From the NCBI GenBank assembly GCA_964035545.1, contig OZ037767.1:1368680-1432679 (forward strand): a DNA stretch of 64,000 nucleotides, written 5' to 3'. The stretch is from Bugula neritina (taxonomy: Eukaryota > Bryozoa > Gymnolaemata > Cheilostomatida > Bugulidae). Made by a program: the position numbers and the translations under genes. The first letter of the stretch is position 1. Each line of letters starts with the position of its first letter. The notes under the pieces were generated by a model. It searched no databases. It had not been told where the DNA came from and saw only the letters and a list, made by a program, of their open reading frames with translations. This document shows, in pieces, positions 1 through 64,000 of this stretch.

Positions 1-3000
1 AATTTCAGACCAACTACGGCCCGCTGTGTAAATGCAGTCGTAAAGCTCGTCGTATCGGTGTACGTCATGCCCTGTACGCCGGGGAGAGTCTTATAGAACC
101 TTGCAAAGTAGAGAGTAACAACATCGACAGACTGTACCACTACAGACTCAGTCTCACACCTCTCTCTAACTTCAAGGTGAGTAGCCATGGGGGGGGGGGG
201 GCAACTAGGACATTGTTTACCTTAATCTAATAGTGTTCTGGAGGTGGACCTCAATGTGTGCAGTTGATTTTAGCAAGTCAAAAGTGATTGTGTAAACAAC
301 TCCACGCTCTCTCTGTCTGTTTCTGGTTAGCTTGGGTGTTGGTGAGTTTCGTATATCTATGGCCACTTACTCCTTTTCTATTAGCTGCCGTAGTTGTACC
401 TGTGCTGCTTCTTACCAGGTGAATAATCCTACGACCATCTCCTGGGACAGCCGGAATTATACCTTTGATGGGTTCTCCCTGTTCACTCATCACAAGCTGC
501 AGCAGGTAAGATACTGTATGACAGGTGAGATATAGTATGACATAATAAAGCAATACCTCAAACTGAATCGATGTCAAACATGTTAACAATATAGCGCAAG
601 AACTAGTTTATTTGGAGTTGTCTTCTCTAGAGAAGCAAACTAGGAGTAGTTTTTTAATTTGAGTTAACCTGAATGAGTATCCATTATTGAGGTCAGTTCT
701 GACATATCTTATAGTAGTTAGCAACTTCTCTTGGAAAACACTGGATTACTTCACACTTCCACACGCTCCTAACTTTATATCTCACTGTTGATTACTTTGT
801 ACCGATGTATCCCAGGAGGCCTCATTCAAGACCATCCTCTACAGCTCATACTACCAGATCAAGTTGGTGGAGGAGCCGAAACCCATCATGTTTACCGCTC
901 GCTCTCTCAATCTCATAGCTGACTACCTCTTCTACGAGCTATTTGAGATCGCTGACTTGACCTGGGTACAGGAAGCTTTCAAACATGGCTGCCGTCAGCT
1001 GCATATAATGCCTCGGTTCACGAGGCCTCTACCAGGTAGATTATGGCTGCTTATACTGTACTTACGTGGGCGTCCATGTTTTATATGCTGGTGACAGGAA
1101 GGAGGGGTGGATAGGTCAATAGCCCCCTTTTCATTTCCCCCACTCACCCACTTATGTTATTTCCTGTTTGTCTTTTTATATTGACCTGTCATAATATAAT
1201 AATGTACGAGTCATCTGCAAGTTTAAAGAGATTTGATTGGCTGCTACACACAGAAAGCTACATTAACCTCACGATTACCAGGAAACTGCTGAGTTAATTG
1301 CAGCTATTTTTAGCCAACATTCCTTGAGCATTGATGACGTAGCAAACGTCATCAATCAAACATGTAGACGGCTCATGCCAACCAAATCATACCTGGATAT
1401 GGTGTTAGCTTTTCTCAATCATAACAGTAACATTGAATTCTGTGAAGTGGCACCATAAAGGTCAGCCACTATGCTTTATCTAAAGTACAGCCATGTCATA
1501 GTCATCCAGGCGCGTGATGAGAAGTTAATAGCTGTAATTCAAACTTGGCAAGTCTTCTAGAAACCAGTGACATATGTGATGGCTGTTGGCCAATAGTTAG
1601 GTACCAGCCATGTGGGTGCTGCCAAGGTTCAGTCACGTGCTGCCAGTTTCCAGGATGTAGAATATTTCACAGGGGATCAGAGCTAGTGCAAGATAAACCT
1701 ATGCACATAGGGGCATATAGCTAGCACATGGGGGCATATAGCTAGCATATGGGTTTATGTGCTTTATAGATGATTGGATTTGGTGTTTTTTGCATGTACT
1801 GCAAACTGAATGTTCTTTCTTACTGACTGGCCCAGGGTCTGGGTATACTCACACATCCTGGTACAGGCATAGCTCTGTCAAGTGTATTCACTAGTGGTAG
1901 AGTAGATGATTCTAGAACGTTGAGTAGATATAGAGTAGATGGTTCTAGAATATTTATTGAGTAGATATAGAGTAGATGTTTCTAGACTATTGAGTAGATA
2001 TAGAGTAGATGGTTCTAGGATATTGAGTAGATATAGAGTAGATGGTTCTAGGATATTGAGTAGATATAGAGTAGATGGTTCTAGGATATTGAGTAGATAT
2101 AGAGTAGATGTTGAGATGTTCCAATTTCCTCCTTTTGTATTGAGGTGATTATTGTTGGTAAAGAGAGGGAGGAAAGTCAGTTTATCCTGTGGGTGAGAGT
2201 CTATTGTCTATAAACATCCACTCCTCTCTGTTGTATTCCAACTAAAGTATTGTGTAACGTTTGAACTCCACTCCCCATAACTACCTCTTATTCTGTACCC
2301 TTTATGAAACATATATCAAATGCTGTCTCCTTAGTTATGTAATTTTTAGTGTTTATAGTAATACTTCACCTGTCTGAGAATGATTTGAATACTTTAAAGT
2401 TTGTTATTTTGCTAGTTTTGGGGTTTTAAAATTTCTAATTCTCAAAATATGACAATTAAAAAGTTCTGCCGTTTTGTTGAGAGGGATAAATAAACTAACT
2501 GCATGTAGGAAAGTGTTGGAATAAGTTTGCTTCCTCTGCTATTAGTGTTTATGGTTTGTCTACAGATAATGGGTTGGAAATACTTGCTATTCCTCACGTA
2601 CTGAAGTATCTCCTGGAAAATAGTCACCCTCTAATAGATGATGACAAGTTGGAGCAGGTGGCTGCCATGGAGAAGCCGGTGTGGCTGGAGAAAGTTGTGA
2701 AGAAGTATCAGTTTACCTTGGTCACTATACCTGGGATGGTAAGTTGTGATTGGTTGATGTGTTTGTAGACTGAATATGATTGGCTGTGGTAGATGGTAGG
2801 ATATATGTAGTAGTTATGAAAATAATTATGATTTGTTGTTAGCAAACTGATTCTTATTGTAAATGGAATATGATTGGATATTATTGTAGACAAAATGTGA
2901 TTGGATATTGTAGACAAAATGTGATTGGTTATTGCAATTGCTAGAATAGGTTTCGTTGTTAATTGTTGTACATACTTGAAAAACAATTTATAGACTGAGA

Positions 3001-6000
3001 TTTTTAACATTTTGATATTATATGTATTAGTAGAATATAAATTTGTAATGTAGTTATTTACATATAGGTAGAGGCTTACAGATGATTATTTACATGTGAA
3101 AGATAAAAAGTGATGGCGAGTCATATTTTTACAAAAGTTACTAACTTAAAGCAGCCTACAAGCAATTGGATTACTGAGTTTAGTTAGTAGAGCAAGTTAT
3201 ACATCTTACTAACTGGTCACAATGCAGCAGTACTAATGTGACACTAAAACCAAATCATTGTTAGTATTAAAACGGTTTAGCTATAGCAATAGGTCATTTT
3301 TGATAAACACAACTAGAATACTGTATATTAGAGTACTGTCTGTATTATATCAATACAGAGAAGCTAGTGTTTACATGTTTGAGTCACGCCAGACTCGGCA
3401 TACATTCTGCACGCTTTGCCCCCAGCATAATGTCATCCAATGTACCAAACTAACACCGGGTTAGGCTAGCCGGTCTCTACATCTTTAACATCCTGGTTCA
3501 TAGTTCAGACATTCTGCCGATTCGTTCTCCGCTCTGTCCTATGGTCTGTTACTATCTGCGATTGGACCAAAAACATAGTTATAGTAATTAGGACTGGGTC
3601 TGCAGAAGAACCCTAGCACTGCGTCCACAACGTCGTTCTTACACAGGAAACCGATACCAGAAACATCTATGTGCGAGAACGTCCCTAAAACAAAGACATA
3701 ATAGCATTATATTGAAAAGTAGATCAAATTTGTTGAACAATATTAGATCAAAGCTAGTATGTGCCCAATTTTTCACTGCAGAATATTGCAAAATTTCACC
3801 AAAGAGCTTTATAAGACGACATAACTGCATAACTGCGTGCAGTTTGGTCAAAAGCATTGGAAATACTTGTGTACCAGGAGACCCTTGAAGGAAAGAGGGT
3901 AGTTCACATTTATGATTGCAAACAGTTCAGTAATGTCATATATGTGTAGTTGTGGTAAATGTGAGGGAAGCATAAACCAATGACACCATATTCTACAAAT
4001 CTCACTCTACTTTACACACCATATCACCATACTATATACACCATATATACCACACTACTACTTTCTCTGCTTACTTTGGCACGTCTCCAGTTCCATGCCA
4101 GACATGGCACTATAATGGGACATCCATGTTTTCAAGGCAATCACACCATCTTTATCTTTGTCGAGTAAAGTAAAGAACCCACTGGCTATACTCCTGATAG
4201 CTGCTCTCCCTTCTTCTCTTACCTACAAAATAGCATATACGTCAGCTTCTTGGTAAAACTTTGTTCTGTTGTGCGGTTTTTGCTTCACTATTTTAGTTAC
4301 TGTTTATTAATTATAATAAATCCCTTGTATTTCATGGAGGTTTTACCTTATCAAAATAATATTCTCTAATAACTTTTAAAGCTGCCAAAAACTCATCACG
4401 ATTCTCAAAGTCCTGTTGTCACAGGTACTGAGCGTGACTGTATTTTTGCAATTCAACTGTTTTGATTTCTGGACTTCCAGTCTCTATTGTGTGGCCCACA
4501 TAAGCTTTTTTATCCAGTGTTTATTTGAGATTAATGGCAGTTTTTAATGTACCCATCAATACCTAGTCTTTCAATGTGTCTTGCAATAGGTAGTTAAAGC
4601 TTTGCAAATGTTTGTAATGAAAATTGCAGCTTAGGCTACTACTACTACTAAGGTCTAATCACGACTAGTGTGTACTCAAATAGCTAGATAAGATAAGAAC
4701 TTACAGCATTGTCAACGTTATGTAGATGGGTTATGTAATTTTCTACTGCTATATCTACGTCTACTTCTAGTAGGACCTCTGTCGGAGTTGGCCATGTCAT
4801 CAGTCTCCATATGCGCATCATATTTTCTTTTACCTGAGTTGAAGTACATATTGTGAAGTCACATTTTTACTCATGATTTGTATTTTGCAAGGATAAAAAT
4901 GCTCATTAGCTATACATTGCCCTCAAGTTTGTACAGTTGGCAAGCATTAAATATTTTTTGAAACTCATCAATAAGGATTATTCCTGTATACTTAACTATA
5001 TAGTATTTTGTATGAAGTCTAGTAGTAAGTTTACACAAATAAATCTGTTTTTTTGCGAAAATTTTCCTTTACTTTCACTTCTAATAACTTTACATTTACA
5101 TATATTAGCCTAATTCAACAGTTTAAAATCATTTTATTTTGCTGCCCCAAATTGGTTGTTGGTGTATAAAATAAAGACCACCTTACCATTTTTCTGTCTT
5201 GTTCCTTATATTTGTGAATCTTAGACAGCATATCATGATGTAGATGTATCTTTCCTCTGTGGCGACTGTCATGGTACGTGGTTAGATAATGTTTGTATCT
5301 CCTTCTAAACACCTGCTCAAAACACAAGAGTTATTAGTATCACAGAAATATTTAAATATCAACAGTTTCCTTCAAGTTTCCTCTATGAAGTTAGCAAGTT
5401 TAACTTCTGTTGGCAACTTTTAGTTTTCAACTTTATAGAAGTCTAGATAACTGACTGCAAGGCTAACAAACCTACCCTAGCTTCTTCATCTGTCAGGTTG
5501 TGTGGTTTATAGTTGCTGGGACACCTGCATACCCCTTCACCTCTGTTGGCATCACCACAGCTGCCGCTGCTGTTGGGTATACTACTCCGAAACTCCATCT
5601 GTCACAAATCATTAAAATAAATGTACAACTCACTCTTAAAAGTAAAGTTCACTTCAACTCAACAGACATGGGCATCTTATATAGGCTGCATTTGGTGCAG
5701 TCATAATGAAGCATGGTAGCTACTGATTCATTCAACCTGGATTTTATTACAATTCTGTTAATAAATAAACATTATTTGCAGAATTATTGACTAGGTAATA
5801 AAATATATAACTCCCACCTCAATCATCACTCTAGTGTTCTCTTCCTAGTTGCTGATTCACTCGCTGTCACCTTTCACTAATATTTCCTTATGAACTGCTC
5901 TACTTCGCTCTTCGGATTCATACACAGAACTAATCCACTTGCACACTGTTGGTTTATGATATATCAATCATTACTAGTACCGTCTGCCAACAATAAGCCT

Positions 6001-9000
6001 ATTCTAATCAGTAAATGTATTTTTTATAGATATTCATCATTTCGTCATAGCGTTAGTCTATGACGAAACAAGAATGTGAAGCAGATGTTGAAATAACATA
6101 TGCAAAAAATGGTAGAATGCCATGATATTATAATCTTGCAATATAAAGCTATAAATCTTGTTAATGTGTTGACTTGATGTGGTGATTAGAGCTAATATAC
6201 AATAGTAATACAATAAAATAATAATTTTAATAGCCAAAGCATAATGGCATTTTTATCATTTTATTATTTTTTCCGGGTTGAAGAGATCAAAATGGCAATA
6301 ACAACCAGCTTGTTCTGCCAGCAGTTGAACAAAGGAGGAAAAAGCAATTAAAGCATTCAGTTTTCTAACCAATAAGCTCAGGTGTCTATAAAAATAATTA
6401 TTTTTATTTGACTACTTTTGGCAAAAAGATGTTGTGGGTGGGTGACCGTATCATTGTGGCAGGTATAAGGTTAGGTTTCCCTTGGGTTATGGAACCATTT
6501 AACCTTCGAATAGTGTCACCGAGATTTTCTGAAGGTCTTACCAATTATTCTTGTAAAATTCATATTATTTTTCTTAAAAGTTTTTGTTACTGGAAATTGC
6601 TTACAGTTCTTGCTAAGAAAAAAGTGCGCCTAAATTGGGCTAACTAGTGACACCCTAACAAGCTCTAAATTTATACTTTGGCTATGATTATCATAATTAT
6701 ATTTGCTCTGCATTTACTGAATACTAATAGTACTGAATAGCATAAATTTAATACATCGTATTGGGAGCAGAATGCACATAAGTATGGTGTGTGTCCCTAT
6801 TTTATCTCTTCATATCTCCCCAGATATAAAAATACTATATGCTTGCAACATATTGAATATAATATTTAATCTTTGAGACTATTGAAAATGTATCAAATTT
6901 GTATAGTTAGCTATCTAATATATGCCAGTATAAAGTGACTAATACCTGCACCCTGTATGACTGTAAAGGGGTAGAAAACTAATCCCATATGTCAAGTAGA
7001 CAGTGAAAGTCAAGTCACCAACTAGGGATTATGCTAGTTTTGTGAACAGCTCTTAGAACAGCAAACACTAATGTTATACATAACATATGAGTAGTGTAAC
7101 ACCTGAAATAGGAATACATGTTCCACGATATATATACACCCAACATAAGCACTAAATATCTGCAGAAATATACCACCATTTATTGTTGTACATTGGCACT
7201 TTTTCTCGGTGCTAGTTATTTTATAAATTATTATATAGTATGGAATTTCTCAATAACTTAAATTTTGAAATATTCAAGTTAAAACACATTTGTTTATGTA
7301 TTTCTATTTTGATCTAACAATTCAATTCATATGCAATGGTCAGTATGAAATCAATAATTTAAGTGTAGTCAGTTGATTTTAATCTGAGTAAGTTATATCA
7401 ACGGTTTATTGAGTGTTAGTATTACTATACTGAGTCACATGTCTGTACAGAGACCCAGTACCATCAGGGTGGACAACATGGACCGGCCTGTACAGGATTC
7501 ACACATAGTACGATACCCCCAGATCCTACATTACTCCAGAATCAACGAGTCTCTCTCAGTTCCAGACAGTAAAGAATGCCGAACACTACTTAAACGGAGA
7601 AAGAAGCTGCATAAAGTACTCAGTATGTATACAACTTACGTGTCAACTCAGTATGTATACAACTTACGTGTCAACTCAGTATGTATACAACTTACGTGTC
7701 AACTCAGTATGTATACAACTTACGTGTCAAACCTGCAAGCCAGTCATATAATTACTGTATCAGGACAGCTCTAACATATATAATTCCTGTATCAGGACAG
7801 CTCTAACACACATATAATTACTGTATCAGGACACCTCTAACACATATATAATTACTGTATCAGGACAGCTCTAACCCACATATAATTCCTGTATCAGGGC
7901 AGCTCTAACACACATATAATTCCTGTATCAGGGCAGCTCTAACATATATATAATTCCTGTATCAGGGCAGCTCTAACATATATAATTCCTGTATCAGGAC
8001 AGCTCTAACACACATATAATTCCTGTATCAGGGCAGCTCTAACACACATATAATTCCTGTATCAGGGCAGCTCTAACATATATATAATTCCTGTATCAGG
8101 GCAGCTCTAACATATATAATTCCTGTATCAGGACAGCTCTAACACACATATAATTACTGTATCAGGACACCTCTAACACATATATAATTACTGTATCAGG
8201 ACAGCTCTAACACACATATAATTCCTGTATCAGGACAGCTCTAACTCTTCTGGTATTTCTGCAGATAGAAGGGCCATCAGTAGAGCCGACATGCAGAAAT
8301 ATTTAACTGATCTGCAGTCAGTGCAGCAAAAACTGCAGCAGCTGAAAGCTCAAGGTGCTGGTGACGGGTAAGTGGTTACAGTGTGTCATGTGACAGTGTG
8401 ACATGTCACAGCAAGTCATATTAATCATTGTTTGCTATGTATATACAACTGATGTTTTATATTGGTAATCATCTATTGCTTGCTACAGTATTTACTGTGT
8501 GACAATGTGACGTGACAATGTGATGTGATGTGACAGGTGCAGCACCAAAGAGCCCCTGATAGAGCTCAGCTCCCAGGGGTTCTTCTCCACGGGACTCAGG
8601 GCTGATGTGACTCAGTGGTCCCTCATCATTCCCAAGATTGTAGACAACGTGAGGTTTGTTCAATCTCTCAGCATCCTGCAGGACAACATGGACTATAAGT
8701 TCCAGAACCCCTTCTACTTGCAAGTGAGTGTCACTCTACTTTCTACCTGCAAGTGAGTGTCTACCTGCAGGTAGAAAGTAGAGCGAATTGTTGCAGAGAG
8801 TTGCCAATATATCCAAAAAGATGCTAACATTATTACAGTAGATATTACTTGGTGCCAGCGTCTATTATAATGGTTAAAGTATAGTGTAAGGTCATGAGGA
8901 TGAAAGTATGTAATTCTGTGGCGAGGGTTAAAAGTTTGAATAAACATTTCATCAAATAGCATTCAAGTGATTCCAATATAAACATTTATTTATATTACCT

Positions 9001-12000
9001 ACTTTGACGGAGAATGAGTTGAACTGATGGGAGTCACAAAAGTGTGTCCCAAAGGGGAGACAATCTGCTATTCCGTCTTACTTAGGCCTAGCTATTTTTA
9101 ATTTTGCTACAAATCATGTTTATCGATAGCTCGCGTTGACCCACCCGTCCTACATCAGTTGTGCGTCACTGAATCAAGACCACATCAGAAATACTCAGAC
9201 TAACTGTGGACTAAGGAAGCCGGAGTTTGGGAGTTACCCGGTGTACAAGGAGCTGCGGGTGAAGAAGAAAGGTAACCTGTGCTTCACCTTCTAACCTGTA
9301 TGAGTTCATGTAGTATAGATACACTGTAGGCTTTATATCGCAGACCTCTAAGTAGTTTGTATATTGTAGGACTAAAGACACTGTTAGAGATCATGTCTCT
9401 CAAGTACAGGCAGTACACAGGGCCCATCTATAGTTACGAGAGACTGGAGTATTTGGGAGACGCCGTCCTCGAGTTTCTTACTACGTAAGTCAGTTTACTA
9501 CGCACTGTGTTGTGTTACTACGCACTGTGTTGTGTTACTACGCACTGTGTATTACTACGCAGTGTGTTACTACGCAGTGTGTTACTACGCACTGTGTTGT
9601 ATTACTACGCAGGGTATTACTACGCAGTGTGTAGCAAAGCATGTAGTGTGATAGTTGATAAAGTTATCTTCACATTAAATATGGCGGCTCTGAACACATT
9701 TATGAGTTATAAAATCACTGAACCTAAAATAAGACTATCTTCAGAGTTGACATGGCAAGGCAAGTGTGCCAAATGTGTGGCTAACTAACCAGGGAGGCAG
9801 ATTTGCTGGAACACCGCGTAGACATTGAAGTAGAGCGGGAAGTGTTGATGCCATGAGCTGTTTGTCTCTATTATCAAGACGCTGACCGCTGACTCGGCAT
9901 TGTGTTGTAGTGTTCACCTGTATTTCACTTTCCCCAAGTTGGAGGAAGGAGGGCTGGCTACCTTCAGAACTGCTCTCATTAGAAATGAACATTTAACTCA
10001 GTTATCAAAGGTATACATGTACACTTAAACTGTGCTGTAGCATCCTCATGCATGTGTAGCACACTGTACGTGTAGCACACTGTACGTGTAGCACACTGTA
10101 CGTGTAGCATACTGTACGTATGTATTGTTAGTGTGCTGTGGTAGTGCTAGAATAATAGTCTAGAATTTCATATATCTGTTCCTTAGCACTAGTCAGTAAA
10201 TATTCCATTCATATATTCACTAATTTCTATCACTAGTCGTATGATTTCCTGAGTAAATCTAACTTGAAAAGCTTGTTCCTTTGTACAGGAGGCAACATAG
10301 CAGTTTAATATCATTGTGAAAGTTGTTATTCTGATTTGTACTGTGCCTACAGCTACTCGGGGTACAGCACTACGTACTCTACGCTCACGGCGTGGACTTG
10401 TGTTCGTCAGTCCAGTTTGATCACACTTTAGCCAATGCCTTTGAAGCTATTCTAGGTAAGTATTGTCTGTGGATTTGTCTTTGTTGTATTGTGTTTTTAT
10501 TTTGCAATATATTTAAATTCTATATAATCAACTGATCTACTGCTGTTTTGCTTTTCATTATGCGTACTTTTATTTTTTATAATTGAACATCATTTATAGT
10601 TTGATTACCAATGTAGTCATGTTGTATGTAATATACTATACAGTAATATGAATATAATATAGTACTATACTAATATATACTATAGTATATAATAATATAC
10701 TATACAGTAATATGAATATAATATAATACTATACATATCTATTGTGTATATATTACCATCTATGCGGTATTATTTCTGTCATATATGTAACCTCTATGTT
10801 GTAATATCTGGATGTATAATTACTATAAATGTCACGATACTTTGCCAGCTGTATTGTTGGCAGTTGTATTGAAAGTTTAGCCAAGTTTGTTTAAATATAA
10901 AGCAATTATTTTGCAACACTGGTTGTGTAAGTATAAGTTTTGGTGTTTTGGCACAAAATGCACATCATCGTTATTGTAACGTCACGCTGTATTTCAGGTG
11001 CAGTATTTCTTGACGGTGGTTTAGAAGCTGCCGATAAATTTCTCTCTAAGTTGCTGTCGAAATCACTTGACTTTGCTGAGTTTTCACCTTGTTGGGATAA
11101 GCTGCCCCCTCATCCTCTACAGGTATATAATACTACATTGTATACTCTCTACACAACCTCTACAGCTAGTCTACACTGTATCATATATACTCTCTACACA
11201 ACCTCTACAGCTAGTCTACAATGTATCATATATACTCTCTACACAACCTCTACAGCTAGTCTACAATGTATCATATATACTGTCTACACAACCTCCTCTC
11301 TTGGCAGGAGTTATATCCGAGTGGGGACAGGAAGTTGATAGAAGGCACTCCCGGACTAAAGAGATGCACGGAGTTTGAAGAGCTCACCGGCCTCCGATTT
11401 AACCACATCTCTCTGTTGGCTCGAGCTCTGACTCACAGTAGTTCTGGTTACACAGACTTTGCCCAGTATGTCACTCATTCTATGCTTACTGTGTAGTACT
11501 GTCAGGCTACCATGTTTCTACTTGGGATATATTACCTATTTCAACATAATTCTGTAAATAACTAAATATTAATTAAATTAGCTGTTGTGTCTGGAATCTG
11601 GTTAAACATAGTCCATCATTAGTTGAGTTGGTGTTTGTAGTTTGTGTCAATCACTGCATTTCCATGAAGGCGAATGAATGCGTACGGATGCCCGTACGGA
11701 TTACATCGAAGGAAAAACACCACGTTCCTATGCAATCCGTACGAAGTTATCTTCTCTTTGCAACTGTGACGGCTGAACTAAAATGATAATTAATATGGCC
11801 AACTTTGAGTTTGAGTTCATGCACAACGACAGTTTTTTAATTCTGTCTCCATTTTTGATAGATTAAATCAACTAAATACACAAACTTTGAGTCAGTTTAT
11901 TTAAAATAAAAAAACCATAAACCAATGAAAGCATAAAGTATTTCTTGATCGATAAACTAAAGCTTAAAAGTAATTCAAATTTTCAAAATGAAAAAAGCTG

Positions 12001-13991
12001 TCAACTTATTTTTAGCTTGAGAAAGCTTTGGCTTGCGGAATAGTTTTACAAATTTAAGATGATTAGTGATTATTCTAAAGAATAGCAGCTAGGATAAATA
12101 AAATAATTTAAATTTTTAAAAGTCGAAGTACACTTTAGCGTAGGTTGTAACTTATAATTATTGTTTACATCGCGTAACTATGTAACTAAGCGCCACAAAT
12201 GCTGATCTCTGTCTCCGACACAAAAGGTTTCATTCGATTTAACCGAAGGAACCATTTCCATGATGCGCATAATGCGAAGGAACATTTTCATCGAAGGAGC
12301 CGTTCGGTGTAATTTCCGGCTGCGGTTTTGCTTCGATGCAGCTGTTTCCATAGGGCGAATGAGAAAATCCATTCGCATAATGCGATAATGGAAACGCAGT
12401 GACTGTGTAACTAATACTACTCTGTTACTAATACTAATAGTACTCTGTTGTTACTAATACTATTAGCACTTTAGTGTAACTATGTAAACAGTACTACTAG
12501 TACCCTGCTGTTACTAATACTATTAGTACTTTAGTGTAACTATGTAAACAGTACTGCCAGTACCCTGCTGTTACTAATACTATTAGTACTTTAGTGTAAC
12601 TATGTAAACAGTACTGCCAGTACCCTGCTGTTACTAATACTATTAGTACTTTAGTGTAACCATGTAAACAGTACTGCCAGTACCCTGCTGTTACTAATAC
12701 TATTAGTACTTTAGTGTAACTATGTAAACAGTACTGCCAGTACCCTGCTGTTACTATGGTGTAAGTGTTTTATTGTTACACTATTCAGGGGTAACAATCA
12801 GACACTAGAGTTCCTTGGTGACAGCGTGCTGCAGCTGGTGGTATCCGACTATCTCTATAAGAAATATCCTAACCACCACGAAGGCCATCTCACTGTATGT
12901 ATCTCATAATTTTTCTCTCCTCTTTAAACTCAGATTAAATTTTAAATTATTTCAGCTAAGAATGTAAATTTCAATAAATTCTGATATATGCTCAAGTAGA
13001 CTGATTCACATACCCGTGACACTTATTAAGCATATGACATAATAATTCATCATTTTGACAGATATTTAAAATAGTTCACTGGGTGATTAAAATACATGTG
13101 TATAATTAGTGTGCTGTGATGAATAATCTAGTGTACCATATGCTGATTGGCCGAATGTAGTGTCACATGTTTTGCTGTCTATTTTCTCTAAACTGCTGAC
13201 TGTTTCTAAACAGCTTCTCCGAAGTTCGCTAGTCAACAACGAGACGCAGGCCGAGATTTTCAAGGACATCGGAATCGCCAAGTTTATATACCGGAAGTTG
13301 ACTACTGAGATTCAGACTAAGGAAAGGGCCGACTACGTCGAAGGTACAGTATTGAACTTCTCCCCACCGCCCTTTGGATTTTACTAACTGCATTACTTTT
13401 CACAACTGTTTGAATATAAATTAAAGCGGCATAGCTAAAATATATTTTTCTAGTGTTTTAATTTTCCTGCAATATGTTATTGCTAATGAAGAATTCACAG
13501 TAGAGCACCCTTTTCTATCCACCTCTTGATAGAATACCCCTCTCTATCCACCTCTTATTGATAGAATACCCCTCTCTATCCACCCCTTATTGATAGAATA
13601 CCCCTTCATATCTGCTCTTCACTCACCAGCATATGAAGCTAATCATTTAGTATTATATTTTCAGCTCTACTCGGTGCCCTGTTTGTTGACCAAGGTCTGC
13701 TTTCATGTAAAGCTTTCTGTAAAGCCTTGTTCTTTCCACGTCTCAAGGTACGTATCAGCTCAGTATATAACAGCTGTTTTATACTCTCTGATCTCTATAC
13801 TCTCTGATTTCCATAGTAGTATTTCGAGCTACTCTGTTAACTAGTTGAGTTGTGTTCTCTTATCCAGGAGACTATAGAGAACCAAGACTGGAATGATGCC
13901 AAATCTCTTCTTCAACAGTGCTGCCTGGAGTTGAGGGACTTGAACTCATCCGGTGACCCCCATTTGCCTGTTTATAAGTGAGTCACTAGTG

Positions 13992-14028
<37 letters not shown>

Positions 14029-14064
14029 CAGTACTAGTAGTAGTAGCAGCAGCAGTAGCAGTAC

Positions 14065-14115
<51 letters not shown>

Positions 14116-14289
14116 CACTAGCAGTAGTAGTACTAGTAGTATTAGTTGTAGTAATAGTAGCAGTAGCACTAGCAGTACTAGTAGTGGCAGTACTAGTAGT
14201 AGCAGTACTAGTAGTAGCAGTACTAGTGGTAGTACTAGTAGTAGCAGTAGCAGTACTAGTAGTAGTAGTAGTAATAGCAGTAGCAGTAC

Positions 14290-14343
<54 letters not shown>

Positions 14344-15286
14344 CAGCAGTAGCAGTAGTAGTAGCAGTAGTAGTAGTTATAAAGTCTCTCCTCTGCACAG
14401 GGTGGTGGGCCAGCAGGGACCAACCCACAAGATGCTGTTCAAGGTGGCGGTTTACTTCAAGGACCAGAGAATAGGAGTTGGTGAAGAGAAGAGCATCCAG
14501 AAAGCCCAGTTTGAGGCAGCAAAGAATGCGTTGGACACGAATCGGAGTGAGTTTCGGATTATTACTTCACGTCATGACATTCACTCAATCTTTCAATATT
14601 TAATGCTGTTTTTTTTAATTTCCAATGTGTTATAAACATTTCAATTTTATTCCTAATTATCATTCACCATAAAGGAGGTAGTAAACTTGTACTGTATGCA
14701 CTGTGTGTGATATGGTATGAGTTGACACATTGTATGCTGATACATTGTAAGTATGTTGATACATTGTAAACATGCTGATACATTATAACTATGCTGACAC
14801 ATTGTAGGCATGTTCCCTATGCTGTTACCTGGCACTAACAAACTGATGACCAATGTTAGCTCCGCCCAGGTCAGGCAGCTCCAGCGTAAACTAGCGAGCC
14901 GTAAGAAAGACGCGCATGCACTCACACACATGGAGGTAGGTTATTGAAGCTCTCTGTCTTGTATTCTCTATCCCTTCTTTACTAGTATGTGTTCTGTGAT
15001 TGGCTGAAAGATGATTACCTCACAGATTACCTAACAGCTTATTCCCTGCAAAGGAATGTGCTTCACACTGCATTTTATCAATACGAAATTATACATTATA
15101 TTTAGGCTAAATATAGACAGTCTTGGAAAGGTGCCAGATGTTTCATTCTAGCTTAGGGCTGCAGGTTTAGCTAATCTCTACTCCATATAGTATAATATCA
15201 TAGTTCAGTCTATTGCCACATTCTTCTTGCATGCCTTTTATTGAGTTGAAAATATATCTTCTTATTTTCAGTCATACTGGAACTGA
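1..15286 (+). CDS. DROSHA: DROSHA, C-terminal 856 aa (20 exons, 5' end outside window)
   Basis: Nuclear RNase III that cuts pri-miRNA hairpins in the Microprocessor complex with DGCR8/Pasha. Exons: 9-176 (or from 1), 419-505, 816-1035, 2566-2738, 7451-7622, 8265-8367, 8537-8723, 9130-9271, 9370-9484, 9911-10010, 10353-10455, 10998-11122, 11308-11465, 12789-12894, 13214-13343, 13665-13747, 13868-13977, 14401-14546, 14808-14935, 15272-15286 (TGA). All phases agree. Seen in order: a zinc-binding start ([12 protein letters not shown]...H), the central domain (HIMPRF, TIPGM), RNase IIIa ([13 protein letters not shown] and [13 protein letters not shown]), RNase IIIb ([12 protein letters not shown] and [11 protein letters not shown]), then a dsRBD ([15 protein letters not shown]). 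The acidic catalytic residues are present in both RNase III domains. LALTHPS and NQDWND are Drosha-type rather than Dicer-type, and no PAZ domain is seen. The N-terminal arginine/serine- and proline-rich part must lie upstream. The last exon adds only four residues. Confidence 0.97.
1267..1458 (+). other. Open reading stretch inside DROSHA intron 3, unassigned
   Basis: A 63-codon open frame ends in TAA at 1456-1458 and has no start codon. It contains an acceptor-like site (ttaccag, ending at 1281) followed by a protein-like, amphipathic peptide starting [12 protein letters not shown]. It does not match the DROSHA sequence expected at this point, since exon 3 joins exon 4 cleanly without it. 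It could be a relic of an inserted element, an alternative terminal exon or chance. No function is assigned. Confidence 0.25.
1898..2110 (+). repeat. 33-bp minisatellite in DROSHA intron 3
   Basis: About six and a half copies of a unit containing gagtagatatagagtagatg followed by gttctagga. Most units are 33 bp and one is slightly longer. Because 33 is a multiple of three, the array stays open in one frame, which gives a spurious ORF. It lies wholly within an intron. Confidence 0.9.
3539..5598 (-). CDS. EF-hand protein like sarcoplasmic calcium-binding protein/calexcitin, nested antisense in DROSHA intron 4
   Basis: Exons on the minus strand: 5598-5476, 5312-5187, 4833-4705, 4412-4347, 4222-4075, 3684-3539. 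They sum to 738 nt, 245 aa plus TAG. All donors are GTAAG-like or GTAGGT and all acceptors end in AG. One EF-hand loop is near-canonical ([13 protein letters not shown]169 onward), with Asp at positions 1, 3 and 5 and Gly at 6 but no acidic residue at 12. Two other loops are degenerate: one near residues 54-65, and one in the last exon ([13 protein letters not shown]). The C-terminal YNYVFGPI resembles the FGP ending typical of this family of about 190-aa four-EF-hand cytosolic calcium buffers/sensors. The protein is longer than usual through an N-terminal extension rich in Ser, Gly and Cys. An acceptor abuts the start codon, so a 5' UTR exon probably lies upstream. Family placement is by motif only; related calcium-regulated photoprotein-like families are alternatives. 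Confidence 0.78.
5599..7450. other. Rest of DROSHA intron 4, no gene seen
   Basis: AT-rich intronic DNA upstream of the nested antisense gene. It should contain that gene's promoter and a 5' UTR exon, but I could not place them. A perfect 10-bp inverted repeat with a 9-nt loop (tttcgtcata/tatgacgaaa) lies at 6040-6068. No convincing coding exon was found on either strand. Confidence 0.5.
7619..7730 (+). repeat. 28-bp tandem repeat carrying DROSHA exon 5's donor site
   Basis: Four head-to-tail copies of a 28-bp unit that begins ctcagtatgtatacaac. The first copy contains the exon 5 end and its donor (CTC A|GTATGT, donor at 7623). The next three therefore carry the same potential 5' splice site every 28 bp. 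Since 28 is not a multiple of three, use of the second or third donor would shift the frame. Confidence 0.92.
7745..8245 (+). repeat. Minisatellite filling DROSHA intron 5
   Basis: About 14 copies of a 35-40-bp unit with the core attcctgtatcaggacagct and variable (ca)/(ta) linkers. With the 28-bp array it makes almost the whole of intron 5 tandem repeat. It stops about 20 bp before the exon 6 acceptor at 8264. Alternating gga/ggg variants suggest higher-order duplication of multi-unit blocks. Confidence 0.9.
8712..8783. repeat. Duplicated exon 7 donor plus 18-bp perfect inverted repeat
   Basis: The end of DROSHA exon 7 and its donor (ttctacttgcaagtgagtgt, from 8712) recur 27 bp downstream with one mismatch. 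The second copy is part of a perfect 18-bp inverted repeat (8734-8751 with 8766-8783) around a 14-nt loop, able to form a strong hairpin just after the true donor at 8724. Confidence 0.85.
9495..9632 (+). repeat. Short tandem repeat after DROSHA exon 9
   Basis: About nine copies of ttactacgcactgtgt-like units of 14-20 bp. The first eight bases of the unit (ttactacg) equal the last coding bases of exon 9 plus the first donor base, so the array looks seeded from the exon end. Confidence 0.85.
10053..10118 (+). repeat. 16-bp tandem repeat in DROSHA intron 10
   Basis: Four copies of gtgtagcacactgtac with minor drift in the last, inside the intron between exons 10 and 11. Confidence 0.85.
11141..11295 (+). 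repeat. 45-bp tandem repeat making up DROSHA intron 12
   Basis: Units start at 11141, 11186, 11231 and 11276 (tatactctctacacaacctc...). The fourth runs into the acceptor of exon 13. Each full unit contains cctctacag, the same nine bases that end exon 12, and so offers an acceptor-like site. Nearly all of this 185-bp intron is repeat. Confidence 0.9.
11650..12405. mobile_element. TIR element (MITE-like, about 0.75 kb) in DROSHA intron 13
   Basis: The ends are inverted copies: left cactgcatttccat, right atggaaacgcagtg. Near both ends lie further matching blocks built on tttccat and gcgcataatgcg. No transposase frame is visible, so it would be non-autonomous. I could not identify a target-site duplication and do not assign a superfamily. 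Confidence 0.72.
12425..12760 (+). repeat. 60-bp minisatellite in DROSHA intron 13
   Basis: Five to six nearly identical 60-bp units (tatgtaaacagtactgccag, then taccctgctgttactaatac, then tattagtactttagtgtaac), ending about 30 bp before the exon 14 acceptor at 12788. Confidence 0.95.
13503..13606 (+). repeat. Minisatellite in DROSHA intron 15
   Basis: About three copies of a 33-36-bp unit with ctctatccacctcttattga followed by tagaatacccct. Confidence 0.85.
13985..14378. repeat. AGT/ACT trinucleotide microsatellite in DROSHA intron 17
   Basis: About 390 bp of almost uninterrupted (agt)n with agc and act variants. It reads as long homopolymer ORFs of Val, Ser, Thr or Leu in several frames, which are artefacts. 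It ends about 20 bp before the exon 18 acceptor. Confidence 0.97.
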
Positions 15287-15585
15287 GACGACCCTGGCTA
15301 TTGGCACTGAGACGGTCGCACTATTTCTGGTGTCTGTTATTTGAATATGTGGTGACATAGCACTAGTCCTAGCTTAGAGTTTCCTGTCCTATTTATACGC
15401 TTTTATTTTACTTCCTTTGTGATACTCGCAAATATTTCGTACAAACATTTAGACTGTTCTGTCCCAACATTTGATATATGTATTTTCTCAGCATATTATT
15501 ATAGTGTCTTTACACGTCTTTACACTTATACACGCAGTGTGTGCTTAACTTTTATACAAACTCTGTCTTCAATCATGAATTACAT

Positions 15586-15591
15586 AATAAA
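15586..15591 (+). other. Probable DROSHA polyadenylation signal
   Basis: AATAAA 300 bp after the DROSHA stop codon. A second AATAAA near 15760 is an alternative. Confidence 0.45.
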
Positions 15592-15799
15592 TTGTCTTTT
15601 TTCTTAATGTAAATAGACAGTTATGTTGCCTGCCGTATAATCATTGTAGCTCGAAGTTTCAAGTTTAGGAGCTTTAATATTAGGTAAATTTAATTGTCTA
15701 TCAAATATAAGTTGATTTTATTCCTCTTGAAGTACCACCTTTTGTTGATAAGTTTTTCAATAAACTGCATTTCATTGGCCTATAAAATGACATGAAGTT

Positions 15800-18051
15800 T
15801 TCAGTTTGCATAGAAGAGATTCATTTGTACATAGTTACAGTTAATATGCAGTAGAATACAGATAAAATTATATTTTCTGTGGTTTATATGGAGACTATGA
15901 CGTAGTGGCTGTCACATCAATTTTACTTGTCAAAGGTTTTTGTGCTATTAAGCCGAGATTTTCTAGCAACCTGTGGTTTTCTTATCTGATTAATATCTCA
16001 CTGGTGAAGTTGTAATATCTTCCCTTCACTTGGATAGATGGAATATTATTAATATAAACATAATTTCAATAATGGTAATTTAAAATTGGCATGATGCTCA
16101 CAAAACCATGACATAGCTTGGTGGCATTTATACAAAGCTGCTGTTTATACCATATATGGTTTATAGGTGCTGACATGTTCTTGTAAATCAAAGACTGGTG
16201 ATGCAACAGCTATGCTCATCAGGGTATACAGCTAGTTCAATGGAAACATATATTCACATTTGTTACCCAGTATTAAATATTAAATTCTCTTTCTTGATGA
16301 CATAATGATTATGACATCTTTGACATGAGGGTATTCAGTTAATAACTAGAACCGTCCAAAGTGAAGGAAGACATTTTGCCAGGAGTTAATAACTAATCCG
16401 GGAATAAAAATGGATAAGCTATTCTTATAGGAAAAAAGCTACTCTAATACGATAGTGTTGACAGTTGTAGTTGTGTTCAATATTCAGCTTTGGAGGTTGA
16501 TCACAAAGTACACTAAAATTTCTTGGGAAGAAGGTTACAGACTTCTACAGTAGTGAGGGGATTTATCTACTCGCTGTAACTCGCAACTTCTTTTTAAAGA
16601 GTGTGTTTTAGATTATTATAATTCACAGTAGGCTTATAGGGTTGTTATCCGTACATTCGTTTATAACAATTTTTCCATTAAATTTTGATACTGTATACTA
16701 CTGTATACTAATACTAATACTGTATACTATTAGGAATGTACATATTGTATCAGACTATATTATGAACATATGTATTACATCACATATTATATGATGTACT
16801 ATGTTATTTATAAAGGCAGTTACAAACTGAGGGACTGATGCATATAGACTGTATCAACATCCTGGCCCTGGTTCCATTGGGTCAATTATGTCAGAACTGT
16901 TCTAACTGTCCAAATGCACAATTTCATCTTTATTATGAGATTTTGCAAACACTGAGTGTTTATAACTCAAAAGTAGTAATACTTGTGCTGGTTTGAAATT
17001 GCAGGGTGTATATTTTAGTACGATGTGCACTTTTTATAGACAACTAACTAACTGATGATTAATCATTTCTTTCAAACAAATCAATATTCTTTGAGACAAG
17101 GAGTGACAAACAGGGAGTGAAAGCTTTTCCAGAATAGCAACAAATTTGTTTCTCTTACTAGTAATTTTCATAGCTAATAATGTGTTACACTTAGCAGTGT
17201 TGCAATATATTTAATATCCTATTTCGAAATTATTTCAAAGAGCTTTTGTACCAACTCTTGATTTACTACTGGCTTGTTCTTCAAAGGACTAGGCTATGAC
17301 AGCATAAGTTGTAGTGATGTCATATATATGCAGCATAGTTGTGATAGAAATAAGGAAAGCAAAAAATCCATGACACCATCATACCATCATATTGCACAAG
17401 TTCAACAGCCAGTGACAGTTAGTTGCTCTTTTATCTGTGAGATAAAATATTTTGTCACCCAGTATTTGTTCAACCACTTTAATGCTTGTGTTACTGTATA
17501 ACATTTTTCTACTTTATATCAAAATCTTCAATGTATTATGTAGTACTTCCTTGTATTTTTGATCATTTAAAAATATAATGTATATTGCAGATATCTAGCT
17601 CAATTGCAAATATATATAACTTTTAGATACATTTGATATGTTAACTTCAACTTTACATATTTTGTCAAAATCTTTAGTAATAATGCCTGATTTCTATCAT
17701 TTAATCATCTTTGGTTCTTATATAAGACTTTATTACCTTTCTATTCTATTTTCACTTATATGTAGATATTACTGGGCTAGCGACGTAAAGTTGGAGTTGC
17801 GAAACCTTACACAGAATCAAACACATCTGCCCCAAATATCACTTTACATAAAATTGGCCAAAAGCAGTGAGAATTGAATAAGTTTAGTTACACATGCAGT
17901 TGATTAAAGTAAGCATATCTTATGACATGAAGTATTCTCTTCACATTGCAGCATTTAGTGAATCAAAATTAACAGTAGGGACTGGTAAATTAGACTTATA
18001 TAGATAACAAAATGTTATTATACTCCAACATATTGCATAGTACTTAGTACA
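15800..18051. other. Intergenic region between convergent DROSHA and glutamate receptor
   Basis: The two genes converge here. The region is AT-rich, with no exon chain, RNA gene or element ends that I can support. A block near 17310-17385 resembles 3930-3995 inside DROSHA intron 4 (shared pieces tgtcatatat and atgacaccat), probably a dispersed repeat. Confidence 0.5.
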
Positions 18052-21000
18052 CTATATTTGAGAGGGAGTTAAAATGATGCTAGTAGTTGTGTTCTCCTGT
18101 CGTTTGTTTGTCTGTTCACTCTGTGGCTCATCTTCTTCCTTTATAGCCTGAGTGATGCTGGGCTGCAATCACCATGACAACAAAAATCTCAAATACTTTT
18201 TTCCAGGAGTTACGCAATATTGCAACACTTAATATACTGAGTAGTTTTATAACATGAAATGCCTGAATGTGTAGTATTTTATGTTTAGAAGCTTCTTCAG
18301 CTGTTATAAACACAGAGCATGCCATTCCTGTTTATTTATAGTATCTCAAGATATATAGCTTAGAATTATGCTGTCTGTAAAGTGATATCTAAGCATTTAC
18401 TGTTATAGCATAGTTTTCTATTGCAATTAAGCTTGACATATAAACATAGTTTTATTTTAATTATATAGCAACGCACTCCTTTCAGTGAAAAATAAAGCTA
18501 TATGCTATGAATCAAAGGGAATCTTTGCTATACTTACTCTTGCACTGCTCAGAGTCATCTTCCCTTGTAAAGACATGGAATATCTATCTAAACTGTTATT
18601 AGATGCTGAAGCTGCAGGAAATGTGCCTTTAACAGAGCTTTTAAGCCAGAGTGAAAGAATCTCACATGTAGACATCTACAGCATGTGGTACATTTTTCAC
18701 TAATTGTTAAATACATACCTATTAGCATGATAATATATTCTTACGTATTAATAGTTTAGATAGTCTGTTTTCTGTATCTACACTCTTTTCATTATTAGAT
18801 TAAGGTAGCAGGTAGGTTGCGAAAGAGATTAGTTGCATCATAATATAAGATATTGCATGCACATCTAAGCAGTACAGCTTATTTTACGCTACATATAAAT
18901 TTGTAATGAATAATAAAAATGGCTAGAGGAATGTTTTGTAGTTGAAAAACTAAATGTAAACAGCTCAGTATTATATAATCTTGTCTAAAACTTACTCTGT
19001 CCTGCTTGCTCCTCTTCACTGCATAAACCAGCACTTCTATACACAGAATTACAATTGCAATGCCCAACCCTCCGATCAGAAATACAAAAATTCCACCTGC
19101 AAAAATTCAAATTGAAATTTTACAATGGTAAACAAGTGTTTATTACTTCTTCAAATGCTTAGAATTTTATTCTTTTTGAATAGGTAAATAAATTTAATGC
19201 CCAACCTAGGTTGTCCAGTTTCAGCTGCAGGTTTGTGTCATCTGCCTCTTTCTGCTGGCACTTATTGTCATTCACCTTCCACCACTTGTTGTACAACTCA
19301 AGTAAGTCTTGCTTCTCACTCAGACTCAGGATAATACTCGACAGTCTGTCTCGGTACTCATGACCTAGATCAGAAATCTTGTTGTCAATATGACAGAAAA
19401 ACTACTGAAATGAAAACATTGGGCTGTTTTATTTAAATTGAAAATTCAGCTAATTTCATTAATCAGTGAAGCTTGTGTTATAGTATTATATGCTCTTGCA
19501 GTTCTATCAATCTGCATTGCACAAGGCACACAGCTATGCTATGATTGCTAATTGTAAGACAATAATATAGTATTATCCTAATCTATGCCTGCATATCTCA
19601 TTAGAAAGCTAAACTCCAATCCTAGGCATCTAAAAACAGCTTTTTTACTTATTTTATAAAAAGACAAGTTGTCTAAAATTAGGTCAACATCAAAACAGGA
19701 AGTATATTTTGCAGTGTACATCCTGATAGATTTAATTGATTCTACGTGACATTTAAAAGAAATAGTTATATAAACTGGACAAGAAACAGGCACTGCTTCA
19801 TAGTAATTCATAGGCATGTTGATTATAGTAAAACAATACCCATTCCTACCTGTTTTAAGACCAATACCATAGCTAAGGCTGTTGATTGGTGGACCAACTT
19901 GTGTTAGTTCGCAGTTTTCATCTGTGTTTGTCTGAAAACAATGCTACTTTGTAGCTAAATTACTTTTTAAATATTATATATATATAATCATTTTCTAGCA
20001 CCTATAGATTCTAGCACTTGGCAATTTATTGCATTAATACAAAGCTTGAAATGAACTTAATCTACTCAAAGATATACAAGTATAAATATATGATGGATCT
20101 ATAAGAATAAATCATATAATGTACTACAAGGCAATGTCTAAAAACAGTATCTCCACACTGTCTAATTTCAAGTTGCATAAATTTACTTGTAGTAAATATT
20201 AAACTTTTTGGTGATGTACAAAATTGCTAGGCATTGACAACTTTCTAGTCTGTGGCAATTTATTTTAATAAAGATTCTGTATCTATTTCAACATTTGCAT
20301 AGAAATTTGTTTTGTGTTTTCAAAGATTAGTTGAACACTGAAAACATCAATAAACCCGAATTTCAAAAGAGCATAACTTCAAATTAGCTAAATACTTTTT
20401 GTAAAACACAGTCGGAATTTTTCTCCCAAACAGATGCATAAAGAGTACAGTAGTGGAGGGAAACTTACATTATACTGGATATAAGGAGACTCCATAAGGA
20501 ACGCATAGTTCCCGTCCCTCACTCTAGCTATTCCCTCGTTGGTGTCACTGCTAAAGGCATCTGGAGATGTGCTGATTCTCTCCCACATGCGTTGGTAGAG
20601 AGGAATTTTGGAGTTTTCAAAAAAGCTGCATGTGTTTCCATTTTTCTAGAATTATTTTTATAATCAAATAGTAATAAATTGTCATGCAAATGAATTTACA
20701 TGCAGTATTGAGTTAAACTACTAAATTACGTATAATTTAATGGGAAATTATATATTATGCTATATTCTAATGAATGTGAAAAAAGCATTTTATTTTTAAG
20801 TTTGAACAAACCTACAACTTTAATCAAAATAGTATAATATAATATATGTATATGTATATGTATAGTATTTAAACAATACTATACATATACATATATTATA
20901 TTATATTATTGGTGATGTAGCAGGCAGGAATACAATAAAATGAAAAAATAGTTGATACTTACCTTAAATAATTTACTTAACTTACTTTGCACCCGTAAGT

Positions 21001-24000
21001 CACTTCTGTCTGTGCCTCCAACTCTTCAGCACTTTTGAAAGTGTCTGACAGCGTGGTGATGGTGAGAAACGCTGCCAAGTTGGCCGTGTAAGACGATATG
21101 ATGATGAGAGTGAACAGCCACCAGGCTATGGCTATGATTCTGGTAGATGGAGCTTTGGGCATGATGTCACATCCTGAAATATAGCATGGGGTTATCTTTC
21201 CTATGCTTGAGATATAGCATAGGGTTATGTTTCCTCTACTTGAGATATAGTAAGGAGTTATCTTTTCTACAGAGTTACGAATGATGATTTATCTCTAGCT
21301 ACAACTATGCTACTTCAACTTTAGCGTTTATAGCAACCTATAATATAATGCTGTATTATTTTTGAATGATATTTGTAAGCTTGCTTGAACTAGTAACTCA
21401 TTAGATATATCCATACCTTGCTGCATGATAGATCCTACAGAAAACCAAAAGGCATTGGATAAATTGAACTGATTTTCTAAGAATCCATAATTCTCTTGGC
21501 ATGGGAATGGGTTTTCCCATTCAGTTGGGGAAAACCGTGAAAATATGTACATCCCGAAACTCACCACCACCACAGATGCTGCAAAATATAGTAAATCGCA
21601 ATAAAGTATAACTAATTTTATGGTTTTTATTTCAGTCTTGAATTGAACAATTTATTAAAACATACATGCAAACATTCTAAATTTCAGATTATGAGTATTT
21701 ATATTAGCAGTTGTCTTACCAATTATGGTCCCCCAGACGGTTAAACTGATTGGTTCCATAAATGTTAGCAGGTGAGGGGGTGCTTTCTCCGGCACTTTGT
21801 AGAGAATGGCTATTCCGAAAGTCATGAATGGCTTCGTAAAGTCAATAGACTGCTCTCTCTCATAGTTTATGGTGAGGGGGGCCGCAGCCAAGTCCGCAGT
21901 CTATATAGTTATACAGACACGTATATATACTCATATTATATATTATACATCATATATTATATATAACATCAGGATAGTATATTACACACTTACCCCTTCT
22001 ACAATCTCTTTCACCATCCCATTCCATTCCTGTGTCTCTTCGTTAAAAGAACCATACTCATTATCCGCTACTATTCTGAACTCGTATGACAGATCTTACA
22101 TGAAATATACAGATGAAAATGTATAAGACTAACTAATTGCAATTTCTAGCTTACAGCAACCTTGATTTAATATGTTATGAATACTATAGTAGAAACATTT
22201 ACTTATAAGTACTGTATATCTACATAATATATTTGATTAGTTCTGAAACCTTGTCTCAGGTTTAAATCCCATTGGAAGCTGCTGGTGCCAAGAAGAATAT
22301 TATTCAAATTCCTTATGTCTCACTTTATGACCTACGACTCATGTGATGAATGTAATTTAATGTTTATGAATCTTTAGAAAATAAAAACATAGCCTACAAA
22401 TACAAAGATAGCAGTTTGCCTGCAGTTCGCCTAATTCTAATTTCTGTTAAAATTAAAATCACAGATTAACTGATTACACACCTATCTGTAGTAGGGCTGC
22501 TTCATCTACAATCTTGTTCATCAGATCCACGATGTATCCTTCATATTGGTTATTCCCCACTAGTCTGTCTCCCTGGTGATTCTCTTTCAACATGAAGAAT
22601 GGATCTATCTGTGAATAGAATAGCTCTTACTTTAGATTAGCATGTAGTTCAATTTACTTACTTTCACATACAAGCAAGTTCATCTGTTACTGGTAAGTAT
22701 ATAGTACGTATAATCTGCTAATATATATTATCTGCATACTAGTATCAGCATACTGCTATCAGCTTTTTACATATTCGAACTTGATGTCTTCACATACATT
22801 ACCATGATCTCTATACTTACTTTAATTGTAGTGACTATTAAAGGTCTACTAGTAGAAGAGTAAGTGGCATTCTGTAAGGGGATTTGAGGGTAAGTGGACA
22901 GAGCAACGGCTCCAGAGGTATTGGGTAAAGGCGGAGTATAGTTCCCTATGTTAGTTGCCTCCCCACCTGGCTGTAACTTCATAATGTATAGCGTGTAGTT
23001 CTGTCTTTGCCCGTGGCTATCAAACTCTATCAGACCAGTCATCCCGTCGTATTCCACTGTCTGAATAATATATGTAGGTTTTAGGGCTACCGTTTTATAG
23101 ATACCGGGCTATCATAAGAAGGTTTGAAAACTTGATTGAAGTTTAAAATGAATTGCATAGTTATTTCATATTTATAATTTATAAACTTTTGATTCCTTCC
23201 TAATAATCAGCTATTAATATAGTTTGAGCATTGATAATTTAAACTTTAAATAGTTGGTGCTAAATGTTTTTATGTAGAAAAAAAAACAAAACAATAAGTT
23301 TTGAAATTTTTCCCAATTAGATTTACATTCAAATAAAGATCTGGGCAAACAGTTTACCTCTTTGAGTTTCTGCCCGAGCAAACGGCCATTCTTCCAGACA
23401 CTGTTGTTGGCTGAACAGTCCAAGGCTGTAGTGGAGAACCCGGAGTATTCTTCTAAGGAAGTGTTGATAGCCTTTGCCAGTATGGCTATAGAGTCAACTA
23501 TCAGGGCATTGTGGGTCTAAAGTAATCATGTTATATTATACTTATATAGTATAGCATATCATAACATATTATGTTATGCATACGTTACAATATATTATGT
23601 AATATGTAGCTGTTATAATATATTGTAACTAAATATACTTCCATAAGTTGATAATAATGATAATGGTAATACATGCAAATATATCATGAGAAATTGATTT
23701 GAAATATATTTATTATAATTAGCTGATTAGGAATTTATTAATTCAACACACTGTAATACAAATTCAATCTCTTTCTCAATCACTTCTCTGCATACCAACC
23801 GTAAAATAATGTTTTGGGATATTTGGCCCAGTGCCATATAGCTTGTGGTAATGCTCATAATTCATCACTGTGGATGAGGGTGGTACAGAGCCTGCGTTGA
23901 CAATCTGAGCCCAAGTGATGGTAGCCCCACCATACGAGTAGTGCTCCATATCCAGTGCGTGCAGGTCCTGTGTAACAGTGAATAACACAACCATATGATA

Positions 24001-26999
24001 ACTCCATCATTAACTGCTGTTTTCACCAAACATAGTTCTTTCATCAGCTATAAGCAACTGTTTTTAAATAATTCAAGCAGTTTTAGATAGTTTTTGTTGC
24101 AAAAAATTACGCTATTTCCCAAGATATCTGCAGTAAATTTGTTAATTGTAAACTTTTCCAATAAACTTAGTTGCTAATAAATTTTGCACCTTTTAATGCA
24201 GGCTAAGCCAGTATACACTCTAGTATAAGACGTACCAGTGACAGGAAATGGTAGTGGTATACGCCAGTTAGCATCTGTCTCTCCAGGGCTTTGTTAAGGA
24301 ACCCTTTGACTGAGGCAATGTCACAGTCTACTATGATCTGTTTAGATTTTAATTTAATGATATAGTCAAAGGTGGGGGTGTAGTCAGACCCCCCATGCAT
24401 GTGATAGGAATTAACTACAATCTCCTGCCTTTTGTGTAGCTCCAGCAGTTCCAGGTGCCTTGTCAGTTCTTTAATATAATATAATATGCTTATTAGGTAA
24501 TATAATGCAATATAATGTAATACAATATGCTATTACACAATATAACATAGTATACAATATGCCATTAGGATTTAGGTGATACAATAAAATATAATATATA
24601 ACATAACATGCTATTAAAAATCATAATAATATGTTAGTATAAGTGTATAAATGTATTATCTTACAGTGTATTACCATACAATACATTAGATATAATATTA
24701 TAACATGACATATATAGTACCTACAGTAGAATGTATATTTAGATATTATAGTGTTATACTACATATAACATAGAACCATATACTAATCTAACCTGTAGTA
24801 GATTTATACACTATGAACACATTGTCCCAGTCCCACTCCTTCTGATTACTAGTAATAAGTAAGCTGGTGAAGTCAATGAGATGCTGAGGGTCAGGGTGCA
24901 TGTGCACTACCATGTCCTTGCTGTAGTCTTGTGAAGGGGACAACTCCAAGTATGGTACTTGCTTCAGCTCACTAACCAACTGCATGTATTCCCTAATTGA
25001 CTTCTTTTTCACACCGATTGATGCAGAGATCATTGACTTCAAGGCATGATCACACACTATAAATGATAGAATCAAATAACATGTAGCATTACATAACGCA
25101 TAATATATATAATATTATATAATATAGCCTACATTGTGGTTTATAAAATATGATAGTATACTATTTTTGTTTCATTGTATTTTGCTGAATTGGCTTTCAT
25201 TAATATCCAAAAATATTTCTTTTTTAAATAATTTTTAGCTAACATTTTATCTTAGTTTAATTTGTTGCAACTTATGATAAACATAGGAGCAGTGGAATAC
25301 AATATACTTGAATAAATAACCATAGAATGTAATGCATCATATGGTTATATATTAAATACATATCAACTATATAAATGAATAACAGCATTGCGACTGAATA
25401 GGTCAAAAGCTCAAGATTGTTGAGTAGTTCTCTTACCATATCTGGACAAGAGAAATCCTTCTTCACTGTTTATGCGTCTTGTCTGGGCTTGTAGAGTTAT
25501 CCACCTTTTGAAGGGAAGCCAATTAACAAAATCCACTGCCTTTGCGAATATGGCTGGTGAGTCCAAATCTTCACAGATGGTGTTTGTGTGTGCAGAAGGT
25601 TCAAATATACCAGCTGGAGGGTTACAGTTTAGTGTATATCAGGCATAAACCTTGTTTATATAGTTTATATTACTGGGTCATGTTGTCATATAACAGGTCA
25701 GTTTTATACCTCTTATATACTTTCTTTATAATAAAGTTAAACCAAAGTGAACATTTTCACGAATAACTTTCTCAAACTTTTGACTTTATAACCGCGTACA
25801 GCTATACTTGCATATGAAATAAAAATAACTTTACATGTTAGAATCTACTGGCAGTTTAGCTGTAAGAAGACTGAAATATGAACTATTTTGATATTTTCTC
25901 CATCCTATCATGGCCGACAGGCAGTAAAAAGTAGCCCAACATTCTACATGGTATTATATATACAGCATTTAGTAGCATTTTGCATTAAGTGCATAGCCAA
26001 CGTATATATAACTCATCACATAAATATGAGCAATATGAATATACGATTACTTATATATTGATAATTAGACTATAAGTAATATTCCTAATCATAAAACAAT
26101 TATAAAGCTGCATCCAATTTATACAAAATCATTATCGTAATACGAGTATATTATAGCTATGCTTAAAGCACCTAGTTTACATGCTGTTTTACTATTTGTA
26201 TTGCTGTTCCTTACATTTCAAATTAAATTAAAAGAAAAAAGCTGATGAAAATCCAGTTTTTCCAACAAAAGTGGCAAGAAAGCAGTTCACAACTCAAGTT
26301 AATTACTATTGCATAATTTTATTACTAACAATTAGTGAGTGAGTTCACAGAACAACTACCTAGGAACACGCATTGCATCAACAGTAAAATGTTATTACAA
26401 ATGAAGTCAACTACCTGTACTATGATTCACTGCAAGTTATAAAAGTTATGTGAATGGCTCATCATTCATTAGTACAATATTCTGATTTAGTACTAATAAA
26501 AGACAGCTAGCCAGTTAGTGCTGAGCAAAGGAATTTATATTTTGTAACTTGAAACAAACCAGCATTTTGTATGTAAATTTCAAGCTTAACTTGATATATT
26601 AATAGAAAATGGGGACACAAAATGCATTTTATATTTCTAATTCATAAATTAATTCTTTAAAATTTGGTATTTGTAATTTGGAAGCAGTTTATCAATACAT
26701 TATTACACCTATCTTATTAATTAGTAAAATTAAAGCAAATTAACTTTGCCATGATAACTGCTTTAAACTTTGTATTTCATCATAACTATTTACACTTGCA
26801 TATGAAAATAAAAGTGATTATAAACTTTTCTACAAATTAATTTTGTGACTTCAGCTTTAATAAAAAGAAGAAATATGATTTTTAGACAAAACTTACCAAT
26901 ATTGAAGTCAGTCTGAATAGGGGCTACTGGAATTAGGAAATTACATAAGAGAACTGAGGCTACCAACTCTAAATTCTGAACTCTGTGTATTTGTTTCAT
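18052..26999 (-). CDS. Ionotropic glutamate receptor, AMPA/kainate-like, complete, 910 aa
   Basis: Glutamate-gated cation channel subunit. Exons on the minus strand: 26999-26897, 25613-25437, 25056-24793, 24468-24236, 23967-23800, 23516-23358, 23060-22821, 22608-22482, 22094-21994, 21900-21720, 21578-21417, 21173-20986, 20645-20469, 19931-19850, 19364-19206, 19096-18996, 18162-18052 (TAG). They sum to 2733 nt. Seen: signal peptide (1-30), kainate-receptor-like amino-terminal domain ([19 protein letters not shown]), S1 with P532, T534 and R539 of the ligand site (PLTINYER), M1, pore loop IMQQGCD with Gln637 at the Q/R position, M3 with [12 protein letters not shown]2 with Glu753 (FLMES) where glutamate receptors have the amino-group-binding Glu, M4 (842-863) and a hydrophilic 45-residue tail. 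The length is normal for the family. Two donors are unusual (GTTGGT, GTTGGG). Subclass within AMPA/kainate/delta-like receptors is not resolved. Confidence 0.95.
20836..20902. repeat. Long AT-rich inverted repeat in glutamate receptor intron 12
   Basis: Arms of about 32 nt (tatatgtatatgtatatgta against its complement) around a 4-5-nt loop at tttaaac. In an intron this could form a long RNA hairpin. No function assigned. Confidence 0.75.
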
Positions 27000-29051
27000 T
27001 TTCTGTTAGTCTCTGTACTGAGCGCAGCCTAAGCTGTTATGTATTATGTTATGTTATGTATAACTCTTAGAGCTGCTGCTGTTGATGTTTTGATGCTTGT
27101 TTGCTATTGGCTGATTATTCCACATCATAGGCCAATTACAGGCCTGTTTATCTCTGTAGGGCATACATGTGCTGTCTCTCTGTTTGTATAGCGTTATTAT
27201 TAGTATCTACATGTCAATAGAATGTTATACAATCATGTTTATTAATTTAAAAACATTTATATATACAAATGTTACTGATTAGTAACTAATTTTGTTACAT
27301 GTTGTTGCACTTTTAAATAGCAGAAGTACATATAAACATAAACTTATATAAATATTCAAAGCAAATGGAATTGCAAGAAAAAATGTACTATATAATATAG
27401 TAGATACTATAACTGAGGTGATCCAAGTAATATAAGCTCAAATCAAATTAAAAATACTACACTTTCTGATGAAAATAGTAAATGCTACACATGAAAATAC
27501 TTTATAACACAAAAATTCAAATCAATAAATATTGCATGAAAGCAACGTAAGTGTATACAGTGATAGGAGAATAAGTTGAATGTAAAATAATTCCCAGTTA
27601 ATATGTTAATATGAATGTCATGACCAACAAACAAAATAGTAGAAATTATCATGACATCAGATTATTAGCTCTGGAAAAGAGGTTTTCAAGTGCTATACAC
27701 AATGATATAGTGCTATGCTGGACATTTAATCAATATGTTTGTGTAGCTAATTTTTATTACAGATAACACATGCATATCTCTACATATACAATGCATTTCA
27801 CAAGTATGAATATTGTACATTGTATTATAAAAAATGGAAACAGAAGTTTACTATAAAACCCTCTTTGTTGGCCATATTTTACAGATGAGCTCATACACTA
27901 ATGTAATTTGCCAACTGATTTTTTATAAAGACATGCTATAGAAAGCAAAGTTATTATTAGAAAAATTAAGGCCGGGTGGGTAAAGTTATATGTACCAGAA
28001 ATGTCATGAATGCAACATGTAAGACAAAAGTCAAGTTTTCCTTCACCATGCAGAGGGGTACCAATGTGCAAAGTTAAAATTAGTGAATCTCAAACATTCC
28101 AACTGTACCTACTGTGAAACAAGTGTTGGACTTTTTTTTAAAAATCTCAACTGCAAATTTATCTGTACATTCAAGGTTACAGATTGTTTTAGCAGAATAA
28201 TAATAATTTGATGTGCTACAGCAAAATGGCAGTGCTATTATTTATTCTTGAACAATAACTGAAATGGCAAAGCTTAATTAGCAGCTAATGATTGTTTTTG
28301 TAGATCTGTTAGTTCCAAGACTTTAAAGTTGACTTATAAACTTTACCTTATAATTGAAAATATACCTTAAACAATAAAAAGGAGTAAATTTAAGTTAAAT
28401 GATAATTAAACTTGTTTGTTGATTACCTTCAGTACAAAGTCTAACTGACAGAGCCAGGATCATCTATGAGACAATGATTAATTACAGAAGATACCAACTA
28501 ACTGAAATATTGACAACTATCAGACACTCATAATTTTGGCTATTTTCAGTATTTTGTATATCAGCATTAATCATTCTCTCATTAATTGTACTGGATCTGC
28601 CAGTTAAAGTTTTGAGCATTTTTTATTTTCAGTGAAATCTCTGAGTCTTTGTATACCTTGAAAACAAAGTTGCGGCAAGGTAACAAAATACTAATTACCA
28701 GAAATACCAATAGTTTGGAGAATGGTGCTAAAAAGCCTTGCTAAACAGAACATGTAGAAAGGTTATCTTCTCTTACCAACGAAAATGGTACGCGATTTCC
28801 ACAAATTGACGGCAGCACGATGATTACGAAGGTGCACAATAGTCTATTCAACGTCTCATGGTCAAGGTCATAGCTGTAGAGTAAAAAATTATCATGAGAG
28901 GTGGCAGCATACACCCGTTAGAATATTTTCCTCACAAAATTTCACCAACATTTAACATTTTCATTCAAATTTCAATTTGCATTGAAGCAGACTGAGAATT
29001 TAGTTGTACACACACCCTAGACACACCAGTTTTATATGGTTCACTATCACT
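27000..29051. other. Divergent intergenic region (glutamate receptor and LRRC59 promoters)
   Basis: The two genes are divergent, so both promoters should lie here. It is AT-rich with no clear TATA, CCAAT or initiator cluster. One candidate minus-strand exon is listed separately. Confidence 0.4.
28777..28873 (-). other. Candidate upstream exon, unassigned
   Basis: On the minus strand a strong acceptor (ttttttactctacag) is followed by 97 bp and a good donor (GTAAGA). One frame is open with a hydrophobic run (LLCTFVIIVLPSICG) but has no in-frame start codon. It could be a 5' UTR exon of the glutamate receptor or part of an unseen gene. Confidence 0.25.
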
Positions 29052-32000
29052 ATGCCATCAAGTTCAACCAGTTTTAGTCTCAAAGAGTTAAAGGAAAAAT
29101 TTGAAGATGGAGAATTAGATTTGAGCTTATCTTCTTTAACTGGAGATGATATCCCTTTAAAGCAGTTGAAAGTTGGTAAAACTTCAAGTTCAAAATCTAA
29201 GAGTTCTTAATCTTAAAGTTAATCTATGACTCAGACTATCGCCTCTCACTTCTCAGCTCTCAGTATCTGAGTATCACTTATGACTTAACTTATTAGTTAT
29301 CAGTAAGTACTGATTATGGCTATCAGTATAAATAATAATATGAATATCAGTCTTAGACTAAGTTTATTATTCAGAATATAAATATTTATTGACTATAAAT
29401 TACTGAACACCAATATGAATATGATTGTCATGATCATTGCTATTGCTGATATTAATTAATATTTATAGTTATAATTGTTTTAAGCTAAAATTTCGTGAGT
29501 ATAGAGAATAAGTTTTCATCTTTTTTACTTTTAAGGAATTTTTGTAACTTTTAAACTCATCTTTTGCCTACTACTAAATACTGCATAGTATTAATTGTAT
29601 TATTTTTTGTTATAGTTATAATACTCTGTGATGTATCATGTGATGCTACACTATGTTATAGTATTTATATTACTTATGTTGTACAAAATTGTGTTCAACT
29701 ATTTTGAATTGTTGTAGCAACTGAAGAAAATACAGAGCTTGGACTTATCCAATAATGTGATTTCCTCATTGCCAGTGAGTGTAACGTTGACTTGGCTTTT
29801 TCTTGGGGTGGGGAGGGGGGGTACATGTCTCTCTGAGTAAAGTGTGCAAGTTGTAGAATAACAACATTTAATTAGAACATGTTGATTAAATTGAATCTGT
29901 TTCAAACTGCTTATTCTTTTAATCTGGGCTGTTGTGTGTCATTTTATATGATGATCATAATTTTTTATTAATAAAAAGAATACTAAGATAATATCTAGTT
30001 TACCATACTGCGTGATGTATCATAATAACCTACATTATTAATAAAGTAGTAATTTTGCTGTAGGTAGAGTTGTGCTCCACGCTACCCCACCTTGTTAAAC
30101 TGGATCTTAGCAAGAACTTACTTACTGCGTTACCTGGTAATATCGGAGAGTTGAAGAATTTAAAGAGTCTGGACTTGCTAGGTAATTAATGTTGCACAAA
30201 TTCAGAATGGAAATAAAAATAATTTCTAGTAATAAATAAATAGCTTCAAACAGTTGGTGAATCAAGTAGACATTTCATTTTATGTCATTCGTATAATATA
30301 GAAAAAGGTAAATTAGGAATTCTGCTGTAGATTGAATATCTTTTATTAATAGAGGATTTCTTTGAATAGCCATCAAATTTATTTGACTTTTTATAACACT
30401 GTTACAACTGTCAGGAGGCCTGGCCACACGATCGTGAGAATCACACGAAACTCGTGTGACCATTTTCGTGAGTTATCTTTTCGTATTGACCAGCCACACG
30501 CTCGTTAGACGAAAAGCCATTATGCCGAGATTGGTGCCGCAAATTTATATAAGTTATAAAGGAAAAATTTTGCCATTTTTGTTATTTTTTTGGTATTTTA
30601 TGTGTACATTGTTTAGTTTTGTTTATTGGTAAAGTTTTTAAACGCATTTTTTATGCATATAAAATTAAATTTTTTTTTTAAAACTCACTCATGTACGTAA
30701 ATACAAAGCTATAAAGTTTAAGCTTAGCTGTGATTACAGTGTGAATATGAATTGAATAATGCTTGCAATAGCTATTTTACACAAAATACATTACAGTTGC
30801 TATAAATGTAAGACTAGTAAATTGGATGCAAATAGGCATAGTAATACTACTTAATTTATGCTATTTTTGAAATTTGTAGTAAATATTTGGCGTGTATAAT
30901 ATATATATATATATATATATACCCCTAATATATACCACTTTGATGGCAACAAGTCATTTTTATTAGTCTATGAATGAGTTTTGCACGAGATAAAAGCAGC
31001 AGAAAATTGCCAAATGGAGAAACGTAGTAGAAATGAAATAATCACTGTTGCTAAAATTCTATTGACCAATCAAATGGTACTTATCGTCGATTGGGATTTT
31101 TTGTTCATCGTCATCGTTGTGTACACCCAACGATGACGATTTCGTTTGAATTCCCTCAAATTTTCTCGTACAAATGTTTTTTCGTGTCAAATAGACGATT
31201 TCGTGTGATTCTCACTATCGTGTGGCCAGGCCTTAGGCAATTCCAAGTCTGTCTAATTTCATTTCTGAACCTTTATCCACAATATTTAGTTTTTGACTTT
31301 GAAACTTTGCTGGACCAGTTAGTCATGCCTTCTGGAACCTTCCACAGTTTATGACTATAAAATATTGCAGGCAACAGGTTGACTACACTGCCTGAAAGTT
31401 TTGGAGATTTGTCTTCCCTTGTTTGGTTAGACGTGAGAGACAATCCCCTGTCAGCTGCTATACTGAAGGAGGCAGGGGACTGTTTGGATGATAGACAGTG
31501 TAGAACATGTGCTATAAGGGTGAGTATACAGTGTAGAACATGTGCTATAAGAGTGAGTATACAGTGTAAAACATGTGCTATAAGGGTGAGTATACAGTGT
31601 AGAACATGTGCTATAAGAGTGAGTATACAGTGTAAAACATGTGCTATAAGGGTGAGTATACAGTGTAGAACATGTGCTATAAGGGTGAGTATACAGTGTA
31701 GAACATGTGCTATAAGAGTGAGTATACAGTGTAGAACATGTGCTATAAGAGTGAGTGTACAGTGTAAAACATGTGCTATAAGGGTGATTATACAGTGTAA
31801 AACATGTGCTATAAGAGTGAGTATACAGTGTAGAACATGTGCTATAAGAGTGAGTATACAGTGTAAAACATGTGCTATAAGGGTGAGTGTACAGTGTAAA
31901 ACATGTGCTATAAGGGTGATTATACAGTGTAAAACATGTGCTATAAGAGTGAGTATACAGTGTAGAACATGTGCTATAAGAGTGAGTATACAGTGTAAAA

Positions 32001-34656
32001 CATGTGCTATAAGGGTGAGTATACAGTGTAGAACATGTGCTATAAGGGTGAGTATACAGTGTAGAACATGTGCTATAAGGGTGAGTATACAGTGTAGAAC
32101 ATGTGCTATAAGGGTGAGTATACAGTGTAGAACATGGGCTATAAGGGTGAGTATACAGTGTAGAACATGTGCTATAAGAGTGAGTATACAGTGTAAAACA
32201 TGTGCTATAAGGGTGATTATACAGTGTAGAACATGTGCTATAAGGGTAAGTATACAGTGTAGAACATGTGCTATAAGGGTGATTATACAGTGTAGAACAT
32301 GTGCTATAAGGGTGATTATACAGTGTAGAACATGTGCTATAAGGGTGAGTATACAGTGTAGAACATGTGCTATAAGGGTGAGTATACAGTGTAGAACATG
32401 GGCTATAAGGGTGAGTATACAGTGTAGAACATGTGCTATAAGAGTGAGTATACAGTGTAGAACATGTGCTATAAGGGTGAGTATACAGTGTAGAGCATGT
32501 GCTATAAGGGTGAGTATACAGTGTAGAACATGTGCTATAAGGGTGAGTATACAGTGTAGAACATGTGCTATAAGGGTGAGTATACAGTGTAGAACATGTG
32601 CTATAAGGGTGAGTATACAGTGTAGAACATGTGCTATAAGGGTGAGTATACAGTGTAGAACATGTGCTATAAGAGTGAGTATACAGTGTAGAACATGTGC
32701 TATAAGGGTGAGTATACAGTGTAGAACATGTGCTATAAGGGTGAGTATACAGTGTAGAACATGTGCTATAAGGGTGAGTATACAGTGTAGAAAATGTGCT
32801 ATAAGAGTGAGTATACAGTGTAAAACATGTGCTATAAGGGTGATTATACAGTGTAGAACATGTGCTATAAGGGTGATTATACAGTGTAGAACATGTGCTA
32901 TAAGGGTAAGTATACAGTGTAGAACATGTGCTATAAGGGTGAGTATACAGTGTAGAACATGTGCTATAAGAGTGAGTATACAGTGTAGAACATGTGCTAT
33001 AAGAGTGAGTATACAGTGTAGAACATGTGCTATAAGGGTGAGTATACAGTGTAGAGCATGTGCTATAAGGGTGAGTACACAGTGTAGAACATGTGCTATA
33101 AGGGTGGGTATACTGTATTCTGTGATCCCTAATTGGCTGCAAATATTTTGTAGTGTGTTTTCTAGGTAGTTAATTTCTAACCTGTGGGGGAAAGTTTGCG
33201 GTAAAAGCAATTCTGAACTCTTATATTTGTTATGGCCATAGAACAGGTCTATTATACTTACTCATACAAAACTTTATCAACATTTTTATGCTGGTTATAA
33301 CTTACTATATTATGAACCTGTTTGGTTATTATTATTACTTACCTGTAGGTTGTTGGGCTGATGAGTTCTGTACACGTTCATAGAGAGAAAATTAGAGTAG
33401 AAGAGAGAGCTAGTGGGTATTCTACACTCTGCTGTATCTGGTTATATTCTACTTCTTTCATAGAGTTTACATAGTTATTCCTAATCATCAATGGATTGTT
33501 TCACATTGTTAATTAAACGTAGAGTTAAGGAATTGTTACCTAAAGCTCAAAACACATGAATATTGTGTCTGTGTATGACAATATAATACCTCATGTTACG
33601 TGTGAAGCAGCTGTGCTGTAATAGCATGGAGCCATCTCCATGTTTGAGAGTTGAACTGAAACTGGAAAGTGTAAATTAGAATCTAAATCCGTATTTTGCC
33701 AATAAAATGATTTAATATAAGGAAGTGCTCAGTTGGAGTGCAGATTTAAGTGTCTCAAATAGTTGCTAGCCTTTGCACCCATCACCTGGTCTAATTGAAT
33801 ATTTATCTCAAACACAGACCAGGAGGCTGAAGCCAAGGCTAAAGCTGAAGAGGAGAAGACTGAGAGGAAAAGACAGAAGCAGTTGGAGAAAGAGAGACGC
33901 AGACAGGAATATCTGCTGCAGAAACAACACAAACCTGAGTCTGAGGGTCAGGGTATCACTAACATATCAGGTAAGTTGGCAGGTAAATAAGCCTCAATGA
34001 AGCATGGTAACCTTGGTAAAAATTTGAAATTTTATATGTAATTTATTTTAACTACTAGTTTTGAGAATTATTTAAACCTCAAAATCCTTCATAGAATAAA
34101 CTAAAATGTTATTAAAATTTAGTTTTACTGTAATATACATCTGATTGGTCTACTCAGTATTTAACTTCCACATACAAGTTTTAGTTCACAGTGAATGTTG
34201 TTGTGATATTTTGGCAGAATTTAACCTAAGTTCTGCTTTAGCAGGTGATTGTAAAGATGGTGGGACTGTTGACAGCCCTAAAAATACAACAGAGAGGAAA
34301 TCTTCAGGTATGAATAGTCTATTCAGCAGCTTCACAACTACTGATACATACTTTGATATATTTAATAGCATTTCTGTGTGATAGTAAACACATGTACGTT
34401 GCCTGAATTTTATTATAATTATTATGCTCGTCTTCCTGCAGGTGGAGTTAGCAGTGTGCTGATGCTAATATTCTTGTCTGCAATATTCACTGCTGCCCTG
34501 GTATATGCAGCATACTTCTATTGTGAGAGTGATTCTAAACCTCCGCTGCCAATCTGCCGCACTCCTGTGATGCTCGCTGTCAGAGACTTTGTCAATGATA
34601 ATGTTAAACCACTCATAGCTGCCCTAACAAATGGATTCCATAGGACTGCGGACTGA
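29052..34656 (+). CDS. LRRC59: LRRC59 orthologue, complete, 312 aa
   Basis: Tail-anchored ER/nuclear-envelope protein. The vertebrate protein binds ribosomes and helps import of some cargoes. Exons: 29052-29171, 29718-29774, 30064-30181, 31371-31519, 33349-33412, 33818-33970, 34245-34307, 34442-34656 (TGA). They sum to 939 nt. Human LRRC59 is about 307 aa. Seen: N-terminal ELDLSLSSL, leucine-rich repeats at about 40-140 (SLDLSNNVISSLP, KLDLSKNLLTALP, LLGNRLTTLP), the family motif WLDVRDNPL...AGDCLDDRQC, a charged coiled coil (EEEKTERKRQKQLEKERRR, about 175-200), and a transmembrane segment at 247-267 near the C-terminus. Spacing between ELDLSL and the first repeat equals the human protein. 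Exon 1 uses a GTTGGT donor. Exon 4's end is buried in a 49-copy repeat of donors, so transcript ends of this exon may vary by multiples of 11 codons. Confidence 0.94.
30416..31233. mobile_element. TIR element (MITE-like, 818 bp) in LRRC59 intron 3
   Basis: Terminal inverted repeats of about 34 bp with one or two mismatches begin aggcctggccacacgat and continue with gtgagaatcacacgaaa. The interior is AT-rich, includes a (ta)n run at about 30897-30920 and has no transposase. No clear target-site duplication was identified. Confidence 0.85.
31497..33115 (+). repeat. 33-bp, about 49-copy array of LRRC59 exon 4 end plus donor
   Basis: The unit is cagtgtagaacatgtgctat followed by aagggtgagtata: the last 23 bases of exon 4 and the first 10 of the intron. 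Every unit carries a donor (agg|gtgagt; a few have gtgatt or gtaagt). The array is 1.6 kb, open in frame with the gene (11-residue repeat QCRTCAIRVSI), and also open antisense. The first donor at 31520 gives the conserved protein length. Sporadic variants (aaaacat, gagcat, gggctat) recur in blocks, indicating multi-unit duplications. Confidence 0.97.
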
Positions 34657-34698
34657 TGCTCATTATGAATATATTTAATATTGATCATATGTTTATAA

Positions 34699-34704
34699 AA
34701 TAAA
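34699..34704 (+). other. Probable LRRC59 polyadenylation signal
   Basis: AATAAA 43 bp after the stop codon, followed by a T-rich stretch. Confidence 0.65.
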
Positions 34705-36668
34705 AAGAAACTATTTTCTTTGTTTTATTTTATTGGTTTTAATAATTTTTTTATTATTGGCTAGAATGAAATTATTATGACAATTGGTAATAACTGCTAA
34801 AATTTTATTTGTAATCAAGAAAATTACTTTTTGAATATGCAATGCATTATGTAATTTTATTTAAATGTTACTAAATATAGCTATAATATGTAAGGTTGAC
34901 TAGCTTCCACTTTTCTTGTTCTAAAGTGATAGCTTGGCATGTGCGTTATACTAAAATTTAAAAACAGCATTTATTGCCTAGCTATCTATGAGTTTGAAAA
35001 TCATAGTTCTATAAGATCTGTTAATAAAATTGTTATAAATATAGAAGCTATCACATGGGATGTATTTAATAAGATCTTATACAAATACTAAGCAAGCACA
35101 CATTTGAACTTGAATGGGAATTCCTAAATTTAAAAGAAGTACTAAAACTTAAATAACCTATTGCAAATTATAACCAGTAAAAATTCTAACTGCAATGGAT
35201 ATAAAAATAGACTCGAGTGTGGTAATAATACACATTTTGTCCATAGTTATTCGTAAACCGACTGGCACCTGTCAGCAAGTTGATGTTAATAGTTGCCTTT
35301 TCCTGTTTTCTTAATCTCAGCGGGAAAAGTTTAACCCCCTGACCTCAATAAATAACAGCCGCGGCGTGTGAAGTATGATTCTATAGGAACGGCGGTAATT
35401 TTTAGTTTTATGATTTTAGGCTACAACCTGCAGCAGACGACGTTTCATCCTTTCGACTGATAGTCTCATTCTAGTTTTGTCGACTCTCTGATAACACTGT
35501 TATTTCAGCACCGACTTACGCAAAGTTCATCTATTACTAACCTTTGAATACATTCTCATTCTACAACCTAGTAAGTAGTAATTTCAGTATAATAACACAG
35601 AACAATATTGCAATCATTATGATTAGATTTCTTTTTTTTAGATATTTCTCAACTTTAGTTTACAAAATGAAAATGAAAATCTGATGTCTATTGCAATTGG
35701 ACTTTGCAATGCTTTTACTAAATTAGCAATGCTTCTTTTAACACTAATATTTATTTTAGTAGTTGGAAGCAAAAATTAAATATAAATAATTCTAATAGTG
35801 TTACTAATACTATTAGTAATACTAATAGTAATAGTGCTATACCAAGAGTTTAATACTAATACTAATAAGTAATAGTAATACTAATAGTAATACTAATACT
35901 GTAATAGTAATACTGAGAAACAATAGTCTCAGTACTACTAGTAGTAGTAGTAGTATTTCTAGGTCTAGCAGTAAAAGTTACCATCTTATAATTATAGCAA
36001 TATACTTAAAGTAGAAACAGTGAATTATTACTATTAGTATTTATATTATTAGCAAATCGAATTAAAGTGTTAATATTACTATTAGTATTATAAGTGCAAG
36101 TGTATACAGTAAACACCTTCCTAAAGTTTTTACTGTTGCAAATAGTAATAGCATTGGTTAGCAGTAGTACTAGTAGAGATACTCAGTTTGAGTTTAATTG
36201 ATTATACATGTTGAAATAACATCTACTTTGTATGCATCAATTACATGAATAAATAAATTATACATATGGTATATATACTTAAAGTTAATATTTATTATTA
36301 TTATATTACTATTAGTAAATGCTAAATTTGTATTGCTTTAAATTCAAATTGAATTATTATTGTTACTAGTGCTAGTACTAGTACTAGTAGTAGTACTCGA
36401 GTAGTACTATTTTTTCTAATTTTTTTTCTGAATTGAATTGAGCTAATAATAATCAAAATATCACCTGCTCAGGATTAGCACCACTTAAAAGTTCTATCTC
36501 GCTCTAATTTTAACAATTTAAGCTCAAAAAATGAAACCATCTGTGATTAAAACTAATTTTAAAGCCAACAAATTTTAAATATGGAGTAGTAGAACAATAA
36601 ATTGTAAAATATGTTATCCTAAAACTTAATTAGGTATTGAAAATGTAACACCTTCATATTTTTGACAG
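34705..36668. other. Intergenic region and presumed promoter of the PRDM9-like gene
   Basis: A locally GC-richer patch at 35320-35460 (ccgcggcg) precedes a good donor after 35570 (aaccta|gtaagt), a likely end of a 5' UTR exon. The matching acceptor is at 36668 and the start codon is 55 nt later. Scattered tact/atta trinucleotide-like tracts lie at 35795-35960, 36030-36100 and 36360-36410. No coding exon seen. Confidence 0.45.
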
Positions 36669-36723
36669 ATTTTAAGCGTTATAAATTGTTTACATTCTCA
36701 TAGCATATGTTAATAGGCTAACA

Positions 36724-39700
36724 ATGTCTGGAGAAATGGGAAAATGTGCTAAACTCTCAGACTATTTTTCTGAAGACCAAATTAAAGGGATGGGCAGATA
36801 TGAAAGAACACGGAATGAAAATCTCATTCGGAATTACAACTATATGAAGTCTATAGGTGAACCTTGTACTGCTTTACCGAGTAATAAAATATTTCCATTG
36901 CTTGTTATAGAAAATATAGTTGCTAAAATAAATTCTGTTATTTCCTATATTGAGTTGCATACAAGTATTCATAACTTTTATAAGTTTTAAAAATGTCACC
37001 AGTTTCTTTCATATTTAGGACTGGGTACTATCAAACCTCCTTTTCCAAAGAAGAAAGAAATTCTAAAGCAGCCTCTGGCTGAGAGAAAGTCATGGGGTTC
37101 CTTGGAGAAAGATGGAGAGGCGGCTGCTAACACCCGTCCAGTTCGAGGTATGTTGTTTGGTCCATTTTTATCTGGAATTTATGTGATTTTAATTAAAGCT
37201 ATGTGGATGTAGCCAGTTATTTTCTAGGTCAAAGTATTCAGATTTTTGCACATATTTAACACACACGCGCGCACACACAGTTGCGTGTTGTAAACTTCTG
37301 TTCTTTATACATAACACCTTCAAAATATAATATGTAGTACTTTCAGTATCCAAAAACTATATTAGATGTGTTTTTTTGAACCTCTCTTCAATTGCAGTGA
37401 TAATTAAGCTCTTTATATAAGTTTATTTTATTAAAAGCAATATTCAAACAACACAATTTTTTCATGAATTAATAGCTGAATATTTTTTCTGTTTCAATTT
37501 AAGATTATGAGAGATTCTTAATAAATGTACGCTATCTGTGTTCCTATTGTTTACTCAACTAATGATTGCTCTGAACAAATCTTTCACCTGCAGAAAGGAA
37601 GACGGTAAAAAGATTTCAGCCTCCTGCACCAAAGTTGCAAGTGGAAAAAACCACCAAGTGTGATGCTAAGGTATAGCAATTCTATTATATTCTGTTTACC
37701 CAATATACTTCAAATTTTACTTTCAGATTCACTTCAAACTATTTGTCTTTTGATCCACACTTTATGCTTCTATATATATTAAAAAGCAATAATGATATAT
37801 CACAAAAGTGCTTTATATTGTATAGTCAGGCAGGTTTGTAATACACCTGCAGTTTGACGAGTCATTTAACAGTCAAATGATGGACTCTGAATGAATTAAC
37901 CTACTGATGTACACATCAGTTCTGATTCAAGTTTGTCTAAAATATTAAATTGTTTGCCCAATTTAGAAAAAAATATTACAGACTCAACTAATTTTCAACA
38001 TTCATAAGTTTAAAGGATCTTATTACAGAATGCAGATGCTGACACTAATGGGCAATTAGACAGCAGTTTTGAATCTGAAGATTTGGAGTGGTCAACGCAG
38101 AGTTCCTCTTCTGAAGACTCTGATGATGACTACAATGAGGAGAATATTCCAGTAAAGAAGAGAAGAATTCTGAAACCAAAAGGTAGTATGAGAGAATAAC
38201 TATACGTAGATAATCTCATGAATACGATATAAGCTATTTATTTTACTAGCTTGTAGAGTTGTGTAAATAATCATATATAGGAATTCACAAGGCAAAAGTT
38301 CATATTGCTTTTGTATTAGGATCAGGAGTTGTAGATTTATAATTTGTAAAAGAATGTTCAAACATTTGAAGTCTTCAATTATGAAGGAAAACTATCTATT
38401 TAACTCTTCTAAAGATTTGAATTGAGTGTTTTTGCTACTCAGCTGCTTCTATTGATACATCAAATTAACTTTCAGCCCATTCATCACGAGTTCTCTTCCG
38501 ACCTCTCAACAACACTAAAATGATAATATACAAAAAGAAGATACTACCCAGGAGGAAGTGTGTGTCGTCAGCCTTTAACTACAAAGAGCAGGATGTGGAG
38601 GATGACGACTCCTACATCTGTATGTATCACAGCACACTTTTCTTGTTATGGTGACGGAGTGTATTATAATGAGAGGAATAGATGGTATACAGTAACACCA
38701 GCTGTGGTCTCAGCTGAAGCACTGAGTGTTTTGGTTGAAGATAAACGCTGCATCTCTCACTTCTCTGTTATACTGATTTATATTTTAGATTGTGAAGAAT
38801 GTCAGCTGGAATATGTGGGTTGTTGTCCACTTCACACTTTAATACCCATACTTGACACTCCAGTATGTATTTCAGTTCTGTTATATGCTTTCTGGTATTA
38901 TTAAACTATTGCAATGTATGATTATGATATATTATGTACTTGGGACATGTGTATATATATGTTCTCGATATATGATTTCTCTGGTGAATACTTGGAATTG
39001 TGTGAATTTTTTTCTCAAATGTTAATTTATTTTTCTGTTATTTATTTCTTGAAATTATTATTGGCTGATTTTTGCATTGACACTTGGTGATAGCATTCAG
39101 CTAGTCATTTATAAGCATCAGTTATACAAAGGCTCTCATGATGTTTACAATATGGCTCTCAGGTGCCACTAGGGGAAGAAAACCGAGCTGAGAAAACTCT
39201 CCCAGCTGGTCTTTCCTTGTCAGCTTCAAAAATAAAGAACGCCGGACGAGGTGTTTGGACAGACCGAGTGATTCCAAAGTTCACCAGGTTTGGGCCGTAT
39301 GAGGGGGTGGAGAAGGTGTGCAGTGACGTGACCAAGGATGAGGTGTCGGGATACGGCTGGCTGGTCAGTGACTCACATCTCTGTGTTATATAACACTGAC
39401 TCCATGAAACCCTTACACTTAGCTGAGCTGTTTCTTAGTTTCAAGTTTGCACAACTCAAGTTTTGCTTGTTAAACCGATAAGATTCGAAAGCACATATTT
39501 TATATAGTTTAATGTTAAGGAATGCGGAAAGATTTAAGTATCCATTTTCTCCTTTCAGATTAACTACAAATTAGCTGGCTGTTCACAATGTCTTATGCAG
39601 TAATGTTTCTATGCAAATGACAGTTCTTTTGCAAACAGCTTTCTCTAAGCAGCCCAAACCATTCTCATTTTTTACAGCTGCCTAGACTAATACTTATTGC

Positions 39701-41331
39701 ACATGCTCAGTGCTAACTAATATAATTTGTTTCCTTAACTGTTACAGGTTGTGAGGGGCTCAGGCTCTTACTATATAGATGGTGAAGATACTCGAACTTC
39801 AAATTGGCTGCGTTACATCAACTGTGCCCGTACCAAGGTGGAACAGAACTTGGAGGCATATCAGTATCAGGGGAAGACTTACTATAAAACTCTCAGAGAG
39901 ATAACCATAGGTGAGAGTATAGTATAATTATACAGTATTAATACACAGTCAGTTCTCTGTAGTTCACACACTTAGCTGGTGGTTCTGTTGTTGCAGGACA
40001 TGAACTGCTGGTTTGGTACGGAGATGATTACGCCGCTGACCTTGGCATTGATAAAGAGAACTATGCTACAGCTGCCTGTCCTCTAATTGGTTAGTTTTTG
40101 CTGCTCAAGTTGTCATATGTTATCTTGTAGCAATATGATAGTGTTGTATTAAAGTGAGATGTCAAAGTTTCCCCATCAGGTTTAGAGCAAGTTTTATAAT
40201 TTCAGTGAATGTTGTGTTGAAAGTTAGACAACTTTATGGGAACCCATGTTCACAGACTTTATTTTCTCCAGCAGCTCCCCAACAGCCAAACAGTTCGGCA
40301 GCAAACGCCTCAGTGACTTTCCATTACTGTGATGAGTGTAAAGCTCAGTTTGTGAACAAATCCTCTCTACTCAGGCATAAAAAGTGGCACAAGCAGAGCT
40401 CTTCTAGTAAGTCTACTAGCTTAAAGTTTCCTTTTGTCAAAGTTATGTTTAAAATTTTATTTCATTCCTAATAGCTGTATTTCTTGTTCATTTGCTGAAA
40501 GTTAATGCAACATGACTAATTAATTTAACTCCTAAAATATATCTTCCGAATGATATGCAAATAATATTCATCTTCTACCTCGTACTTAGACAAAAATTCT
40601 ATCCTGCATGGTTGTTGATTAATGTGCAGCCTTAGCAGTAAAGTATTACATGTTATTATGAATCCTCATAATAATTTGTTGCAGCTAAAGAAAATAGTTC
40701 TTCTCCAGTTGAACTAGAAGCTCCCAGAACTATAAAATGTGGAGACTGTGACTTTAGATGCAGTTATCCTGACGAACTCAAGAAACATGTGAAATGTCAC
40801 CGGAAAGGAAGTGAGAAGAAATACAAATGTACTCTGTGTGAGTATAGAAGTGCGTACAGCAGTCACCTACAGACACACTTCAGGACACACAGTGGAGAGA
40901 AGCCATACAAGTGTACTCAGTGTGAGTATAGATGTGCACAGAGCAGTGCTCTACAGACACACCTCAGAACACACAGTGGAGAGAAGCCATACAAGTGTAC
41001 TCTGTGTGAATATAGAAGTGCGTACAGCAGTCACCTACAGACACACTTCAGGACACACAGTGGAGAGAAGCCATACAAGTGTACTCAGTGTGAGTATAGA
41101 TGTGCACAGAGCAGTGCTCTACAGACACACCTCAGAACACACAGTGGAGAGAAGCCATACAAGTGTACTCTGTGTGAGTATAGATGTGCACAGGGCAGTC
41201 ACCTACAGACACACCTCAGGACACACAGTGGAGAGAAGCCATACAAGTGTACTCTGTGTGAGTATAGATGTGCATACAGCAGTACCCTACAGGATCACCT
41301 CAGGACACAACATGCTGGTGAGAAACCTTAG
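36724..41331 (+). CDS. PRDM9: PRDM9-like KRAB-PR/SET-zinc finger methyltransferase, complete, 649 aa
   Basis: In mammals PRDM9 methylates histone H3 (K4, K36) at sites its fingers bind and so places meiotic recombination hotspots; the role here is not known. Exons: 36724-36856, 37019-37147, 37594-37670, 38029-38182, 38476-38619, 38789-38862, 39163-39363, 39748-39910, 39997-40089, 40272-40406, 40685-41331, summing to 1950 nt. Seen: KRAB-related domain (1-45; LSDYFSEDQI...RNYNYMKSIG), acidic linker (SSSSEDSDDDYNEEN), a basic stretch in the SSXRD position, zinc knuckle (YCEECQ...CCPLH), PR/SET (239-390: RFGPYEG, YINCAR, ELLVWYGDDYA), a proximal finger (exon 10), then an exon 11 array of one divergent finger plus six 84-bp fingers. 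The methyltransferase motifs look intact. The KRAB-like box has EDQ where TRIM28-binding KRAB boxes have EEW, as expected for the ancestral PRDM9/SSX type. An upstream 5' UTR exon is likely. Confidence 0.93.
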
Positions 41332-43439
41332 TTGAGTGATCGCACATCACCTCTATAACATTGTGACATGTACTGTATAGTATAGTGCATTGCAGTGCAG
41401 CACTAGATGTTTATATCTCATTAGTTGCAATTGTATTGACTATGAGGTACACATTGTATAGGCTTTATATATCTTATATTTCTAGTTTTATGCATTCCTC
41501 TTATAATTTTGTGATACACTCTAATATATATGTGATAAACATGCATGTATTGTTATACCTTTATGCTAGTAGACTATTATATATATGCTATACAGAACTA
41601 CTTCTATATATTTTATACAAATTATCCTTGTATAGTCTACACCATTATAATACATTAGTTGATGGCAGTAGGTTCAGTAATATTATATGCCTAGTAATTT
41701 ACTGCCAATAACATATTTTTCTTGTGTTGATCACAATAGATGTGAATATTATATTTAATATATTATCATATTTGCATATTGTTACCCTATATTATATTAT
41801 TCTAAATTTCTTATAAATAATACTATGATTTATAGGTCACTATCATTCTGATTGGATCTGACCATCGCATATCATTTTGCATTTTCTTTATTTTAACTTG
41901 CAAAACTTTCCTATATATAAATCAAGCAATGTTTATATGCTTTCTTATCTTACTCATTTATGTTTACAAACTATTGAGCATGTGAAAGTTTAGAGTTGCA
42001 CATGCAATATCAATAAAATAATTTTGTCAAATGCAGCTGCTGTGCTCTATCTCTGTGTTGCAATAATTATCCCAATAGGTCGCAGTAGCTTAATGGATTT
42101 AGATTGCATTTTTAAATAGATCAATGTTGTACTGCTACCAGTGACTATCCTGCTTAATATATTTGTCTAGATTTTTATTTATCAAAACCTTTGGTAATTC
42201 AGGGCAAAAATAATGGCCAATAGTTTAATGATGTGATAAAGTAATTACCTAATAATTATGTTTGCCCAAAAATAATGCTGTGGCTAACTGGTTAAAGCTT
42301 TTGGCTGCAATGAAATTATATAACTTTGCTTGTGCTCCAACAACATTTTTCCACCTCTTTGGGATGTTACATCATTTATGCCTTTGTTTAATGATTGTGC
42401 TAAAATAGGCTTGTTATTGTTAGTATTTTGATAAGATTTATGAGAAAGCAACTCTCAACTTGAATAAAAACCCTAATATTATGCAATATTGTTTAGCAGC
42501 TATGACATGGTGGAGAAATCTGTTATATAGGGAGTTGTATAAGGGTTGCCTTTACAGTTTACACAGTTATAAACTAGGTAACAGTGATTAATTAATAAAG
42601 AAATATCACTTGCAACAAACAACTATACTCTAAGAAAGTCAAAGTAGATTATTACACCCTGTAGGTTTAATATAAAATATGTGAGCAGTTACAATTGACT
42701 ACCTTCGAATGCACTTGCCTATACAGTCAATCTTGTTTTGCTTGAGTAATGCTAGGAATTTAGAACTTACTTGAATTATGTTGCAGGTTTGTTAGATGCT
42801 TTGTTAAACTACTTCAAAATACTAACTATATATATAGAGACACTGATTCTAGCTAGTAGCTAAGAACTGAGTGTAACAATTCAACTAGCTTAGAACTTAA
42901 GAAATCTTCAACATAGAGAGCTGTGCACCCCGATTTATATTTCCCGACAATTTATGTTGACCCAATCAAAAACTAGTCTGAAAACGGCTAGCCAATAGCA
43001 TGTATAAGATTATAATACACAAAGCCACGCCTACAAGCAAAAAGTTACTACATCTTCAACTGACAAGCAAGTGCTTGATCTGCTAAGCATGAGTCATACT
43101 GTGAGTCAACAGGTGGTTCTTAAATTCTTCCTCAGCAGCTGAACTTACTGATTGAGAGACAACCATAATGGCTAAAATCTAATTAAAAAATTCTAAATAA
43201 GAGTAGGCTACCTTATAAAGAACAAAAATTCTAGTACAACACCTCCATTCTGTTAGAACAAGCTGTTAGCTCAAACAGCAGAGCATTTTAACTTGTAATA
43301 GAAAACTTTATATTTTGGCTTCTCCCATTTATTTAATATTATCCAGTCTTTTGTTTGTAATGCACAGGCATACCAGTGTGGCTTTATTCAGTTCTTAAAC
43401 AAACCTCCATGAATATAACAAGAAATAGTTGAACAGAAT
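41332..43439. other. 3' UTR of the PRDM9-like gene and intergenic DNA
   Basis: The first 220 bp match the 3' flanks of the downstream paralogues, and AATAAA at 42012-42017 is a likely polyadenylation signal. At 42950-43040 there are two CCAAT motifs and a ccacgcc box resembling the paralogue promoters, but no downstream exon was found. Confidence 0.4.
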
Positions 43440-43915
43440 CTGTTAACTGTTTTCCTTAGAATCTGGTAAATAGCTAGGCAGCTTCTGGTTGGTGTGTGAA
43501 ATAATGATCATACTGTGAAGTAGAGAGGGCCACTGTGTAGTTTATTGAATATTAACAAAAGAGGGTAGAACTGAGGGTGAACTGCTCAATATTTCAGTCA
43601 AAAATATATTATTAATTATTAACGCTATATATTATGGGTATAATTTCATACAGTCGGTTCACGATGTACATTACATATGCTAAACATAATCATACAAAAT
43701 CATTATGAAATATTCAACGCAGTTTGAACTAAGTATTAAATACTAAACAATGCTGCAAAATGTAATCATTAAATATGGGAGACTTGGCTAATTCAATCAA
43801 TATAAAACACTACAACAAATATTACCTAATGCATTGCCATGATCAACATGGCACTGTTTAAATTTGTTAACCTATATCTACTACCATAGCCTAAATCTCT
43901 TAAACCAAGTTAGGT

Positions 43916-44361
43916 TTAGCTTGTGGTCTCATCTGAGTCGTACTGTTTGCGGAAACAATCTTCAACAGGAAAGAAATCCCAGCATCTGTTATTATACATT
44001 TCCCAGACGTATGTTTCCTGGCCTGTGTACTCCGTATCCGGTTTTTTTTATCAAATGCATCAAAAAGAACCTAAAAAGTTACCAATAAAATGTTAAAAAT
44101 TCCATAAATGCATATGGAGTGCTAACTATAGCAATAACATTCCCACAACGTAGAAAACAGTGGTGTGTGGTAGCAAAATGTTTACCATAACTAAACCAGA
44201 TTACGCAATAATAATAATTAAAATAAATCATCTTATTCCAATACCGAAAGAGTAAAATAAAGATATGGAAAAAAGTAGTTTCTTACATGTAGTTTGCAAA
44301 GTTGTGTTCTTTCGTAACATGCTTTTGAAACCCGTGTGGATGTTCGTCAAAATAGGCAATC
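43916..44361 (-). pseudogene. RYR: Ryanodine receptor C-terminal fragment, copy 1 (frameshifted)
   Basis: Two minus-strand exons, 44361-44287 and 44070-43916, joined in phase, encode the tail of the ER calcium-release channel: PHGFQKHVTKEHNFANYM, then [37 protein letters not shown] and a TAA. Both His of the C-terminal zinc site (H...EH, five apart) are kept. One extra base in the A run of exon b (43916-44070) breaks the frame after about eight codons. No upstream receptor exons lie nearby, so this is a captured 3' fragment. An assembly error in the homopolymer is possible. Confidence 0.88.
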
Positions 44362-44510
44362 CTACTTCCTTTATTAGTAACCAAACAAAAACAGAATTAC
44401 AAGTAGCAAAATAGTAGTACACAGTCTAAAAACACAGAAGTAGCTCTCCAACTCTCTGGGCAGGCTTGGTCACCTCGTCACATACTGAGACACGCCCATT
44501 TTCAGGCTGG

Positions 44511-44689
44511 CCAATAAGCCTCAGCTTATGAATAACACAGTGAACCAGCCAGCCAATCGCTGTAAATCATTAACAGTCGAACCAATTAGCACTATGGTAT
44601 ACTTCTGTTTCATGAATGCTGTCTAGTCAACAGTTAGTGTTTGGTGAATAAAGTCCTGTGACAACTAGGGAGAACTATTTTAACTACAA
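44511..44689 (+). promoter_or_regulatory. Promoter with three CCAAT boxes and 5' UTR exon, unit 1
   Basis: CCAAT at 44511, 44553 and 44582, with a GC box-like acacgccca just upstream. The presumed 5' UTR exon ends at 44689 (ctacaa|gtgagt). CCAAT spacing (about 42 and 29) is identical in the other two units. Function inferred. Confidence 0.6.
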
Positions 44690-45514
44690 GTGAGTCTTAA
44701 AAAATAAATATAATATACGTTAACACTTAGATTCTTAGAATTTTCTCAGTAACCCTTTGTTTCCTATATATTATTTTATCATTACAATAACAGTCTGGCA
44801 TTCAACTGTTTTTATAGTAGTAACCAACACTAGCACTTAGGTGCAATGGCGAAGAAATTTCAACAGCTAAAGTTTTCATGTAAATAAATTTGATAAACTA
44901 CTATGTTGTTTTAACATGATGATGTTAGCATAAGAATAATTATCAATAATTTTATGTTATATATAGAATTATACATAGCTGCAGCAGTGTGTTGATATTT
45001 TTATCAACTATCTAAATTGAAAATAATATTCATATTGTAATGGCTCATAGATAGAAAAAAAGGGAGACTCGTCTTTTCCCCCTTTTGATAAACACTAACA
45101 CATAAGACTATGCATTCTAGTTAGTCGTAGCTTTCCCTTCTAGTCGGCCAACGTGACTAGGTCATACTAAACTGTCCCCTCCAATCAGGTTGGATATCAA
45201 CACGTGATCAAGATATACTTAAAAACAGTGTTTCCCGCGATGACATGGTTGAGACACTCTATTCTGATCTTCTTTTATCACTGATGTAGACTTTTCTCTT
45301 TATTGTATATTATTCTTCAATACATATTATTCTCATGCTTCTAATAATATATCTTGGAGTTGATTGCATAACATTCAGGGGATGAACTGATTAGAAACAT
45401 ACACAAGTACCCACAATAACATAGTTCGAGAACTATAACATTATAAAAGTAAGCCCATCCTATCTTTTCAGATTTTAAGTTTACATTTTCATAGCATATG
45501 TTAATAGGCTAACA

Positions 45515-48500
45515 ATGTCTGGAGAAATAGGAAGATGTGTTGATCTCTCGGACTATTTTTCTGAAGACCAAATTAAAGCGATGGGCAGATATGAAAAAAC
45601 ACGAAATGAAAATCTCATTAGGAATTACAACTATATGAAGTCTATAGGTAAATCTAAATATTCTGCATTGCTTGTTATAAAACATATATAATTGTTAATA
45701 TGCATTATGTTAATTCCTGCTACCCTAACAGAACAAATCGGAGATGGGCGAGAAAGTATACATCATGCTATTTCTTACATTGAGTTGCCTGCAAGCATTT
45801 ATAACTCAACAGATATCATTGATTTGACATTGCGGTAAGATACAATGTCAGTTGATTTTTTAAAAATGTCACTTGCTGAATTTATATTTAGGACTGGATA
45901 CTATTAAACCTCCATTTCCAAAGAAAGAAGTTCTAAAGCAACCTTTAGCTGAGAGAAACTCATGTGGTTCCATAGAGAAAGGTGGAGAGGCGGCTGTTAA
46001 CACCAAGTGTGATACTAAGGTATAGCAATTCTATTATTTTGTTTACTCAATATACTTCAAATTTTACTTTCTAACTATTTGGCTTTTTGATCCACACTTC
46101 ATGCTTCTATATATAATTCAAAAGCCATGTAGTGTCCTTGATGATAAATAGTAAAATTTCATGAACTTGGTTTTATTTAGTTTGCTTACTGACACTCTGC
46201 TGCCAATTTGTTCACAGTTGTTATAATTTCTCATTTAGCAATTTAGCATTTACTGACATTGCCACACTGCCTTTGTGTTTTCACAGATTTCAACAGTAAA
46301 TCGCCCATCTTTATTGTATGTTTTAGCACTTGTTTGTCACTTTTTTTATCTTCAGGACCATTTTAGTATCACTAGGTGCATTGCAAGTTTTATTCTGCAC
46401 TGACTGCACTCAAAAATTATGACTAAGAAATGAGTGCATTAGCTTTACCATAAGACACAAACAGATAATCACGGGCTTTCCATGTACCGATCTCAGATCG
46501 ATCTCAGATTGATCTCAGATTGATCTCAGATTGATCTCAGATCGATCTCAGATCGATCTCAGATCGATCTCAGATCGATCTCGCTGAGATCGATCTGAAA
46601 AATGTGCTCAGATCGATCGTTTTTCCATGAGAGTGTCAGATCGATCTAGCGAAGTTGCCTCCTCTTAAGTGAAGGATACTTTAAAAGTATAATTTGTTCA
46701 CCTATTTGGGTGATTAAAGCTACTACTGTTGAAAACAAGATGGTCGTAGTCTAAAATTTAATCCCAACTATAAACTGTACGCAGCAAAGCTTTCAGTGTA
46801 TGGTAATTTGGCCAATTTAAAATAATTAATTTTAATTTTTCAGCTTGACAGCTTATATAAAATTAATGGCTGTCTTGCAGATTATTAATAAACTTACCGG
46901 GCCGTTGGGCTTAAAATTACAAAGAAAATAGCTAATGAAACTAAATTTTAATAGTCATTTAAATTCAATTTAAATTATCCCGTTTTTTTTACCTTCTGCT
47001 GCATATAATTGAGTTTTCTTAATCATAGTACTGAAAGTATAAGTTTTGGCATCTGAAAAGGTGGCTATCATAATTATTTAATACTTTGCTTAGTAATTAT
47101 CCATAAGTTATCATTTTTATTAGCAGACAACATTGTAGCGAGCAGTCTTTTTCTACTTCTCAGATCGATCTGGCGTCTTTCCATGGTCTTATTGACATGA
47201 GATCGATCTGAGTTCGAGCTCCACAGACTGACCAGCTCAGATCGATCTGAGATCGGTCCATGGAAAGCCGGTGAATATAAATATACGCACTTATAGCCAG
47301 GACATTATGGTATAAGAACCCTAAAGGTTCCATTCTCATCTACTTTCCATTCTCATCTACTCTCACATAATATCAGCTGTTATTTTCACAAAACGCACAG
47401 TATAAAATATTTCTTTCCTTATAACTTTGCTAATCTATATTATTACTTTGAATATTTAAATAATTATAAAACAAGCAATTTATCAAATTATCTTATGTAC
47501 TTATCTGTGTTTAATTTGCTCTTATTCCGTCATATTTTAATCTTGTAAAAAATTTGTAGTTTCACAGGGTAAACAGTGTGAATAAATAAACTACCTACAC
47601 TAAAACACACACTAAAACTTTTATATCAACTTAGGAGGGCAGTTACAAGCTATATTAAAATAATTTCGGAAGATCTGATATGCACCATAAATATCACTTA
47701 ATCAATTGACTCTAATGGATTCTTGCATATATGAACGTATCAGTTCTGCTTAACCTTTGCTTCAAATGCTAAATTCTCTGCTTAACTTTGAAAACCTTTA
47801 CTGGAATAATTTTCCACATAATTCATAAAATCACAGTTACAAGTTTGTCATTACAGAATGCAGATGCTGACACTAATGGGCAATTAGACAGCAGTTCTGA
47901 CTCAGAAGCTCTGGACTGGTTAGAGAACTGTTACTCTTCTGAAGACTCTGATGATGACTACAATGAGGAGAATATTCCAGTAAAGAAGAGAAGAATTCTG
48001 AAACCAAAAGGTAGTATGAGAGAATAAACTATATATATTGCTATACTTGTGAATACTATATGAGCTATTTAGTTTACTTGTAGAGTTGTGTAAATAGTCT
48101 TATATAGGAATTCACAAGGCAAAGATCCCATGCATATACACAGTTGGCTAATGTTAAGCTACGTTTATACCTCTGCTGAAAAAAATACTGAGTTTTAGTT
48201 AATAACGCTTGTCCAGGTACCCCTTTATAGTCAAACTGAAATCAATGAAATCATATTTATGCCGGAACTCACTTTCTAAAAGTAAACTCTGACTCGCCTA
48301 ATGGCTATTTGATGCCCTTTATAAACGTCGTGAATTAGTGAAGTTGTCAACCTAAAAGTAATATTTGTGAAGGCGTAGGCGATATAATTATTACCATTCA
48401 AGTATGTCATCTTATAATCGCCAAAGTCATAACTAAATAACGATGTTTACAAGGAGTTGTTACTCCTTTTGAGTATTATTCTGAAATCGGCCGATTAAGT

Positions 48501-50163
48501 TATCACAGTACAAAAATTTTTACTAGTGGCATTTACAATGCAATGCAACTCGAAGAACTTTCAACCCAGCCAAATTGAATTTCTGACTGAAAATCAGGAA
48601 AGTCTAAACGCAACTAAAACTTAATTGATGTTATGTTCTTGGGGGCCATCCATAAATTATGTCACGCTCAAGGGGGGGGAGGGGGTACCCTCATGTGTGA
48701 CAGTTTGTGACAGGGGGGAGGGGGGGAGGGTAGATATGTGTGATGTCACATTTTCAAATATTTTACCAAAACAAAATATTTCAGATATGTATTAATACTG
48801 AACATAAAACATCAAATACATGTATTTTTTGTCAATATAAAGCACAATAAAAACAGACTCCCTCCCCAGACCAATTAGCAAAAATCCCACTCCTTGACCT
48901 CTGCACCTGTGACCTATATAATGTAACCATTAGTGTGGTTCATGTCATGCCAGGAATATAGGTCACCAGTATAGTTACAGACTTATATTCACAATTGGAT
49001 CGAAGAAAACTAACTATTATGATGTTGAAAAACAGACTTCATGCTCTAGTGGAACTTTAATACCACTGAGGCAGTAAAAATAGCAGTTATAGGCCAGAAC
49101 TTATGACCTGCCTTATTAAATCAAGCATGGTTTCAATAATGTTTATGATTTTCTTGTCATTGGATAATAATGATACACTGAATAAATTTGGGTTCTTAAA
49201 AAGTTGCATTCATAAATATTGAACTTTGTGCCTGTAATGATTACTAAACATAAACCATTCAATCAGTACTTTTTGTATGGAGTATTTAATCTTAAAAGGG
49301 CGTTTACATAATCTGTGTGACATCACATGGGGGGAGGGGGTCATATAAGCGTGACACTTTGTGACAAGGGGGGGAGGGGGGGTCAAAAAGTGCTGAATAA
49401 AGTGTGACATAATTTATGGATGGCCCCTTGCCATATTTGAGAGTTTATTAGCCTACACGACTGTGTGAAAGCTGCAATTTTTGTTTATTTGCTAAAAGTT
49501 AATGCAAGTTGACTAGTTATTTAGAGTGTGTTAAACTGATAATACATCTTCCAAGTGATATGTGAATATGTATTTTCTAGCACATTTTGGGACAAAAAAA
49601 TTATCCTGGTTATTACTTTGTGTTCAGCCTTCTCAGTAAAGTATTACATATTATTACATGAATCCTCATAATAATTTGTTGCAGCTGAAAAAAATAGTTC
49701 TTCCCCAGTTGAACTAGAAGCTCCCAGAACTATAAAATGTGGAGACTGTGACTTTAGATGCAGTTATCCTGACGAACTCAAGAAACATGTGAAATGTCAC
49801 CAGAAAGGAAGTGAAAAGAAATACAAATGTACTCGGTGTGAATATAGAAGTGCAGACCGCAGTAACTTACAGAGACACCTCAGGACACACAGTTTGGAGA
49901 AGCCATACAAATGTCCTCTGTGTGAATATGGAAGTGCACAGAGCAGTCACCTACAAGCACACCTCAGGACACACAGTGGGGAGAAGCCATACAAATGTAC
50001 TCTGTGTGAATATGGAAGTGCATACAGCAGTCACCTGCAGAGGCACCTCAGGACACACAGTGGGGAGAAGCCATACAAGTGTACTCTGTGTGAGTATAAA
50101 AGTACACAGAGCTGTCACCTACAGGCACACCTCAGAAGACGTCATCCTGGTGAGAAACCTTAG
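45515..50163 (+). CDS. KRAB-related C2H2 zinc-finger protein A (no PR/SET), 297 aa
   Basis: Exons: 45515-45647 (UTR part from 45472), 45892-46019, 47857-48010, 49685-50163, summing to 894 nt. Each exon aligns with a PRDM9-like exon: KRAB-related, fused exons 2 and 3, acidic exon 4, finger exon 11. Exons 5-10 (zinc knuckle, SET, proximal finger) are absent. The acidic exon ends in phase 1 and the finger exon accepts phase 1, so splicing is in frame. Likely a nuclear DNA-binding protein. After the conserved first finger (YPDELKK helix) come four fingers with helices DRSNLQR, QSSHLQA, YSSHLQR and QSCHLQA, ending RRRHPGEKP. The KRAB-related box again lacks the EEW core. Introns 2 and 3 hold one TIR element each. 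Transcription is not proven, but all four exons are open with intact splice sites. Confidence 0.85.
46470..47273. mobile_element. TIR element (804 bp) with 11-bp palindrome array
   Basis: Ends match as inverted repeats (cacgggctttccatg against the complement of catggaaagccggtg). It is flanked by a 3-bp duplication AAT (46467-46469, 47274-47276), and the other units have the empty site agataatata. The left end at 46493-46583 is eight to nine units of gatctcagatc/t. Agatcgatct is a perfect palindrome repeated every 11 bp and recurs at the right end. No transposase. Confidence 0.88.
48642..49427. mobile_element. TIR element (786 bp), polymorphic between units
   Basis: Terminal inverted repeats begin ggggccatccataaattatg and continue tcac. 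Target duplication TTG at 48639-48641 and 49428-49430. Units 3 and 4 keep the uninterrupted site ttcttgccatatt, so the insertion is younger than the unit duplication. G-rich subterminal tracts; no transposase. Confidence 0.93.
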
Positions 50164-50952
50164 TTGAGTGATAACCTCTCACCTCTATAACATTGTGACA
50201 TGTACTGTATAGTATAGTGCATTGCAGCACTAGATGTTTATATCTCATCAGTTGCAATTGTATAATTATTGGCTATGAGGTACACATTGTACAGGCTTTA
50301 TATATCTAGTTTTATGCATTCATCTTATAATTTTGTGATATACTCTAATATGTGATTAACATGTTTAACATGCATGTGTTGTTGTACCTTTACGCTAGTA
50401 GATAATGGGCTAGTACACCATTATATATCATAATATATTATAATATAATATATGTGACAAGAGATACTTGGACAGAATTTGTTGTTGACTGTTTTCCTTA
50501 GAATCGGGTAAATAGCTAGGCAGCTTCTGGTTGGTGTGTGAAATAATGATCATACTGTGAAGAAGAGAGGGCCACTGTGTAGTTTATTGAATATTAAAAA
50601 GAGGGTAGAACTGAGGGTGAACTGCTCAATATTTCAGTCAAAAATATATTATTTATTTACGCTATATATTATGGGTATAATTTCATACAGTCAGTTCACG
50701 CTATACATTACATATACTAAACATAATCATACAAAATCATTATGAAATATTCAATGCAGTTTGAACTAAGTATTAAATACTAAACAATGCTGCAAAATGT
50801 AATCATTAAATATGGGAGACTTGGCTAATTCAATCAATATAAAACACTACAACAAATATTAGCTAATGCATTGCCATGATCAACATGGCACTGTTTAAAT
50901 TTGTTAACCTATATCTACTACCATAGCCTAAATCTCTTAAACCAAGTTAGGT

Positions 50953-51397
50953 TTAGCTTGTGGTCTCATCTGAGTCGTACTGTTTGCGGAAACAATCTTC
51001 AACAGGAAAGAAATCCCAGCATCTGTTATTATACATTTCCCAGACGTATGTTTCCTGGCCTGTGTACTCCGTATCCGGTTTTTTTATCAAATGCATCAAA
51101 AAGAACCTAAAAAGTTACCAATAAAATGTTAAAAATTCCATAAATGCATATGGAGTGCTAACTATAGCAATAACATTCCCACAACGTAGAAAACAGTGGT
51201 GTGTGGTAGCAAAATGTTTACCATAACTAAACCAGATTACGCAATAATAATAATTAAAATAAATCATCTTATTCCAATACTGAAAGAGTAAAATAAGGAT
51301 ATGAAAAAAAGTAGTTTCTTACATGTAGTTTGCAAAGTTGTGTTCTTTCATAACAAGCTTTTGAAACCCCTGTGGATACTCGTCAAAATAGGCAAAC
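50953..51397 (-). pseudogene. RYR: Ryanodine receptor C-terminal fragment, copy 2 (zinc ligand lost)
   Basis: Exons 51397-51323 and 51106-50953. Both are open in the receptor frame to the TAA, with the A run in frame ([15 protein letters not shown]). The first zinc-site His is Leu here (GFQKLVMKEHN), and PHGF is PQGF. No other receptor exons nearby. Confidence 0.87.
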
Positions 51398-51551
51398 CTA
51401 CTTCCTTTATTAGTAACAAAAAAAAACAGAATTACAAGTAGCAAAATAACAGTACACAGTCTAAAAACACAACAGTAGCTAACTGCTGTCCGACTCTCTG
51501 GGCTGGCTTGTCACCTCGTCATATACTGAGACACGCCCATTTTCAGGCTGG

Positions 51552-51742
51552 CCAATAAGCCTCAGCTTATGAATAACACAGTGGACCAGCCAGCCAATCG
51601 CTGTAATTCATTAGCAGTCGAACCAATTAGCACTATGGTCTACTTCTGTTTTATGAATGCTGTCTAGTCAACAGTTACAGTGAGTTAGTGTTTGATGAAT
51701 AAAGTCCTGTGACAACTATAGGGAGAACTATTTTAACTACAA
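51552..51742 (+). promoter_or_regulatory. Promoter with three CCAAT boxes and 5' UTR exon, unit 2
   Basis: CCAAT at 51552, 51594 and 51623; 5' UTR exon ends at 51742 (ctacaa|gtaagt). Same arrangement as unit 1. Confidence 0.6.
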
Positions 51743-52507
51743 GTAAGTGTTAAAAAATAAATATAATATACGTTAACACTTAAATTCTTAGAATTTTCTC
51801 AGTAACCCTCACTTAGGTGCAATGGCGGAGAAATTTCAACAGCTGAAGTTTTCATGTAAATAAATATGATAAACTACTATGTTGTTTTAACATGATGATG
51901 TTAGCATAAGAATAATTATCAATACTTTCATGTTATATATATAATTATATATAGCTGCAGCAGTTTGTTGATATTTTTACCAACTATCTAAATTGAAAGT
52001 ATTGTAATGGCTCATAGATAGAAAAAAGGGGACTCGTCTTTTCCCCCTTTTGATGGACACTAACACATAGACTATGCATTCTAGTTAGTCATATAGCGTT
52101 TCTCTTCTAATCGGCCAACGTGACTAGGTCATACTAAACTGTCCCCTCCAATCAGGTTGGATATCAACACGTGATCAAGATTTACATAAAAACATTGTTT
52201 CCAGCGAGGACATGGTTGAGACCAGCTAGGCTAGCAGTAAAAAACTAATTGATATTCTGCTCTTCTTTTATCACTGATGTAGACTTTTCTCTTTATTGTA
52301 TATTATTCTTCAATACATATTATTCTCACGCTTCTAATAATATATCTTGGGGTTGATTGCATAACATTCTGGGGATGAACTAATTATAAACATACACATG
52401 TACCCACAATAACAAAGTTGGAAAACTATAACATTCTAAAAGTAAGCCCATCCTATCTTTTCAGATATTAAGTTTACATTCTCATAGCATATGTTAATAG
52501 GCTAACA

Positions 52508-55500
52508 ATGTCTGGAGAAATAGGAAAATGTGCTACACTCTCGGACTATTTTTCTGAAGACCAAATTAAAGCGATGGGCAGATGTGAAAAAACACGAAAT
52601 GAAAATCTCATTCGGAATTACAACTATATGAAGTCTATAGGTAAATCTAAATATTCTGCATTGCTTGTTATAAAACATATATAATTGTTAATATGCATTA
52701 TGTTATTTCCTGCTACCCTAACGGAACAAATCGGAGATGGGTGAGAAAGTATACATCATGCTATTTCTTACATTGAGTTGTCTGCAAGCATTTATAACTC
52801 AACAGATATCATTAATTCGACATTGAGGTAAGATACAATGTCAGTTGATCTTTTAAAAATGTCACTTGCTGAATTTATATTTAGGACTGGATACTATTAA
52901 ACCTCCATTTCCAAAGAAAGAAGTTCTAAAGCAACCTTTAGCTGAGAGAAACTCATGTGGTTCCATAGAGAAAGGTGGAGAGGCAGCTGTTAACACCACC
53001 AAGTGTGATACTAAGGTATAGCAATTCTATTATTTTGTTTACTCAATATACTTCAAATTTTACTTTCTAACTATTTGGCTTTTTGATCCACACTTCATGC
53101 TTCTATATATTCAAAAGATATGTAGTGTCCTTGATGATGTAATGTTTGTATCTGTTTACTAAAGCTATGTTTATATTATCCCACAACTTATACCTGCTAG
53201 CAGCCTTATGAAATGTTATAGCTATACAATTATGCTGTCAAAGTAATTATGTTGTGGTTTTCAAAGTGCTATGTAACTGTTGTGACATACTGTTTGTTTA
53301 TCAAGTGGGAGTTAGCTTTGAGATTGGAGACAATAAAGTGTAGTGACAGTGAGAAAATTGGTAGTAATTTATTGCAGTAATTATCTATACAACACAACAG
53401 ATGATAGATAGTAAAATTTCATAAACTTGGCTTTATTTAGTTTGCTTACTAACACTCTGCTGCCAATTTGTTCATAGCTGTTATAATTTCTCATTTAGCA
53501 ATTTAGCATTTACTGACATTGCCACACTGTGTTTGTGTTTTCACAGATTTCAACAGTAAATCGCCCATCTTTATTGTATGTTTTAGCACTTGTTTGTCAC
53601 TTTTTTACCTTCAGGACCTTTTTAGTATCACTAGATGCATTGCAAGTTTTATTCTGCACTGACTGCACTCAAAAATCATGACTAAGAAATGAGTGCATTA
53701 GCTTTACCATAAGACATGAACAGATAATATACCACTTAGCCAGGACATTATAGTATAAGAACCCTCAAGGTTCCATTCTCATCTACTCTCACATAATATC
53801 AGCTGTTATTTTCACAAAACGCACAGTATAAAATATTTCTTTCCTTATAACTTTGCTAATCTATACTATTACTTTGAATATTTTAATAATTATAAAACAA
53901 GCAATTTATCAAATTATCTTATGTACTTTTCTGTGTTTAATTTGCTCTTATTCCGTCATATTTTAATCTTGTAAAAAAGTTGTAGTTTCACAGTGTAAAC
54001 AGTGTGAATAAATAAACTACCTACACTAAAACACACACTAAAACTTTTATATCAACTTAGGAGGGCAGTTACAAGCTATATTAAAATAATTTCGGAAGAT
54101 CTGATATGCACCATAAATATCACTTAATCAATTGACTCTAATGGATTCTTGCATATATAAACTTATCAGTTCTGCTTAACTTTTGCTTCAAATGCTAAAT
54201 TCTTTGCTTAACTTTGAAAAACCTTTACTGGAATAATTTTCGACGTGATTCATAAAATCACAGTTACAAGTTTGTCATTACAGAATGCAGATGCTGACAC
54301 TAATGGGCAATTAGACAGCAGTTTTGAATCTGAAGCTCTGGATTGGTTAGAGAAATGTTACTCTTCTGATGACTCTGGTGATGACTACAATGAGGAGAAT
54401 ATTCCAGCAAAGAAGAGAATTCTGAAACCAAAAGGTAGTATGAAAGAATAACTATACATTGCTATACTTGTGAATACGATGTGTGCTGTTTAGTTTACTT
54501 GTAGAATTGTGTAAATAGCCTTATATAGGAATTCACAAGGCAAAGATCCCATGCATATACACAGTTGGCTAATGTTGAGTTACGTTTATACCTCTGCTGA
54601 AAAAAATACTGAGTTTTAGTTAATAGCGCTTGTCCAGGTACCCTTTCATAGTCAAACTGAAATCATTGAAATCATATTTATGCCGAAACTTACTTTCTAA
54701 AAGTAAACTCTGACTCGCCTAATGGCCATTTGATGCCCTCTATAAACGTCGTGAATTAGTGAAATTGCCAGCATAAAAGTGATATTTGTGAAGGCGTAGG
54801 CGATATAATTATTACCATATAAGTATGTCATCTTATAATCGCCAAAGTCATAACTAAATAACGATGTTTACAAGGAGTTGTTACTCCTTCTGAGTATTAT
54901 TCTGAAATCGGCCGATTAAGTTATCACAGTACAAAAATTTTTACTAGTGGCTTTTACAATGCAACACAACTCGAAGAACTTTCCACCCAGCCAAATTGAA
55001 TTTCGAACTGAAAATCGTGAAAGTCTAAACGCAACTAAAACTTAATTGATGTTATGTTCTTACCATATTTGACAGTTTATTAGCCTACACGACTGTGTGA
55101 AAGCTGCAATTTTTGTTTATTTGCTGAAAGTTAATACAACTTGACTAATTATTTAGAGTTTGTTAATCTGATAATACATCTTCCAAGTGATATGTGAATA
55201 TGTATTTTCTAGCACATTTTGGGACAAAAAAACTATCCTGGTTATTACATACAAGTGTACTCAGTGTGAATATAGAAGTGCTTGTTATAAAATATTGCTT
55301 GTTATAAAACGTATATAATTTTTAATATGCATTATGTTATTTCCTGCTACCCTAACAGAACAAATTGGAGATGGATGAGAAAGTATACATCATGCTATTT
55401 CTTACATTGAGTTGCCTGCAAGCATTTATAACTCAACAGATATCATTAATTCGACATTGAGGTAAGATACAATGTCAGTTGATTTTTTAAAAATGTCACT

Positions 55501-58500
55501 TGCTGAATTTATATTTAGGACTGGATACTATTAAACCTCCATTTCCAAAGAAAGAAGTTTTAAAGCAACCTTTAGCTGAGAGAAACTCATGTGGTTCCAT
55601 AGAGAAAGGTGGAGAGGCGGCTGTTAACACCACCAAGTGTGATACTAAGGTATAGCAATTATATTATTTTGTTTACTCAATATACTTCAAATTTTACTTT
55701 CTAACTATTTGGCTCTTTGATCCACACTTCATGCTTCTATATATTCAAAAAATATGTAGTGTCCTTGATGATGTAATGTTTGTATCTGTTTACTAAAGCT
55801 ATGTTTATATTATCCCACAACTTATACCTGCTAGTAGCCTTATATTATGAAATGTTATAGCTATACAATTATGCTGTCAAAGTAATTATGTTGTGGTTTT
55901 CAAAGTGCTATGTAACTGTTGTGACATACTGTTTGTTTATCAAGTGGGAGTTAGCTTTGAGATTTGAGACAAAAAAGTGTAGTGACAGTGAGAAAGTTGG
56001 TAGTAATTTATTGCAGTAATTATCTATACAACACAACAGATGATAGATAGTAAAATTTCATAAACTTGGCTTTATTTAGTTTGCTTACTGACACTCTGCT
56101 GCCAATTTGTTCACAGCTGTTATAATTTCTCATTTAGCAATTTAGCATTTACTGACATTGCCACACTGTGTTTGTGTTTTCACAGATTTCAACAGTAAAT
56201 CGCCCATCTTTATTGTATGTTTTAGCACTTGTTTGTCACTTTTTTATCTTCAGGACCATTTTAGTATCACTAGGTGCATTGCAAGTTTTATTCTGCACTG
56301 ACTGCACTCAAAAATTATGACTAAGAAATGAGTGCATTAGCTTTACCATAAGACACAAACAGATAATATACCACTTAGCCAGGACATTATGGTATAAGAA
56401 CCCTCAAGGTTCCATTCTCATCTACTTTCCATTCTCATCTACTCTCACATAATATCAGCTGTTATTTTCACAAAACGCACAGTATAAAATATTTCTTTCC
56501 TTATAACTTTGCTAATCTATATTATTACTTTGAATATTTAAATAATTATAAAACAAGCAATTTATCAAATTATCTCATGTACTTTTCTGTGTTTAATTTG
56601 CTCTTATTCCGTCATATTTTAATCTTGTAAAACATTTGTAGTTTCACAGTGTAAACAGTGTGAATAAATAAACTACCTACACTAAAACACACACTAAAAT
56701 TTTGTATCAACTTAGGAGGGCAGTTACAAGCTATATTAAAATAATTTCGGAAGATCTAATATGCACCATAAATATCACTTAATCAATTGACTCTAATGGA
56801 TTCTTGCATATATAAACTTATCAGTTCTGCTTAACTTTTGCTTCAAATGCTAAATTCTTTGCTTAACTTTGAAAAACCTTTGCTCGAATAATTTTCGACG
56901 TGATTCATAAAATCACAGTTACAAGTTTTTCATTACAGAATGCAGATGCTGACACTAATGGGCAATTAGACAGCAGTTTTGAATCTGAAGCTCTGGATTG
57001 GTTAGAGAACTGTTACTCTTCTGAAGACTCTGATGATGACTACAATGAGGAGAATATTCCAGTAAAGAAGAGAATTCTGAAACCAAAAGGTAGTATGAGA
57101 GAATAACTATACATTGCTATACTTGTGAATACTATATGAGCTATTTAGTTTACTTGTAGAGTTGTGTAAATAGTCATATATAGGAATTCACAAGGCAAAG
57201 ATCCCATGCATATACACAGTTGGCTAATGTTGAGTTACGTTTATACCTCTGCTGAAAAAAATACTGAGTTTCAGTTAATAGCGCTTGTCCAGGTACCCCT
57301 TTATAGTCAAACTGAAATCGTTGAAATCATATTTATGCCGAAACTTACTTTCTAAAAATAAACTCTGACTCGCCTAATGGCCATTTGATGCCCTTTATAA
57401 ACGTCGTGAATTAGTGAAATTGCCAGCATAAAAGTAATATTTGTGAAGGCGTAGGCGATATAATTCTTACCATATAAGTATGTCATCTTATAATCGCCAA
57501 AGTCATAACTAAATAACAATGTTTACAAGGAGTTGTTACTCTTTTTGAGTATTATTCTGAAATCGGCCGATTAAGTTATCACAGTACAAAAATTTTTACT
57601 AGTGGCTTTTACAATGCAACACAACTCGAAGAACTTTCAACCCAGCCAAATTGAATTTCGAACTGAAAATCGTGAAAGTCTAAACGCAACTAAAACTTAA
57701 TTGATGTTATGTTCTTGCCATATTTGAGAGTTTATTAGCCTACACGACTGTGTGAAAGCTGCAATTTTTGTTTATTTGCTGAAAGTCAATACAACTTGAC
57801 TAATTATTTAGAGTTTGTTAATCTGATAATACATTTTCCAAGTGATATGTGAATATGTATTTTCTAGCACATTTTGGGACAAAAAAATTATCCTGGTTAT
57901 TACTTTGTGTTCAGCCTTTTCAGTAAAGTATTACATATTATTACATGAATCCTCATAATAATTTGTTGCAGCTGAAGAAAATAGTTCTTCCCCAGTTGAA
58001 CTAGAAGCTCCCAGAACTATAAAATGTGGAGACTGTGACTTTAGATGCGGTTATCCTGACGAACTCAAGAAACATATGAAATGTCACCGGAAAGGAAGTG
58101 AGAAGAAATACAAATGTACTCGGTGTGAGTATAGAAGTGCAGACCGCAGTAACTTACAGAGACACCTCAGGACACACAGTTTGGAGAAGCCATACAAGTG
58201 TACTCAGTGCGAGTATAGATGTACAACCAGTAGTACCCTACAGAGACACCTCAGGACACACAGTGGGGAGAAGCCATACAAATGTACTCTGTGTGAATAT
58301 GGAAGTGCATACAGCAGTCACCTGCAGAGGCACCTCAGGACACACAGTGGGGAGAAGCCATACAAGTGTACTCTGTGTGAGTATAAAAGTGCACAGAGCA
58401 GTCACCTACAGGCACACCTCAGAACACACAGTGGAGAGAAGCCATACAAGTGTACTCTGTGTGAATATAGAAGTTCATACAGCAGTGACCTACAGAAACA

Positions 58501-58534
58501 CCTCAGAAGACGTCATCCTGGTGAGAAACCTTAG
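52508..58534 (+). CDS. Chimeric KRAB-related zinc-finger protein B/C, about 419 aa
   Basis: Exons available: KRAB-related 52508-52640 (UTR part from 52465), linker 52885-53015, acidic 54284-54434, then from a second unit linker 55519-55649, acidic 56939-57089, and fingers 57972-58534. The first unit lost its finger exon and the second its promoter and KRAB exon, fused at 55246-55282. Phases still match throughout, so one transcript could carry duplicated linker-acidic pairs (1260 nt in all). Splicing could equally skip one pair. Fingers after the conserved first: helices DRSNLQR, TSSTLQR, YSSHLQR, QSSHLQA, YSSDLQK, ending RRRHPGEKP. No PR/SET exons. No stop codons in any exon. Expression unproven. 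Confidence 0.75.
53139..53405. mobile_element. About 270-bp insertion, unit 2 intron
   Basis: Relative to the units at 46 kb and 61 kb, which read straight from gtccttgat to aaatagtaaaatttc, this intron has about 270 extra bases bounded by GATGAT (53133-53138, 53400-53405). The boundary duplication suggests a short transposon insertion. No terminal inverted repeat recognised. Confidence 0.55.
55246..55282 (+). other. Recombination scar: finger-array remnant joined to intron 1
   Basis: Upstream of 55246 the sequence is the intron before a finger exon. Then about 35 bases of one finger appear (acaagtgtactcagtgtgaa, reading YKCTQCEYRS), and from 55282 the sequence is KRAB-exon intron 1 (ttgttataaaa). 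The acceptor and start of the finger exon are missing. Confidence 0.88.
55773..56044. mobile_element. About 270-bp insertion, unit 3 intron
   Basis: Same insertion as at 53139 with the same GATGAT borders, so it was present before these two units duplicated. Confidence 0.55.
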
Positions 58535-59340
58535 TTGAGTGATAACCTCTCACCTCTATAACATTGTGACATGTACTGTATAGTATAGTGCATTGCAGCA
58601 CTAGATGTTTATATCTCATCAGTTGCAATTGTATAATTATTGGCTATGAGGTACACATTGTACAGGCTTTATATATCTAGTTTTATGCATTCATCTTATA
58701 ATTTTGTGATATACTCTAATATGTGATTAACATGCATGTATTGTTATACCTTTACGCTAGTAGATAATGGGCTAGTACACCGTTATATATCATAATATAT
58801 TATAATATAATATATGTGACAAGAGATACTTGGACAGAATTTGTTGTTAACTGTTTTCCTTAGAATCTGGTAAATAGCTAGGCAGCTTCTGATTGGTGTG
58901 TGGAATAATGATCATAAGGTGAAGTAGAGAGGGCCACTGTGTAGTTTATTGAATATTAACAAAAGAGGGTAGAACTGAGGGTGAACTGCTCAATATTTTA
59001 GTCAAAAATATATTATTCATTTACGCTATTTATTATGGGTATAATTTCATACAGTCGGTTCACGATATACATTACATATGCTAAACATAATCATACAAAA
59101 TCATTATGAAATATTCAATGCAGTTTGAACTAAGTATTAAATACTAAACAATGCTGCAAAATGTAATCATTAAATATGGGAGACTTGGCTAATTCAATCA
59201 ATATAAAACACTACAAAAAATATTACCTAATGCATTGCCATGATCAACATGGCACTGTTTAAATTTGTTAACCTATGTTGACTACCATAGCCTAAATCTC
59301 TTAAACCAAGTTAGGTTTAGCTTGTGGTCTCATCTAAGTC

Positions 59341-59765
59341 TTACTGTTTCCGGAAACAATCGCCAACAGGAAAGAAATCCCAGCATCTGTTATTATACAT
59401 TTCCCAAACGTATGTTTCCTGGCCTGTGTACTCCGTATCCAGTTCATTTATCAAATGCATCAAAAAGAACCTAAAAAGTTACCAATAAAATGTTAAAAAT
59501 TCCATAAATATATGCATATGGAGTGCTAACTATAGCAATAACATTCCCACAACGTAGAAAACAGTGGTGTGTGGTAGCAAAATGTTTACCATAACTAAAC
59601 CAGATTACGCAATAATAATAATTAAAATAAATCATCTTATTCCAATACTGAAAGAGTAAAATAAGGATATGAAAAAAAGTAGTTTCTTACATGTAGTTTG
59701 CAAAGTTGTGTTCTTTCATAATATGCTTTTGAAACCCCTGTGGATGTTCGTCAAAATAGGCAAAC
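59341..59765 (-). pseudogene. RYR: Ryanodine receptor C-terminal fragment, copy 3 (early stop)
   Basis: Exons 59765-59691 and 59470 downwards. Both zinc-site His are kept (GFQKHIMKEHN) and [15 protein letters not shown] is in frame. A TAA at 59341-59343 follows CFRKQ, eight codons earlier than in the other copies; the ancestral stop position is 59317-59319. Confidence 0.87.
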
Positions 59766-59930
59766 CTACTTCCTTTATTAGTAACCAAACAAAAACAGAA
59801 TTACAAGTAGCAAAATAGTAGTACACAGTCTAAAAACACAACAGTAGCTAACTGCTCTCCAACTCTCTGGGCTGGCTTGTCACCTCGTCATATACTGAGA
59901 CACGCCCATTTTCAGGCTGGCCAATAAGCC

Positions 59931-60109
59931 TCAGCTTATGAATAACACAGTGGACCAGCCAGCCAATCGCTGTAATTCATTAGCAGTCGAACCAATTAGC
60001 ACTATGGTCTACTTCTGTTTTATGAATGCTGTCTAGTCAACAGTTACAGTGAGTTAGTGTTTGATGAATAAAGTCCTGTGACAACTAGGGAGAACTATTT
60101 TAACTACAA
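59931..60109 (+). promoter_or_regulatory. Promoter with three CCAAT boxes and 5' UTR exon, unit 4
   Basis: CCAAT at 59931, 59963 and 59992; 5' UTR exon ends at 60109 (ctacaa|gtaagt). The first spacing is shorter than in units 1 and 2. Confidence 0.55.
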
Positions 60110-60879
60110 GTAAGTCTTAAAAAATAAATATAATATACGTTAACACTTAGATTCTTAGAGATTTCTCAGTAACCCTCACTTAGGTGCAATGGCAGAGAAA
60201 TTTCAACAGCTCAAGTTTTCATTTAAATAAATTTGATAAACTACTATGTTGTTTTAACATGATGATGTTAGCATAAGAATCATTATAAATACTTTCATGT
60301 TATATATAGAATTATATATAGCTGCAGCAGTTTGTTGATATTTTTACCAACTATCTAAATTGAAAGTATTGTAATGGCTCATAGATAGAAAAAAGGGGAC
60401 TCGTCTTTTCCCCCTTTTGATGGACACTAACACATTGACGATGCATTCTAGTTAGTCATATAGCGTTTCCCTTCTAGTCGGCCAACGTGACTAGATCATA
60501 CTAAACTGTCCCCTCCAATCAGGTTGGATATCAACACATGATCAAGATATACATAAAAACATTGTTTCCGCGAGGACATGATTGAGACCGGCTAGGCTAG
60601 CAGTAAAACACTAATTGATATTCTGTTCTTCTTTTATCACTGATGTAGACTTTTCTCTTTATTGTATATTATTCTTCAATACATATTATTCCCACGCTTC
60701 TAATAATATATCTTGGAGTTGATTGCATAACATCCTGGGGATGTACTAATTAGAAACATACACAAGTACCCACAATAAGTATAACATAGTTGGAAAACTA
60801 TAACATTATAAAAGTAATCCCTTCCTATCTTTTCAGATTTTAGGTTTACATTCTCATAGCATATGTTAATAGGCTAACA

Positions 60880-63800
60880 ATGTCTGGAGAAATAAGAAAA
60901 TGTGCTACACTCTCGGACTATTTTTCTGAAGATCAAATTGAAGCGATGGGCAGATGTGAAAAAACAAGAAAAGAAAATCTCATTCGGAATTACAACTATA
61001 TGAAGTCTATAGGTAAATCTAAATATTCTGCATTGCTTGTTATAAAACATATATAATTGTTAATATGCATTATGTTATTTCCTGCTACCCTAACAGAACA
61101 AATTGGAGATGGATGAGAAAGTATACATCATGCTATTTCTTACATTGAGCTGCATGCAAGCATTTATAACTCAACATTGATTTAACATTGCGGTAAGATA
61201 CAATGTCAGTTGATTTTTTAAAAATGTCACTTGCTGAATTTATATTTAGGGCTGGATACTATTAAACCTCCATTTACAAAGAAAGAAGTTCTAAAGCAAC
61301 CTTTAGCTGAGAGAAACTCATGTGGTTCCATAGAGAAAGGTGGAGAGGCGGCTGTTAACACCACCAAGTGTGATACTAAGGTATAGCAATTCTATTCTTT
61401 TGTTTACTCAATATACCTCAAATTTTACTTTCCAACTATTTGGCTTTTTGATCCACACTTCATGCTTCTATATATTCAAAAGCTATGTAGTGTCCTTGAT
61501 AATAAATAGTAAAATTTCATAAACTTGGTTTTATTTAGTTTGCTTACTGACACTCTGCTGCCAATTTGTTCACAGCTGTTATAATTTCTCATTTAGCAAT
61601 TTAGCATATACTGACATTGCCACACTGTGTTTGTGTTTTCACAGATTTCAACAGTGAATCGCCCATCTTTATTGTATGTTTTAGCACTTGTTTGTCACTT
61701 TTTTATCTTCAGGACCATTTTAGTATCACTAGGTGCATTGCAAGTTTTATTCTGCACTGACTGCACTCAAAAGTCATGATTAAGAAATGAGTGCATTAGC
61801 TTTACCATAAGACACAAACAGATAATATACCACTTAGCCAGGACATTATAGTATAAGAACCCTCAAGGTTCCATTCTCATCTACTCTCACATAATATCAG
61901 TTATTTTCACAAAACGCACAGTATAAAATATTTCTTTTCCTATAACTTTGCTAATCTATACTATTACTTTGAATATTTTAATAATTATAAAACAAGCAAT
62001 TTATCAAATTATCTTATGTACTTTTCTGTGTTTAATTTGCTCTTATTCTGTCATATTTTAATCTTCTTGTAAAAAAAATTGTAGAACTTCACTGTGTAAA
62101 CGGTGTGAATAAATAGACTGCCTACACTAAAACACACAGCCGTATGAAACTTTCATATCAACTTAGGAGGGCAGCTACAATAATTTCGAAAGATCTGATA
62201 TGCACCATGCATAACTATCACTTAATCGATGGACTCTAATGGATTCTTGCATATATAAACGTATCAGTTCTGCTTAACTTTTGCTTCAAATGCTAAATTC
62301 TTTGCCTAACTTTGAAAAACCTCTACTCAAATGATTTTCCACATGATTCATAAAAGCACAGTTACAAGTTTGTCATTACAGAATGCAGATGCTGACACTA
62401 ATGGGAAATTAGACAGCAGTTTTGAATCTGAAGCTCTGGATTGGTTAGAGAACTGTTACTCTTCTGGAGACTCTGATGATGAATACAACGAGGAGAATAT
62501 TCCAGTAAATAAGAGAATTCTGAAACCAAAAGGTAGTATGAGAGAATAACTATACATTGCTATACTTGTGAATACTATATGAGCTATTTAGTTTACTTGT
62601 AGAGTTGTGTAAATAGTCATATATAGGAATTCACAAGGCAAAGATCCCATGCATATACACAGTTGGCTAATGTTAAGTTACGTTTATACCTCTGCTGAAA
62701 AAAATACTGAGTTTCAGTTAATAGCGCTTGTCCAGGTACCCTTTTATAGTCAAACTGAAATCGTTGAAATCATATTTATGCCGAAACTTACTTTCTAAAA
62801 GTAAACTCTGACTCGCCTAATGGCCATTTGATGCCCTTTATAGACGTCGTGAATTAGTGAAATTGTCAGCATAAAAGTGATATTTGTGAAGGCGTAGGCG
62901 ATATAATTATTACCATATAAGTATGTCATCTTATAATCGCCAAAGTCATAACTAAATAACGATGTTTACAAGGAGTTGTTACTCCTTTTGAGTATTATTC
63001 TGAAATCGGCCGATTAAGTTATCACAGTACAAAAATTTTTACTAGTGGCTTTTACAATGCAACGCAACTCGAAGAACTTTCAACCCAGCCAAATTGAATT
63101 TTGAACTGAAAATCGTGAAAGTCTAAACGCAACTAAAACTTAATTGATGTTATGTTCTTGCCATATTTGACAGTTTATTAGCCTACACGACTGTGTGAAA
63201 GCTGCAATTTTTGTTTATTTGCTAAAAGTTAATACAACTAGACTAATTATTTCGAGTTTGTTAATCTGATAATACATCTTCCAAGTGATATGTGAATATG
63301 TATTTTCTAGCACATTTTGGGACAAAAAAATTATCCTGGTTATTACTTTGTGTTCAGCCTTTTCAGTAAAGTATTACATATTATTACATGAATCCTCATA
63401 ATAATTTGTTGCAGCTGAAGAAAATAGTTCTTCCCCAGTTGAACTAGAAGCTCCCAGAACTATAAAATGTGGAGACTGTGACTTTAGATGCAGTTATCCT
63501 GACGAACTCAAGAAACATATGAAATGTCACCGGAAAGGAAGTGAGAAGAAATACAAGTGTACTCTGTGTGAGTATAGAAGTGCAGACCGCCGTAACCTAC
63601 AGACACACCTCAGGACACACAGTGGAGAGAAGCCATACAAGTGTACTCTGTGTGAGTATAGAAGTGCATACAGTGGTGCTCTACAGAGACACCTCAGGAC
63701 ACACAGTGGAGAGAAGCCATACAAGTGTACTCTGTGTGAGTATAGATGTACAACCAGTAGTACCCTACAGAACCACCTCGGGACACACAGTGGAGAGAAG

Positions 63801-64000
63801 CCATACAAGTGTACTCTGTGTGAGTATAGAAGTGCATACAGCAGTGCTCTACAGAGACACCTCAGGACACACAGTGGGAAGAAGCCGTACAAGTGTACTC
63901 TGTGTGAGTATAGATGTACAACCAATGGTAACCTACAGACACACCTCAGGACACACAGTGGAGAGAAGCCATACAAGTGTACTCTGTGTGAGTATAGATG
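60880..64000 (+). CDS. KRAB-related C2H2 zinc-finger protein D (no PR/SET), 3' end outside window
   Basis: Exons: 60880-61012 (UTR part from 60837), 61250-61380, 62382-62532, 63415 to beyond 64000. Same architecture and phases as protein A. KRAB-related box MSGEIRKCATLSDYFSEDQI. Fingers after the conserved first: helices DRRNLQT, YSGALQR, TSSTLQN, YSSALQR, TNGNLQT, then a cut sixth. One linker is GKKP instead of GEKP, and one finger reads LGTH. This is the longest array of the paralogues so far. No stop codon, and no PR/SET exons in the intron before the fingers. Confidence 0.85.

Follow-up and report, generated by a model that had tools for sequence, protein, structure and literature searches.

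Does the group of zinc-finger genes that lies beside a PRDM9-like gene, and that carries a KRAB-related exon but no PR/SET domain, descend from this very neighbor, and could it constitute a working gene family? We analyzed a window of 64,000 nucleotides, by which the whole stretch of DNA is meant, together with the genome around it. The explanation that we consider best as a whole, with a probability of roughly 0.7, is that a single SET-less founder arose here by tandem duplication and deletion and that its descendants would act as regulators.

The Parent Is a PRDM9-Like Gene

The putative parent gene at 36724-41331 (+) comprises 11 exons with canonical GT-AG sites and an open frame of 649 aa.

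36724..36856 (+), exon 1: KRAB-related (ancestral KRAB-A)
37019..37147 (+), exon 2: region following KRAB-A, plus linker
37594..37670 (+), exon 3: linker, of which the SET-less genes A, B, and C retain little
38029..38182 (+), exon 4: acidic exon, ending in phase 1
38476..38619 (+), exon 5: basic stretch where SSXRD would lie, missing from A, B, and C
38789-38862, 39163-39363, 39748-39910, 39997-40089 (+), exons 6-9: zinc knuckle and PR/SET, missing from A, B, and C
40272..40406 (+), exon 10: proximal zinc finger, missing from A, B, and C
40685..41331 (+), exon 11: one finger and a six-finger array, then stop

The PR/SET domain matched the solved PRDM9 structure (4c1q) with an E value of 2.3e-44, compared to 1.1e-27 for the best non-PRDM9 chain, PRDM11. 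A Pfam scan matched it to PF21549 (128.9 bits), in agreement with a PR/SET domain of the PRDM9 type, and the equivalents of PRDM9 residues Y276, Y341, and Y357 are retained by eye. The same scan yielded no SSXRD match (PF09514) in the parent, where exon 5 is similar to SSXRD by eye. The finger array is homogenized, with a two-finger repeat pattern, and the top protein match to the gene is from a bryozoan. The parent is alike to PRDM9 (Meisetz), which positions meiotic recombination in mammals, in its KRAB-related exon, its PR/SET domain, and a terminal finger exon with diversified contacts. These shared features support its assignment, made from sequence, to the PRDM9-like genes of the full-length animal form, as the initial annotation had proposed. 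By eye, an acceptor-like ag upstream of exon 1 suggests an additional 5' UTR exon.

The Pfam KRAB model (PF01352) matched neither the parent nor gene A, the two proteins scanned. A profile of the ancestral KRAB (aKRAB) was generated from 10 of the 13 PF01352-bearing matches of the protein search, whereby P0033, P0037, and P0046 were left out because the region-cutting motif did not match them. This profile gave 33.9-39.9 bits for the parent, A, B, C, and the Bugula protein P0092, with 33.9 bits for the parent against 8.8 bits as the highest score among 4000 shuffled versions of the parent and A. By eye, the aligned stretch is without the MLE motif that marks the modern, TRIM28-binding type of KRAB-A (motif as defined in PMC8835667, in excerpt). 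Thus, a KRAB-related domain of the ancestral PRDM9 type is supported at the sequence level.

Three SET-Less Genes Follow the Parent

Downstream of the parent, three gene models retain the KRAB-related, acidic, and finger exons, with open frames and canonical splice sites.

45515..50163 (+), SET-less gene A: exons 45515-45647, 45892-46019 (fused 2+3), 47857-48010, 49685-50163
52508..58534 (+), SET-less gene B: exons 52508-52640, 52885-53015, 54284-54434, 55519-55649, 56939-57089, 57972-58534
55249..55281 (+), short finger-exon remnant where the internal duplicates of B meet
60880..64565 (+), SET-less gene C: exons 60880-61012, 61250-61380, 62382-62532, 63415-64565

Gene A encodes 297 aa with 1+4 fingers. 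Gene B encodes 419 aa with 1+5 fingers (325 aa without the first duplicate), its second and third exons being duplicated internally and in frame; the unit at 52.5 kb is indeed a SET-less paralogue, as had been annotated, yet it forms one gene across 52508-58534 with two exons duplicated inside. Gene C encodes 521 aa with 1+12 fingers, and its last exon extends 565 bp beyond the window end. All three thus combine a KRAB-type domain with a C2H2 array in the absence of SET, and no PR/SET domain lies between their acidic and finger exons. Parent exons 5-10 are missing, which amounts to 144+74+201+163+93+135 = 810 nt from phase 1 to phase 1. The exon models bear out the initial annotation in that six parent exons within 38476-40406 are absent and that the acidic exon joins the finger exon in phase 1, leaving the frames open. 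Its description of the lost block as zinc knuckle, PR/SET, and proximal finger was right but incomplete, since exon 5 at the SSXRD-like place is gone as well. The shared intron sequence extends 114 bp past the acidic exon (to 38296), within the annotated 110-130 bp, and resumes at 40473, where the annotation had it near 40483.

The Copies Probably Derive From One Local Founder

Over the shared N-terminal part, A, B, and C are 84-88% identical to the local parent, from which they are set apart by common fixed differences and by a common in-frame fusion of exons 2 and 3. The identity to the parent and the shared introns argue against descent from the vertebrate KZFP lineage and agree with the annotated local origin. 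Two further elements recur within the cluster:

57234..57690 (+), dispersed repeat of 457 bp, sitting where exons were lost
48160-48614, 54579-55035, 62677-63133, further copies of the dispersed repeat
43419..44355 (-), duplicated ryanodine receptor 3' end, also at ~50457-51391 and 58819-59759
64865-65800, the ryanodine receptor gene's own 3' end, beyond the window

The dispersed repeat occupies the lost-exon site in A, B, and C, and no match to it was found in the parent. Since it and the exon 2/3 fusion are common to all three genes, A, B, and C very probably go back to one founder. As the cause of the exon 5-10 deletion the repeat was rejected: between it and the ends of parent homology lie unplaced stretches of about 34 bp on one side and 66 bp on the other, and by eye there is a possible TAA target duplication, both of which make it resemble an independent insertion. 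Every tandem unit furthermore carries the tail of the neighboring ryanodine receptor gene.

From these features we propose, very probably correctly, the following route. A full-length PRDM9-like gene adjoining the ryanodine receptor gene would have been duplicated in tandem, and exons 5-10 would have been deleted from one copy, which thereby parted with the SSXRD-like stretch, the zinc knuckle, PR/SET, and the proximal finger while keeping the frame. A separate deletion at an ACC microhomology would have fused exons 2 and 3, likewise in frame and either before or after the loss of exons 5-10. The founder and the receptor 3' tail would then have been amplified into three genes. The putative "family" is young and consists of three genes, whose functional role is putative.

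In Bugula neritina, the gene model P0084 connects the acidic exon to the finger exon in the same manner; thus, the SET loss may be older or may have occurred twice. P0084 and P0092 have residues in common that the genes of the window lack, so that a shared SET-less origin is no more than a possibility. The claim of a separate local event is therefore well supported with respect to vertebrate KZFPs, but not as an event confined to this species.

Genome-Wide Searches

The 216-Mb genome was searched for further units and for displaced SET exons, whereby the match counts for the KRAB-related exon and PR/SET are lower bounds. The KRAB-related exon matched at no fewer than 4 places, all at this locus (4/4 candidates scored). 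The PR/SET query yielded at least 10 matches (10/10 scored), four of which, at 87-96% identity, are the parent's own exons, and the remaining six show 27-50% identity. A second PRDM9-type PR/SET was not found genome-wide, by which the possibility that SET exons of A, B, and C reside elsewhere was rejected; the initial annotation, which had named such exons as evidence against itself, stands on this point and in calling the copies SET-less. Nor did the KRAB-related exon or the acidic and finger-exon starts as queries detect further units genome-wide, so that additional units elsewhere were likewise rejected, and the count that the annotation had left to an extended contig closes with C at 64565. 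The search with the acidic and finger-exon starts did return one isolated piece of a finger exon, which lies on a different chromosome. With parent residues 1-200 as a query, 0/290 candidates reached E 10 or better, and a genome search with the Pfam KRAB model gave zero matches, as did its control, so that this zero carries no weight. The genome contains a gene that combines zf-CW with PWWP and in this resembles ZCWPW1/2, the readers of the PRDM9 marks; another zf-CW match, on C4, was rejected as such a reader, being a MORC-like protein by eye.

The tandem repeats of the cluster are ~91-98% identical, and repeats of this kind assemble poorly. It is nevertheless highly improbable that misassembly removed the SET exons or that a single locus is represented by several haplotypes: the locus lies within one 32.4-Mb contig, the copies are told apart by insertions particular to A, by the duplication inside B, and by how many fingers they have, and the PRDM9-type PR/SET was found once in the genome.

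Finger Diversification and Selection

The DNA-contacting finger positions -1, 3, and 6 vary in amino acid more than random column triples, with P = 0.0003 for A+B+C (19 fingers), 0.0003 for C alone (12), 0.004 for A+B (7), and 0.005 for the parent (6). With variable columns only, the values are 0.0012, 0.0018, 0.108, and 0.059, respectively. The pre-array coding sequence differs from the parent by 6.6-8.5%, compared to 17-19% for flanking non-coding sequence. Among the copies, coding and non-coding change amount to 0.030 vs 0.037 (A-B), 0.048 vs 0.049 (A-C), and 0.026 vs 0.040 (B-C), and dN/dS is 0.44-0.59, from few changes. A test for neutrality on the copy branches gave P = 0.08 (A), 0.035 (B), and 0.48 (C), nominal values from three tests; neutrality was thus rejected for neither A nor C, and B is below the neutral expectation. 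With P0092 as the outgroup, 11 changes are parent-only, against 8 in A, 5 in B, and 13 in C, so that the copies are not clearly faster, though C exceeds the parent. These data suggest that selection may act on the predicted genes A, B, and C.

It could also be that A, B, and C are young tandem duplicates of no lasting function, which are open only because they are recent. They differ by ~3.7-4.9% in non-coding sequence, with exons changing at a similar rate, and A and C depart from neutrality to no significant degree. That coding indels are in frame carries little weight, since few non-coding indels break multiples of three (2/5 for A-B, 5/11 for A-C). However, three genes are open across 297-521 codons, the contact positions are diversified, the copy branch is not clearly accelerated, and B deviates at P = 0.035, and we regard this explanation as rather unlikely.

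Comparison With Known Systems and Proposed Working

In contrast to PRDM9 (Meisetz), A, B, and C lack the SSXRD-like, knuckle, PR/SET, and proximal finger exons. They resemble vertebrate KRAB-ZFPs, for which descent from PRDM9 through SET loss has been proposed (PMC4592553, in excerpt), in a KRAB-type N-terminus and a C2H2 array, no SET, and a tandem cluster, but differ by a local invertebrate origin, an ancestral rather than a modern KRAB-A, and a number of three genes. The coelacanth aKRAB ZNF genes, more than 200 in number and usually of a single exon, likewise combine aKRAB-A and fingers without SSXRD or SET (PMC8835667, in excerpt), whereas A, B, and C have four to six coding exons and keep the PRDM9 exon structure. 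SSX genes, thought to be PRDM9-derived, kept aKRAB and SSXRD without SET (PMC8835667, in excerpt); A, B, and C share the aKRAB without SET but kept the fingers and lost the SSXRD position. PRDM9 duplicates that lost domains also include PRDM9-beta of fish and further truncated paralogues, although PRDM9-beta lost KRAB and SSXRD and kept SET and fingers (PMC5519329, PMC11703093, both in excerpt), which is the opposite loss.

In our judgment, PRDM9 gave rise here, locally and by convergence, to KRAB-ZFP-like genes. No SET-less intermediate is known to survive beside its PRDM9 parent. Among the titles and abstract starts searched, a collection from which most subscription articles and preprints are absent, none dealt with invertebrate finger genes that derive from PRDM9 and lack SET. 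Here, parent and SET-less copies stand side by side with matching introns and with steps that can be ordered, and it becomes possible to test in an invertebrate the losses, the initial functional shift, and what aKRAB does without SET.

The products are predicted to bind DNA and to combine an ancestral KRAB with a variable finger array, while lacking a methyltransferase. Each array would select DNA motifs specific to it, and partners would be brought in by the KRAB-related domain, whereby the protein may regulate or silence its targets, which might be repeats. It would do so in the germ line and would not write H3K4/H3K36 methylation. Such a motif-selecting, partner-recruiting regulator or silencer is our leading guess, to be taken as tentative. 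Somewhat more doubtful is the wider idea that a bryozoan re-ran the birth of KRAB zinc-finger genes, with a working SET-less aKRAB-finger system that has private motifs, stands at a three-gene stage, uses a non-TRIM28 co-factor, and is possibly shared with Bugula.

Alternatively, the SET-less proteins might act on full-length PRDM9 through finger multimers or competition for sites, and thereby tune or limit recombination hotspots. Parent and copies have their N-terminal exons in common, their fingers are close relatives (mean DNA identity of 84-86%), PRDM9 has been reported to multimerize through its finger array (PMC6643046, PMC4569383, both in excerpt), and the ZCWPW1/2-like gene would fit this setting. 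We consider it unlikely, however: the helix residues differ, and the parent's finger order is repeated in no array of A, B, or C, so that shared long motifs are improbable.

The SET-Less Copies and Their Common Founder

The window corresponds to C3:1368680-1432679. The copies A (45515-50163), B (52508-58534) and C (60880-64565, ending beyond the window), which follow the PRDM9-like parent gene (36724-41331, plus strand), have uninterrupted reading frames and canonical splice sites, with predicted products of 297, 419 and 521 aa, respectively. As the initial annotation had claimed, all three are without parental exons 5-10, which together make up 810 nt with phase 1 at both sides. Homology to the parent stops 114 bp past the acidic exon and restarts at 40473. 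In the genome searched (216 Mb; the window's contig spans 32.4 Mb), the KRAB-related exon was found at no fewer than four places (4 of 4 candidates scored). A PR/SET query yielded at least 10 matches (10 of 10 scored), four of which are the parental stretches with 87-96% identity; the other six are only 27-50% identical.

In A, B and C, exons 2 and 3 have become fused at an ACC repeat, and the fusion has removed 24 codons in B and C and 25 in A. Since the lost stretch is retained in P0092, a Bugula neritina protein model, the fusion represents the derived state. At the site of the lost exons, all three carry a 457-bp repeat without a match in the parent. It has at least 41 matches in the genome (best 40 of 723 candidates scored), four of them within the units of A, B and C. 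The two ends of the 457-bp repeat are imperfect inverted copies of one another, which agree at 15 of the first 30 positions and, on visual inspection, at 11 of the first 13. Because fusion and repeat are common to A, B and C, the comparison shows descent from a single founder.

Copy B contains an internal duplication (52660-55248 versus 55294-57903, 96.7% identical), the junction of which is marked by a short finger-exon remnant. The phase order 1, 0, 1 is preserved across the duplicated exons, so that B can presumably read through both exon copies or skip one. The intron that precedes the finger exon of A holds an insert present only in this copy (48641-49427, about 790 bp), which has 24-bp matching inverted ends and resembles a DNA transposon.

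Tandem Growth With Ryanodine Receptor Tails

Sequence comparison identified duplicates of a ryanodine receptor 3' end at three positions:

43419-44355, minus strand, ryanodine receptor 3' end duplicate
50457-51391, minus strand, ryanodine receptor 3' end duplicate
58819-59759, minus strand, ryanodine receptor 3' end duplicate

The last 38 residues of the duplicated tail match the ryanodine receptor (phmmer, E 1.7e-13), and the receptor gene itself lies on the minus strand with its own 3' end at about 65 kb. Of four open frames of this gene that were scanned, two gave matches above the cut-off (Ion_trans in the first case, MIR in the second), a third had SPRY just under the cut-off, and the fourth had no match. 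Since the minus-strand fragments are receptor 3' ends, the repeat unit is, by sequence, one SET-less gene plus a receptor tail. Between the first tail and the other tails the difference is 5-8%, similar to that among the copies, versus 17-19% between parent and copies in flanking non-coding sequence; the expansion thus looks younger than the parent-copy split. The simplest model leaves the tail between parent and A unaccounted for; it would be explained if an initial copy had been lost or if conversion had taken place. Antisense or fusion transcripts from the minus-strand tails are possible.

The PRDM9-Like Parent and Its Bryozoan Relatives

The 11 exons of the parent yield an open product of 649 aa with canonical splice sites. 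Among solved structures, the top match of its PR/SET domain is PRDM9 (4c1q, E 2.3e-44) and the best non-PRDM9 match is PRDM11 (1.1e-27). In the alignment to solved PRDM9, inspected by eye, the parent has tyrosine at the equivalents of Y276, Y341 and Y357, placed by what we take to be the human PRDM9 numbering. PMC11703093 names these residues as catalytic. A Pfam scan of the parent reported PR/SET and fingers, and no match to KRAB or SSXRD. With an aKRAB profile for which the KRAB regions of ten PRDM9 matches were combined, the N-termini of the parent, A, B, C and P0092 scored 33.9-39.9 bits (best of 4000 shuffles, 8.8). Because these scores lie far above the shuffles, exon 1 is, as judged by the profile, an ancestral-type KRAB domain. 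Exon 5 occupies the SSXRD position of other PRDM9, with a likeness seen by eye only.

For the pre-array part of the parent, the best of 91 matches listed was P0001, a model of the bryozoan Watersipora subatra (53% identity, 58% of the query, E 1e-87). Residues 1-184 of A matched only P0092 and P0084, both from B. neritina, which are 73% (123/168 positions) and 80% (60/75) identical to the parent. By these identities the window probably comes from a bugulid-like bryozoan that is not B. neritina itself. In the public gene model P0084 the acidic exon is joined directly to the finger exon, which is the junction predicted for A, B and C. Since P0084 and P0092 share residues absent from the window genes, either the SET-less state is older than the species split and conversion followed, or there were two origins, or the P0084 model skips exons. 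A second PRDM9-like model of W. subatra, P0075, is by eye without parts of the PR/SET region, P0001 being fuller, which hints at further PRDM9 erosion in bryozoans.

Finger Arrays and Selection on the Copies

One conserved finger precedes each array of 6 (parent), 4 (A), 5 (B) or 12 (C) fingers. Contact positions -1, 3 and 6 account for 36% of the pairwise amino-acid diversity versus 11% expected (3/28 columns) in a set of 25 fingers; the terminal finger of A and that of B escaped the pattern and are not in this set. The contact-position test was strong for C and for A, B and C together, and weaker for the parent and for A and B together when variable columns only were used. Finger pairs are repeated in C, which points to array exchange.

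Some comparisons speak for selection on the copies. Outside the array, coding differences from the parent amount to 41/546 (A), 36/543 (B) and 46/543 (C), and flanking non-coding differences to 124/666, 118/665 and 115/665, a contrast that includes constraint on the parent itself. With P0092 as outgroup, the parent has 11 changes of its own, compared with 8 in A, 5 in B and 13 in C; with P0084, the parent versus copy changes are 7 v 4, 6 v 1 and 6 v 4. When the copies are compared with each other, every indel in the exons covered is 3 bp long, as are many non-coding indels. Exon rates close to non-coding rates among A, B and C count against selection, as does the neutral copy-branch test (P 0.08 for A, 0.035 for B, 0.48 for C), and exon similarity could also stem from gene conversion with the parent. 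We consider selection likely on B and no more than possible on A and C. That the copies are without lasting function, with which the exon rates would agree and likely selection on B would not, appears rather unlikely.

Possible Roles and Known Systems

The SET-less copies cannot write PRDM9 marks. We favour, at a probability of roughly 40%, that A, B and C would regulate specific targets through their aKRAB domain; this ranks before the absence of a lasting function, and a modulation of the parent, with which they share the KRAB-related exon but not PR/SET, comes last as the most doubtful. The zf-CW family has two genome matches, a MORC-like gene and a zf-CW/PWWP gene. In the latter (locus C6:12919143-12919247), zf-CW and PWWP exons lie within about 1 kb of each other (29.9 and 29.8 bits, both above the cut-off). 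ZCWPW1/2 have this zf-CW plus PWWP make-up and are readers of PRDM9 marks in vertebrates. The gene is probably ZCWPW1/2-like, and because of its presence the parent may direct recombination.

Full-length PRDM9 is reported to occur in cnidarians and sponges (PMC13186367), and for three species, a polychaete, a gastropod and a sea anemone, PRDM9 fingers are reported to evolve in concert (PMC2779102); the part of PMC11577847 consulted for coral PRDM9 mentions the mammalian gene alone. A descent of KRAB-ZFPs from PRDM9 via SET loss is a standing proposal (PMC4592553). Ancestral KRAB domains are grouped in PMC8835667 into PRDM9, SSX and coelacanth ZNF, to which the parent and A, B and C would be a further, invertebrate group. 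In contrast to A, B and C, fish PRDM9-beta is described with the opposite loss (PMC5519329, PMC11703093).

Other Observations

A finger-exon copy with its upstream intron lies at C4:23820881-23821021 (minus strand), a locus where no match to the KRAB-related or acidic exon was found. Its frame seems to run on into a protein-kinase-like stretch (29.4 bits, under the Pfam cut-off). As the adjoining sequence, inspected by eye only, resembles an integrase of the Polinton type, this exon may have been captured by a mobile element. Within the window, 31492-33116 comprises about 49 tandem copies (by arithmetic) of a 33-bp unit, with more than one open frame on each strand, and adjoins a stretch that by eye is leucine-rich-repeat-like.
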